Shown here piece by piece: positions 1-64,000 of a stretch of 64,000 nt of DNA. Made by a program: the position numbers and the translations under genes. Numbering within the stretch: the first letter of the stretch is position 1; every line of letters begins with the position of its first letter. Source of the stretch: Asterias amurensis. Lineage: Eukaryota; Echinodermata; Asteroidea; Forcipulatida; Asteriidae. The notes beneath the pieces were generated by a model. The model saw only the letters and a list, made by a program, of their open reading frames with translations. It made no database searches and had not been told where the DNA came from. The stretch is taken from contig NC_092665.1 in NCBI RefSeq assembly GCF_032118995.1, positions 4,810,001 to 4,874,000 on the forward strand, read 5' to 3'.

Positions 1-412
1 AGCACCTCTGGACTAAACATGGGTAACCAGCACTAACAAGGGGTGAATGACTTTTTAAAAAGTGCATTTTTAGAAGCTCTTTCAGAGTGTATCTTTTTGG
101 TGCTGCTGCATAATACTGTTCTCCAAATTAAGTATAAAGTGTCAGTATTGACTGTCGACCCGGTTAGCAGCATTAGTAATATTTAAAGCACAGTCGGTTT
201 AACAGTAACAGCATGATCTAAAAATGGGGGGAACATTATTGTTTACCGCCTCATCCCATCTCACAAGGAATAATTTATTTGAATAAGGAAAACGTTACAT
301 TTAAAACCTCTATCTGTGTAACCATGGAGGTAGAAATTAAAAACTAACCTCCTAAGTTGTAACCTTCTCAAAGGTGTCAATCCCGATGAGGAGAGCAAAC
401 AAAAGCTAGCAG

Positions 413-613
413 ATGTGTTTTTGTTCTCACAAAAACAATGTAAAGATGGCAGGAGTAGAAAACGCCTTCAAGCTTATCATTGCAGCTGCTGAGGGTGATC
501 AGCAGACAAGTCAATGTTATGTTATGTGTCCAATACATGAAGTCCAATTTCCCTCCTGGCACTGCTGTGCGTCTACTACTAGAACACCTTTATGTATGAA
601 AAGTGAAGATTGA
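413..613 (+). other. Unassigned open frame, mirrored at 24742-24942
   Basis: A 66-codon open frame is present in both arms with the same translation. I recognise no domain, and both strands are open over the same stretch. It is listed only because the reader may ask what 1-1190 holds; otherwise I see no gene, RNA or clear element there. Confidence 0.1.
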
Positions 614-1194
614 AAAATATTACTTACAGGCTTGTAAATTTAAGTTATGTTTGTAAACAAAACCAAAGACATACCATCACAAATATAACATAAATTGCAT
701 TTTTTAATCTACTTGGCATACAGCAGCTTGCCATGCTTAGGCCACATACAAAAAATTGTTGATCATCCCGCCCGAGCGATCAAAACTCCCCGACCCCAAT
801 TTTGTTTTTTTCACCATAAAAAAACCCAGCCTTTTTTCAAAATGTACAGGTTTCAAAAGATGTTTTACGAAAGTTTTTATTCATGTTGGCAAAGTAAGAA
901 CAATTCTTCAAATATTTACTTGGGCTACACAGTGTTTAGTTGTTTGAAAAATATTACAAAAAATGTCATCTAGGAGTTAAATTTGTTTGACAAAACTATT
1001 GAAAACATCAAAAACACACAAACCCTGTTTTATAGTGATTGTGATGATTTCTTTATTCTTGATTTCATATTTGGCATGTTAACAAAACTTAATTAGAATT
1101 TTTTTCTTCAACCTCCCTTCCTCCCCCCTCCCCCATCCTCAAGAAAAAAGTGACTACATGTATCAACAATTTTTTTTGTATGTGGCCTTAGGTG

Positions 1195-1310
1195 AAAAAA
1201 AGGAGTGGACACACTCAGCTGGGATGGGATTTAAACCAAAAACCCTGAACCTTTTTCTTCAAGTAGCACTTGGCAAACTGACTAAGGCATGTGGCTGTTT
1301 CTAATTTCTA
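1195..1310 (-). repeat. Possible tRNA-derived SINE fragment (left arm)
   Basis: Read on the minus strand, this stretch has a tRNA-like D-arm region (CCTTAGTCAGTTTGCCAAG) and a B-box-like GGTTTAAATCCC. It is weak and lacks a recognisable 3' tail. The mirrored copy is near 24055-24165. Confidence 0.3.
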
Positions 1311-1683
1311 AGTTGTAACACCTGTATTGAGAAGTGTAAATACATGGTACACTTTGATAATTCTTACAGCCACATAACAAAACATGGTGTGCATGTAAAA
1401 AGACCCCATAATTATATAATTAGTGAACTCCCTTACCTGTCATCAGGTGGACATGCAATTTTGACAAAATTGCACGAAGCTTTATCACTCTTAGTGAATT
1501 AATGTGGGACATCCATTTTTGCCTGATCCATACCATCGAATATGATGACAGACAGGTCCTACTGCTGTCTCCTTGCTCCTGTATGGTACTCCCCCTACGC
1601 TCCTTCCTAAAAAAAAATATATATAACATATATCTTTGACTTGCCCAATTTTGCATGTAAAAACCATTCACTTTGTGAAGGAA

Positions 1684-2080
1684 TATTAATGACACTGGAC
1701 ACTAATTAGTATTAATCAAAGACCAGTCTTCTCACTTGGTGTATGTTTTTGAACAGATGCCTAATAAAATAACAAACCTGTGTAAATTTGAGCTCAATTG
1801 GTCGCCGAAGTTGCGAGACAATGAAAGAAAAAACACCCTTGTTACACGAAGTTGTGTGTATTCAGAAACTTGATTTCGAGACGTCAAATAATATAAATCT
1901 GAGGTCTTGAAATCAAATTCATGGAAGACTACTTCTTTCTCTAAAATTACGTTACTTCAGAGGGAGCCGTTTCTCACAATGTTTTATACTATCAACCTCT
2001 CCCCATTACTCGTCACCAAGTGAGGTTTTTCTGCTAATAATTATTTTGAGTAATTACCAACAGAGTCTACTGCCTTTAAA
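1684..2080 (-). mobile_element. TTAA-family MITE, left-arm copy
   Basis: About 400 bp, ending in CTACTGCCTTTAA and beginning ATTAATGACACTGGACAC, the mutually inverted ends of a family seen at least eight times in this window. Internal hallmarks are GAGCTCAATTGGTCG, GAGGGAGCCGTTTCTCACA and CTCCCCATTACTCG. It has no coding capacity. The TTAA target and short inverted ends fit piggyBac or Kolobok derivatives, but no transposase is present to decide. Confidence 0.8.
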
Positions 2081-2759
2081 TGGGGTCAAAAAACCTATAT
2101 CATTATCATATTGAGGTTTGTGTTGACTATTAAAGTAAAACATAGTGTCTCTGATAATTTCATCATGGCAGAAGAATTAAAAACAATGTTCTAACTCCAC
2201 TGCAAGATTGTGATTTCCCATCTCATTAGTTTGTTTGACCTCAACCTCTGTCATTAATTAGTAGTATTGTAGGGTCATTTTTTATCGTCCCTCATCATGT
2301 TTTCGAACCCCAGCTTCGATTCTCTTTACATGCCTTAATACCATGTGAGACTGTGAAAGCTCCACTGGTGACAGAAACTTTGCAGTTTACTCACGGGAGT
2401 CACGGTCTGTATTTTTTTCAGGCTTAATCATCCTAAGAATAATGTTTTTTGTCATAGGTTTAATTATGCTCACACAGTAAAATGATGAATTTTTGGTATA
2501 AATTACTAGTGCATTATTATGCCAACAATCAAATACTAGGTCCTGAATATTCAATATTAAAATAAACTAACTAACTCTCTCAACGTAAAACCAAAACTTT
2601 TAAGAATCAACACACAATTAATAGTTGATTTCAAAAAAGATCATTCAATTTTAGATTGTGAACAATTTTCCTGTTTATCTACTACACTACAGTAGGCCGT
2701 CAGGCCGTAGTATACAAATATTGACTGCGTTGAGTGGCATAGTAAAACTAGTCACTCGA

Positions 2760-2811
2760 GGTGATCCCCGGAGCAGCCGATGAGGGAAGATAGGCTGCTC
2801 CGGGGATCACC
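2760..2811. repeat. Perfect 19-bp-arm hairpin, left arm
   Basis: Arms at 2760-2778 and 2793-2811 are perfect reverse complements (GGTGATCCCCGGAGCAGCC) around a 14-base loop. GC-rich in an AT-rich setting. Conserved in the right arm near 21229-21280. It may be the tip of a foldback element or an RNA hairpin; function unknown. Confidence 0.85.
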
Positions 2812-2853
2812 GAGAGCAGTCAAAGCAGACAAAGCAGTAAATAATTGTTTGTT

Positions 2854-3463
2854 TTATAACACCCCTTGCTTTGATTATATCTGTATATCTTAATAAAAAT
2901 TAATTCACACAACACTTTTATTCATGTGATCCACTATCGCCAACGTTGTGTTGCGTACAGAACAGTACTGTTGAACAATTCTTTCTTTGAATCTGCTGAG
3001 TCTATAAAATCTCGTAATTCATCTTCAGTAAGTAAAACAAATCGCGGACGGGCCTCATTGTCCTCCATTTTCCTGGTAGAATCGTCAAAAAACTTTACAT
3101 ACGTCGCGCACAATCAATCGTCAAACAAGAACTGTAAAATCTTACGTTGAAACACCAAGTTTTGACAAAATAAGAGAGTACCAGACTAGTGCTGTTACGT
3201 TCGTTCTCTAAATCGTATTTAAAATGCACATTATGTTGTACATTAGGTTGTCAAGCAGCTCGTTTAAATCAATGGTAGTCAAATGTAGTCTGGGTACCAG
3301 GGTATCCATGCACTAGTACATCGGTTGCTAGGCTGTCGTTGAATAGTCCATTGAGTAGTTACTTTGGTCGGTGAACATGTACAAGAGTACGTAAAAATAC
3401 ACAACATGATGTGACACGCTCTCGGCCAATCAACAGTTAGAATCAAAGGAAGGGGTGTTATAA
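2854..3463 (-). mobile_element. TIR element with 'TTATAACACCCCTT' ends, left arm
   Basis: Ends are TTATAACACCCCTT at 2854 and AAGGGGTGTTATAA at 3450-3463; the similarity extends inward through TTTGATTNTATCTGT. It is about 610 bp and non-autonomous. It contains a short minus-strand open frame described separately. The right-arm copy lies at about 20577-21187. Confidence 0.6.
2934..3068 (-). CDS. 44-residue remnant resembling the N-terminus of DUF3504/Crypton-like proteins
   Basis: Minus-strand ATG at 3068, TAG at 2934-2936. The peptide starts MEDNEARPRFVLLTEDELRD and continues FIDSADSKKE. The pattern (P)RFV-L-EDEL-FI-ADS-K resembles the start of the DUF3504 or Crypton-type tyrosine recombinase proteins that are abundant in invertebrate genomes. 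The catalytic part is absent, so this is at most a captured or decayed first exon. In the right-arm copy (about 20971-21105) a TAA replaces the Glu codon after LLT, so that copy is interrupted. The family call is from memory of the motif and is tentative. Confidence 0.35.
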   Translation of the reverse strand: MEDNEARPRFVLLTEDELRDFIDSADSKKELFNSTVLYATQRWR

Positions 3464-4156
3464 TAATTAATATTACAATTATTATAATTAATTATTAATA
3501 AGTAAATAAAGTAGGCCTATCTTATCTAGTTCTACCAAACGAAAAAGTGAAATGCAAGGAACACTGACTCTGCTCTGTCCAACCATGGAGGAATTCCTCC
3601 ATCCTTGGTCCCACACTAAACACTATTATTAGTATTACAGGCATGACAGGCGGCCTGTACGCTACTACTAGTACTAGTGTACCTACCTCCCACCAGCCAC
3701 ACTGGTCATGCTGGGTCAGGCTGGGCCATGGCGCTGTCGCCGTCAATGTCAGCCTCGAGAAATATCTGCATGCATCGCATTCGCATGTTAATATACAAGA
3801 TGAAATCCAACTCCGTTGCTAATTAGTCCACCACCGGCACGTGGCGTAGGGCTCGATCACAAACACAAAACCAGCAGGATAGCCCGGGGCAACCAGCAAT
3901 AAGCTGGTGATTTTTGCGCCGATGATCACAACATTTCTTCCTCCACCGATTTTAAACTATAACTTTATAAGTACATCGCATGCATCGCATATAAACGCAC
4001 AACCGTTAACCACGCACAGCCGTTAACCACGCACTGAACATACTTATACACAGTACATGTTTATTGTACATTATTATGGACCGACTCGAGAAACGCCATC
4101 ACGTAGTCAAGTGATTTTCATCACGTGGTCAAGTGATTTTCAACTATTGAAACTAT

Positions 4157-4158
<2 letters not shown>

Positions 4159-4200
<42 letters not shown>
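4159..4200 (+). repeat. Poly(A) tract of about 42 A
   Basis: An uninterrupted A-run sits where the right arm instead has about 350 bases of unique-looking sequence between a T-rich tract (17096-17125) and 17455. Either the left arm lost this block or the right arm gained it; the A-run may be a retroposon tail or an assembly weak point. Confidence 0.8.
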
Positions 4201-4201
<1 letters not shown>

Positions 4202-5641
4202 ATAATAAGTACTACATGTACATAACAAATCAACAGTGGTGCTTTTGTATGCATTCTAAAGGAGTCTTGATTCCATGTTAAAAAAAAAAAAACTGTCCAG
4301 AAATCTCATGTTTGAATCTGCCGGCCGCACTCGCGTGCTCATCAACGTTTACCTGTCCCTTAAAACTCAGAAAATAATCGGAAGCATGCAAAACTCATTT
4401 CCATTGTTCTGTTATAATTAAATTAAAAACATGTAGGGCCTATTGTTATCGATTGAGGCCTAGGCTACCGTTTTTGTAGTTCCCAATTTTCTCACCGTTT
4501 GAGTGGTCATACCTTTTAAAGCCATTGGACCCTTTTTTCGGTACAGACAAAAAAAAAAGTTCACAGATTTACAAATAATTTACAGGGTTTACAGAAGGTA
4601 ATGGTGAAAGACTTCTCTTGAAATATTAGTCCATGAAATGCTTTACTTTTTGAGAAAACGGTAAAACAATATAAATTCTCGTTAACGAGAATTACGGATT
4701 TGTTATAAACACATGTCATGACACGGCGAAACGCGCGAAAACAGGAGTGGGTTTTCCCGTTATTTTCTCCCGACTCCGATGTCCGATTGAGCCTAAATTT
4801 CCACAGGATTGTTATTTTATATATAAGTTGTGATACACGAAGTGTGGGACTTGGACAATACTGTTTACCGAAAGTGTATAATGGCTTTAATATTATTATC
4901 AACAGAATTCGGGTAAGATTTCAAAAATTGACGAACAGAACTCGCTAAAGTGCTTATTACAGGAACAATTATCAGTCGGTATGGTCGGACACACCCAATT
5001 AAAAATCAGGAAAGGTCAGCGCCCCAATTGGAATCTATCTGGTAGAATTCGATGTACTCTACTAGAGCTCTACGTTTCAGGCACAATAAGTTGAGTGCCA
5101 ACCACACTGTTGCGTCGCTATCGAAGGTAAGCTCATCCCATTTTCACATCCCAGATGCTCTTTGTTGATAGGTTGCTGGATCATAATTTTGTAAGCACCA
5201 TAATAGGTTTTGAATTGTATTTATATATACAAAAAATATTGGATTAATAAAGTTTGAATTGGGGGGGGGGGTCAGTTTTCGGCATTGAAAGTGGTATCTA
5301 TCTGCGCGTGTGGACTGTCACTTACTACATTTATATTTATAGTAACACTGGTCATTCTTCAGATGTGGATGGCTGGATGTCAGCACCAACCATGGAGCTA
5401 AATCTGTAAAACTTCATTGTGAACTGTGTATGTATTAATGGACAAAATTGCCGCGCGTATTTTGTCTAAGAATGTTGTATAACAAGCTGTGTGATAAGCA
5501 AAGATCGTAGACGCTGATAAGAGATTTCCAGCATGTGCGCGATGCGTGGCATCATAACGCATGGCAAAAATGGCCAATGTGTGTGGGTGTGTGTGTGTGC
5601 TACATATACATGTCTTGGTGTTTTAATACCCGTGGTTGTTG

Positions 5642-8047
5642 TAGTCTTGGTTCCAAGACCATTGGTGTTGCGCGGTCACACACAACCAACGTTCCGATTA
5701 TGCACGGCAAAAACTGTCCACGCTTGTAATGAACGAACGCTAGCGGGCGCTCTGTTTCTCTGATTTAGATCTCACCATGGTCTTGAATATTTGCAACGAT
5801 GGGTCTTAACTTTTTTATTGTTTTTCGGCAAATCTCCCCCGACTTTCCGGTGGAGCCAATCAGAGGCTGCGTTGCGGTTGGCTCATGAATAATTCATCAG
5901 TGTTGTGCATGTAGTGTACAATGCATGCAGTAATTCCGTTGCATGACTTTTGCTTTACTCTGTGTGTGGGTATATATGTTTTTATCAGAGTATAATAATG
6001 TCCAGATCAGTAGGATTTGGAACTTTGACACATGGTGGAAATACGATAAAGAAAGGTTTGTGGTACCAGCACAAACATTTCTATGTATAATGTCCAGATC
6101 CAGACTACTGCATTGCCATGATATGCAGCTTGAAATGCGATCGTGGCATATGCTCCCGACGTGCCAGGGCCCACACTGATGAAGCCTGTATTGGCTAAAC
6201 AATTTGCTTATAGTTAGCACAAAATAGTATTGCTTAGCAGAAACTGGTTGCCAGCCAATTTTTAATTAAATTTGAAATTTTGTAGTGCCCAAGTAAATTT
6301 TTGGATAGTAAAGAAATTTTGTACAGTATTTTCTGCCAAATAACTGGTGGGCCCTGTAGTGTTATTCACAGTGAAAGTTTTTTAATCTTGGGGGAAGGAA
6401 ATCTTGAGGGATTCAAAAGCGTCTTTGTGAGAACGTATTTTGAAACGTAACCGTAGCTGCATATCTTGGAACGTAAGCGTAGCTTGACTCGGGATTGAAA
6501 GCGTACTTTTTGATATTGTAGCGTAACCTTATAGTTTCTTGGAGTGTATAAGCGTAGCTGAGTAGCTGCGTAGCTTGGAACGTAACAGTATCTTTTGGTG
6601 GAGCGTAAGCATATCTTGGAACGTAATTCGTAGCTGCGTATCTTGGAACGTAAGCGTAACTTGACATGGGATTGAAAGCGTACCTTTTGATATTATAGCG
6701 TAACTTGAAGGATGTAAGCAGATCTGTAAGCGCAGCTGAGTAGCTGTGTAGCTTGGAACGTTGACATCTTTTGGAATGTAAGCATATCTTGGACTGAAGC
6801 GTAGCATCTTGGAACATAAACGCAGCTGCGTGTCTTTGAACGTAGGCATAGCTTGACTCGGGCTTGAAAGCGTACCTTTTGATATTATAGTGTAACTTGA
6901 AGGAACGTAGACCTAAGCGTATCTTGGAACGTAAACGTAGCCGAGTAGCTGCGTAGCTTCGAACGTAACCATATAACATTTTTTGGAATGTAGATGTAGT
7001 CGTAACAATATCTTTTGGAATAACTCATGAGAAATTTCGAATTTTGATTGCTTGTCCAGCGGCGACTACTGCTATTCAACTCCCAGTTATTTGAGGCGAA
7101 TAGTCGGGTCATTAAATTCCACTAGTTGCCCAGTTTAATCATTACCTCAAAAATAACTCTTCATTCACAGAATTAAAAAATAATACTTTGTTTGACAAAA
7201 TTATGCTTTGAGGGAATTTTGTTTTAGCATTATTTTTATTTAAACCTTTTATAAAAAATTCTCATACTTTTTTGAAGCTACTCACACAATAACACTGTCA
7301 ATATAACAAAATGCGATATTCCTACGTTTTGACATCATCAAAATTACCTGAAAACTCATAACAAAAAGAAATTAGGGGGCCATGAAACAAAATGGAGCAT
7401 ATTGGAACGTTGCGATCATAAGAAACAACGGATTCGACACCCGCAAGCTGGGAGTTCATAGCGCCTGGGATTTAACACCTCCAACCCCCACGAGACACGG
7501 CATGGGCGGTACGTGATACTCCACAAGGCTTATTTCACGTTCCGATTGCTCCACGCCGTGGGGCCATACAGCGTCCGATACACGGACTCTCTGAATGCTA
7601 ATTTTACGTTCGATTTTTGACCATTATTTACGATTTCAAATCGTCACGTATCCATAATCTGAATAAGTACCTATACTTAAAATTTCACTGTTTTCCTTTT
7701 AATAGGCCTATAATGACCACGGAATCACTCTTTGAGCAAAGATTATTAAAAATAGACCGCCGATCATATTGACCTTTGACTCGATCTAGTTTGAATAGTC
7801 ATCTTCAATTCGTCACGTGATATGAATATTGCATACATTAAAAGTAATTTACATAGTCTGGCCACGCCTTCAATTTGCAAATATCCAAGACTATTGTGAG
7901 CACAGGACATGGTGAGATCCGTAAATCAGAGAAACAGAGCGCCCGCTAGCGTTCGTTCATAACAAGCGTGAACAGTTTTTGCCGTGCATTATCGGAACGT
8001 TGGTTGTGTGTGACCGCGCAACACCAATGGTCTTGGAACCAAGACTA
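5642..8047. mobile_element. Element B: 2.4-kb TIR transposon, 9-bp target duplication
   Basis: Terminal inverted repeats of about 150 bp (5642-5790 and 7900-8047) begin TAGTCTTGGTTCCAAGAC and are nearly identical, so the insertion is young. It is flanked by TGGTTGTTG at 5633-5641 and 8048-8056; the right arm has the empty site with one copy. A 9-bp duplication and long TIRs are typical of Mutator-like elements, but no transposase is seen, so this is probably non-autonomous. Inside are a degenerate tandem array (6413-7010) and AT-rich filler. Its first 12 bases match element A, so A and B are likely mobilised by the same enzyme. Confidence 0.85.
6413..7010 (-). repeat. Degenerate tandem array inside element B
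   Basis: Short motifs (GAACGTAAGCGTAGCTT, GTAGCTGCGTAGCTTGGAA) recur, with a longer period: the block GGGATTGAAAGCGTACC is found near 6490, 6669 and 6860, spacings of about 180-190 bp. A 188-codon minus-strand frame stays open through it, but its repetitive peptide (YNIKRYAF, SYAYVPRYAAT) is a by-product of the repeats. Confidence 0.75.
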
Positions 8048-8424
8048 TGGTTGTTGTTGCATGGAGCTCCTACAGAGCTAGTCTTGGCCCAAGACGATGG
8101 TGCTTGATTCTGGATAGTATACCACGCGCGATTGAATCGCCAAAGCGCGCCCGCCACGGTATGATTTAGTTACGTGGACGGCTCGAAATCTAGACTACAC
8201 TCTGCAAGCTACCATCGTCTTGGCAATCCTGCAGCGCTGTGTTAACTTTTTCATTGTTTTCTTCTATAGCTTTCTGTAGAACCAATCAGCGTGCGATCGT
8301 TGTAATAAATTAACATAATGTATTAGTTGACCCCGGGGTCATTCATGTTATGATTACACGGCATTGGCAGTTCAATGTTTGTCGTGGAGGAAAAATCGTA
8401 AGAAAATAGGAAATATTCACGATT

Positions 8425-8634
8425 ATGAATGCTAAAGATGAACAAGTGAGCCGAAGCTATATTGATCTGCTATCTAGATGGCAATTAATGAACGACTATG
8501 TCACAATATACCAGCTAGTGCCCTCTCTGCGGACGGTCTGGTTTTGCGATAAACTCCGCCAGTTCTCGTGTGCTTCGTCTGCTGCATGCAGGCAGCAGTT
8601 GGACCATGGAGGTAGGATGTCCGGGTGTGAATAA
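8425..8634 (+). CDS. Unidentified 5' open frame of element A1
   Basis: A 69-codon frame starting MNAKDEQVSRSYIDLLSRW. A GTAGGAT that could be a splice donor lies at 8612 within it, so the true coding exon may end there. It is nearly identical in A2 (12354-12569), with the reading frame kept despite base changes. I recognise no family. It could be the first exon of the element's own protein or of a captured gene. Confidence 0.35.
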   Translation: MNAKDEQVSRSYIDLLSRWQLMNDYVTIYQLVPSLRTVWFCDKLRQFSCASSAACRQQLDHGGRMSGCE

Positions 8635-9681
8635 ACTATAGGGAACTAGAGCATGATACCACATACGACCAACGTTTGCAACTGAGCAAGTCATGGATCC
8701 CAAGTCATTATGTAACTGTCAGTGTCACAAAGTGGTGAGTGGAGAGAATCTTGTTTATATTGATCGAATCTGTATAGAATTAGAAAACGTAAAGTCATAC
8801 ATTTGTAAGTAGTTATTGTTTGTCATGTTTGAATACTTCAAAACTTGTTGTTATTCATGTAGGTAGACCTCCTTCCTGCTAAATAGCAGTGCTATTTCAT
8901 CATGCGAAGCACAATTTTCTTGTGTCTCACTTATGGAAGGGCAGCTCGTAAAAGTATTGCCTCACCAAAATCCACTTCGCATTCGCATTCGAAGGAAGTA
9001 TGAGCCTACTCCTTGGTTTTGTTTCGGTTTGGAACGAACATAGCCCAGCTTTATGTGAGATTGGAATTGTCTGACTCGAGTCACCAACACTTCAATGCAC
9101 ACAGATACATATCCCTCGATTTGAAAATGGCTCATTGGCTGACATTTTTTTTTTAACTTACATTTTTCTTCTGTGCACAAGCAATTAACACTTGTTTGCA
9201 ATTGCTATAGTTGGGTTGATTGATGATCGTAACCCTCGCTGGTCAACGGTTTAATATTAATAATCAAAACAGATATACATTTTACATTAAGCTTGATGCA
9301 GAACAAGTTTAGCACAATGAGACCCAATATAATCACTGAACTTATTCTATGATTTGTATTTGTTTCATTCTTCTGATAGGGCACATTTCCAGGAGAGGAG
9401 TCTGCTTTTAGAGAACTGCTGCATGCCCACCTTGGGAGTACTGATACTTTTTAGGCCTCGTCTTGTCAGATGAATGGGTAGTCGACTGCTCTGCAATTAA
9501 GGAATGGAGTTCTTGATTCAAGAGAGACAAATCTGTGACAGAATCAAGATTCAAGCGTATATAATTGTGGAAGAGATATTTTGCTGTTTTGCAGAGGAAG
9601 TCTCAAGAGAAAAGGAAAAGATGGAACATCATATTAACTGTCAATCAAGAAAGACGTATGTGAAGAACTGTACTCTACATT

Positions 9682-9995
9682 TTGCTGCAAAGTTCCACCA
9701 CTGTATCACAATTTATTGTCGACATGTATCATACCATACCAATACAGAGATTGACTTTCAAGACGAGTTTACATAGCTTTTTCAACACTGGGGGAACTGT
9801 GTGCATACTCTTAGCAACCGATGCTTTTGGACTGGGGTTGATGTTTGTCATTATTTTGAACACCAAGATGAAAATGTACAACTAAGTGGAAGAGTTGGGC
9901 GAGATGAGCAACATGGTCTTTCAACTGCCTATCTAAGACACAGAGAATCAGATAAAAACTGCATTGCACCCCACAATGTAGAAGAGTGGTCGTAG
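9682..9995 (+). pseudogene. RecQ-like SF2 helicase C-terminal fragments in element A1
   Basis: Frame 1 (from 9682) reads VDMYHT and then CILLATDAFGLG (9805-9837), matching helicase motif V of RecQ-type enzymes (ATxAFGLG). The next frame (from about 9832) reads GVDVCHYF and then QLSGRVGRDE (9879-9908), matching motif VI (QxxGRxGRD), followed by HGLSTAYLRHRESDKNC. The two parts are in adjacent frames, offset by one base at the G-run near 9830, and A2 shows the same offset, so the break predates duplication of the copies. Walker A and B motifs are not visible upstream. Either the element once encoded a helicase or it captured a host gene fragment, as Pack-MULEs do. Confidence 0.7.
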
Positions 9996-10313
9996 GCTCA
10001 GCCGCTCACACAAGTACATAGTACAAACAGTATTGTGTATAACTGCTGTGATACCTGTGCACTTTAAATGCTGCTGTGGGAAAGCCTGTGATTGGCGACT
10101 AGTGGTACGCACTACGATTGATGTCGAAATCGCAACTAGTTATTGCTTAGTCGAGTTGCGACTGCCATTATTCACCTACTCTGTAAATCGAGCCACCACA
10201 ACAACTTAAATAGTTGCGACTATTCCTGCTTGCTGAAAAAATTGTGTCCCTCACAGTCACGACTTTTCATGACAACATAATTTACCTATGAAACACAACC
10301 AGACATCAGTAAG

Positions 10314-10665
10314 CCTGGGCCACTAGTGTAAGTTACTACTCGACTAGTCACACCTCAAAAAGTCATGACTACGACACTAGTCACGACTTGTTTGCCGCAG
10401 GGGCAATATGGTAAATTTCGTGCTTAGAGGATTGAAGGATTGTCACTGGTGTCACTGACTGTGTTTCGTAAAGAAATTATGTTGCCATGAATAGTCGTGA
10501 GCGATACAATAGACAGTTCACCATACAGGAAGTTGTTACTATTTTTGTAGTACACGATTATTCAATTAGGAATTAAAAAAAGTAGTCGCAACACGACTAG
10601 TGATTTTAATAATCTCGACTGTGCGACAAGTTTGACACTGTGTCGCACTAGTCACCCAGCCCTAG
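10314..10665. mobile_element. Possible hAT-like MITE nested in element A1
   Basis: Starts CCTGGGCCACTAGTG and ends CACTAGTCACCCAGCCCTAG. The ends are imperfect inverted repeats, and the CAGCCCTA-type end is common in hAT derivatives. Its surroundings are rich in ACTAGTC and GTTGCGACT motifs. It is also present in A2, so it was inside the ancestral element. No target duplication could be established. Confidence 0.35.
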
Positions 10666-12353
10666 ACATAAAGTGACACAATCCTTAAATCCTTTCAGCG
10701 TGAGTTTTACTCTATTGCACCTGCAGCAAATAATACGTCGCAATGCATTTTGGGGCATGAAAAATGACTAGTGTGTTGAAGTTGCGACTATTTGAGGCAC
10801 GAATAGTTGAGAAGCAAATTTCACTAGTCGCTCAGGCTTTAATTGTGGGGTATCGTTGTTACGATAGCCTGTTTACAAACCTGATCATTTTAATAGCCAC
10901 TGTTCTGTGAAGAATTTGTGTTTGGCAATAAAGAAATCAATTTTATGAACAAGTAATTTGTGTTGGCCTTTATTTAGAAATAATTTTAATTAAACTGTAT
11001 CAATTGTTTTTAGACACAATACATCATTGTTAGTTATAACATACTATTAGGTATTCATGTGATTGTGACACAATTAGTAGCCCTAAAGTTTAATACATGT
11101 GCAAAGTCATATGAGTCGATGCCTGAACGACAATTAAATTGTACATGTACAGTGAATAGTGTTTGCTGTAGTAAAACTACTATATACGATAGTATCATGG
11201 AGGTTTCTACCTCCATGTGAGTATAATCATGGAGGTACCTCCATGGTATAATATATGCACTGCGGGTAGTTCGTCTGTCTGTGGTTCATGTGATCTGCCC
11301 ACGACAAATCATTCGGGAAGTATAAAACCATAAAACAAACACGACACGTAACGAAGATGCAAGCATTTTGTTTCTTAATTCCTCCTTAGTCAGTTTTCTC
11401 TTAGACATTCTGTAGTCAGCTATTCTTCAGAATAACGACAATAATTATTATTTGGTTTTCTGGGAAAAGGGGATGTAGAATTTAAATCCCTGCATTGCGT
11501 TCTTTATGGCTAGGCAAACCATACTATATCACTCGTTCGTCCCGAACGTCCGACCGTGGCCCGACTTCATTTCATGCTGTTGGGCGCTGCCATGTTGTTC
11601 ACATATTGAATATGCATTACACAACCTTGACAACGGCCTTATTTACATAACACGGCAACGCCCACAGTGCACGCAGCACTGCAGGATTGCCAAGACGATG
11701 GTAGCTTGCAGAGTGTAGTCTAGATTTCGAGCCGTCCACGTAACTAAATCATACCGTGGCGGGCGCGCTTTGGCGATTCAACCGCGCGTAGTACACTATC
11801 CAGAATCAAGCACCATCGTCTTGGGCCAAGACTAGCTCTGTAGGAGCTCCATGCAACAACAACCACGGGTATTAAAACACCAAGACATGTATATGTAGCA
11901 CACACACACACCCACACACATTGGCCATTTTTGCCATGCGTTATGATGCCACGCATCGCGCACATGCTGGAAATCTCTTATCAGCGTCTACGATCTTTGC
12001 TTATCACATAGTCTTGGCCCAAGACGATGGTGCTTGATTCTGGATAGTGTACTACGCGCGGTTGAATCGCCAAAGCGCGCCCGCCACGGTATGATTTAGT
12101 TACGTGGACGGCTCGAAATCTAGACTACACTCTGCAAGCTACCATCGTCTTGGCAATCCTGCAGCGCTGTGTTAACTTTTTCATTGTTTTCTTCTACAGC
12201 TTTCTGTAGAACCAATCAGCGTGCGATCGTTGTAATAAATTAACATAATGTTTAGTTGACCCCGGGGTCATTCATGTTATGATTACACGGCATTGGCAGC
12301 TCCGTGTTTGTTGTGGAGGAAAAATCGTAAGAAAATAGGAAATATTCACGATT

Positions 12354-12569
12354 ATGAATGTTAAAGATGAACAAGTGAGCCGAAGCTATATTGATCTGCT
12401 ATCTAGATGGCAATTAATGAACGACTATGTCAAAATATACCAGCTAGTGCCCTCTCTGCGGACGGTCTGGTTTTGCGATAAACTCCGTCAGTTCTCGTGT
12501 GCTTCGTCTGCTGCATGCAGGCAGCAGTTGGACTATGAGGTAGGATGTCCGGGTGTGAATAAACTATAG
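12354..12569 (+). CDS. Unidentified 5' open frame of element A2
   Basis: A 71-codon frame, MNVKDEQVSRSYIDLLSRW onward, homologous to 8425-8634 in A1, with a GTAGGAT donor-like site near its 3' end. No recognised domain. Agreement between copies suggests inheritance from an ancestral element, not proof of current function. Confidence 0.35.
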   Translation: MNVKDEQVSRSYIDLLSRWQLMNDYVKIYQLVPSLRTVWFCDKLRQFSCASSAACRQQLDYEVGCPGVNKL

Positions 12570-13612
12570 GGAACTCTGAACTAGAGCATGATACCACATA
12601 CGACCAACGTTTGCAACTGAGCAAGTCATGGATCCCAAGTCATTATGTAACTGTCAGTGTCACAAAGTGGTGAGTGGAGAGAATCTTGTTTATATTGATC
12701 GAATCTGTATAGAATTAGAAAACGTAAAGTCATACATTTGTAAGTAGTCATTGTTTGTCATGTTTGAATACTTCAAAACTTGTTGTTATTTATGTAGGTA
12801 GACCTCCTTCCTGCTAAATAGCAGTGCTATTTCATCATGCGAAGCACAATTTTCTTGTGTCTCACTTATGGAAGGGCAGCTCGTAAAAGTATTGCCTCAC
12901 CAAAATACACTTCGCATTCGCATTCGAAGGAAGTATGAGCCTACTCCTTGGTTTTTTTCCGGTTTGGAACGAACATAGCCCAGCTTTATGTGAGAGTGGA
13001 TTTGTCTGACTTGAGTCACCAACACTTCAATGCACACAGATTCATATCCCTCGATTTGAAAATGGCTCATCTCATTGGCTGACTTTTTTTTTTTTAACTT
13101 ACATTTTTCTTCTGTGCACAAGCAATTAACACTTGTTTGCAATTGCTATAGTTGGGTTGATTGATGATCGTAAATCGTAACCCTCGCTGGTCAACGGTTT
13201 AATATTTATAATCAAAACAGATGTACATTTTACATTGAGCTTGATGCAGAAAAAGTTTAGCACAATAAGACCCAATATAATCACTGAACTTATTCTATGA
13301 TTTGTATTTGTTTCATTCTTCTGATAGGGCACATTTCCAGGAAAGGCTTTTAGAGAACTGCTGCATGCCCACCTTGGAGTACTGATACTTTTTAGGCCTC
13401 GTCTTGTCAGATGAATGGGTAGTCGACTGCTCTGCAATTAAGGAATGGAGTTCTTGATTCAAGAGAGACAAATCTGTGACAGAATCAAGATTCAAGCGTA
13501 TATAATTGTGGAAGAGATATTTTGCTGTTTTGCAGAGGAAGTCTCAAGAAGAGAAAAGGAAAAGATGGAACATCATATTAACTGTCGTATGTGAAGAACT
13601 GTACTCAACATT

Positions 13613-13932
13613 TTGCTGCAAAGTTCCACCTCTGTATCACAATTTATTGTCGACATGTATCATACCATACCAATACAGAGATTGACTTTCAAGATGAGTT
13701 TACATAGCTTTTTCAACACTGTGGGAACTGTGTGCATACTCTTAGCAACCGATGCTTTTGGACTGGGGTTGATGTTTGTCATTATTTTGAACACCAAGAT
13801 GAAAATGTACAACTAAGTGGAAGAGTTGGGCGAGATGAGCAACATGGTCTTTCAACTGCCATAAACTATCTAAGACACAGAGAATCAGATGAAAACTGCA
13901 TTGCACCCCACAATGTAGAAGAGTGGTCGTAG
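13613..13932 (+). pseudogene. RecQ-like helicase fragments in element A2
   Basis: Same arrangement as in A1: LLATDAFGLG in one frame, then GVDVCHYF and QLSGRVGRDE in the next, with an identical one-base offset at the G-run. Downstream, A2 has three extra bases in STAINYLRHRESD compared with A1. No upstream ATPase motifs were found. Confidence 0.7.
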
Positions 13933-14250
13933 GCTCAGCCGCTCATACAGGTACATAGTACAAACGGTATTGTGTATAACTGCTGTGATACCTGTGCACT
14001 TTAAATGCTGCTGTGGGAAAGCCTGTGATTGGCGATTAGTGGTACGCACTACGATTGATGTCGAAATCGCAACTAGTTATTGCTTAGTCGAGTTGCGACT
14101 GCCATTATTCACCTACTCCGTAAATCAAGCCACCACAACAACTAAAATAGTTGCTCCTATTCCTGCTTGCTGAAAAAATTGTGTCGCTCACAGTCACGAC
14201 TTTTCATGGCAACATAATTTACCTATGAAACACAACCAGACATCAGTAAG

Positions 14251-14602
14251 CCTGGGCCACTTGTGTAAGTTACTACTCAACTAGTCACACCTCAAAAAGT
14301 CATGACTACGACACTAGTCATGACTTGTTTGCCGCAGGGGCAATATGGTAAATTTCGTGCTTAGAGGATTGAAGGATTGTCACTGGTGTCACTGACTGTG
14401 TTTCGTAAGTAAATTATGTTGCCATGAATAGTCGTGAGCGATACAATAGACAGTTCACCAAACAGGAAGTTGTTACTATTTTTGGAGTACACGATTATTC
14501 AATTAGGAATTAAAAAAAGTAGTCGCAACACGACTTGTGATTTTAATAATCTCGACTGTGCGACAAGTTTGACACTGTGTCGCACTAGTCGCCCAGCCCT
14601 AG
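14251..14602. mobile_element. Possible hAT-like MITE nested in element A2
   Basis: Counterpart of 10314-10665, with a few substitutions (for example CACTTGTG for CACTAGTG). Same caveats on family and boundaries. Confidence 0.35.
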
Positions 14603-15439
14603 ACATAAAGTGACACAATCCTTAAATCCTTTCAGCGTGAGTTTTACTCTATTGCACCTGCAGCAAATAATACGTCGCAATGCATTTTGGGGCATGAAAA
14701 ATGACTAGTGTGTTGAAGTTGCGACTATTTGAGGCACGAATAGTTGAGAAGCAAATTTCACTAGTCGCTCAGGCTTTAATTGTGGGGTATCGTTGTTATA
14801 GCCTGTTTACAAACCTGATCATTTTAATAGCCACTGTTCTATGAAGAGTTTGTGTTTGGCAATAAAGAAAGAAATCAATTTTATGAACAAGTAATTTGTG
14901 TTGGCCTTTATTTAGAAATAATTTGAATTAAACTGTATCAATTGTTTTAAGACACAATACATCATTGTTAATTATAACGTACTGACTATTAGGTATTCAT
15001 GTGATTGTGACACAATTAGTAGCCCTAAAGTTTAATACATGTGCAAAGTCATATAAGTCGATGCCTCAGAACGACAATAAATTGTACTTGTACAGTGAAT
15101 AGTGTTTGCTGTAGTAAAACTACTATATACGGTAGTATCATGGAGGTTTCTACCTCCATGTGAGTATAATCATGTAGGTACCTCCATGGTGTAATATATG
15201 CACTGAGGGTAGTTCGTCTGTCTGTGGTTCATGTGATCTGCCCACGACAAATCATTCGGGAAGTATAAAACCATAAAACAAACACGACACGTAACGAAGC
15301 ATTTTGTTACTTAATTCCTCCTTAGTCAGTTTTCTCTCAGACATTCTGTAGTCAGCTATTCTTCAGAATAACGACAATAATTATTAATTGGTTTTCTGGG
15401 AAAAGGGGATGTAGAATTTAAATCCCTGCATTGCGTTCG

Positions 15440-15475
15440 TTAAGAATGGCCATGGAGGAATTCCTCCATGGTATG
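15440..15475. repeat. A2-specific palindromic insert with CCATGGAGG motif
   Basis: A2 carries an insert containing a 22-bp perfect palindrome (CCATGGAGG arms around a central GAATTC-type core) where A1 reads straight through (around 11500-11510). The same palindrome occurs at about 3583-3602 and 18020-18043 in the arms. Confidence 0.7.
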
Positions 15476-17095
15476 GCTAGGCAAACCATATTATAGTATC
15501 ACTCGTTCGTCCCGTACGTCCGACCGTGGCCCGACTTCATTTCATGCTGCTGGGCGCTGCCATGTTGTTCACATGTTGAATATGCATTACACAACCTCGA
15601 CAACGGCATTATTAACATAATACGGCAACGCCCACAGTGCACGCAGCGCTGCATGATTGCCAAGACGATGGTAGCTTGCAGAGTGTAGTCTAGATTTCGA
15701 GCCGTCCACGTAACTAAATCATACCGTGGCGGGCGCGCTTTGGCGATTCAACCGCGCGTAGTACACTATCCAGAATCAAGCACCATCGTCTTGGGCCAAG
15801 ACTACTTATCACACAGCTTGTTATACAACATTCTTAGACAAAATACGCGCGGCAATTTTGTCCATTAATACATACACAGTTCACAATGAAGTTTTACAGA
15901 TTTAGCTCCATGGTTGGTGCTGACATCCAGCCATCCACATCTGAAGAATGACCAGTGTTACTATAAATGTAGTAAGTGACAGTCCACACGCGCAGATAGA
16001 TACCACTTTCAATGCCGAAAACTGACCCCCCGCCCCAATTCAAACTTTATTAATCCAATATTTTTTGTATATATAAATACAATTCAAAACCTATTATGGT
16101 GCTTACAAAATTATGATCCAGCAACCTATCAACAAAGAGCATTTGGGATGTGAAAATGGGATGAGCTTACCTTCGATAGCGACGCAACAGTGTGGTTGGC
16201 ACTCAACTTATTGTGCCTGAAACGTAGAGCTCTAGTAGAGTACATCGAATTCTACCAGATAGATTCTAATTGGGGCGCTGACCTTTCCTGATTTTTAATT
16301 GGGTGTGTCCGACCATACCGACTGATAATTGTTCCTGCAATAAGCACTTTAGCGAGTTCTGTTCGTCAATTTTTGAAATCTTACCCGAATTCTGTTGATA
16401 ATAATATTAAAGCCATTATACACTTTCGGTAAACAGTATTGTCCAAGTCCCACACTTCGTGTATCACAACTTATATATAAAATAACAATCCTGTGGAAAT
16501 TTAGGCTCAATCGGACATCGGAGTCGGGAGAAAATAACGGGAAAACCCACTCATGTTTTCGCGCGTTTCGCCGTGTCATGACATGTGTTTATAACAAATC
16601 CGTAATTCTCGTTAACGAGAATTTATATTGTTTTACCGTTTTCTCAAAAAGTAAAGCATTTCATGGACTAATATTTCAAGAGAAGTCTTTCACCATTGCC
16701 TTCTGTAAACCCTGTAAATTATTTGTAAATCTGTGAACTTTTTTTTTTTGTCTGTACCGAAAAAAGGGTCCAATGGCTTTAAAAGGTATGACCACTCAAA
16801 CGGTGAGAAAATTGGGAACTACAAAAACGGTAGCCTAGGCCTCAATCGATAACAATAGGCCCTACATGTTTTTAATTTAATTATAACAGAACAATGGAAA
16901 TGAGTTTTGCATGCTTCCGATTATTTTCTGAGTTTTAAGGGACAGGTAAACGTTGATGAGCACGCGAGTGCGGCCGGCAGATTCAAACATGAGATTTCTG
17001 GACAGTTTTTTTTTTTCACATGGAATCAAGACTCCTTTAGAATGCATAGAAAAGCACCACTGTTGATTTGTTATGTACATGTAGTACTTATTATG

Positions 17096-17455
17096 TTTTT
17101 TTTTTTTTGTTGTTGTTTTTTTTAAGCTGCCTGCGCAGTCATCCAAATCATCCAAAAAAACATACGAGTTTCAACTGCTACTCTGTCAGTTACTAGTTAA
17201 AAATTAAATAAGATAGGCTAGGGAAACAAGTATAGTACTAGTTGTAATGAATACCATTTTAAATAGTATTATTATAGTGTATTAATATAATTATATTTTG
17301 GTATTATCATGATATTCAATTTTCATAATAGTTATTATTTTATTAAAAATTGTTTATTTACAGGCAAATTGAAGAAGAATTGATCGAACACCATGTCAAT
17401 GGCCACATTAATTTTGTTTGGATCAGCTTATAGTTAATTGTTATATACTTATAGG
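17096..17455. other. Right-arm-specific block of about 350 bp
   Basis: Begins in a T-rich and GTT-rich tract and ends before ATACTTATAGG. The left arm replaces it with a 42-A tract. No TIR, target duplication or coding content recognised. Confidence 0.6.
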
Positions 17456-18157
17456 TTCAATAGTTGAAAATCACTTGACCACGTGATGAAAATCACTTGA
17501 CCACGTGATGGCGTTTCTCGAGTCGGTCCATAATAATGTACAATAAACATGTACTGTGTATAAGTATGTACATCATGTACATGTATGTTCAGTGCGGGTT
17601 AACGGCTGTGCGTGGTTAACGGTTGTGCGTTTATATGCGATGCATGCGACGTACTTATAAAGTTATAGTTTAAAATCGGTGGAGGAAGAAATGTTGTGAT
17701 CATCGGCGCAAAAATCACCAGCTTATTGCTGGTTGCCCCGGGCTATCCTGCTGGTTTTGTGTTTGTGATCGAGCCCTACGCCACGTGCCGGTGGTGGACT
17801 AATTAGCAACGGAGTTGGATTTCATCTTGTATATTAACATGCGAATGCGATGCATGCAGATATTTCTCGAGGCTGACATTGACGGCGACAGCGCCATGGC
17901 GCAGCCTGACCCAGCATGACCAGTGTGGCTGGTGGGAGGTAGGTACACTAGTACTAGTAGTAGCGTACAGGCCGCCTGTCATGCCTGTAATACTAATAAT
18001 AGTGTTTAGTGTGGGACCAAGGATGGAGGAATTCCTCCATGGTTGGACAGAGCAGAGTCAGTGTTCCTTGCATTTCACTTTTTCGTTTGGTAGAACTAGA
18101 TAAGATAGGCCTACTTTATTTACTTATTAATAATTAATTATAATAATTGTAATATTA

Positions 18158-20476
18158 ACTAGAGATTGAGAGTTTGTGAACAAACTCAAGGTGTTCGGTT
18201 TCCGGGAGTAAAAGCCTGGATTAAAAAACAAATATTACACCTTGCTTTGTTCTCAAGATTTGTAATAAATGATTCAAATTACAAAAACTGTCAAAACCAC
18301 ATGATTACGTCATCTAGTCAAAGTGTATGTTTGGTGACGTCATCGGTAATATTTGTTTTAAACCAGACCTTTGCCAGACTTGTATGGGGTGATGGTAAAG
18401 CATCAAAGGATGTTTATTTCGACCTAAAAGACAATAAACCACGCCCTTTCAAATCATTTCACAGTCACTTCCCGTTTAAACAGGTCAAAAGGTCAACGAA
18501 AGTTCACCAACATATCCATTTCTGTCAAGTACGTAAAGCCCTTTCATATGATGTACAGATTGTCAAAATAGCTTATGTAGTTTAGGAAATATGAACTTAG
18601 GAAATATTGACTGACGACTGAAGAAAAGACTGTAAGGGGCATGTATGTTTTAACCGCCTTGAACGAAGACTATTCTTCATGAAGCTTTTTCGCGCTCTAT
18701 TGATAATATTTTTAAAAAGTAAAAAAAAAAAAAAGTGGATCAAAAATAATGATTTTTTGAAATAATAATTTGAATTTTTATTACTCAAGAATGGATAACG
18801 TCATCATGACCTAACTAACACATTATTCCACTCCTAATGCATATCTAACTATGTGCGAAGTTTCAAGTTCATACGAGTTTGGGAAGTGTGCTTTTGTTCG
18901 AGGACAAGGGACGAAGAGAAGAAGAAGATGAAAATCTGGATTGTTTTATTGATTTGTTTGTACTAAAGTTTTGTTTAATCCGGCAGTTTATTTTAGCAAG
19001 ACTACTCCTAATTGCTTGGGCCTTATGCTTTAACCATTCTGTTTTCTTTGAATGTTTTGTATTGTAACATCCATGTCTGTGCATGGAGGTAGAAATAGAT
19101 TAGTTTACGTAACGTCCTTTCCTACTAGAGAAAGTTTGAAAGGGCTTATGTTATTTCAGAGATTTTTTTTCTTCAAAATATTTAACTCAAAATAACTTGG
19201 ATAGTTGTTTTAACAAATAATCAAAACAATTGATGATTATGTTAAGTTCAAGAAGTAATAGATATCGTAATACTGACGTGAATTCCGTGGGCCCAAAACG
19301 CCCTTCACCCGGGGGGTGTGGTCGATCGATGTAACGTCTCTATTCTTCTCGGTGTTTAACCAAAACATGACCAATGTTCGTCATTTTGTACTGTTGTTTT
19401 TCTCAAATAATTAAAAGTCCCATGAATCACTGAAGTAGGTGGCCATCTCAGCGAAACTTCGTCTTCAATTCCACATTGACCACTAAGCCATCAGAAGGGT
19501 AACATTTGAACAATTTGACGCTGAAGATTGAAATGAAATCGTTTTCGCAGCGTTCTGCATAGCTATTATAGCTCTATGCATATCACGCTATGGCACAGAG
19601 TACAACAAACTTGGCAGCATGCCACCAAATAAATTATGCCTAATACGCTACACGTGTACGCCACAAGTGTTACGCACAACCAATGGGGAAATTTCGTAGT
19701 TCTTTATACAAGAAATTGTGAACTTTCAAACTCGATTTTGAACCAGAAGACGAGCTCAAAATGGGATCACGTCTGCGAGGCATTTACGGAGTTTTAAACG
19801 AACTTTCCGATGATGTGTCGATTGTAACAACCCATCATGTAGATCAAAAGTTATGATTTTTTGAAATAATAAACTTTGAAAATTCATAACTCAAGAATTG
19901 ATGACGTCATCGTGACATAACTCAAACTGTTTCTTCTCCTTATACATATCTAACTATGTGTGAAGTTTCAACTTTTTATGTGCTTGGGAAGTGTGATTTT
20001 TTTAGCGGACAATCGCCGCTAATAAGCAGAATGGATGATAACTGGAGCGTGCTCTGCTGCACCGCTAATACACTACACGTTGTGTGTATGCCTACGTGCA
20101 ATGTTTATGCACATACCAATGGGAATTTACGTTGTTCTTTTGACGTGAATTTTGAAATTTTCAACCTCTCTTTTGAGCCGGAAGACAACATCAAAATGGG
20201 GTCATGTCTGTGGGGCGTTTACGGAGTTTTCAATGACGATTCCGATGATGTTTCGATTGTAAAAATCCCTCATGTAGATCAAAAGTTATGATTTTTTGAG
20301 TTAATAAACTTTGAATATTCATAACTCAAGAATTGATGACGTCATCATGACGTAACTCACGCGGTTTCTTCTCCTAATAAACATCTAACTATGTGTGAAG
20401 TTTCAAGTTCATACGATGTTTGGAAAGATGTTTTTGTAGGGGGACAAGGGACGTACAGAAGAAGAAGAAGAAGAAG

Positions 20477-20508
<32 letters not shown>

Positions 20509-20570
20509 TCAATAAAAAAAAAAAAAACGAACAAAAATAAGAGGTGTTCCGGGCTGTTGGCCCGAACACC
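18158..20570. mobile_element. Composite right-arm insertion with TA duplication
   Basis: Absent from the left arm near 3463-3470. The junctions give TA at 18156-18157 and 20571-20572. AGGTGTTCGG appears near the left end (about 18189), and the right end is a hairpin (arms AGGTGTTC and GAACACCT around CGGGC/GCCCG) at 20542-20570. Inside, a module is repeated about three times (near 18795-18910, 19870-19990, 20325-20450): ATTGATGACGTCATC, CTAACTATGTG, GAAGTTTCAAGTTC, GGACAAGGGACG. It ends in a GAA microsatellite. The 139-codon frame at 18166-18585 has no recognised domain. It could be a Helitron-like or TA-targeting non-autonomous element, perhaps nested; family undecided. Confidence 0.6.
20459..20506 (+). 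repeat. (GAA)n microsatellite, about 15 units
   Basis: Uninterrupted GAA repeat directly after the GGACAAGGGACG module of the composite insertion. Each module seems to end in a GAAGAAG-type tail (also near 18913-18930), so the tract is probably expanded from the element's own terminus. Confidence 0.9.
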
Positions 20571-20576
20571 TAATTA

Positions 20577-21187
20577 TTATAACACCCCTTCCTTTGATTC
20601 TATCTGTTGATTGGCCGAGAGCGTGTCACATCATGTTGTGTATTTTTACGTACTCTTGTACATGTTCACCGACCAAAGTAACTACTCAATGGACTATTCA
20701 ACGACAGCCTAGCAACCGATGTACTAGTGTATGGATACCCTGGTACCCAGACTACATTTGACTACCATTGATTTAAACGAGCTGCTTGACAACCTAATGT
20801 ACAACATAATGTGCATTTTAAATACGATTTAGAGAACGAACGTAACAGCACTAGTCTGGTACTCTCTTATTTTGTCAAAACTTGGTGTTTCAACGTAAGA
20901 TTTTACAGTTCTTGTTTGACGATTGATTGTGCGCGACGTATGTAAAGTTTTTTGACGATTCTACCAGGAAAATGGAGGACAATGAGGCCCGTCCGCGATT
21001 TGTTTTACTTACTTAAGATGAATTACGAGATTTTATAGACTCAGCAGATTCAAAGAAAGAATTGTTCAACAGTACTGTTCTGTACGCAACACAACGTTGG
21101 CGATAGTGGATCACATGAATAAAGGTGTTGTGTGAATTAAATTTTATTAAGATATACAGATATAATCAAAGCAAGGGGTGTTATAAA
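20577..21187 (+). mobile_element. TIR element with 'TTATAACACCCCTT' ends, right arm
   Basis: Mirror of 2854-3463. The embedded open frame (from 20971) is interrupted by TAA after LLT, unlike the left copy, so the arms have diverged here by a coding-visible change. Confidence 0.6.
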
Positions 21188-21228
21188 ACAAACAATTATT
21201 TACTGCTTTGTCTGCTTTGACTGCTCTC

Positions 21229-21280
21229 GGTGATCCCCGGAGCAGCCTATCTTCCCTCATCGGCTGCTCCGGGGATCACC
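21229..21280. repeat. Perfect 19-bp-arm hairpin, right arm
   Basis: Mirror of 2760-2811; both stems are fully conserved between arms although neighbouring bases differ. Confidence 0.85.
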
Positions 21281-21940
21281 TCGAGTGACTAGTTTTACTA
21301 TGCCACTCAACGCAGTCAATATTTGTATACTACGGCCTGACGGCCTACTGTAGTGTAGTAGATAAACAGGAAAATTGTTCACAATCTAAAACTGAATGAT
21401 CTTTTTTGAAATCAACTATTAATTGTGTGTTGATTCTTAAAAGAGTTAGTTAGTTTATTTTAATATTGAATATTCAGGACCTAGTATTTGATTGTTGGCA
21501 TAATAATGCACTAGTAATTTATACCAAAAATTCATCATTTTACTGTGTGAGCATAATTAAACCTATGACAAGAAACATTATTCTTAGGATGATTAAGCCT
21601 GAAAAAAATACAGACCGTGACTCCCGTGAGTAAACTGCAAAGTTTCTGTCACCAGTGGAGCTTTCACAGTCTCACATGGTATTAAGGCATGTAAGGAGAA
21701 TCGAAGCTGGGGTTCGAAAACATGATGAGGGACGATAAAAAATGACCTTACAATACTACTAATTAAGTACAGAGGTTGAGGTCAAACAAACTAATGAGAT
21801 GGGAAATCACAATCTTGCAGTGGAGTTAGAACATTGTTTTTAATTCTTCTGCCATGATGAAATTATCAGAGACACTATGTTTTACTTTAATAGTCAACAC
21901 AAACCTCAATATGATAATGATATAGGTTTTTTGACCCCAT

Positions 21941-23670
21941 TTAAAGGCAGTAGACTCTGTTGGTAATTACTCAAAATAATTATTAGCAGAAAAACCTCAC
22001 TTGGTGACGAGTAATGGGGAGAGGTTGATAGTGTGACGGACAGTGCCGGGTGTGTGTTATAAATGGTGTAGTTATGAGCATGCGCGAGCTTATGCACGAT
22101 CTGCGCATGCGTTGGCTTGCGGAGCACGCTGGTACTTCTGGGACCATGCGTGCATCGTCAGTCGGCAGCGAGCATTCAAGGAAGAAACAGGTACGTTCTT
22201 TTACTCTGATTATTACCCAAGTGTTATTTGTTGTGCAATCTGCGCTAGCGTGCGTGATTTATTGCAAGTTATATGCAGCGAATTCTAGGTCTCACTGATT
22301 AGCTGAAAGGCTTTGTGCTGTTGATCGTGAGAAATTCTGGGTGAGAGGATTGACGGAAGCTGAGTGTTTGTCGATCTTTTTGGGGTAGCAGTCCGTCGCT
22401 GAGTTAGCCAACGTTAGTTTTGTGGTTGACTAGCAGGATTGTGGTTCAGGGTATCTGTGTGAATGTCTCAGGGGGTACACGTGAGTTGAAGCAGGGAAGA
22501 CTGTGCTTTGTGCTAGTCCCCTTCTCCTCAAACGTGGCGGCTGCGGGACTCGTTTAGGTAATTGCTGGTGCTTTACCTAGGGTTGTCGATATAGCTGGGC
22601 TATATTGCGGTGTGGGTGATTGCTTTGTGCTTTACCTGCGGTGTGGGTGACTGCTGTTTTGCGGTTTACCTGCGTTGCGGTTGACTGCTGTTTTGTGGTT
22701 TACCGGCGGCGTGGTTGACGGTTTTTGTGCTTTATACCGGAGGTGTGGTTGGCACTGCTGCAGCGCGTGCTTGTTAACGCGTGGCGTTTTGACCTTTAGT
22801 TAGGAGGTTGACTAGGCGATTGCTGGTGCTGCTTAGGCGCGAGAATCACGGGTAATAGTTGAGTAGAACGTAGGTGTCTTTTGCAAGTAACTGGTACTTT
22901 ATTATTTAATGCTCTGTAGCTCTGTATTGGTCATTGATTGTGGTGGATACTGCAGAGGTTGACACTCAAACCACATTGACTGATGCTTGTTTCTCATAGT
23001 TATTGTTTACTGCAGAGGTTGACAATTAAACCACATTTTCTCATAGTTATTGTTTACTGGAGAGGTTGACAATTAAACCACATTTATTCACTGTTCATTG
23101 TTTACTTGAGAGGTTGACAATTAAACCACATCTATTGCTGTTTGTTCTTCATAAATCTCTTGTGGAACTGTGTATTATTTTGGGAACTGTGTGTGTCTTG
23201 ACAGAGAGGTTTGCCATCTTTTATAGTCGGGCGGTATATTTCCTCCCAAACGAACCTCGCCACTCAGCCTCAAGTCCGCTTAGTGACTTCAACTTGAGTC
23301 GGCAAGAGTCAGGGTCAAGTTGTATTTAAGCGCGGATCCGATAACGACCCGTGCCCGCCACAATAGTATAAAACATTGTGAGAAACGGCTCCCTCTGAAG
23401 TAACGTAATTTTAGAGAAAGAAGTAGTCTTCCATGAATTTGATTTCAAGACCTCAGATTTATATTATTTGACGTCTCGAAATCAAGTTTCTGAATACACA
23501 CAACTTCGTGTAACAAGGGTGTTTTTTCTTTCATTGTGTCGCAACTTCGGCGACCAATTGAGCTCAAATTTACACAGGTTTGTTATTTTATTAGGCATCT
23601 GTTCAAAAACATACACCAAGTGAGAAGACTGGTCTTTGATTAATACTAATTAGTGTCCAGTGTCATTAAT
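21941..23670 (+). mobile_element. TTAA-family MITE, right-arm copy, split by a solo LTR
   Basis: TTAAAGGCAGTAGACTCTGT at the left end and GTGTCCAGTGTCATTAAT at the right, mirror of 1684-2080. The solo LTR at 22032-23362 sits inside it. The uninterrupted left-arm copy gives the exact pre-insertion sequence. Confidence 0.85.
22032..23362 (+). mobile_element. Solo LTR, probably Ty3/Gypsy-like (fossil)
   Basis: A 1.33-kb block beginning TGTGACGGACAG and ending GTGCCCGCCACA, so it has the TG...CA ends and short inverted termini of an LTR. ATAG is duplicated at 22028-22031 and 23363-23366 (ATAGT if one shared base is counted). No internal retroviral-type domain is present, so it is a single LTR left by recombination. 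It contains three or four loosely tandem units with GAGGTTGACAATTAAACCAC (about 22950-23130). It is missing from the other arm, which makes it younger than the split between the arms. The Gypsy assignment rests only on end sequence and duplication length. Confidence 0.7.
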
Positions 23671-24054
23671 ATTCCTTCACAAAGTGAATGGTTTTTACAT
23701 GCAAAATTGGGCAAGTCAAAGATATATGTTATATATATTTTTTTTTAGGAAGGAGCGTAGGGGGAGTACCATACAGGAGCAAGGAGACAGCAGTAGGACC
23801 TGTCTGTCATCATATTCGATGGTATGGATCAGGCAAAAATGGATGTCCCACATTAATTCACTAAGAGTGATAAAGCTTCGTGCAATTTTGTCAAAATTGC
23901 ATGTCCACCTGATGACAGGTAAGGGAGTTCACTAATTATATAATTATGGGGTCTTTTTACATGCACACCATGTTTTGTTATGTGGCTGTAAGAATTATCA
24001 AAGTGTACCATGTATTTACACTTCTCAATACAGGTGTTACAACTTAGAAATTAG

Positions 24055-24165
24055 AAACAGCCACATGCCTTAGTCAGTTTGCCAAGTGCTACTTGAAGAA
24101 AAAGGTTCAGGGTTTTTGGTTTAAATCCCATCCCAGCTGAGTGTGTCCACTCCTTTTTTTCACCT
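24055..24165 (+). repeat. Possible tRNA-derived SINE fragment (right arm)
   Basis: Mirror copy of the minus-strand fragment at 1195-1310, with the same B-box-like GGTTTAAATCCC. It is part of the inverted repeat, so it is not an independent insertion. Confidence 0.3.
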
Positions 24166-25354
24166 AAGGCCACATACAAAAAAAATTGTTGATACATGTA
24201 GTCACATTTTTCTTGAGGATGGGGGAGGGGGGAGGAAGGGAGGTTGAAGAAAAAAATTCTAATTAAGTTTTGTTAACATGCCAAATATGAAATCAAGAAT
24301 AAAGAAATCATCACAATCACTATAAAACAGGGTTTGTGTGTTTTTGATGTTTTCAATAGTTTTGTCAAACAAATTTAACTCCTAGATGACATTTTTTGTA
24401 ATATTTTTCAAACAACTAAACACTGTGTAGCCCAAGTAAATATTTGAAGAATTGTTCTTACTTTGCCAACATGAATAAAAACTTTCGTAAAACATCTTTT
24501 GAAACCTGTACATTTTGAAAAAAGGCTGGGTTTTTTTATGATGAAAAAAACAAAATTGGGGTCGGGGAGTTTTGATCGCTCGGGCGGGATGATCAACAAT
24601 TTTTTTTATGTGGCCTAAGCATGGCAAGCTGCTGTATGCCAAGTAGATTAAAAAATGCAATTTATGTTATATTTGTGATGGTATGTCTTTGGTTTTGTTT
24701 ACAAACATAACTTAAATTTACAAGCCTGTAAGTAATATTTTTCAATCTTCACTTTTCATACATAAAGGTGTTCTAGTAGTAGACGCACAGCAGTGCCAGG
24801 AGGGAAATTGGACTTCATGTATTGGACACATAACATAACATTGACTTGTCTGCTGATCACCCTCAGCAGCTGCAATGATAAGCTTGAAGGCGTTTTCTAC
24901 TCCTGCCATCTTTACATTGTTTTTGTGAGAACAAAAACACATCTGCTAGCTTTTGTTTGCTCTCCTCATCGGGATTGACACCTTTGAGGAGGTTACAACT
25001 TAGGAGGTTAGTTTTTAATTTCTACCTCCATGGTTACACAGATAGAGGTTTTAAATGTAACGTTTTCCTTATTCAAATAAATTATTCCTTGTGAGATGGG
25101 ATGAGGCGGTAAACAATAATGTTCCCCCCATTTTTAGATCATGCTGATACTGTTAAACCGACTGTGCTTTAAATATTACTAATGCTGCTAACCGGGTCGA
25201 CAGTCAATCCTGACACTTTATACTTAATTTGGAGTACAGTAATATGCAGCAGCACCAAAAAGATACACTCTGAAAGAGCTTCTAAAAATGCACTTTTTAA
25301 AAAGTCATTCACCCCTTGTTAGTGCTGGTTACCCATGTTTAGTCCAGAGGTGCT

Positions 25355-27285
25355 TGGTTTGAGTCCTAGTTTGCTTAAAGTTTAATTGCTAAAAGTTTAC
25401 AGAAGTTTTGTATTATGCCAGTCAGATTCCTCTTTGTCAACTTTCAGTACCAAGGGGAGCTAATAAAGACTGGTCACCCCCAAACCGTGTTATATATATT
25501 TGTTACTATACCATATACATATATAAAATTTTTGTGTGGAGAAGACATCTTTACTGCCAACGATATTCTCTAGTTCCGCAATCGTAAAGCACATGACAAG
25601 TAGACTGTCACATGCGTACTAACCATGTGCATGAATACTCGCATGCGCACTTGAGTAACAATAAATTAATGGCATGCTGTCTGATTCAATCTGTACTGAG
25701 TCCCTATTCAATCAAACAAAAGCTGTGGAAATTTTACTTCATTTCAAGTACAAAATTGGTTTTCTTTTATTCACAGTGACTTATGGGGAGTTTTGAAGCC
25801 ACATCCACCTCAGTGGTTTAAGTTGTCTAAGGTGGATGTGGGTGACCTTACCAGGAGCCACAGCTAAAGCACAAAGTCACCAACTCAGTTAAAGACTACT
25901 CCAAGGGACTGCGCTACTTAAAGGTTTGAAACTGGCTGTCTTATACCCATGTCAAAGTTCGCACAAACTAAAGAAGAAACAAGTACAATTGCACAAAGTT
26001 ATCTCCTTTCCTGTTTTGTTCAAACTGATAAACTATCATACAATAATTGTTTTTTTAGCAGTTAAGATGATGTGTGTGTAGGTTGCTGTCCTTAGACTAT
26101 AGACATGGGTTTGCCCTGTTATACAACAGCAGCACAGGGCAGAGCTGAATGTTGAATGCTTGGACCATCCATGCTAAGCAGATATGAAACAGCATCACAA
26201 CGGAGCGGGGGGAGGGAGGGTCTCTAATTGGCTTACAAATATTCACTATTACATCGAGTACAACCGTCTCTGATGGATTTGCTTTCTCACTATTACCTCA
26301 AGTACAGTATTGATGCAAAGTACATACAGTGGCAAAAGTTTTTAATTCTTATAGAGTTTTGATATAAAGTGTGTACTTGAGTAAGTTTCTTTTAACTATA
26401 CTGTCTGATAGTTGTTACTTCTTATTCGTTGTATAAAACCAAGGTTTCACAAGAGGTTAGTTCTTGGCCACTTCAGCAGCTGAAAGGATTGGCATGTCCC
26501 AGAGAAACAGCAGTGGAGCCTGTCCAAGGAGACAACCAAATGCAAAATGATCAAGGATAAAGTTGCTTTTGCTGTGAATTGTCTACCTGTGAGTATTGTA
26601 TAATTGTTTTTATAGAGAAGTTTGGTGAAAGAATTGTAAAACTGTTATACCTAATCTACAATGGCAGAAAAAGGCCAGCAACAGTCAAACTGAATCAATT
26701 ATTAAATAAAGTAAAGGAAAAGGAAAAAATTATTAACACCAGGTTATCATCGTCCATATAAATCTGAAACTATGAAGTAAGTTACAAAGTACAGAAAAAT
26801 ACTAACCTAAAAACCACTGCTATTACCAAAAAAGCTTCCCTCAATTATTTACTTGAAAAGCATCACAATCTTTAACTCAACATTATTTCCTAATGCGTTT
26901 CTAAATTTAGGTATGTATTGGTGACCATGGGAAGCAAGAGGTCTCAGTAGCAACCAGCAGGCTTAAGATTGCAGTATTGACCTTGTTGCAGTTCATCTGG
27001 AAGAAAGCAAGGGCAGAGCGGACATTGCCACTATAATGGAGAAGAATGAATCAACTGTTCAGGTGCATTGGAGGAAAGGTCATCGCTTTACGAGTGGAGA
27101 ACAAGGAACACCGGTACTGGCAGGAATGCTAAATCATATACAGAAAAATATATTGATTGCTTTTTATTAATATCTGAAACAAAAAGTCGCATCTTAATAA
27201 AGTGATCCCCTGGCTGTGTGATCCCTAGCTACACGGCAGTTAACAGTTGTATGGCTTTTGATTGGCACCCCGTACAAACATACTT
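25355..27285. other. No recognised feature
   Basis: AT-rich single-copy-looking sequence just outside the palindrome. A 60-codon frame at 26579-26761 and other short frames show no family signature or splice context. A short inverted CCACCTCAGTGG...AAGGTGGATGTGG motif occurs near 25800-25845. Confidence 0.5.
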
Positions 27286-27289
27286 AAAA

Positions 27290-27375
27290 AATTGGGAGAA
27301 CGCCAAGATATCTCAGTTGGTAGAGCACTGGCACATAAATCCGAAGGTTGTTGGTTTGAATCCCACTGTAGTCAG
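27290..27375 (+). repeat. tRNA-derived SINE head or decayed tRNA
   Basis: A-box-like TCTCAGTTGGTAGAGCA and B-box-like GGTTTGAATCC are correctly spaced for a tRNA. The anticodon arm does not pair well and the acceptor stem is poor, so this is not a functional tRNA. A tRNA-derived SINE or tRNA pseudogene is the best reading. Confidence 0.55.
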
Positions 27376-27649
27376 TTCACTGTTCAACTCCAAAAATATG
27401 GATAAATTATGGAATGGATTTATGTTTTAAAAGTAGGAAAGGCACTTTAAGAGCTGAAACGCAGATAAATTTGATATAAATAACCACTTTTAGACAAGTA
27501 ATTTTTCCAGTTCCTTTTCAGACAGAGATACAATTTGTGACCTTTGTTGACCTTTGCTTTAAAGTAAAGTTTAGCATACAGGTAGGTTGAGTAAGGGATG
27601 CCAGTTTGCCTGTATGATGACCTTGGAAAATTGCAGCATAGACAAGCCC

Positions 27650-30600
27650 CTTAGGGGATGCCAATTTATGTCCCCTACCTTTGCTTTCTGATGTATAGTG
27701 TATCATGGGGTTGGTTGGGTAAGGGACGCCAATTTATGTCCCCTACCTTTCCTCTCTGATGTATAGTGTAACATTGGGGTTGGTTGAGTAAGGGACGCCA
27801 ATTTATGTCCCCTACCTTTCCTCTCTGATGTATAGTGTAATATGGGGTTGGTTGAGTAAGGGACGCCAATTTATGTCCCCTACCATTGCCTTCTGATGTA
27901 TAGTGTAACATAGGGGTTGGTTGAGTAAGGGACGCAAACTTATGTCCCCTACCATTGCGTTCTGATGTATAGTGTAACATAGGGGTTGGTTGAGTAATGG
28001 ACGCCAATTTATTTCCCCTACAATTGCCTTCTGATGTATAGTGTAACATAGGGGTTGGTTGAGTAAGGGACGCCAATTTATGTCCCCTACCATTGCCTTC
28101 TGATGTATAGTGTAATATGGGGTTGGTTGAGTAAGGGACGCCAATTTATGTCCCCTACCATTGCCTTCTGATGTATAGTGTAACAGTGGGGTTGGTTGAG
28201 TAAGGGACGCCAATTTATGTCCCCTACCATTGCCTTCTGATGAATAGTGTAACACACGGGTTGGTTGAGTAAGGGACGCCAATTTATGTCCCCTACCATT
28301 GCCTTCTGATGTATAGTGTAACATAGGGGTTGGTTGAGTAAGGGACGCCAATTTATGTCCCCTACCATTGCCTTCTGATGTATAGTGTAACAGAGGGGTT
28401 GGTTGAGTAAGGGACGCCAATTTATGTCCCCTACCATTGCCTTCTGATGTATAGTGTAACACACGGGTTGGTTGAGTAAGGGACGCCAATTTATGTCCCC
28501 TACCTTTCCTCTCTGATGTATAGTGTAACAGAGGGGTTGGTTGAGTAAGGGACGCCAATTTATGTCCCCTACCATTGCCTTCTGATGTATAGTGTAACAC
28601 ACGGGTTGGTTGAGTAAGGGACGCCAATTTATGTCCCCTACCTTTCCTCTCTGATGTATAGTGTAACATAGGGGTTGGTTGAGTAAGGGACGCCAATTTA
28701 TGTCCCCTACAATTGCCTTCTGATGTATAGTGTAACATTGGGGTTGGTTGAGTAAGGGACGCCAATTTATGTCCCCTACCATTGCCTTCTGATGTATAGT
28801 GTAACATAGGGGTTGGTTGAGTAAGGGACGCCAATTTATGTCCCCTACCATTGCGTTCTGATGTATAGTGTAACATAGGGGTTGGTTGAGTAAGGGACGC
28901 CAATTTATGTCCCCTACCATTGCCTTCTGATGTTATAGTGTAACACGGGTTGGTTGAGTAAGGGACGCCAATTTATGTCCCCTACCTTTCCTCTCTGATG
29001 TATAGTGTAACACGGGTTGGTTGAGTAAGGGACGCCAATTTATGTCCCCTACCTTTCCTCTCTGATGTAAAGTGTAACAGAGGGGTTGGTTGAGTAAGGG
29101 ACGCCAATTTATGTCCCCTACCATTGCCTTCTGATGTATAGTGTAACATAGGGGTTGGTTGAGTAAGGGACGCCAATTTATGTCCCCTACCATTGCCTTC
29201 TGATGAATAGTGTAACACACGGGTTGGTTGAGTAAGGGACGCCAATTTATGTCCCCTACCATTGCCTTCTGATGTATAGTGTAACATAGGGGTTGGTTGA
29301 GTAAGGGACGCCAATTTATGTCCCCTACAATTGCCTTCTGATGTATAGTGTAACACACGGGTTGGTTGAGTAAGGGACGCCAATTTATGTCCCCTACCAT
29401 TGCCTTCTGATGTATAGTGTAACATAGGGGTTGGTTGAGTAAGGGACGCCAATTTATGTCCCCTACCATTGCCTTCTGATGTATAGTGTAATATAGGGGT
29501 TGGTTGAGTAAGGGACGCCAATTTATGTCCCCTACCATTGCCTTCTGATGTATAGTGTAACATTGGGGTTGGTTGAGTAAGGGACGCCAATTTATGTCCC
29601 CTACCATTGCGTTCTGATGTATAGTGTAACATAGGGGTTGGTTGAGTAAGGGACGCCAATTTATGTCCCCTACCATTGCCTTCTGATGTATAGTGTAACA
29701 TAGGGGTTGGTTGAGTAAGGGACGCCAATTTATGTCCCCTACCATTGCCTTCTGATGTATAGTGTAACATAGGGGTTGGTTGAGTAAGGGACGCCAATTT
29801 ATGTCCCCTACCATTGCGTTCTGATGTATAGTGTAACATTGGGGTTGGTTGAGTAAGGGACGCCAATTTATGTCCCCTACCATTGCCTTCTGATGTATAG
29901 TGTAACATAGAGGTTGGTTGAGTAAGGGACGCCAATTTATGTCCCCTACCATTGCCTTCTGATGTATAGTGTAATATTGGGGTTGGTTGAGTAAGGGACC
30001 CCAATTTATGTCCCCTACCATTGCCTTCTGATGTATAGTGTAACATAGGGGTTGGTTGAGTAAGGGACGCCAATTTATGTCCCCTACCATTGCCGTCTGA
30101 TGTATAGTGTAACATAGAGGTTGGTTGAGTAAGGGACGCCAATTTATGTCCCCTACCATTGCCTTCTGATGTATAGTGTAACATTGGGGTTGGTTGAGTA
30201 AGGGACGCCAATTTATGTCCCCTACCATTGCGTTCTGATGTATAGTGTAACATAGGGGTTGGTTGAGTAAGGGACGCCAATTTATGTCCCCTACCATTGC
30301 CTTCTGATGTATAGTGTAACATAGGGGTTGGTTGAGTAAGGGACGCCAATTTATGTCCCCTACCATTGCCTTCTGATGTATAGTGTAACATAGGGGTTGG
30401 TTGAGTAAGGGACGCCAATTTATGTCCCCTACCATTGCGTTCTGATGTATAGTGTAACATTGGGGTTGGTTGAGTAAGGGACGCCAATTTATGTCCCCTA
30501 CCATTGCCTTCTGATGTATAGTGTAACATAGAGGTTGGTTGAGTAAGGGACGCCAATTTATGTCCCCTACCATTGCCTTCTGATGTATAGTGTAATATTG

Positions 30601-30860
30601 GGGTTGGTTGAGTAAGGGACCCCAATTTATGTCCCCTACCATTGCCTTCTGATGTATAGTGTAACATAGGGGTTGGTTGAGTAAGGGACGCCAATTTATG
30701 TCCCCTACCATTGCCGTCTGATGTATAGTGTAACATAGAGGTTGGTTGAGTAAGGGACGCCAATTTATGTCCCCTACCATTGCCTTCTGATGTATAGTGT
30801 AATATTGGGGTTGGTTGAGTAAGGGACGCCAATTTATGTCCCCTACCGTTGCTTTCAGAT
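27650..30860 (+). repeat. 69-bp satellite array, nearly 50 units
   Basis: The unit contains GGGGTTGGTTGAGTAAGGGA, CGCCAATTTATGTCCCCTAC and TTCTGATGTATAGTGTAAC, totalling 69 bp. Because 69 is divisible by three and the unit lacks stops in two minus-strand frames, those frames run open for over 600 codons. Variants such as GGGACC for GGGACG and TGCCGTCTG mark a higher-order unit of nine monomers (621 bp) present twice in tandem, about 29540-30160 and 30161-30781. Flanks carry degenerate units (27575-27650 and after 30860), as expected at the edges of an array shaped by unequal exchange. Confidence 0.97.
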
Positions 30861-31199
30861 GTTAGGGTATAGTGTATTCATACAGGTAGGTTGAGTATTA
30901 AGGGGAGGCTATTTTGTCTTCTTTGCCATGTATGCCTTGACTATAATGATGTTTAGTTCAACCTGTTCTGAGTAAACTTGTATATACATAGGTGTTCAAT
31001 AAAAAATTGAGTCATGTAATGACATTGCCTCATTTTGTCAAATAAAGATATTTACTGATTAAATTTAAGAACAATTGTTGAGATTTGTTTATTTTGTGTT
31101 TTTCTCAAAGAAGTTCATCATCATCTCAAAAATAAATAGGAATCGCCACTTTTCTGACAAAAAATTGCATCCTGAGATAGGAACTAATACAAAGAGCTA

Positions 31200-32755
31200 G
31201 ATTTGGATTTTATACACGAACAAAACAATTCGTATAACTTGTTCTATTATTTAAGAGGAAAAAAATTAAATATAACCATTTCCAATAATGCGAAAATGTT
31301 TCCAATACTGTTAGTAACAAAGGGCGTAAGAAAGGGATTTGTGAGCACATCAAAGTTAACTGGGTTTTGGCTGAAAACTCTTTCAGAGCCCTTGGTATAG
31401 ACTTTAACACTAATCTTGCTAGTATGGTGAATTTGAACTACACCAAGGTCATTTCTGCTATTAAAAGTTTAATTGAGCAGTGGTCTAAACGTAACCTAAC
31501 GGTGCTGGGGAGAGTTACTGTAACAAAGTCGCTCCTTTTATCTAAGCTTACTTTTCTTATTTTAACTCTCCCCAACCCGCCTAGCAATGTTATCAAAGAA
31601 TTAGACTGTCTGTTCTATAACTTTATATGGAAAGGGAATGACCGTGTGTCCAGGAACCAGATGATTCAAGGCTATAGTCATGGAGGAGTTAAAATGATTG
31701 ACATGCATTCGTATATAAAAGCCCTTAAGGTCACCTGGATCCGCAGATTTCTAAGTTCAAATAACTTGGGTTGGGTCACTCTTTTTTTGAAGATTTCGAA
31801 CATTCATGATCCTCTAGCACTCGAGGGAGGCCACCAGGCATTGCTGATCTATTTAAAAGGGGCCGAAAATCAAAACCATTTTTGGATTGATGTTCTTAAT
31901 GCTTGGTGCAGCTTTGTTAAGTGTCATGTACAATCAAACATTCCTTCCGTAATGTACTGAATGGAGAAACCACAGAAATTGCTCGCCCTTTTTTACCATT
32001 TAATTTTGAGACTTTGTTGATGGATATAAAGGGCTCCACCCGTCTGTACAGTGTTTTCACCTCCAGCAAAAAAAGTTGTGCACAAGTTTATTGTTAAATG
32101 GGAAGAAAAAATTCGCGTGATTTTTCCGATTCCTCAATGGCACATTTTCTGTGGTTTACCCTTTAACTGTACATGTGACACCAAGTTAAGTTGGTTCCAG
32201 TTTAGATTGGTGCATAGAATTCTGGGTGTAAATTCCTTTCTTTCTAAAATTGGTCGGAAGAATTTTAATCTGTGTACTTCAGTAAAAGGGAAGAAGAGAC
32301 ACTAGTCCACTTGTTTTGTAATTGCAAGGTGTCTCTGTATTTTTGGCGTCAGATAAAACACTGGTTGACTAATACACTGAACATTGACATTAATTTTGAC
32401 AACACGACTAAGCTGTTTGGTTTTCATATTTATCGGATGAAGATGAACGACAGAAATCCCTCATTTGTTCTTATCAAAAAGGAAATAAATCATTATTTTG
32501 TAATGGAAAAAATGATCTTTGTTAAGAATAACAACTTAGATAAGTTAAATACCAAATGGGAGCCTTTTGTATTGCTATGTACCAACTAAATGCCTTGCAT
32601 AATCATCAAACTTCCTGTTTTTGCATTTTGCCATTTCTCTCTTAGTATCGTTCTATAAGTAGTTGGTTTTACCAGTAGTTTGTGTAGCTTTGTACATTGA
32701 AGAAACTTGAATAAATTTCCCCCTCCAGGGGGAAAAAAAAATAAAAAAAATAAAA
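31200..32755 (+). mobile_element. 5'-truncated LINE, L1/Tx1-like, C-terminal part
   Basis: The frame at 31367-31960 reads RALGIDFNTNL, KRNLTVLGRVTVTKSLLLSK, FYNFIWKGNDRVSR and GGVKMIDMHSYIKALKVTW, the region after the reverse transcriptase palm in L1-clade ORF2. Two later frames (32051-32305 and 32272-32589) give KLSWFQFRLVHRILGVN and then EETLVHLFCNCKVSLYFW, a C-terminal zinc-knuckle region (the partner cysteine NLC precedes it in the adjacent frame). The catalytic YxDD and endonuclease parts are missing. At least two frame breaks separate the three pieces, so it is dead. The 3' end is an A-rich tail at 32733-32760. It lies just beyond the last visible alkaline phosphatase exon, in the opposite orientation. 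Confidence 0.85.
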
Positions 32756-32769
32756 TAAAATTAAATTGT

Positions 32770-32880
32770 TAAAATTTGAGCTCAATTGGTCGTCGAACTT
32801 GCGAGATAATAATGAAAGAAAAAAATACCCTTGTCACACGAAGATGTGTGCTTTCAGATGCTTGAATTCGAGATCAACGG
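32770..32880 (-). mobile_element. TTAA-family MITE fragment
   Basis: Only the middle part of the family is present (GAGCTCAATTGGTCGTCG to GTGCTTTCAGATGCTTG). It abuts the LINE tail, so one insertion probably truncated the other. Confidence 0.7.
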
Positions 32881-33083
32881 CACCTAGCCTAAAGCCCAAG
32901 CCAAATAAGTGACACAACCTTCGATACCAAGATGAAACCCTCTACTAAGCCCACATCCTGGACCTATTTACATGAACATTTAGCCCAAGATTTATGCGGC
33001 GCAAAGGTTGTAGGCACAATCATGTTCCGAACGACAGACGATTGTTCGTACTTGTACAATTGGTACATAAAACAACAACTCAC

Positions 33084-33182
33084 CTAAAAGGTTGTCAGTT
33101 TCAAGTGGATTGACGTCTTTAAATTGTTCCAAATTCCACACGTACTTGCTGTTTGTCTTGTCTTTACCTGCTTGCCATTCGT
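33084..33182 (-). CDS. Alkaline phosphatase exon encoding DEWQAGKD, last one seen
   Basis: Acceptor TTTAAG, donor GTGAGT. It reads DEWQAGKDKTNSKYVWNLEQ then DVNPLETDNLLG, matching EW---K--YVWN-----L-G. It ends in phase 1 before the expected LFE--HM exon, which is not visible downstream. Confidence 0.88.
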   Translation of the reverse strand, partial: TNGKQVKTRQTASTCGIWNNLKTSIHLKLTTF

Positions 33183-33434
33183 CTTAAACAAAACATAATA
33201 TTGTAAAACAACTAGTGAAACAAATCCTTGCTTGATTATTAAAATTCGTAGTATATAGCAAGAGCTTCATGTGACCGAAAGAAAATTAAATGCTGTGGAA
33301 CTATAAAAACATCTTTAAAGTCAAGGTTTGATCAAGTGAAACTATTTTGATGAGAGATACTTCTACAAGAACACAACATTTTAAAAGAACATAAACAGAC
33401 AAGAATAATTATAAGATGAATAAATTCATTACCA

Positions 33435-33813
33435 TTAAAGACACTGGACTATATTGGTAATTGTCAAAGACCAGTCTTCTCACTTGGTGTATATCAACAT
33501 TATGCATAAAATAACAAACCTATGAAAATTTGAGCTCAATTGTTCGGCGAAGTTGCGATATAATAATGACAGAAAAAAATCCCTTGTCACACGAAATTGT
33601 GCGCTTTCAGATGCTTAATTTGGGGCCTTCAAAATCTAATTATGAGGTCTCGAAATCAAATTCGTGGAAACTACTTCTTTCTCGAAAACTACGTTACTTC
33701 AGAGGGAGCCGTTTCTCACAATGTTGTATGCTATCAACCTCTCCCCATTACTCGTTACCAAGTAAGGTATGCTTATAATTATTTTGAGTAATAACCAATA
33801 GTGTCCACTGCAT
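33435..33813 (-). mobile_element. TTAA-family MITE, nearly complete
   Basis: Runs from TAAAGACACTGGACTATATTGG to AATAGTGTCCACTGCAT inside the alkaline phosphatase intron between the last two visible exons. It keeps all internal hallmarks. The 82-codon frame 33530-33778 is a by-product. Confidence 0.8.
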
Positions 33814-33856
33814 ATAAATAAGTTCGTCTGGATTGTTGATGATCATGAAAAAAAAA

Positions 33857-34000
33857 ATTCGTTTTTACAAATCCAAAATTATGTATGATGTTACTATAAT
33901 TGACAAAGCTCCTAGCTTAGGAGTAAAACGTAACTACTAGTACTAAATTATATGTAAAGTATACATCATACATAATTTTGGATTTGTAAAAACGAATCTT
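33857..34000. mobile_element. Small foldback MITE with 34-bp perfect arms
   Basis: TTCGTTTTTACAAATCC...TATGATG on the left is repeated in reverse complement at 33965-34000. The loop is about 70 bp. Sits in an alkaline phosphatase intron. Confidence 0.75.
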
Positions 34001-34106
34001 TTATTTCAGATTCATTACCACTTTATATTCAAGTACATTCCTCCTATCTTCTATAACTACGCACCATGCTGTCTCTATGGTAATGTCAGCGCCTTGTGGC
34101 TCATGG

Positions 34107-34395
34107 ACAGTTATCGATTCACTATTATCGACTTACCAATATTGATTTTCCATCGTCGTTTCAATATTATCTTTTCCCATTATCGATTCTCCATTACTGA
34201 TTCACAGTTATCTTTTTACGACTATCGGTTCACCATTATTGATCCACAAATATTATCGAATCAACATTATCGATTCACCAACATCGAATAGTGGTTATTG
34301 ATTTACAAATATCGACTCACCAATATCGACTAGTAATTATCGATCAACCAATTTTGATTCACCCTTATCAATTCAGCATTATTGATTTCAGTAGC
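34107..34395 (+). repeat. Degenerate 15-bp tandem repeat (ATTATCGATTCACCA)
   Basis: About 18 diverged units of a 15-bp motif rich in ATCGATTCACC. A 65-codon frame reads through with repeated YRFTIID-like peptides, explained by the period being divisible by three. Confidence 0.8.
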
Positions 34396-34493
34396 TCGGT
34401 TTCTATGGAATCTGGATGGGATCAGAAGCTGTTAAAGCAAAATGGTGCAATAGTCATCGATAATTGGGTTTAAGTTTGATCAAGTTTACATAC

Positions 34494-34605
34494 CAATGAG
34501 ATTTCGTCCATCATTTCTAGATCCAGCTTTAGAAGAGTCTTCAGGATACTCTGGGTCGGCAGCTTCTCTCGGTAACATTTTCATCCTTTCCCCACCCATT
34601 ATAAC
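34494..34605 (-). CDS. Alkaline phosphatase exon encoding VIMGGERMKML
   Basis: Acceptor TGCCAG, donor GTATGT. It reads VIMGGERMKML and DPEYPEDSSKAGSRNDGRNL, matching VIMGGGRKYM-DPEYP-G-R-DG-NL of animal enzymes. In phase with both neighbours. The third Gly of the usual GGG is Glu. Confidence 0.92.
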
Positions 34606-35000
34606 CTGGCATAGATTAATGAAGAATTAGTATAAACATGACCGTACCATGAAGTTGGTGGTCGGCATGCAGCAATGACTAGCAGGTAGGGTATTCAAGG
34701 AAGCTGCTTTGGAAGTGCTGCTAGGAAGTTTGAAATAATGACATTTGCCAGCCTTTCATTATGTGAGCACGCTTTAAAAAAAATGCTAAAAAATGATTAA
34801 CTGTTTAAATTGATTAACTGTTTAAATTGATTAACTATCAAATGCTTCCAGCTACCTGTTTCATTGCCGGTCAGTTTGTGAGATACTCTGATTCAAAAAC
34901 CAAAATAACCCATGATATTGGTGAGGGTATCGAATAATCAAACGGTACATTCAGAATAGTGAACGCAAACACTGGTTTGTGTCAATGTTGCAGATTGTAC

Positions 35001-35176
35001 CTGTGTATCCTGTCCGAGTGTTATGAGTTGCTGAGTGATGTCAATGCAACCGATGTCAGTTTCCTTCTGCGGTATATCAGAGTCACACTCCCAGTCTTGA
35101 TGGGGCGAATGTGCGTAAAGTGCGGCAGGGGTAGCGTGTGTCACACGGGCAGTGCTGACGAATCCCGTTGCCTTGC
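35001..35176 (-). CDS. Alkaline phosphatase exon encoding KATGFVSTARVTHATPAA
   Basis: Acceptor CTAAAG, donor GTACAA. It reads KATGFVSTARVTHATPAALY then AHSPHQDWECDSDIP and DIGCIDITQQLIT. The TRVTHATPAA-YAHS block is a hallmark of the family and includes magnesium-site residues (His, Thr). The exon is intact. Confidence 0.9.
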
Positions 35177-35328
35177 CTTTAGAAAGCACACAAAGCAACG
35201 AAAACCTAATGCATTAGCATTTATTAGCTATATATTCGATCGATACAATTTCAATAACACAATATTAAAATTATTACAAAACACTTGACAACAAATCAAT
35301 GAAAGTAAACCATACTTATTATACACTC

Positions 35329-35499
35329 ATTGACTGGCAATGAGGTAATTGTACGTCTACCCCCGAGGGACTTTGAGTGACCAGAAGAGGGACCTATTTC
35401 CCGAGGATGAAGCCTAGGGAAATAGGCCCCTCTTCTGGTCACTAACAGGCCCGAGGGGGGAATAGACGTACACTAGTTACCGAATTGTGCCAGTCAATA
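35329..35499. mobile_element. Foldback MITE, ends TTGACTGGCA
   Basis: Nearly the whole 170 bp pairs with itself: GTACGTCTACCCCCGAGGG, TGACCAGAAGAGGG and CCTATTTCCC on the left return as complements on the right, with a short loop. TTGACTGGCA and TGCCAGTCAA form the tips. No coding content. Lies in an alkaline phosphatase intron. Confidence 0.8.
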
Positions 35500-35774
35500 T
35501 TGTGTACTATTATACAGCTCGGTCTTTAATGTGAAATAAGAACAACACGTGGAAAAGAAAGGAAGTTTTGTAGTTGCTGTTCACGGTTCAAGTCAAGAGA
35601 GGGCGCTGTAACCGGGCACTATTTTCAAAGAACTAGTTCCCGCAAAACACATGCGCCCGATCACTAGACTAAGCTCATCCCACGAGACCGTGTTTCAGCC
35701 AACCAGAATACAGAAAAAGCAATAGGTGTGTTATAAAAGACTATATGAATATGTTGACGTTCTTTTAAACTTAC

Positions 35775-35898
35775 CAGACTTTTGAGCAGATAAAAAATTA
35801 TCATAACAGACTCCACATTAGCATTGAGACTAGATTTACAATCTCCTTTAATAGCAGAATCGTCTAGCCCTATCACTGCTGTCTTGGTTTTAACACCA
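35775..35898 (-). CDS. Alkaline phosphatase exon encoding GVKTKTAVIGLDD
   Basis: Acceptor TTTTAG, donor GTAAGT. It reads GVKTKTAVIGLDDSAIKGDC and then SSLNANVESVM. After a T-run near 35792-35797 the frame is off by one: only the adjacent frame gives LSAQKSG that joins properly to exon 5. A preceding exon must supply two bases and the DSAGTATAYLC region; it was not found. Confidence 0.85.
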
Positions 35899-35999
35899 CT
35901 AAAATAAGCAGGATGAAAGAGTGCAGGAAATATTCTCAGACTAAAATGCTCTGTATGTTTGACCACGTGGGGCGCACTCAATATCAGCCAACCCCCCCC

Positions 36000-36160
36000 C
36001 CCCCCTCCCAGTGCCCTGCTTGTGGAGTGGGTCACTTGGGGTGATCTGAGGTGCATGCCGACACCACGAGAGGGTGAGTGTGTTCGTTCGATTAGCTCTT
36101 GTCAGGGGTTCACCCGAGTGAGCACCACGGGGTCGACCCAGGGAAGCTTATCGGGCACAC
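36000..36160. mobile_element. Fragment of the TGCGTTCG MITE family
   Basis: Shares CCAGTGCCCTGCTTGTGGAG, CACCACGAGAGGG and GGGGTCGACCCAGGGAAGCT with the copies at 54692-54946 and 59160-59522. It begins at a C-run (about 35988-36004). Confidence 0.6.
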
Positions 36161-36375
36161 CCACTATTTGTATCACTTCTGGGCACTGTTTCCCCGGTCA
36201 GGTTCTTGCTTTTCAGAACCAGTGATTTCATTGGATAAACGTGCAGTGACGTAATCATTCTGTTTCCGTGTTTTGATTGGTCCGAGGTGATATTTGGCAT
36301 TTGTACTAGCGGTCATCTGCATATGAATCTAGGTGAAAGGTGAAGATGGACAAGGATTGACCTACGCTAGAGGCC

Positions 36376-36498
36376 ACTCTCTGGCGTTATCATTCACGAG
36401 CCTCGAAGTGTGACGTCAGATGTTCAGGCTATAGGGATATACTAGCCTGAACATCTGACGTCACACTTCGAGGCTCGTGAATAATAACGCCAGAGAGT
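36376..36498. repeat. Near-perfect hairpin with 56-bp arms
   Basis: Arms 36376-36431 and 36443-36498 differ at one base and enclose an 11-base loop. The arm contains GCCTGAACATCTGACGTCAC and CTTCGAGGCTCGTGAATAA, the sequence that also flanks other TGCGTTCG MITE copies (54951-54990, 59530-59568). Confidence 0.9.
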
Positions 36499-37232
36499 AA
36501 CCTCTCGCCTCTGGGTCAATCCCCGTCACCAATCCCCGTCTATCCCCGTCTCCGATCCCCGTCAATCCCGTCCCACGATTCGTCCTGTACAGTTTTGATC
36601 AATGTTCTGCCACTTGTTGCGCCGTTAATGTTGCTTGAGAGACGGGTTGTAATGGCTCCTTTATTGTCCTTGGTTTATATGATTGTAATGTGGTGGCTAT
36701 GTTTTCCAGTCTTTAATATAAACCCCGTGATACAAATATGTTTGATAGCGCCCTCATTCGGTCAAAAGTACGGCGCATTTCTGTTTGAATGTCAAAATCA
36801 AAGTACAGGACTGCGTATTGGCGGTCGTACCAATAGATGTTTCAGTCATTGTCCAGTGATTATCCAATGTCCAATTCAACCGCTAAAAACTCACCCATGG
36901 CTGGCTTAAAGTCAGCGCGAGAATAATCTGCAGTAATTATGCAAAATGACACTCCCACAATATACTTGCATTGGTGCAAAATAATTCTCTTAAAAACGCC
37001 ACAACCGGCAACTTTCCGCACAATAGTTAAACAATATTATTGTAATCATAAATAACATTTGTTTTACTTTACCGTGACATGACTTGGCTTGTTTCGATGC
37101 GGTACCATTATGAGAGTGTGGGCTTCGACGAGCGCAATTTGTTAGCATGAACATTGCACGATTACTAGTGAGTTACTCCTGCATTGCAGTTTAAAAAGTA
37201 GTTAGTAAGGGCGTTTCATGTATATAAACCAG

Positions 37233-37363
37233 TGGGTGGATTTCACAAGAGCTAGGACTAGTCTTATCTCGACTTAGGACGAGTGACTCGTCCTAACTTT
37301 GGACTACCCATACGTTTTTAATATCTCCTAGGACTAGTCCTAACTCTTTGTGAAATCGACCCC
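37233..37363. mobile_element. Small MITE, ends GGTGGATTTCACA / TGTGAAATCGACC
   Basis: About 130 bp with inverted ends continuing through GAGCTAGGACTAGTC and GGACTAGTCCTAACTC. A family of this look is common in marine invertebrate genomes. It lies just downstream of exon 2 of the phosphatase. Confidence 0.7.
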
Positions 37364-37457
37364 AGGCCTGCTTTAAGTGGGAGGTTTTTTAAACGGTGAA
37401 GATCTCCTGCAGTAGTTGTTTCAGTGTGTAGGTACGAGACGTAATAATTATTGTTAC

Positions 37458-37686
37458 CTTTGACAAAGCTACACTAGGGAACTTATCCCATTCGAGGTCT
37501 GTTTCTTCCCCGTTATCTCCTTCCAGTTGCCCCTTGAGAATCCTCGCAGCCGTCACTGTTGTTATACCCATCCCATATCCGACGAAAACAAAAACACATT
37601 CTTAGCTTTATTCGTGCTGAGTGTTTGCTCTCTGGTAATGACTTTCTGCAAACTGTCGTAAGCCAGGTCATTCCAGTACTTCGCAC
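37458..37686 (-). CDS. Alkaline phosphatase exon 2 (metal-site region), frame-broken
   Basis: Acceptor TTGTAG at 37688-37687, donor GTAACA. It reads [14 protein letters not shown] in the exon 1 frame, then shifts frame near 37580-37597 and continues [20 protein letters not shown] and [17 protein letters not shown]. The conserved Asp of GDGMG, a zinc and magnesium ligand in this family, is Tyr here (GGA TAT GGG). Confidence 0.85.
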
Positions 37687-38365
37687 CTACAACGATTTTA
37701 TACAAACACTTTAAACACTACTCGAAGACAATCAGAATAGTTTCGTCTTCTGAGAACTCGAAGATCATTAGTGCAATTTGTTTGGGTTTCGTGATTTAGC
37801 TTTTGCATATTTTGAAACACCTTGTAAATAGGATAAATTGGTCAAGAGTACTCTTAAAAAATTATGATTGGCAAAGAAAAACTTTCATTTATTAAATAAA
37901 ATATCCATTTATTGATTATGGGGTATTCATTTTCATTAATGACCTTTTGATCACTATACGGATATCTATATTGGCCTATTAGTTATAAACCTTATTGTTA
38001 TATTAAGACAGCGATACATGCATAGACATATACCGGGTATTTTGTTATGAGATTAAGGTGTGTTCTTTCTCGACCCTCATCTTCTGTGTTTTTCGAAAAA
38101 AAATAATCGTCTGTAATATTTGTTGTGTTCGTACGTCGTTAAACTATCAATAAAAGACAATGGAACAGGGCACATTGCGTCAAAAACTCGGGTTCTATTC
38201 ACGTGATAACAACAAGCAAAACAACAGAGCTCTCGTACAACCAGATCTCGCGTGAAACAATGTGATCACTAAGTCTGCATACATTATCATATTCAACTTT
38301 GATCCGTTGAAAAGTCAAATGGGGCTCTACTCTATTCAAGCGAGAACCATTATATGCCTACTTAC

Positions 38366-38432
38366 TTTGTGGTAGCACATTGCCTCCTGCAGTCAGCATA
38401 CAAATCCAAATTAACCATCTTAAATCCAACAT
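38366..38432 (-). CDS. Alkaline phosphatase exon 1 (signal peptide)
   Basis: ATG at 38432 opens MLDLRWLIWICMLTAGGNVL, a hydrophobic secretory signal, and the exon ends after CCACAAA with donor GTAAGT. It ends in phase 1 and joins exon 2 to make Ser-Ala-Lys-Tyr-Trp, matching the AKYWN start of mature alkaline phosphatases. Confidence 0.8.
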
Positions 38433-38439
38433 GTTGAAA

Positions 38440-39690
38440 TCAAAGTAACAAAATCAGAGGTAATGAAACAGTGTATACCGATCGTCACTGTTTGTATCCG
38501 ACTGAGGTCATAGTCAGTTTGAATTACAGACTTCATAACTATAGAACAGGAATAACTTATCATTTCATTCATTCTTTAGCTTTTGAACCTTGAAAATAAA
38601 TTATCGGTTCTTGAACTTTAATTTCATATTTCAAATGGCCATTATCTATATCGGTACTTGTACTATATCATCAACTTCACATCTGTATTGTTTAATACCA
38701 ATTAATCTACTGTGAAGTTTTACAAAAAATGGGACTCCTTCAAAGTATTGTGCCGACTTTAACTCTGCATTTTACTAAAGTGGTATACTAGGTCGGTCAA
38801 TTATATACTTTGTTTTGCTGTAACGGTTTTTCAGCATAGCTGTATGAGGAGTTGTAACAAGATTTGTTTAAAAAAAAATCACCTCGAAAAACTAATAGTT
38901 ACGAAAGCCCTCCAGAAAAAAAAAACGATGTTTAAATCTGTGATAACGGCTTGATTCGTCATAATGGATTCACCCACGCCTCCCCTCCCATCCCTACCCC
39001 CACCCCTCCCCGCGTAAATAGCGGATGGCGTATCAGCGTTACAAATCCTTAACGATTGAATGTGCATACAATCTAATTACATACACGTTTTGATGATTCC
39101 GTAATGATGGACTGTAAATTGTGATAACCGAATCAAAATATCTTGGCGTTTTTTTTTAGCACTATTCGAAATAGTTGATCCTCAATGTACTCGTTCTTAA
39201 TAAATTGTAGGCCTCTCATTTACATGCATGGAGTATTTATTAAATTACTGGGCCCTCAACTTCTTCAATGCTATTTATTTATTCAACAACCTTCTCCTGC
39301 ATTTACAAATATTTGTTTGTGCATAACAATAAGTAAAACAATGGAAAAGGGGAGTGGTACGAGGTCTTAAGCGTTTGTCTTAAATCAACAGTATCTTAGG
39401 CCCCGTTCCCACTGGGCCCCGCGTTAGTTTGGCCGTAAACAAAAGACTAAGCCGAAGGCGCACGCCGGGTCCTTCATCTACGACCACAACCCCGCCAGTT
39501 TGAAACGAATGTTCAAGACTATGACTTAGCACAATTTATTCTTACTAATATAGCATAGCCATTTTCGGTTTACATGAATAGGCCCAAAACAATTGGAATG
39601 GACTTGTGTTAAATAAATGCTGATCAAAGTTTGTATAAATCTCTCATATATGCATTTGCAACTTGTCTGTACTCTGAATGTAGCTGGGGG
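38440..39690. other. Upstream region of the phosphatase; nothing recognised
   Basis: AT-rich. No clear TATA box next to the phosphatase start, no gene signature on either strand. Short frames at 38879-39067 and 39185-39370 are unsupported. Confidence 0.4.
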
Positions 39691-39699
39691 CAAATGTGT

Positions 39700-40075
39700 G
39701 TAAACACCTTTTGTAATATTGTCAAAGACCAGTGTTCACTCTTGCCGTATCTCAACTATGCATAAAATAACAAACCTGTGAAAATTAGAGCTCAATTGAT
39801 CGTCGAAGTTGCGAGATAATAATGAAAGAAAAGAACACCCTTGTAACACGAAGTTGTGTGCTTTCAGATGCTTGATTTCGAGACCCTCAAAATCTAATTC
39901 TGAGGTCTCGAAATCAAATTCGTGAAAAATTACTTCTTTCTCGAAAACTACGTCTCTTCAGATGGAGGCGTTTCTCAAAGTCTTTCATACTGCCAACAGC
40001 TCCCCATTACTCGTTACCAAGTAAGGTTTTATGCTAATTTGAGTAATTAACCAATAGTGTACACTGCCTTTAAGC
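39700..40075 (-). mobile_element. TTAA-family MITE
   Basis: Hallmarks GAGCTCAATTGATCGTCG, GATGGAGGCGTTTCTCA and CTCCCCATTACTCG, ending AATAGTGTACACTGCCTTTAA. Left end diverged. Confidence 0.8.
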
Positions 40076-40436
40076 ACATTTTGACAATTTTGAGATTTTC
40101 AATATATGAACGAGTCCTTTATGTCAAAGATAAAGGTCCAAGATGGGGACAGAAATTTTCGGGGACAGATTTCCATGAAACACCGGCCCAAGGCGGAACC
40201 TGCCATACGTGTTTTTTAAAACAATCGAAATGACTTTAATCTCATCCAAAAGTTCATTTGATTGTTTTTGATTTTTGTGGTTTGTATTGATTGTTTTTGC
40301 TCCATTGAATATTCTTGTTTCCCAAAAGCATTTGTGGGTTTCGGTGGTAGTAGACTCTGAGAAAACAAAGAATACAATTGAAAATCAGTTTTAAAATACC
40401 CTTTAAGGGCAAAGGCAGGACACACTATCTTTCAAC

Positions 40437-40768
40437 CACTAGTGAGTCTTTCCACTTGGTGTATCTCAACATATTCTTAAAATAACAAACCCGTGAACAT
40501 TATTTTGAGCACAATTGGTCGTCGAAATTGCGAGAGAATAATGGGAAAATCACCCCCGTCGCTCAAGTTGTGTGCTTTCAGATGCCTTCAGTTTGAGATC
40601 TTAACAACTCGAGAAAATACTTCTTTCTCGAAAACTAGGTTTCTTCAGAGAGAGCCGTTTCTCACAATGTTTTATACTATTAACATCTCTCCATTGCTCA
40701 TTACCAAGTAAGTCTGTATGCTAGCAATTCTGTTGAGTAATTACCTATGGTGTCCAGTGCCGTTAATG
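40437..40768 (-). mobile_element. Diverged TTAA-family MITE inside duplication copy 1
   Basis: CTTTCCACTTGGTGTATCTC to ATGGTGTCCAGTGCCGTTAA. Also present in copy 2 at 61170-61499, so it inserted before the duplication. Confidence 0.75.
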
Positions 40769-41099
40769 TTGCTCTGTTGGTGGCGCACTCTACTATAAAT
40801 ACATTGTCATTGCATTTCGATTTCGGAAAAAAACACACTGAGTTAGTTTTAGTAAACATATACCTCAAAAGAGTGGAAGCACGAAAAAGATCCATCTGAA
40901 CATATATATTGCGTACACAGTTCTTTCTTTGATAATAAACTTGCACTTTAACTCACAATCATCAGGGAAATACATCAATTGAGCGGAAATAGAAGGAAAA
41001 CGGCCAGGAACTTCAGGAAGCAATCACACAGTGCAACCCAGTAGGGCGGATATACATGTAAAAACACCATACCATTAAAGCGTGTACAAATTGATCTCC

Positions 41100-41580
41100 A
41101 TTGGTAACATACAGCCTCATCCAAACCAGTGATAGAGTAAGTCACTGCTTTCAATCAGTGACTTTACCACATACACAATGTAGTGTAGAGTTTTACACCA
41201 TTGGTATCCATTCAACATACAGTATCATTCAAACCAATGCTAGAGTAAGTCACTGCCATAAATCAGTGACTTTACCACTTACACAATGTAGTGTAGAGTT
41301 TTACACCATAGGTATCCACTCAACATACAGTATCATTCAAACCAATGGTAGAGTAAAGTCACTGCCATAAATCAGTGACTTTAACACGGTATTGATCCAC
41401 TATTGTAACATACAGCCTTGTCCAAACCAATGGTAGAGTAAGTGACTGCAATCAATCACTGACTTTAACACGCCCGTGTCTATGATTGGCTGCTCATCGA
41501 TTGTCAATCAAACCCGAAGTAGACTGATGAGCACTTCCATGGAAATGCAGCAGTACTTAAACGCGCTGCACCGGCAGCAG
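41100..41580 (+). promoter_or_regulatory. Cassette array and TATA-like promoter, copy 1
   Basis: Four cassettes of about 107 bp each hold AAACCAATG (a CCAAT box), then AGAGTAAGTCACTGC and ATCAGTGACTT, which form a 9-bp-arm palindrome. Palindromes lie near 41135, 41243, 41350 and 41436. TACTTAAA at about 41554 is TATA-like; in copy 2 it reads TATTTAAA. The two copies stay alike here, which suggests a regulatory role. Which factor binds is unknown. Confidence 0.55.
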
Positions 41581-41584
41581 TGTT

Positions 41585-41649
41585 CATCACAACTTTGCAT
41601 CAGAAGAGAGGAACTGAGAAGGTTTGGACTACAAGAACACATCATCAAG
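41585..41649 (+). ncRNA. Candidate non-coding first exon (5' UTR) of the C1q gene
   Basis: About 30 bases after the TATA-like box, a stretch without ATG ends AACACATCATCAAG followed by donor GTAAGTG at 41650. Sequence and donor are conserved at 62462/62463. The C1q coding exon at 45865 starts directly after an acceptor (TTTTTACAG), so this is its plausible upstream exon, with a 4.2-kb intron. Joining is inferred; it is a UTR exon, not an independent ncRNA. Confidence 0.45.
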
Positions 41650-42293
41650 GTAAGTGTTCCTCATTCTACTGCCGGACTTAAGCTTTGGCTTCTAGATGCA
41701 AGTAGTGGGTTTAAGGTTAGCCTATTGCAATGTGCTTGCAGTTTTTGCTCCAAAAGGGACACCACTCGATACAGCTGATATTCTCATGCAGTTGTTAGGT
41801 CTCTTCTCTCCTAAAGCTCTGCCATCTTAATGAACTGTGGTGATACTGTGATTGTACACAAACATGTGCACCCAGTTGCATCTCCCTTTGAAACCATGCC
41901 GTAATTGCCTCAAGTTTTTTTTTCTCTCGCACTACTTGCAGGTGGTTTTGGACAAGGCATTAATACACTGGTTATCAGTGCAATGCATTGTTTAAAAGTT
42001 TGACTGAGTTCGTTTCCACTGGATTGACATTAACTGTGCTTGACGTTCTGCTCGTTTAAAACATATTGTTTAAAGATAACTATGGTAAAAAAGGATGGCG
42101 TTGCATTGTTTGACGTGACCATTGCACTATTTTATATAGAGTAATTAGGTAAACTATTTCAGATTGAACATTATACAAGATATGTACCTAGAATAAGATG
42201 TCGATGGTCTTTTGGGAACCCGAAGGGGCAACAACCGAGGCAAGACGAGTGTATCGCCTGCTCCAAAGGTTTTAAGATAATGTTTACACTTTA

Positions 42294-42321
42294 TCCTTTA
42301 ACCGTGGCAGGCCACGGTTAA
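42294..42321. repeat. 28-bp palindrome CTTTAACCGTGGC...
   Basis: CTTTAACCGTGGC is followed by its complement GCCACGGTTAAAG around a 2-base centre. It may be the joined tips of two inverted MITE ends. Confidence 0.7.
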
Positions 42322-42479
42322 AGGGACAGTTGTTCTGTATAACCAGGGCAATTGAGTACTCTTTTTTAAAGCATTATATTGCCATTTTACGAGATTACAA
42401 CAAAATTGGCAAAATTCGACCCAACTTAAACGTAATAATGGCAAACATATAAACTAAAATGATGGTACGCCTCAGCAAG

Positions 42480-42915
42480 ACACACCGTAAAAAACAAGTG
42501 TTTGGGTTCTGTAACAAATTTCGAACGCATCAAAGGGTTTAGGTTAAACACGTAACACTGTATAGGGCCCATGAGTTGTGTTGTAAAACATTGGGTTTCG
42601 TCCATTTTCTACATCAAACTTAAACACTGGTGCGATCAGCAATCGTTGATATGCTGAACACCTTTTAAACGCTTCTTATAAACACATTATTAACATAAAG
42701 TAAACGGCTGATGCGTCAAACTAAACGCACCATAGTAAAAACGAAACGCTTGACGCGTTTAGTTTGACGCATCAGCCGTTTATAAATGGGCAAAAACCAT
42801 TGCTTTCAACACAACTCATTGGCTCCATACACTGTTACGTGTTTACCCTATACACCCTTTGACGCGTTCGAAACCTGTTACAGAACCTAAAAACTTGTTT
42901 TTGTTTACAGTGCAG
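42480..42915. mobile_element. MITE with long imperfect inverted repeats
   Basis: AACAAGTGTTTGGGTTCTGT...CGAACGCATCAAAGGGT...AACACGTAACACTGTAT on the left returns inverted on the right (42795-42910). The centre contains a 27-bp-arm hairpin (AAACGGCTGATGCGTCAAAC near 42700-42785). No coding content. Confidence 0.75.
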
Positions 42916-43419
42916 TTGTTGTGCGTTTTACAAATGTCTTCATCACCCTTTAGGAAATGTGAATGTTTGTCTTTGTACCAGTTTTTTTGTTATAATGAAC
43001 AGTTTTGTGATTGAGTCGGTCAGCTAATTAATCGCCTGCAATTTGTTAGAAGCACCGTTATTGCCATGATGTATAGCTTTTTAAGCAAAAAATCTCTGTT
43101 CATACCTCCTGCAATGCGAATGCGAATATTTACAAATTTTGACGTCACAAAATCGCAACGTTTAATTCGCATCAGTTGAAATGTGTTCAATTCCTGCAAA
43201 AACAGGGATGTGGCTTAAACATTCGTATCCCATTCGCGTTCGCAGGAGGTACGAAGAGGTCTATATAATGCCGATAATTGATTGCATGCATAGCTGCGCT
43301 GAAATCATCACTTTTGAAAACAAGGTCATCTCAAAACTAAAGTATTGTCATACGAATTCTTCAAAAGTATTATCTCGACAACAGTGTCCCAGTTTTTTGG
43401 GGTCGAACAAGTCATCGGC

Positions 43420-44416
43420 CTGGGGCTAACTGGCTCACAATATGACAAAACAGGGTTACGGCAAGCAACGTCGAGCTGCGTATTGCAATTTTGAGTTTGC
43501 CGCCAATCAACGTGTTTTGCCGTCAATTGTCGCTGACGAACCCGCTAGCGACCGAAGACGGTCGAAATTATCAGTTGTGTCCGTTCAGATTTCGTTGGAG
43601 AACGCAAACCCTCATTTCCTTGACACAGACGGCCGCAATTATCAGTCGCATGACATTTCCATGCCGTGCGATTCCGCCTATTGACCCAATTCACCTGACG
43701 TCATCATCAAAATAATCTTGGAGGCGCCATTTTGGTGGTCAATGTCAACGTGTGTTGTTTAGAGAAGTGCGCTATTTGGGCGACTCTGCGTTTACACGTA
43801 AATCTATTGGCAACCAACATGGTGAGCGCGGCATTAGTCGCCGCGTGTGACGCGCGTGCAAGTGGTCAATTGTCGTTTTGAGGTCGTCACAATTTCGTTG
43901 GTAGTCGTTGTCTGATGATTGGATGATAAGAATATTGTGAAGAGTGGGAACGCCAAACTCGACTGTTATACAACCCACACACAGACGGTTTGATGTCGGC
44001 AAACGAGTCACGTCATCGTCGCCACAACCCACCTTCATCAGCCGCCGTTCCTTGCCGCCACCCAATCCGCCGTGTGACCCTTTTCTTGTTGTCGCTGAAG
44101 GTCGTTCCCTCCCCGTCAGCTAACAATGATTTTTCACTTTGGGCTTTTTGCCTTTACTTTGCCGCCAACGTCTTGAGATTTTCACGGTCGCCACTTTCCG
44201 TTTGGCTTTTGCCCCGCTACTATGTAAGCCAGCCTTATTAAAAGTTGGCTTACATAGTAGGGACGGACGCGACTAATTTTTGCAGCCGTCTGCGGTCTCT
44301 AGCGGATTCGTCAGCGACAATTGACGACAACACACGATGAATGGCGGCAAACTCGCAATTGCGATTCGCAGCTAAACGTAGCATGCCCCCTAATCGTCAT
44401 AGTGTGAGCCAGCCTT
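43420..44416. mobile_element. Non-autonomous TIR element, ends GCTGGCTCACA
   Basis: Left end AACTGGCTCACAATATGAC and right end complement GGCTGGCTCACACTATGACG; inner matches include GAGTTTGCCGCCA and GTCAATTGTCGCTGACGAA (43495-43545 and 44300-44380). A second hairpin (CTACTATGTAAGCCA arms) at 44216-44262 suggests a nested related element. The interior is unusually rich in C and G for this window. Short frames here are unsupported. Confidence 0.65.
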
Positions 44417-44419
44417 AAC

Positions 44420-45270
44420 AAAGGAGCAAATATAAAAACAATTGTGGTTTGTTTTGAATTAAGTTAGCTTTACTCTCGGTTCTACCCTTACTCTGTACTC
44501 ACAGTAAAATGTTTTCTAGTTCTATTTTGTGCGAAACTATTTTAAACATTGCTGGCAAAAAGGTAAATCGTGAACATTATGGATTAATAACTCAGTTGGA
44601 GAGCGCCGAAACAATATGGGTCCAAGGTTCACATTTCACTTTTGACAAAATGTCTTTGCTCAAGTCAAAATCACTTTCTTTAAGAATGAGATTCGGAATA
44701 TATTTAGTAGAAACTACGTCAAGTCGATCAACTCAATAAGTGACCACGTACAGCTTTGAGTTGATCCGTGCTGAACGATACGCCAAACTTGAACTTTACC
44801 AAGTCACCAGCCTAGACACCAAACGTCTTGAAAGGGTACGTTGATGTAGTCATGAGAGTATGTGCAAAATCGGCTGGAAACTCAAGAGTGCTGTTTTAGC
44901 TACAGCCACACATTTTTGTTCAAGTCAATATGTTGTCTGGATGGTTCCAAGTCACACCACATGATCGCCGGCAACGTATTGTGTATCATTATGTATGGGT
45001 CGAAACTGTGATGTCTCAAACTAACCTTTCAAAAGTAACACATTTGTTTATAAAGCCAACCTCCATATTTTTTCAGGCATTTCGTCTAGTATAATAAGTA
45101 TTAATTAACCAGTTTCCAGGTCCCGAGATGGCCTGTGTCACAAACGGACCATTTCGCTGCTCGGCTCAAATTACAACATACCTTTTATCGTTTGCACATG
45201 TAGAGGGGCAATCCAACGAATAATAAAAAAAATAATAACATCGAAGTATCTTCCAACAAGGTACCCAATT
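44420..45270. other. Putative C1q intron; nothing recognised
   Basis: AT-rich sequence between the TIR element and the SINE. The frame 44509-44739 has no recognisable domain. Confidence 0.4.
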
Positions 45271-45279
45271 GGCGCTGAG

Positions 45280-45595
45280 TATATACAAACTTTCAGAGTT
45301 ATTCAAATGATAAATTCTGAGAACCAATTATTTAGCACCTTATAAGGGTTTACAAGGTGCTACGGCGCATCAGCAGCCACAGCCAGGAAGCCCGAGGCGA
45401 GCCCTTTTTTTCTTTTCGATAGGTGCACTGGGATATTTAACATGCGTTACACAACACATGTGACCAACGGCTTTACGTTCCATGCGAAAGGCGAGGTTAT
45501 AAGTGTCACGACTCGGGAATCGAACCCACACTCTGCTGATCAGAAACACCAGAGTTTGACATCGGTGGTCAAAACCGATCGGCAACGACACTTCT
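45280..45595 (-). mobile_element. tRNA-derived SINE, near full length
   Basis: Minus strand: an A-box region (CGATCGGTTTTGACCACCG), a strong B box GGGTTCGATTCCC, then the body AACGTAAAGCCGTTGGTC, GTGTAACGCATG, CCTGGCTGTGGCTGCTGATG and a tail CAAGGTGCTAAATAATTGG. This body is one I associate with a SINE frequent in echinoderms. The 73-codon frame on it is incidental. Located in the putative C1q intron. Confidence 0.85.
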
Positions 45596-45864
45596 GTTTA
45601 TAATATCACTTATAAACAGTTTTAACACTCCAAAGACGTTCTCATTAATTGTTTAAAAAAAAAACATTGCGTTTTTTCATTTACCGAATTAGTTCAACAA
45701 ACTTACACTATTATTCAGTTGATCAACTAATGTGCAGTTTGATCTAATCTGATACCTTACGGGCGAATACATAATAAAAGGAGAGGATCAACTAAAAATG
45801 ATCAACCCTACCAGCTACGAAAACACAATTGCTATAAATGTTGTTTTTCTTACAATTTTTACAG

Positions 45865-46677
45865 ATGAAGATTACGTTAGCAGTGGCCATTGTTTTGGCT
45901 TTTATGCAAGTTCAGTTCTTGTTGGATACAGCTGCAGTTTCACCTGATTCGGGAATGACGTGTAACTCCTGCTGTCAGGGCCCAGCCGGTATACCAGGAA
46001 TCCCTGGATCTAATGGGAACCATGGTCAAGGACTTGTAGGCCCCAGAGGTGATGCTGGCTCTCCTGGTGAGGTAGGTCAACCCGGGGTTAAAGGAGACAA
46101 GGGGTCAGATGGACTGGTTGGTGAGCCAGGCGCTAAAGGGGAACATGGACTGAAGGGAGAGCAAGGAGTCGGTCTACCAGGGAAACAAGGACCTCAAGGT
46201 CTGCCTGGGATGAATGGTTTGAAGGGGGAGAGAGGTGAACCTGGACCAGCTGGACAGACTGGTGAAGTAGGTGAATGTAGTACGCGACGGTCCGCCTTCA
46301 CTGCAGTGAGGAATACCTACTTCAGGCCTCCATCCGCCTATGATCCTCTGCCCTTTGAAGAGTTACTGTTTTCAGAGGAAGGGACTGATTTCAACTTGAA
46401 TAACGGCACGTTTACGTGTAATGTGCCTGGGGTATACGTATTGATGTTCTCAGTCCAGAAACCATCAAGTGGGTCTTACCTATGGGTCAAGCTGATGAAG
46501 AACGGTAACACCATTGTAAAAGGTCGTGTAAACGATGCAGGTTACCATCAAGTGAGCAACATTGCAGTGATTCCCCTGCACTACGGAGATCAAGTTCACT
46601 TAGCTGTTTACGGTCAAGTATATAGTGACACTGATCATTACACGTCTTTTACTGGATTCCTGTTGTACGAAATCTAA
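45865..46677 (+). CDS. Secreted collagen-C1q domain protein, 270 residues
   Basis: Start chosen at 45865 because ATG follows an acceptor-like TTTTTACAG directly; the in-frame ATG at 45838 lies in that polypyrimidine tract. Residues 1-21 are a signal peptide (MKITLAVAIVLAFMQVQFLL). A Cys cluster CNSCC at 33-37 can cross-link chains. Gly-X-Y repeats run from 39 to about 136, with interruptions near 55-58 and 101-103. A C1q globular domain spans 143-270, with SAFTAVRN, GTFTCNVPGVYVLMFSV, VIPLHYGDQVHLAVY and the closing SFTGFLLYEI. Such proteins trimerise and act outside the cell as pattern-recognition or signalling molecules (C1q, CTRP and adiponectin-like). The whole coding region is one exon ending TAA at 46675-46677. 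It belongs to a local duplicated cluster. Specific orthology is not assigned. Confidence 0.93.
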   Translation: MKITLAVAIVLAFMQVQFLLDTAAVSPDSGMTCNSCCQGPAGIPGIPGSNGNHGQGLVGPRGDAGSPGEVGQPGVKGDKGSDGLVGEPGAKGEHGLKGEQGVGLPGKQGPQGLPGMNGLKGERGEPGPAGQTGEVGECSTRRSAFTAVRNTYFRPPSAYDPLPFEELLFSEEGTDFNLNNGTFTCNVPGVYVLMFSVQKPSSGSYLWVKLMKNGNTIVKGRVNDAGYHQVSNIAVIPLHYGDQVHLAVYGQVYSDTDHYTSFTGFLLYEI

Positions 46678-47809
46678 ATCAAACATAAAAACACACGGAA
46701 ACGTTTAAATGTTTTAGACAACGATTTAAATAAACTAATATGCAACTATATAGTTTGTAAACATATATTAATAATAATAATGACTTAATTGTGGAAAATC
46801 GAACGTGTATTTAGATGAATCGATTAAAATTACTGTATTATTAATTGTTTTTTTATTTGCAGGACAATAAGTATGGAAAAGGCGTTTCATTTGAACACTT
46901 GATTTTGCAAACGTGTATTGTGACAAAAACTTTCAACGTGTTTTTGTCACGTAAACAGTGCTATAAATATCAGTTCATCCCTTTTTTGAGTTTATTACAT
47001 TTTCGGTAAAGTTTGAAATTTCTGCAGCCTGTAATTCCGTCCGAGGGTGCAATGATGAGTCCTTGAAACCATGATGAGTCCATAAAATGCAAAATGAAAC
47101 TACGCAACAAAAAGCTTACAGTTTATTAAACAGTACTTAAAAACAACTGTAACTTCAGATTCCTTGATACAGACTTAGACCAATAATTCATTGTGGCTGC
47201 CGATTGTGCCGAAAATTTTAATTTAAACATTTTAAATTGGTGGAAAAAGCTTTACCCTGTTGAAGCAATAAAGAACAAATAATTCACAAAACAACTGGTA
47301 ACGATTATCTTCTGTTGATATCTTTGTTAATAACCAATACTTGTTATGGTAATTAATGATAACTTGTGATCGAAAGTACACAGCGTTGTAAAGTTACCGG
47401 AAGACGTTTCCTTGGTGTCTTCTTTTCCCGAACACGTCTCGATATGGTGAAATATATAACACTTCCTCGTAGTTTTGCGTTTGTTTGTTTTAACATGAGA
47501 GAGCACTTTCTTTTTAATGCAGATGAAACATTGGGTTTCATTTTGAACCACCTTTGTATAAAACATGTGATGATGTCACAATATTATGTCAAAGAGGGGA
47601 TGTACATGTCGGTACAGTGATTGCTTTAACCGTCAAAATGAAATTGAAACCAATCTTGCTATAAAAAAGGTATACTAACAAAATACACCATCTTAGTGTG
47701 AACTTGGAAAATATAATTTTCCTCACTTTCGGAATACGAGCTAGTTACACAATATTGCATTTTATCTTGATCTCCCTTACTACCGAAAAGTGTCGTTGGC
47801 AGTAAAAGT
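46678..47809 (+). repeat. C1q 3' flank, duplication copy 1
   Basis: Follows the stop codon and resembles 56595-57735, including CACGGAAACGTTT, GAACACGTCTCGATA and GAAACATTGGGT blocks. AT-rich; no AATAAA signal stands out clearly, although AAATAAACTAATA occurs at 46728. Short frames within (47366-47620) are shared between copies but show no domain. Confidence 0.75.
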
Positions 47810-49142
47810 TTAAGACAGTGGACACTCTCGGTAATTTTCAAAGACTAGTCTTCTCACTTGGTGAATCTCAACATAAATATGCATAAAATAACAAACCTGT
47901 AAAAATTTGAGCTCAATCGGTCGTCGAAGTTGCGAGATAATAATGAAAGAAAAAACACCCTTGTCACTCGAAGTTGTGTGCTTCCAGATGCTTGATTTCG
48001 AGGCCTCAGATTTTGAACTTGAGGTCTCGATATCAAATTCGTGGAAAATTACTTCTTTCTCGACAACTACGTCACTTCAGAGGGAGCCGTTTCTCACAAT
48101 GTTTTATATAGGTTTTCTCGGTAAATTTCGGAAAATGAGCAGCCAATTTAACCACCAGCCTATTCTATTTCGCACGAAATCGAATGCTTCTAAAAAAGGG
48201 TCATTCGATTTCATTTTAAACTAGTCAAATCTACTTTTTACGGCATTCGATTTAACAAAACAATCATTCAATTTAACAATTCATCGAAGCTGCATTCAAA
48301 TTCGCAGGAGTGTTTTTGAGGCGTGTGTTTAGTCATTCAATTTCATTTTGAGGCAGTCAATTCTGATATGTGTGCAGTCTTAAAAACGCTTGGTTAACTT
48401 GTTGTTTCCTTATACTAACGTTAAAGGCATGCGGTTAATTTGTTGCCACTTTTGGACATAATATGCCAAGATGTCTGGCACGCCAACAGATGGTTGGTGA
48501 ATATTTACAAAAAACAACAACTGGAAAAACATTTAAGAAAAAAAAAGAGAAAAAAAAACATTCAAACACATTCAAATGACAGGTCTTGGACAGTTAACCA
48601 TTGAAGGTCACCCGAAAAAATAAAGAAGAAAACAACCCTTATGGGGCCCAAGATAAAGTCTATACTGGAAACATAAAATAAAGAAAAGGTTCGCTCGATT
48701 TAAAAGTGAAGGTACGAAACGGTTTGCCTTATACAGTTTATCTGTTTATTTGTATTTCTTTAGTCGTACTTATTTTAATCCTCGGTGAGCGAAATTGATT
48801 GCCTTTTTACGAAATTGAAAATGATTAAGTCCGCAAAATCTCTAGTCGAACCAGCTTTGCTAAATTGAATGATGATTGTGTGTCATGAAAAAGAATGGGC
48901 GTGCTAGGAACTTGAATGCCCCACAACGAAATTGAATGACCGAATTCTGAATTTGAAACGCATTAAAAACCGGAGAGGCAAATTAGCTTTAATTCGAACG
49001 CATGAAAATTAAATTGGCTACTCATTTGCTGAATATGACAGAGAAAACCTATACTATCGACCTTCCCCATTACTCGTTACGAATTGAGGTCTTATGCTAA
49101 TAATTATTTGGAGTAATTACCAATTGTGTCCACTGCCTTTAA
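47810..49142 (-). mobile_element. TTAA-family MITE with nested TA element
   Basis: TTAAGACAGTGGACACTC at the left end and GTGTCCACTGCCTTTAA at the right, flanked by TTAA. The paralogous flank at about 57735-57745 has a single TTAA and no MITE, which proves a TTAA duplication. The element at 48109-49051 is inserted inside it. Confidence 0.9.
48109..49051. mobile_element. 943-bp non-autonomous element, TA duplication, nested in MITE
   Basis: Ends TAGGTTTTCTC and GAGAAAACCTA; inverted similarity extends about 45 bp through AATGAGCAGCCAATTTAA. TA at 48107-48108 and 49052-49053 is single in other MITE copies. The interior repeats CATTCAATTT and CATTCGATTT motifs. TA targeting fits Tc1/mariner-like or ISL2EU-like elements; no transposase. 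Confidence 0.8.
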
Positions 49143-49395
49143 ACATTAACGTAACACGTCGTCAATAAAACACATTATTGATGTTTGAATTAACATTAGA
49201 ATACATAACTTATTAATTGATACATATATTTCCACAAATTTTTTTTTCCTAAATAAACTAGTATCCATTGTATAAGAAGTTAAGATCGATGTCATAGTTT
49301 TAGAAATAGTCAGGTACCACTTGAATGTTTTAAATACACTGAAAAAATCAACATTTACGCCGTATCAGTCGATCGTTTTGGTTTTTGTGTTTGGA
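49143..49395 (+). repeat. C1q distal flank, duplication copy 1
   Basis: ACACATTATTGATGTTTGAA to GTCGATCGTTTTGG; matches 57740-57930 and, more weakly, 58265-58485. Confidence 0.75.
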
Positions 49396-49651
49396 GTTTT
49401 TACTGGATATTCATAAAAACCTTTGACAGTTTCGCTACTCCTATTGGTGGAGAGCGCGTCACGTGGGTGTGTATAAACCTTTGCTTATGACCGGTAAAAA
49501 GTGTTAATTTCATTGCTTCATAGACCTTATTTAAGATAGCAATTTTGAACAACTGCGCATGTGCGAGCAAAGGACTGTGGGAAAAATTTGGCACCTCGCT
49601 CACGAAAGTAAACAACGTTCAACGTTCGTACACGATCGATCGGTTTGCAAA

Positions 49652-49722
49652 ATGAATGTGGCAGGAGTGACCGAGAAAGAGCTGCTTGATAGAATAAATA
49701 GTTCTGGCATAGACGAATTAAG
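49652..49722 (+). CDS. Candidate first coding exon of a small unidentified gene
   Basis: ATG at 49652 opens MNVAGVTEKELLDRINSSGI and the exon ends DEL-Ar with donor GTAATC at 49723. The upstream 200 bases (CACGTGGG, TGCGCATGTGCG, GACTGTGGGAAAA) look promoter-like. A spliced continuation at 50806-50857 (after TTTTATAG) would give only 40 residues in total; another acceptor at about 49819 meets a stop after seven codons. No family recognised. May be a real but incomplete gene or a decayed one. Confidence 0.3.
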
Positions 49723-50805
49723 GTAATCTTTAGCTAAAGTGAATGTGCCAAGACACAGTAGTTAAAGACAAACTCCAAAGGCGACATTTTTTCGCGATAA
49801 AATTACTGTTTTTTTTAGGTTTGCCCGTCTACGTCTGTAGGGCCGGCGTCGGAAGACTGACATTGACAAGGTCAATGTCGAGAAGTTGCAACACGGATCA
49901 GTGACCCTCCCGCATCCATCAGTCACCCTCGAGGGATCGGAAATAACAACCAAAACTTCCCACCAGTGACTCCGATTTGTGCTGATAAATACTTCGACAA
50001 AAGCATGGAGGACCTCCATGACAAAAGTAAGACAATTTTTTCTGTTACAAAACAGAGAAACATTGCCAAGGTCATGATGATCGAGGACTGTCATGACTGT
50101 TTTACAAAAAATACAATCATTTCTTATTCCTGGTCTAGACTGGAGTCTAGATGTAGCTCTATGGATAAAGCCCATCAATGGTTACATTGTCTTGATTCGA
50201 TTTTGTCTGTAATTGTATGCCACTAATCAGCAATGACGTGGACGTAAATAGAATAGCTTTCAATCATACATGGTAGTTGTACATTTTTAAAACTTTATGT
50301 GGCAGATGCTACTTTTTTCTTGTTTCTCACACCATCAACTTTTTAGGTCTACCACTGATATGGTTCAAAATTAAAGTGACCAAAAGTGACTAAGTAATTG
50401 TGGTTTATACTTATATTGATTAATATAAATCTATTTCTACCTCCATGGTTATACCGTAGATCATGACATGACAAGTATGACAAGGTTCTGGTGTATGACC
50501 TAACAATACTTCTAGTTTCTAGAACTTAGAAGTAGTCCTAGCATAAACATTTTTTTATCAAGGGTTCAGTTTATACAAGTTTGATGTACACGTATTGTAC
50601 GAACATGATTCTGTGCATAATATAATTGCATACTTTGTGCTTTGTTTTGTACATGTATTACAAAAATGATACTTTAGTACACTGTACCATAAAGCATCAA
50701 GTTGTAAGCTTTATTGTTAGACCCTACTGGTACTGTAATAATGGTACGTTTGTTATGTCTATAATTTTATTTTAACATATGATATGAGACTATGAGTTTT
50801 TATAG

Positions 50806-50857
50806 GTTTGTAATTCGAAAATCAAGGACGAGGTCACATGAGCGAAACTCTTCTTAA
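50806..50857 (+). CDS. Possible second exon of the small gene
   Basis: Follows acceptor TTTTTATAG in the correct phase and reads RFVIRKSRTRSHERNSS then stop; a GTAGGA donor sits right after the stop. The short basic tail is not a known domain. Confidence 0.2.
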
Positions 50858-50869
50858 GGTAGGAATTTG

Positions 50870-53120
50870 AAAAAGAATATAACTTTTTTTAAATTTTTGT
50901 TTTTGAATAAGTTTGATTTATTCAATAAAACAAAATAGATTCTGCATTGGGCATCCTCAACAAATAAATCCTTTTGGTTTTACTTGGAAATTGTTACCAT
51001 TTAACTTTATTATTTTAGGGGCAACTATCCCAATTAATACATTTTTGGTTATGATAGACTAATAAAAAGCCATGTTGAGAGAACTATTTATACAGTACCT
51101 CGCTTTTATATTCTTTATAAATAACAGGCTACATTTTGTACATCTGTTAAACCTGATTCTAAACTTATATACTGATAGGTCTAATTTTGTAGTTTAAGTG
51201 GGTGAAAAGTCATTTCAAACCTTGCCATCAAAGAAGAAGTATTGTAAGCACTTAAATGTGATTCTCTGCAAACTCTGCATCTTCAAAATCTGGATTTAAA
51301 TTAACAAGTAGACTGGCACTGTGGTCACGTGGTTCAGGGCCCACTAACAATGGGTTCAGTACTGCCAGAGGCAACTTTATTAAGCTGTCTCACGACTTCA
51401 CAAAGCCAACATTTAAAACAATTGATATTTATTAAGCTGCAACCAGCTTTGGCAAACATGTCATGCATGTCAGAGTCCTTGTTCACAAAAAGAATCTAGA
51501 AGAGGGGTCAGACTATCTGCTACACCCACAGGTTGGAATGGAATCTAAAGATGACTGCGCCATGATAAAACTGCAGCTATGTATAAAACCTGTAACAAAT
51601 TCTAGTTTGTGAATGCTATATCATGCATGTTGTGAATTTAACTCTCGGGGTTGGTGTGAAAACAATTGTTCACAATCTAACCAGCATCTGTAATTATTTG
51701 ACCCATTTTATGGTGATAGTTTAAAGGTTTCATTGATAACTGTGGGTACACATAATTTAACTCTTGCTGAAAATAAATCCAAACCTGTCACACTTTTTGT
51801 TCCATATATTTGTTTACAAACAATTTTTTATTTACAATTTCCATCCTTTAATTTGTTTTCCTCAAATATTTAAATTGGTTAATATTAACTTTATAACACA
51901 CTTGGTATTTTCATGGCCCCTTAAAAACACTTACATTGCAGTTTACTTCACTCAATTATCATCTACCCTTATTAGCCTCAGGTATTGTTCATGTTGACTG
52001 TACTGAGGCGGTTAACTACAACCCTCTAGATCTTTGCAATTGCAACCCTTGGTATTATTTAAATCTTTGCATTATGAAGTATTATTGTATGATTTAAGTG
52101 ACCAAAATAAATGAAGCTTTAAACTCTTCAAGACAGTGGAAATGGACGTTTGGACAGTGTTATTGTTTGTATTGTACACTTCTACTTTCTCTGAGAATGT
52201 AGCCTACAACCGCAGGACGCCACGCACAGGCATATTTAGAAGCACTTGCGATACCTTTAGGTGTTTTCAAAGGCCAACAGCGGACAGAACGCTTGCGTCA
52301 CAGTTCACTCTGCAATTAACATTTATCTCTTCAGTGCCAATTTACGTGTCATCAGTCAAAAATGGCCTCAAGAGCATGAAGACACACACACACAGTCACA
52401 CACAGCCTTTAGATGGTCAATGAGCTCTCCTGCAGCAAAAGAAGTAGGATGTGGTTGGTCGAGCCCACATAACAACAGTACAGATCACATCTTTGGAGTG
52501 AACACAGAACTGGGAAAATAACTGCTTCCAATATGAGTGTTGTGACGAAGCATGTTGATGCACAAGTAATTATCTGAAAGATAAAGCAGACAAAAACTAA
52601 GGGAATAAATGAGTGGTTACAAGTTCTTAAAAAGGCGTTTAAAACAGGCAGGGTCGTGGTCGTTCAGCCCTTGTTTCCTCTTTTACGTATCTTATTTGAT
52701 GACCTGACATGTGTTGCATTTTAATGACTGAGACAGTTTTCGGATTCATTGTATGGTGTATGCGTAGTTAGTCTTGGTGCAAGATGTTTCTTGTTTTGCT
52801 TTCACACCCAGCGCGGCCAACTCGCCAACATCACCCGTAACGGTGAAACCTCTAGCACCAAGACCAGCGCATATTATGCATCTAAACATATCCGAAAACA
52901 ACCGGTTATAAACAGCTTCAGCTGGTCTTTATCACTCGTTAACTTTAAACACCCCCACCCCACGTGAAGCGCTCTCCACCACAACAGGAATGCAGTAGCG
53001 AAACTGACTGAGGTATTTATGAATGATCTTTTGCCTTGGAAATCATAACCAAACACTCTGCCCTGAAAGTCAGTCATGACTAATATGACTATAAGCTAAT
53101 TAATGGGCAGTATCATTATC
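50870..53120. other. No firmly recognised feature
   Basis: AT-rich sequence. The 95-codon frame at 52136-52423 starts with a hydrophobic stretch (MEMDVWTVLLFVLYTSTFSE) that could be a signal peptide, but no downstream domain, splice context or repeat supports it. Other frames are shorter. Confidence 0.4.
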
Positions 53121-53123
53121 AGA

Positions 53124-53158
53124 ATATTGATATTATATTCTGAATATAATATCAATAT
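53124..53158. repeat. AT-only 17-bp-arm palindrome
   Basis: ATATTGATATTATATTC, one base, then its exact complement. Able to extrude as a cruciform. Confidence 0.9.
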
Positions 53159-53334
53159 CTGGCATCTCTAAAAAATGTTAGCCTATGTTTCTTTCTTAGT
53201 TTCTACCACCAATCACACATACATCCTAGCCTATACAATACTCAAATTGTAGCCTACAGCTTGTTGGGCTTGACATGCTTGATGATGTAATCATGACCCG
53301 GTCATGATTAAATCATCAACAAGCTTTATTGATA

Positions 53335-53475
53335 TTTTGGATAACTTTCCGTATGGCGCCACCACCTTTTCACTCATTTTTACAAAAAGGGATATCTCAT
53401 TGAGGTAAATTAGATACTATATTATTTCATATCGAATGAAAAAGTGGTTGCGCCATACGGAAACTTTTCCGATAT
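53335..53475. mobile_element. 140-bp MITE, ends CCGTATGGCGCCACCACC
   Basis: Left TTTCCGTATGGCGCCACCAC and right GTGGTTGCGCCATACGGAAA are inverted repeats; the centre has AGGGATATCTCATTGAGG. Family of this look is widespread in marine deuterostomes. Confidence 0.8.
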
Positions 53476-53689
53476 TTTATTAAACTATTTTGTGTTCATT
53501 CAAAGTCAAAAGAACATGCATGTACCTACCTACGTATGTACATACATGAACAGTCCCTCGTTCTTCCGTTGAGTCGCAAAGCACACACTGGTCCGATGGC
53601 ATTATTGTCGTAGTTTTTTATATTAATAATACACATCTGACATGGCTAAATAAAGCATGGAGGTACACCCATTCGTGGGTGAAACTGTC

Positions 53690-54050
53690 TTCCGCCACAG
53701 AAGCATGACCGTCCACCACAAACAATGTCAATGTTTACAAACTTATTGTTTACAAAAAAACTTTGTGGAACACGTTATACGTGACGACCGTATAACTGGA
53801 GGTGCAAAATATTTCCCACAATCCTTTGCGGGACGTCGAATTTTTGCTATCTTCAATAAGGTCTATGTGCTTCATCACGCGATACGCGCGATGCGCACAG
53901 CATTCCCTTATAAGGAGTTGTTTACCCGAGGGCGTCGAAGGGCTTTACCATTTCATAGCTGGAGGGGTGTTGTGTTGAAAGAAATCATTAAACAATTCAT
54001 TAACAATTATAATGTTGGCATTTATTTATTTTTTTTTATCAAAAAATGAT
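53690..54050. other. Promoter-like segment resembling an inverted 49510-49610
   Basis: In reverse complement, CATAGACCTTATTGAAGATAGCAA and AAAGGATTGTGGGAAA match CATAGACCTTATTTAAGATAGC and AAAGGACTGTGGGAAA upstream of the small gene. The 130-codon plus-strand frame 53657-54049 covers it but has no domain, so I treat it as incidental. Confidence 0.35.
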
Positions 54051-54494
54051 GATGTTTTTGACCGAAAAGGTATTTATGAATGGGAACCAAAGTGTGTTGA
54101 ATCGGTTTCTTTATAATTTACCTCTTCACAACACATTGATTCCCTTATAAAACTACAGTTATTGGTAAATACAATTTACTATCTGAAATAATTTTCCTGA
54201 CACTGTTTTAACGCATTTTGTCGAAAGCCACAGCACCTCTGCAAGTAATAATTTTAGGGAAACTTTCTACCATTACTTCTTCAGACAGTGCAAATTTATG
54301 TAAATCAGTGAACAGTGTGTTTGTGTCCTACAAAAAAAGTATCCGAACCCTTAAATTTAAAAAACATCAGACTCAAGTTGTTATGTCAAATAGTTCAGAG
54401 CACGTTTTTTGAAATGACACAATGGTATAATAATAATTGCTATACAACAGCTTGCCCCGCACAATTAAGTAATGTTAAGCATTATTTTCTTATA

Positions 54495-54690
54495 GTCATG
54501 AATTATATAAGTTGTACAAGCTCATCAGCCCTTCCCAGTGATGCTAGATGAGACCGGTTGGGTCGAGCAAATCGGTCCAAGTGCCTCATTCAAAAGCACA
54601 TGGATTGACTGACTTACGCACTTTCGAATTGGACATAAACCCTGAACAATTAAACCCTTGTCACCTCTCCATGTACACAACCAACAATCT
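54495..54690 (+). repeat. Dispersed repeat beside the TGCGTTCG MITE, copy 1
   Basis: AGCCCTTCCCAGTGATGCTAG, GAGACCGG, AAAGCACATGGATTGACTGA; recurs at 58765-58935 and 58985-59158, each time directly 5' of TGCGTTCG MITE sequence. It is probably one longer compound repeat. Confidence 0.75.
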
Positions 54691-54691
54691 A

Positions 54692-54946
54692 TAGGTGCGT
54701 TCGTTTGGCTTCCCTGGGTCGACCACGGTCTACCCCCGGTACGTTCGAATAGCTTTGACGCCATTCCTTTAGATCACCCGGGTCAGCCCCCAGTGCCCTG
54801 CTTGTGGAGTGGGTCACTTGGGGGTGACCCGATTAGCATGACTTCACCACGAGAGGGCGAGTGTGCTCGTTCTATTAGTTCTCGTCAGGGGCTCAACCGA
54901 GTGAGCACCGCGGGTAGACCCAGGGCAGCTAATCGAACGTACCTTA
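54692..54946. mobile_element. TGCGTTCG MITE, copy 1
   Basis: Ends GGTGCGTTCGTTTGGCTTCC and the inverted GGCAGCTAATCGAACGTACC, with GTCGACC just inside both. hAT- or P-like by appearance; target duplication not resolved. Confidence 0.75.
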
Positions 54947-55165
54947 TGTAGCCTGAATACCTGCATCACACTTCGAGGCACGTGAACAACAACCATAGAC
55001 CAGCCTCCAAACCGGCGTGTTTTTCACTTTTTAGCTAAAGGTACGCGGTCAAATTATACACCAACATTACATGCAAGTTCATGCACATTGTATGTATAGT
55101 ATACATACACCACACACGTGGACACACAGCATGCGGGCGGCCGAAAGTAAGCTTTCCATATCTGT

Positions 55166-55465
55166 CTTTTGATTGGTCGACCGAGATTAACTCAGACAAA
55201 TCAAAACAAGCCCGAAGATGGTTGCATCCAATTTAAGACGTCTCTCCTTGGTAGACACCCTGAAACGAGACACCGGCTTGGCCGGCGCCGAGGAACTACG
55301 CTAATGCATAATGGATCGGAACATCTGGAGAGAAACCACTGGGCATGCTCGGGCATGCTCGAGCTTCCACATGGCGCTCGACTTGATGCTGATGTATCCA
55401 ATGGAATCACTGGATCTGAATAGCAGGTACCTGTCTTTAAAGACAGGGTCCCAGTCTTCAATCTA
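55166..55465. repeat. Repeat shared with 59750-59900
   Basis: TTTTGATTGGTCGAC, CAGACAAATCAAAACAA and ATCCAATGGAATC...CTGGATCTGAATAGC occur in both places, so the compound repeat (54495 onward) was duplicated together with this tail. Confidence 0.6.
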
Positions 55466-55517
55466 AGGCTGCGTTTGTTTAGCTTCCCTGGGTCGACCCC
55501 GATCTGCCCCTGGTACA

Positions 55518-56594
55518 ATTTCAATTTGAACGGCGCGTTTACGTGTAATGTGCCTGCTTGGGGTATACGTATTGATGTTTTCAGTCTTAAAACACCAAGT
55601 GGGCCTTACCTATACCGTGTGTCTCAAAAAAGTCTATACACTTTTGAAATGGCTGCCGAATGAAAAGTATATGATTCTGGGGGAAAAGGTTTAGGTGTAT
55701 GGATAGCTTATTGTCTCAACTTTCACATGACACCATAAAGTCTGAAAATAATTCATGATTGTGTGAGCAATGCTCACGTTTGTGAAGGGTTGAAAATAAG
55801 GCTGCGCAGGAATTAGCCTTCCCTTTGTGAGAGAAGTCCTTTGTAGCTTACACAATTCAATCAAAGATTTCGTCTACTTCAGGTCAATGGGTAACCTGAA
55901 GAATAAGTAGCCAACATCTTTGACATTCCTGTTTTCAAAATAACGTACCATTGAACAATCTTTGTACATAATCCCCATCTGATTATTTAGAAAACCAATG
56001 AAATGTTCAACTCATGTTACAATAACTGAAATGCGGGATGAAGGTTTTTATTCAAAGTCACAGATGTTAAAAAACAAACACAGTTTGTAACATGGAAATT
56101 GCTACATGTACTATCACACCATCGCGACTCACATGAAGACACCACTGAGTCTACCGGGGAAAGTTACAATGCCACAAGAACAAAAATGTATTTCCTGTTC
56201 ACTTATGAATATAAAATAAATGGTTTAACAAACCATAAACTTCATTCAGCAAACCAAAACTGATCGTATTTGAGCATGAATTTATTACATCACCCTCAGT
56301 TTTGTAAGCTCTCAAATTGGAAGGCTAATTCCTGCGCAGCCTTATTTTAAACACTTTACAAAAGTGAGCAGTGCTCACCCAGCCATGAATTATTTCAGGA
56401 ACTTTTGGTGTCATATGAAAGTTGAGACCACAAGCTATCCATAAACAAAAACCTCAAATAATCATCAAGTGAGCAACAGTGCAGTGATTCCCCTGCACTA
56501 TGGAAATCAAGTTCACTTAGCTGTAGACGGTCAAGTATATAGTAACTCTGACCATTACACGTCTTTTACAGGAGTCCTGTTGTACCAAATCTAA
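55518..56594 (+). pseudogene. C1q-domain pseudogene, interrupted
   Basis: 55518-55612 matches codons for NLNNGTFTCNVPGVYVLMFS, with a 2-base gain at TGCCTGCTTGGGG. 56463-56594 matches the end of the domain (HQVSNIAVIPLHYG to FLLY-I and TAA). Between them a MITE of about 850 bp has replaced roughly 65 bases. Signal peptide and collagen region are missing upstream. The remaining parts are close to the intact gene, so the duplication is fairly recent. Confidence 0.9.
55614..56462. mobile_element. MITE with about 150-bp inverted repeats, inside the C1q pseudogene
   Basis: TATGGATAGCTT, GTCTCAACTTTCA, GACACCA, AATAATTCATG, GAGCA-TGCTCAC and GGCTGCGCAGGAATTAGCC on the left return inverted on the right (56310-56450). 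The left tip contains GTGTGTCTCAAAAAAGTC. No open frame of note. Confidence 0.8.
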
Positions 56595-57940
56595 ATCAAG
56601 CATAACACGCACGGAAACGTTTTAATGTTTTAGACAACGTTTAATGTGTTTCAAAATAGAATAAACAATAGTTAGTTGTGTTTAGATGGGGCAGTTTGTT
56701 TAGATGAATATAATTAATCAACAGTTATTTTAATGCATGTATGACAATTAATTTTTATAGCAGACGTTATATTTTAAAGCGTGATTTTCTAAACGTGTTT
56801 ATTGTGACGAAAACTTTTAAAAACTGTAATGTTACGTTAACATTGCTATAAGTATCAATTTATCCTTCTTTTTGAGTTGATCACATTTTCGGGAAAATTT
56901 AATACGTCTTCTTTTCAAGGTTGGTTTCCAATAGTGCATTATTAAGTACTTGATGACGACTCTAAATCATTTTGTTTTTCCCCCAAAAAAGTTAAAAAAA
57001 AATGGATTACAAGAAAAAATATCAGGACAGCTTAACAAATAGCAAAGAAAAACAAAAGCAGGTCACCTTCCTTGATACAGACTGAGACTGCAAAGACATA
57101 ATTCATGATAGCCGCCTGTTTCGCCGGCCATTTTGAATTCCCACAATGTTAAATTGGTGAACAGAGCTGTACCCTGTTTAAGCAACAAAAACAAAACAAA
57201 AACTGGTAACATTATTCTTCTGTTGATATATTGGTGTATGAACAATACTTATTATGTTAAACTTTTTATAACTTGTGATCAAAAGGATACAGCGTTGTCA
57301 AGTAACCGGAAGACATATCTTTTGTGCCGTATTTTTCCCGAACACGTCTCGATACGGTGAAGTGTATAACTCTTCCTCGTAGTTTTGCGTTGTTTTTTTT
57401 GTTTTTACAGGAGAGAGCTTTTTTTTTTAATGCAGATGAAACATTGGGTATTCGTTTTGAACTACCTCTGTATAAAACATTTGATGATGTCACAATAACA
57501 TGTCAAAGAGGGGAAGGTACATTTCTGTACAGCGATTGGTTTACCTTTCTAAACGGCATGAAACCAATCTTGCTGTAAGAAGGTTACCAACAAAAGCAAA
57601 CAATTTTACTGTGAACTTGGAAAATATAATTTTCCTCTTTGATTGTGACTTAATCTTTCGGAATACGAGCTAGTTACACAATATTGCATTTTTCCTTGAT
57701 CTCCCTTGCTACAGAATAGTGTCGTTGACAGTAATATTAAACAATAACGTTACAGGTAGTCAAAACACATTATTGATGTTTGAATTAACATTAGAATACA
57801 TAACATATTAATTGATACATATATTTCTACAAAGGATTGTTATCTAAATAAACTATTATCCATTGTACCAGAAGTTAAGATCGATGTCATAGTTTAAGAA
57901 ATAGTCAGGTGCCACTTCAATGTTTTAAATAGTGTGGCGA
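56595..57940 (+). repeat. C1q 3' flank, duplication copy 2
   Basis: Parallel to 46678-47809 plus 49143-49395 without the MITE between them. It gives the empty TTAA site at about 57740. Confidence 0.8.
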
Positions 57941-58214
57941 AAACTGCCTTGCGTTTTAGAGCTAATTATAGAGTTGTTGAGACAACTTAAATGCTAGCTC
58001 TTTATTTATGTCTTGCTAATTCATCATTATTGTAAGTTTAACTTCAGCTAAATTTAGTGTTCACACATTTGGTTGTGCGTATGGGGCTGTGCGTTCGCGT
58101 GCGCTTTACGCGCACGCTTACAAACTGCTAGCGCGCACGCTACCAAAGGTGTTAACATTAGTTTTCTTAACGCTTATAAATTAACCAATCAGTTCTCTGG
58201 CTTAGGCAAGCTGC
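57941..58214. other. Spacer with GC-rich palindromic stretch
   Basis: GCGTGCGCTTTACGCGCACGC at about 58097-58117 is a near palindrome. No gene recognised. Confidence 0.5.
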
Positions 58215-58490
58215 GTGCAGCGCGTACTTATATCTTGATCTCTCTTACTACAGAAAAGTGTCGTTGACAGTAAAATTAAAGAATAACGTAAAAAGTAGTT
58301 CAACAATAGTGTTTGCAATAACCTTAGATCAATAAAGTATTAATTGATACATTTATTTATACGAAGCATTTTTTTCTAAACTATTATATATTTAGTTTAA
58401 AACAAGTTAAGATATTACACTAATGTCATAGTTTTAGAAATAGTCAATGACGCTGTTATCAGTTGATTGTTTTGGTTTTGACTATTGAAT
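58215..58490 (+). repeat. Third partial copy of the C1q distal flank
   Basis: ATCTTGATCTCTCTTACTAC, AAAAGTGTCGTTGACAGTAA and GATACATTTATTTATACGAA align with 57695-57930 and 49180-49395, more diverged. The third copy implies at least two duplication events. Confidence 0.65.
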
Positions 58491-58984
58491 GAGTATAATA
58501 TTTAAAGGCACGTGGAAATAGGATTTTTTTTCTTTTAAACATAAAAGTTTATGTTTATTAACAATAAAACAATGTTTTAAGTGGTTGTTTGTCACGATTT
58601 ATATGTTAAAAAAATTAATTAAGTGTTGGGGTGGTTAACTCCGCCTACCCCTTTTGTGGCGCAGCAAAAGAACTAAAGATGGGGTCAGTCTTCATCTGTC
58701 ATTTATTCTGAGAAATTCAAATTGGACTGTCTCTCTTTTTATAGACCAGTAGTGACCCTCATGAATTATATAAGTTGTACAAGCTCATAAGCCCTTCCCA
58801 GTGATGCTAGATGAGACCGGTGGGGTCGAGCGAATCGGTCCAAAAGCCTCATTCAAAAGCACATGGATTGACTGACTTACGCACCTACGCATTGGACAAA
58901 TAAACCCCTCTCCCTGTACACAACACAAACTATATGGATGCGTTCGTTTAAGTTCCCTGGATCGACCCCGGTGTGCTCATCCAT

Positions 58985-59158
58985 TAGCCCTTCCCAGTGA
59001 TGTTAGATGAGACCGGGCGGTTAGGGTCGAGCAAATCGGTCCCAGTCTCTCATTTAAAAGCACATGGATTGACCGACTTACGCACCTGCGCAATGGACCT
59101 AAACTCTGAACAAAAAAAACCCGGTTACCTCTCCCTGTACACAACCAACAATCTATGT
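58985..59158 (+). repeat. Dispersed repeat beside the TGCGTTCG MITE, copies 2 and 3
   Basis: This and 58765-58935 are adjacent direct copies of 54495-54690, the first followed by a truncated MITE start (58937-58977). Confidence 0.75.
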
Positions 59159-59159
59159 A

Positions 59160-59522
59160 TGCGTTCGATTAGCTTCCCTGGGTCGACCCCGGTGTGCTCA
59201 TCCAAGTGGCGTATTTTTATTTTATTTTTCCAGGACGACGAACGTGGGTAGATAATTACCTCACGTTCGTCCTGGAAAAGCGCGACACTTGGGGCTGACC
59301 CGAGGTGCACTGACGTCACCACGAGAAGGGTCGTGATGATGTATATTTTCTTCCAAGTGGAACGTGGGGTAAGAATCTCCACACGTTCGTCCTGGAAAAA
59401 AAATAGACGATTTTTCCAGGACGCACGTGGGGTAATTATCTGCCCACGTTCGTCCTGGAAAAAAAATACGCCAGCCGGATGAGCTCACCGGGGTCGACCC
59501 GGGGAAGCTAATCGAACGCACC
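59160..59522. mobile_element. TGCGTTCG MITE, copy 2, carrying hairpin array
   Basis: TGCGTTCGATTAGCTTCCC and GGGGAAGCTAATCGAACGCA are inverted ends. The interior holds at least three CCAGGACG...CGTCCTGG hairpins at about 59227-59280, 59350-59400 and 59410-59465, not present in copy 1. Confidence 0.85.
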
Positions 59523-60433
59523 CACAGTAGCCTGAAACTCTGACGTCACACTTCGAGGCTCGTGAATAACAGCAGAGACCGGCCTCCAAACCGGCGTGTA
59601 TTTTCACCTTTGACCTACATTCATTTCACATAAAGATATGCGGTCAAATTCTACACCGACATTACATGCAAGTCATGCGCATTGTTTGTTTAGTATACAT
59701 ACACCACACACGTGGACACATATCAAGCGGGTTGCCGAAAGTAAGCTTTCCATATCTGTGTTTTGATTGGTCGACTGAGGTTACCTCAGACAAATCAAAA
59801 CAAACCCAGATACGGGTCACTGCATTTATCGAATGATACCAGTGTATCCAATGGAATCTCTGGATCTGAATAGCTGGTACCTGTCTGTGGATAAAGACAA
59901 GAAACCCAGTATGCAATCTGTGTAGACGGCAAACTGTAAGAAAATATACGTAGAGGGCAATTTGGCTCTGTGGTGTTATTTAATTGGGAATATTTACAAA
60001 GCGCCCTCTATGTATAAATTTATCAAAAATGTACAATGTGAGGTGTGTACAGATCCAAACGTTGGTTGTGTGTGTGCTCGCGAACACCGTTTTCTTAGAA
60101 ACCAGAAGCGCCCTTTTTTGCTTATATTTACTACAAACGTACAGTGTGCGGTGTTGTTACCCAGGCTACAATGCCGGCCATATCTCTTTGGGCCCCTGCC
60201 CCCTTTCAATGTTGGTTCCTACTGCCGGTCTTCTGCGTTACATTCAATACTGAGAGGGGTGGGGGACGAAGGCAGGGAAGACCATGTTTATTGTCAGTGT
60301 GAAGTGGACAGGGAATGGTTTTATATAACGTAGGAATGGGTGACTCAAGCATTTTGGCCGGGATTGTAGGCCCCGTTGTCGGAGGAACACAACTCGTCTT
60401 ATTTGACAGGCGACCGAACATGTTGTTTTCTTT

Positions 60434-60778
60434 TTGCTCCCGGAAAACTGGCCGCAGTTAACGAAGAGCAGGAGTACCATTGATTTTTCCTCGGAGATTC
60501 TGATATCAAACGTTCTGAAGCAGATTGAACCAAAAGAGGGTATTTGGTACTTGGTAGATTTTCCTCCTGAAGCTTCCGCTGGGGAACTTAACAAGGGTGC
60601 TTTCAGAAGAAACGACAAGAGGAGGAAACTATCTCCAAGGGACAAAATCTCCTGCCACTACAAGGGCCACGCGCAATTCTCCAGGACTAGGCGCCCGGAT
60701 GGGTTGCCGGCGTCTCAGTGGAATCAGTGCTGCCGGAGATTCTTTCCCCTGTTTGGGAAACTAACATGGGCTGAGTGA
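60434..60778 (+). CDS. Unidentified 114-codon frame
   Basis: Reads smoothly (IEPKEGIWYLVDFPPEASAG, then KGAFRRNDKRRKLSPRDKIS) with a mix of charged and aromatic residues, which is more protein-like than other frames here. No splice sites or family could be assigned. It might be a fragment of a transposon protein or of a decayed gene. The opposite strand is also open for 133 codons, which weakens the case. Confidence 0.25.
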   Translation: MLPENWPQLTKSRSTIDFSSEILISNVLKQIEPKEGIWYLVDFPPEASAGELNKGAFRRNDKRRKLSPRDKISCHYKGHAQFSRTRRPDGLPASQWNQCCRRFFPLFGKLTWAE

Positions 60779-61169
60779 GTGTGATTTAACAGAGGGCGCT
60801 ATCACAAGCAGTTTGTAACAAGTTTGCAGTATAAGTGGGAGGGAATTTTGAGAGAACATAATCTCCTGACACATGCCCAAAATGGGGACAGAATCTCCGG
60901 GGACAGATTTCCATGAAACACCGGCCCAAGGCGGAATCCTGCCTTACGTGTTAAACAATCAAAAAGACTTCAATCTCATCCAAAAGTTGTAAATAGTAAA
61001 TACATGTTGTTCGCAATGTGTTCATTTGATGTTTTTTGCTCAATTGAAGATTCTTGTTTCCCAAAAAGCATTTGTGCGTTTCATTGGTAGTAGACTCTGA
61101 GAAAACAAAGGATACAATTGAAAATCAGTTTAAAATACCCTTTAAGAGAAAAGGCAGGACACATTAGGT

Positions 61170-61499
61170 AAGTTTAAAGCACAAGTAAGTCTTTCCACTT
61201 CGTGTATCTCAACATATTCTTAAATTAACAACACCGTGAACATTTTGAGCTCAATTTGTCGTCGAAAGTGCGAAAGAATAATGGGGAAAATACCCCTTGT
61301 CGCACTAGTTGTGTGCTTTCAAATGCTTTGAATTCGAGACCTCAACAATTCGAGAAATTGCTTCTTCTCGAAAACTAGGTTTCTTCATGGAGAGCCGTTA
61401 CTTACAATGTTTTATACTTTCTATTGCTCATTACCAAGTGAAGTTGTTATGCTAACAATTCTGTTGAGTAATTACCAATGGTGTCCAGTGCCTTTAATG
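61170..61499 (-). mobile_element. Diverged TTAA-family MITE inside duplication copy 2
   Basis: CTTTCCACTTCGTGTATCTC to ATGGTGTCCAGTGCCTTTAA, orthologous in position to 40437-40768. Confidence 0.75.
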
Positions 61500-61839
61500 T
61501 TGCTCTGTTGGTGGCGCACTCTACTATAAATACATTGTCATTGCATTTCGATTTCGGAAAAAAAAACACTGAGTTAGTGTTCGTAAACATTACGTCAAAA
61601 GAGTGGTAGCACGAAAGAGATCCATCTGAACAGTATCTATATTGCGTACACAGTTCTTTCTCTGATAATAAACATGCACTTTAACTCACAATCATCAGGG
61701 AAATACATCAATTGAGCGGAAATGAAAGGAAACTGGCCAGGAACTTCAGGAAGCAATCACACAGTGCAACCCAGTAGAGCGGATATACATGTAAAAATAC
61801 CATATCATTAAAGCATGTACAAATTGAGCTCCATTGGTA

Positions 61840-62390
61840 ACATACAGCCTAATACGAACCAATGGTAGAGTAATTAAGTCACTGCTTTCAATCAGTGACT
61901 TTAAACACATACATGTAGTGTAGAGTTTTACGCCATTGGTATCCATTCAACATACAGTCTGATTCAAACCAATGATAGAGTTAAGTCACTGCCATAAATC
62001 AGTGACTTTAACACGGAATTGACGCACAATTGTAACATACAGCCTCGTTCAAACCAATGGTAGAGTAGGTCACTGCTTTCAATCAGTGACTTTAAACACA
62101 TACATGTAGTGTAGAGTTTAACACCATTGGCATCCATTCAACATACAGTATCATTCAAACCAATGGTAGAGTAAGTCACTGTCATAAATCAGTGACTTTA
62201 ACACGGTATTGATCCACAATTGCAACATACAGCCTCGTCCAAACAAATGGTAGAGTAAGTCACTGCAATAAATCAGTGACTTAAAGACGTATCTATGATT
62301 GGCTGCTCATCGATTGTCAGTCAAACCCGAAGTAGACTGATGAGCACTTCAATGAAAATACAGCAGTATTTAAACGCACTGCACGAGCAG
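61840..62390 (+). promoter_or_regulatory. Cassette array and TATA-like promoter, copy 2
   Basis: Five AAGTCACTG...CAGTGACTT cassettes (near 61871, 61980, 62066, 62170, 62255), one more than copy 1, with CCAAT boxes. TATTTAAA is at 62368-62375. The adjoining GATTGGCTGCTCATCGATTG block is almost unchanged between copies. Confidence 0.55.
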
Positions 62391-62394
62391 CAGT

Positions 62395-62462
62395 GTTCAT
62401 AACAACTTTGCATCAGAAGAGAGGAACTGAGAAGGTTTGGACTACAAGAACACATCATCAAG
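62395..62462 (+). ncRNA. Candidate non-coding first exon, copy 2
   Basis: Same ATG-free stretch as 41585-41649, ending CATCATCAAG with donor GTAAGTG at 62463. Presumed 5' UTR exon of a further C1q-family gene to the right. Confidence 0.45.
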
Positions 62463-62877
62463 GTAAGTGTTCCTCATTCTACTGCCGGACTTAAGCTTTG
62501 GCTTCTAGATGCAAGTAGTTGGTTGAATGTTAGCCTATTGCAATGTGGTTGCAGCTTTTGCTCCAAAGGGACACCACTCGATACAGCCGATATTCTCATG
62601 CAGTGGTTGGGTCTCTTCTCTCCTAAAGCTCTGTCATCTTAGTTAAGCTTTGTCATCAAACATGTGCACCAAGTTGCATCCCCCTTTGAAACCTTGCCGT
62701 AAAGCATTGCCTTAAAGTGTTTTTTTTTTTCTCGCGCTACTTGCAGAACGTTTTAGACGGGGCATCAATACACTGGTTTGTCAGTGCAATGCCTTGTTCA
62801 AAAACATGACTATGTTTTTTTACCACTGAATTGACATAAACCGCGTTTGACGTTCTGCTCGTTTAAAACATATTGTT

Positions 62878-63100
62878 TAAAGGCAGTGGGCACTATTGGT
62901 AATTACTCAAAATAATTATTAGGTTAAAACCTTACTTGATAACGAGTAATAGGGAGAGGTTGGTAGCATAAACCATTGTGAGAAACGGCTCCCTCTGGAG
63001 TGACGTAGTTTTCGAGAAAGCAGTTATTTCCACGAATTTGATTTCGAGACCCCAGATTTAGAATTTGAGGTCTCGAAATCAAGCATCTGAAAGCGCACCC
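62878..63100 (+). mobile_element. TTAA-family MITE, 3' truncated
   Basis: TTTAAAGGCAGTGGGCACTA through GAGGTCTCGAAATCAAGCAT, then cut at about 63100 where a different repeat begins. Confidence 0.85.
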
Positions 63101-63104
63101 CAGT

Positions 63105-64000
63105 AAACAGACACCAAAAAATCACCAGTTTCGACCGGTGACTTTTAGGTGTTTTTTAGGTATGGAGTTTGTTGAACCAGTATTTCACGTTACAAACACG
63201 TAATTCATGTTAGATAATACCTAATTTTCACGTTCTTTTCAAATGTTAAATCACCAAATTTTTTCACGTTCTTTTCAAATGTTAAATCACCAAATTATGA
63301 CGTGAACAAAGTGACGTTCTTCCAGGAGGTGGAAGGAACTAGCGAAAATTGCGTTATATTTACGTTTTTTGATGTTCTGTATTACACGCGAGTAAAACAC
63401 GTGATTTGTTGGTATCAACAAAAGGAGATTATTTTGTTCCCAACATACCAACTTTTCTCGTTTCAAAATCACCTCCTATTAACTGGTGAAGATAACGTTA
63501 TTTTAACTTACAGCACACTAGGGTATTTCACGAGTGTAAAACACGTGAATGTTCGGTGACGGGAATAGGTTATTATCCCGTTCATGAAATACCAGTAACT
63601 CTGGTTTTGTAATTACTTAAAATGACCGGTGAAAATTACGCCTCCTTCACTGCAAATTTACTTAATAAACTCACCGATTGAAATAACGTGATTAATTAGT
63701 GTCAAAATGGGGTGATAATTTAGATGATAAAACACCAATAGTTCTCGTCTTACAGAAACTCCAAAATCACTAGTTAAGATTACGTGATTTTCACCAAATG
63801 CGCACTAACACATCATACGGTTGTAAAACACGTGATTCTTTGGTTTCGAAATGAGGTGATAATTGAGTTGATGATACATCAATAATTCTCGTCTTACAGA
63901 AACTACAAAATCACCAGTTAACACTACGTGATTTTCACCAAATGCACACCAACACACCATACGGGTGCAAAACACGTGATTATTTAATGTCAAAATGAGG
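63105..64000. repeat. Tandem repeat of about 144 bp with CACGTGATT motif, runs off the window
   Basis: GTTCTCGTCTTACAGAAACT recurs 144 bp apart (63741, 63885), followed by AAAATCACNAGTTAA, TACGTGATTTTCACCAAATG and AAAACACGTGATT. Less regular copies of the ACACGTGAT and TCACCAG motifs extend back to about 63130. The right end is not in view. Confidence 0.8.

Follow-up and report, generated by a model that had tools for sequence, protein, structure and literature searches.

How does a DNA transposon come to mark the very apex of a giant palindrome? This question is raised by the window analysed here, a stretch of 64,000 nucleotides of Asterias amurensis chromosome 18 (C18), in which a TIR transposon, A1, separates two arms of opposite orientation (Table 1). 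The initial annotation had proposed a palindrome centred on A1, and alignment confirmed it, with A1 exactly at the apex. Six inverted pairings of left and right sequence were found: 1-1992 with 25354-23363 (99.5% alike), 1988-3469 with 22032-20571, 3464-4169 with 18161-17438, 4173-5498 with 17123-15805, 5483-5642 with 12016-11856 and, innermost, 8048-8078 with 11865-11835. With elements B and A2 counted as later insertions, both arms thus reach the two ends of A1. An arm size of ~5.6 kb after clean-up, as originally given, proved too small, since the cleaned left arm measures ~9.5 kb including a 69-bp array; nor does this arm end at the window start, as it extends ~3.8 kb farther left.

Table 1. 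Features of the palindrome and its surroundings (window coordinates)
Feature	Position	Strand	Remarks
Left arm of palindrome: P half of M, inverted, carrying B	1..8078	-	Alignment; continues leftward via 69-bp array to C18:4806156
Dispersed repeat, ~370 bp, left arm	4516..4890	.	Absent at matching place of six intact M copies
Element B, TIR transposon, left arm only	5642..8047	.	TIR ~139 bp, ends TAGTCTTGG; 9-bp direct duplication TGGTTGTTG
A1 left flank CTACAGAGC	8070..8078	+	TGGTTG (R) follows this 9-bp sequence in six A1-free M copies
A1, 3,756-bp TIR transposon at apex	8079..11834	+	164-bp TIRs, 159/164 alike; without direct target duplication
Right arm of palindrome: P half of M, 69-bp array and later insertions	11835..30897	+	Alignment
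A1 right flank GCTCTGTAG	11835..11843	+	Reverse complement of A1 left flank
A2, second A-family copy, right arm only	12009..15804	+	95% like A1; direct 9-bp duplication CTTATCACA
Stretch of ~0.3 kb without left-arm counterpart	17124..17437	.	Left arm has A run here
Right-arm-only stretch, 2.4 kb	18162..20570	.	Arm alignment
Right-arm-only stretch, 1.33 kb, ATAGT flanking	22033..23362	.	Arm alignment
69-bp tandem array, ~47 copies, adjoining M end E1	27652..30897	+	M carries inverted counterpart beside E2
M end E1, TIR ~37 bp	31276..31312	+	87% like that of E2 over 38-bp alignment

The flanks of A1 are indeed inverted and not direct, as had been noticed: the 9 bp on its two sides match at 9/9 positions in inverted orientation compared with 2/9 in direct orientation, and the inverted match holds for 20/20 positions over 20 bp. 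In six further A-family copies that retain both ends, the direct 9-bp match was 9/9 in four, 8/9 in one and 4/9 in one, and the inverted match was 0-2/9. Of the listed copies, L001 to L008 were fetched for this comparison; the count leaves out L003, L004 and L005, in which no intact end was found, and L008, in which only one end was found. A target duplication of 9-10 bp, as in Mutator/Foldback-like (MULE-like) elements, is thus present in the A family, and B also duplicates 9 bp. Scanning five frames of A1 and A2 gave no Pfam match to a MULE transposase above the cut-off, and we did not file A1 as a MULE. One A1 frame appeared helicase-like by eye.

The arms had been regarded as ordinary single-copy flank, an interpretation that is ruled out by the dispersed copies which we found. 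They are one half, here called P, of a dispersed and unclassified TIR transposon, M, which measures 17-21 kb where intact and whose arrays and ends form the outer limits of the arms. M has TIRs of ~37 bp, inverted 69-bp arrays just inside both ends, and a 4-bp target duplication in 6/6 complete copies on other chromosomes compared with 0/4 on C18; it thereby shows the inverted ends and fixed-length target duplication of a TIR DNA transposon. The 4-bp duplication is missing from all four C18 copies, so exchange with other loci did occur, which weighs against the explanation preferred below. No transposase match above the Pfam cut-off was obtained for ten unspliced frames of M (six in P, four in the other half, R). 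The best sub-threshold matches were to KAP (0.0026) and HTH_23 (0.096).

All six M copies off C18 that hold the insertion point of A1 read straight through it as P-CTACAGAGC-TGGTTG-R. Both flanks of A1 therefore represent the P side of a single insertion site, which is present twice, and no R side remains. Consistently, R is absent from C18, where the seven matches of the R query all fall within its arm part; its place is taken by inverted P, bounded by the 164-bp TIRs of A1 at the apex and by the array of M on the outside. The order at the window palindrome (s1) is E2-array'-P'-A1-P-array-E1, with both M ends, of which E2 lies at C18:4805487, and sequence on both sides present. Its E2-array' and array-E1 junctions do not differ from those of the intact M copies read. 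The sequence beyond E1 is LINE-like and lacks the 4-bp duplication of M.

It could be argued that the palindrome came first and that A1 was later inserted at its centre, perhaps a preferred target; A2 and the related B did enter the region after the palindrome had formed, each in one arm only. However, the family produces a 9-bp direct repeat, and this is missing at A1; in the six empty sites, moreover, the position of the apex is unremarkable interior sequence of M. We therefore rejected this order of events as highly improbable. The comparison of flanks and empty sites supports the conclusion that A1 was present before or during palindrome formation and that its TIRs are the turning point of the sequence.

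A genome-wide search for the A1/arm junction, in which 3 mismatches were tolerated, returned six occurrences, all without mismatch and all on C18, in four related palindromes (s1 to s4). The junction occurs on both arms in s1 and in s2, a second palindrome at about 5.80-5.81 Mb of C18, and on the right arm only in s3 and s4. All four palindromes share one left flank, and their right flanks are of three different kinds. As it occupies four loci, with M ends on both sides and right flanks of three kinds, the palindromic form might seem to be itself mobile and to have reached these sites by transposition, but transposition would have changed the left flank, which is identical in all four, and the 4-bp duplication is lacking, making this very improbable. 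The repetitiveness of M and the richness of the region in duplications also bring to mind an assembly or library artefact, such as a fold-back read or mis-joined repeat copies, particularly as our analysis rests on the assembly. Yet the two arms, compared outside the array and disregarding gaps, show 57 substitutions in 7,915 aligned bases, along with arm-specific insertions; the same junction is found on both arms of s2; and there is no N within C18:4680001-4984000 (304 kb). Moreover, the published assembly is described as built from HiFi reads of a library with fragments of ~15 kb, longer than A1 (PMC10625585). An artefact is thus very unlikely. A link of the palindrome to a sex chromosome was discarded, because the candidate sex region described in the published report lies on chromosome 10 and not 18 (PMC11757944).

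We consider it likely that repair guided by the TIRs of A1 mirrored the P half of M in place of R, and that the product then spread on C18. A1, a transposon that duplicates 9 bp, would have inserted at CTACAGAGC within a copy of the larger M. DNA repair would then have filled a gap beside A1, on its R side, presumably copying the opposite half of that element or of a sister; both gap edges would have had an inverted homologue, the inner one in the A1 TIR (164 bp, 97% alike) and the outer one in the array. The new strand would have reversed at the A1 TIR, which would explain why the apex coincides with the ends of A1 to the base. Such a process would correspond to synthesis-dependent strand annealing with TIR-to-TIR template switching or, equivalently, to ectopic conversion between inverted halves. 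It may have happened as a single event, after which the palindrome, along with its left flank, would have been copied to four C18 sites, apparently with right-flank exchange and flipping of A1.

This gap-repair reading is favored because the empty site is resolved to the base in 6/6 copies and the A1/arm junctions are free of mismatches in 6/6 cases, and because other A copies mostly make direct 9-bp duplications, R is absent from C18 and one left flank is common to 4/4 palindromes. Arm copying would also account for the derived ~370-bp insertion that is common to both s1 arms and absent from the six intact M copies; its right-arm counterpart (16407-16782) occupies the same place, with 373/376 aligned columns identical. 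The earlier proposal of a transposon-seeded inverted duplication still carrying its founder was therefore right in essence, as to the flanks of A1 and its TIRs as turning point, but the duplication is nested in a further transposon, with inverted homology of two kinds bordering it. The other steps of that proposal, a break at one end of A1 and backward copying of the left flank, are to be taken as possible, and the template may also have been the right flank. It had further been anticipated that CTACAGAGC would border A1 on either side in a single-copy arm; within this genome the A1-free site is present in six copies, but such an arm was not found. Likewise, the genome yielded no non-palindromic M filled by A1, the intermediate that gap repair implies, which counts against this explanation.

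Relatedness between copies gave a mixed picture. The innermost 153 aligned arm bases contain no substitution, and near the apex (query part 686-1442) the s4 right arm is 99% like the left arm, compared with 96-97% for six copies on other chromosomes. Against gap repair followed by spread on C18, copies on C18 and elsewhere are barely distinct over query part 1-319 (98-99%), the s2 right arm reaches 95% over the whole query despite being on C18, and the s4 right arm lacks the ~370-bp insertion. In an outer slice (27020-27420), picked for the greatest arm difference and hence biased, the two arms show 8-12 differences from each other and 4-10 from C10:9.49 or C14; these ranges leave out C10:10.42, whose 9-18 differences in ~320 bases stem partly from a non-aligning end. 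The arms are thus no closer mutually than to C10:9.49 or C14 there, and may in this slice come from two M copies. Summed bits against the right arm over 25300-27640 are higher for C10:9.49 (4126) than for the left arm (4085). In the arrays, the 69-bp units are in register for the first three only and are otherwise shuffled, and no clear conversion border could be seen.

That the outer slice does not group the two arms would fit an unequal crossover inside the A1 TIR, between two A1-bearing M copies of opposite interior, which would generate P'-A1-P and R-A1-R'. A crossover between flipped copies would give the same product as template switching. Both interior orientations of M do exist, five copies (C14, C15, C21, C22 and C8) reading one way and C10:10.42 being flipped, and the outer flanks of s1 differ (AACCAACAAT on the left, AGTAACAAAGG on the right) and show no 4-bp duplication. 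The partners could have been sisters, homologues or different loci, the last of which would also explain the mismatched outer flanks. Nevertheless, we regard this crossover as rather unlikely. It requires A1 at the same base in two opposite copies, whereas no non-palindromic A1-bearing copy was found; no reciprocal R palindrome was found, R occurring in six A1-free copies; and the reciprocal junction, E1 joined to the D right flank, was not found. For E2 next to the left flank of the LINE, two sites with 3 mismatches (C12 and C18:13.8 Mb) compare with four control matches and were taken as chance. The derived insertion in both s1 arms would moreover be allowed only if both parents had carried it.

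Gap repair steered by inverted homology has relatives among known systems. In the Drosophila transposon Galileo, TIRs are described as extended to TIR1-F1-F1-TIR2 by conversion or recombination between inverted ends, so that internal sequence adjoining one TIR recurs inverted beside the other, and tandem repeats in the ends participate in TIR change (PMC3573991). Similarly, at s1 internal sequence lies inverted beside both ends (E2-array'-P'-A1-P-array-E1), and the six copies with R are unextended and differ on one side. In contrast to the published description of Galileo, ~8 kb, one whole half of M, is mirrored here, the homology at the inner limit comes from the TIRs of a nested transposon that belongs to a different family, and empty-site copies reveal the change base by base (PMC3573991). 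In yeast, spaced inverted repeats are reported to anneal in cis, the strand folding back to form an inverted duplication whose apex is the inter-repeat segment, with similar instability at spacings of 12 bp and 30 kb in single-stranded DNA (PMC10164571). There as here, the arms start exactly outside the inverted-repeat pair, in our case the 164-bp TIRs of A1 with their 20/20 inverted flank. The yeast fold-back is described as leading to dicentric chromosomes and loss, whereas ours is a local inverted duplication that kept both M ends (PMC10164571); neither terminal loss nor a dicentric origin is seen at s1, and the likeness is one of working principle only.

An atypical Ds in Arabidopsis is reported with an adjacent 598-bp inverted repeat derived from the donor T-DNA, the inverted copy abutting the transposon end and separating the element from one half-site of the target; at our locus the inverted DNA is the neighbouring half of M, and its outer end runs into a second homology (PMC1978519). 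Gap filling and FoSTeST models for animal TIR elements likewise invoke gap repair or replication template switching to duplicate DNA, but as described they concern non-TE sequence captured between TIR elements, whereas here the flank outside a nested A1 was mirrored (PMC8277862). Among the matches listed from the open-access literature, no title or beginning of an abstract referred to a nested-transposon palindrome.

Giant palindromes and inverted duplications frequently come without a trace of how they arose; here the putative founder is still present at the apex. Together with a lost half that can be read in six copies and two homology borders that can be named, this makes the idea of TIR-seeded germ-line palindromes testable in an animal genome. 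We propose that the ~20-kb M was probably turned into a giant mirror-image repeat by the inverted ends of a nested A1 misleading DNA repair. Whether the nesting of TIR transposons is a general way in which large host transposons become giant palindromes is a far more speculative matter, and we raise it tentatively, as a doubtful generalization. If it were true, guest TIRs would serve as the turning point and host subterminal arrays as the landing point; for any element with inverted subterminal arrays that receives a guest, a single repair event would suffice to yield a mirror-image derivative, and this derivative could afterwards be multiplied along with the chromosome segment around it. The locus also offers a concrete path by which a transposon may gain very long inverted repeats.

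Comparison of the window (C18:4810001-4874000) with itself revealed the inverted arms of s1, one of four related palindromes on this contig (C18); the left arm extends past the window start, as far as C18:4806156. Once arm-specific insertions had been set aside (element B, another TIR element, in the left arm; in the right arm A2, a second A-family copy, and three other stretches), both arms met the ends of the TIR transposon A1 exactly. Outside the 69-bp tandem array, the arms differ at 28 of 4,288 aligned bases in their outer part and at 29 of 3,627 in their inner part (gaps not counted), with no difference over 153 aligned bases adjoining the site of B. The flanks of A1 match at 2/9 positions in direct orientation and at 9/9 when inverted, the inverted match reaching 20/20 over a longer stretch. 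The initial annotation, which placed A1 exactly at the palindrome apex between inverted flanks, was thus correct on this point.

These flanks were compared among seven A-family copies having both ends in hand, A1 included (L003, L004, L005 and L008, copies without an intact end pair, were left out). Direct 9/9 matches were found in A2, C18:4973336, L002 and L007, with 8/9 in L006 and 4/9 in the C18:4703290 copy; inverted matches reached only 0 to 2 of 9 in these six. We therefore conclude that the A family makes 9-bp direct repeats and that A1 is without one. The A1 TIRs are alike at 159/164 positions and, together with the duplication size, resemble Mutator/Foldback, a candidate superfamily assignment only; FB4 duplications are given as 9 to 10 bp in an excerpt of PMC8277862. 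Pfam searches found no transposase in the scanned frames of A1 or M, the host TIR transposon described below. A decayed frame in A1 and A2 resembles, by eye, part of a RecQ-type helicase, without a supporting Pfam hit.

Features of the palindrome and its surroundings (window coordinates)
Feature	Positions	Location	Remark
~370-bp dispersed repeat	4516-4890	left arm	
Element B	5642-8047	left arm	9-bp duplication TGGTTGTTG
A1	8079-11834	apex	
RecQ-like frame	9777-9992	A1	by eye
A2	12009-15804	right arm	duplication CTTATCACA
RecQ-like frame	13708-13929	A2	by eye
~370-bp dispersed repeat	16407-16782	right arm	place equivalent to left arm
LINE-like frame	31289-31960		by eye
C1q-domain gene	45838-46677		collagen stretch; Pfam C1q 1.3e-21

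Queries beyond the arrays stop abruptly at C18:4805487 (end E2 of M) and at 31312 (end E1), and dispersed copies end identically. The two ends share a TIR of ~37 bp (87% alike in a 38-bp alignment), and six complete copies outside C18 are flanked by 4-bp direct repeats (ATTC, CCCT, TTGT, CGTC, TATA and CAGA). A census of M ends counted 28 exact sites and 40 with one mismatch, 68 altogether; the one-mismatch sites were excluded, and a control pattern had 34 matches in all. Twenty exact sites pair into ten two-ended copies (C8, C10, C14, C15, C21, C22 and four on C18), and eight stay single. Judged from end positions, M measures 17.3 to 21.5 kb outside C18 and 26.9 to 35.8 kb on C18. Two copies, C14 and C10:10.42, were read at both ends; in each, the array adjoins both M ends in inverted order, with array/end junctions identical to those at s1. 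Five copies are arranged as E2-array'-R-site-P-array-E1 (with arrays read only in C14), P being the half that forms the palindrome arms, R the other half and the prime denoting inversion. In the C10:10.42 copy (C10:10421423-10438695), the interior is flipped between the two inverted arrays. An excerpt of PMC11757944 reports 7 to 12 Mb of A. amurensis chromosome 10 as a candidate sex region; provided that contig and chromosome numbering correspond, the M copies at C10:9.49 and 10.42 Mb lie inside it.

Along C18, many further copies of the 337-bp left flank of M occur between ~4.77 and 7.27 Mb. A direct duplication of ~17 kb flanks the palindrome (C18:4787658-4804590 and window 32767-49510), its pieces being ~89 to 97% alike, and a 7.6-kb tandem duplication (99.8% alike) lies left of the window at C18:4733085-4748275. 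The LINE-like frame resembles the end of a reverse transcriptase and has related copies on many chromosomes but no Pfam hit.

Across the searched genome (491.5 Mb, 23 contigs), arm queries matched C14, C21, C15, C22, C8 and C10, as well as four C18 regions. Ten stretches spanning the apex position were compared, six from other chromosomes and four from C18. The former run ...GGAGCTCCTACAGAGC-TGGTTG... across this position without A1 and are at least 99.28% alike for ~830 bases further on; in the latter, an A1 end directly follows CTACAGAGC. One empty-site stretch used as query matched at full length, R included, in the six non-C18 copies only. Its seven C18 matches are confined to the arm part, and the three that remain, a pair on C8 and a single one on C2, are short or diverged. 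Of the transposon-seeded inverted duplication proposed initially, the turn at the A1 TIRs is upheld, but the arms are half of the dispersed M rather than unique flank.

Genome-wide, there are six occurrences of the A1/arm junction pattern, always on C18: s1 (4.82 Mb) and s2 (5.80-5.81 Mb) have it on both arms, s3 (5.92 Mb) and s4 (7.00 Mb) on the right arm only. In s2 to s4, A1 is reversed relative to s1 and has a common break near its positions 119-129. All four palindromes share the left junction, AACCAACAAT abutting AACAGTATTGG; the right flanks read AGTAAC (s1, s2), TATAAC (s3) and AATTAA (s4), and none has a 4-bp duplication. In slice 27020-27420, which was picked for its many left/right differences and is thus biased, the left arms of s1 to s4 cluster (1 to 4 differences), as do the right arms of s1, s2 and s4 (5 to 7), and the s3 right arm is of the left type (2 to 5 from left arms, 10 to 11 from right). 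The shared left junction, mixed right flanks and slice grouping therefore indicate that a single palindrome probably gave rise to the others on C18 by copying, and that exchange through arms and arrays followed.

Of 376 aligned columns, 373 are identical between the two s1 copies of the ~370-bp repeat. The six M copies on other chromosomes lack it, their flanking parts adjoining. The match runs through the repeat in both arms of s2 and in the right arm of s3, and the s4 right arm does not have it. Copying of one arm from the other, with later loss or exchange at s4, explains this mark, and subsequent arm-to-arm conversion would do so as well.

At s1, the order is E2-array'-P'-A1-P-array-E1, with an inverted P half in place of the R half, from the A1 end to the array. 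Each border has an inverted homologue in the other half of M: the A1 TIR at the apex, the array on the outer side. Repair of a gap from the other M half, turning at the TIR, would produce this order and would need only one A1-bearing M; we consider this the probable route. An identical product would arise if copies with opposite interiors crossed over within the TIR, but this requires two A1-bearing M copies, and we regard it as unlikely. The crossover is kept under consideration because no intermediate bearing both A1 and R was found, the C10:9.49 copy is no farther from either arm than the arms are from one another (bit scores, slice 27020-27420), the s4 right arm is without the ~370-bp insertion shared by the s1 arms, no clear conversion border was seen in the array, and the C18 copies have no M duplication, which shows that exchange with other loci took place, something a purely local event would not require.

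Judging from excerpts of the respective sources, the closest described process is Galileo TIR extension (PMC3573991), and the closest mechanistically is yeast fold-back at spaced inverted repeats (PMC10164571). What is new, as far as our literature searches show, is the scale of the event, the role of a nested element as its turning point and the survival of empty sites.
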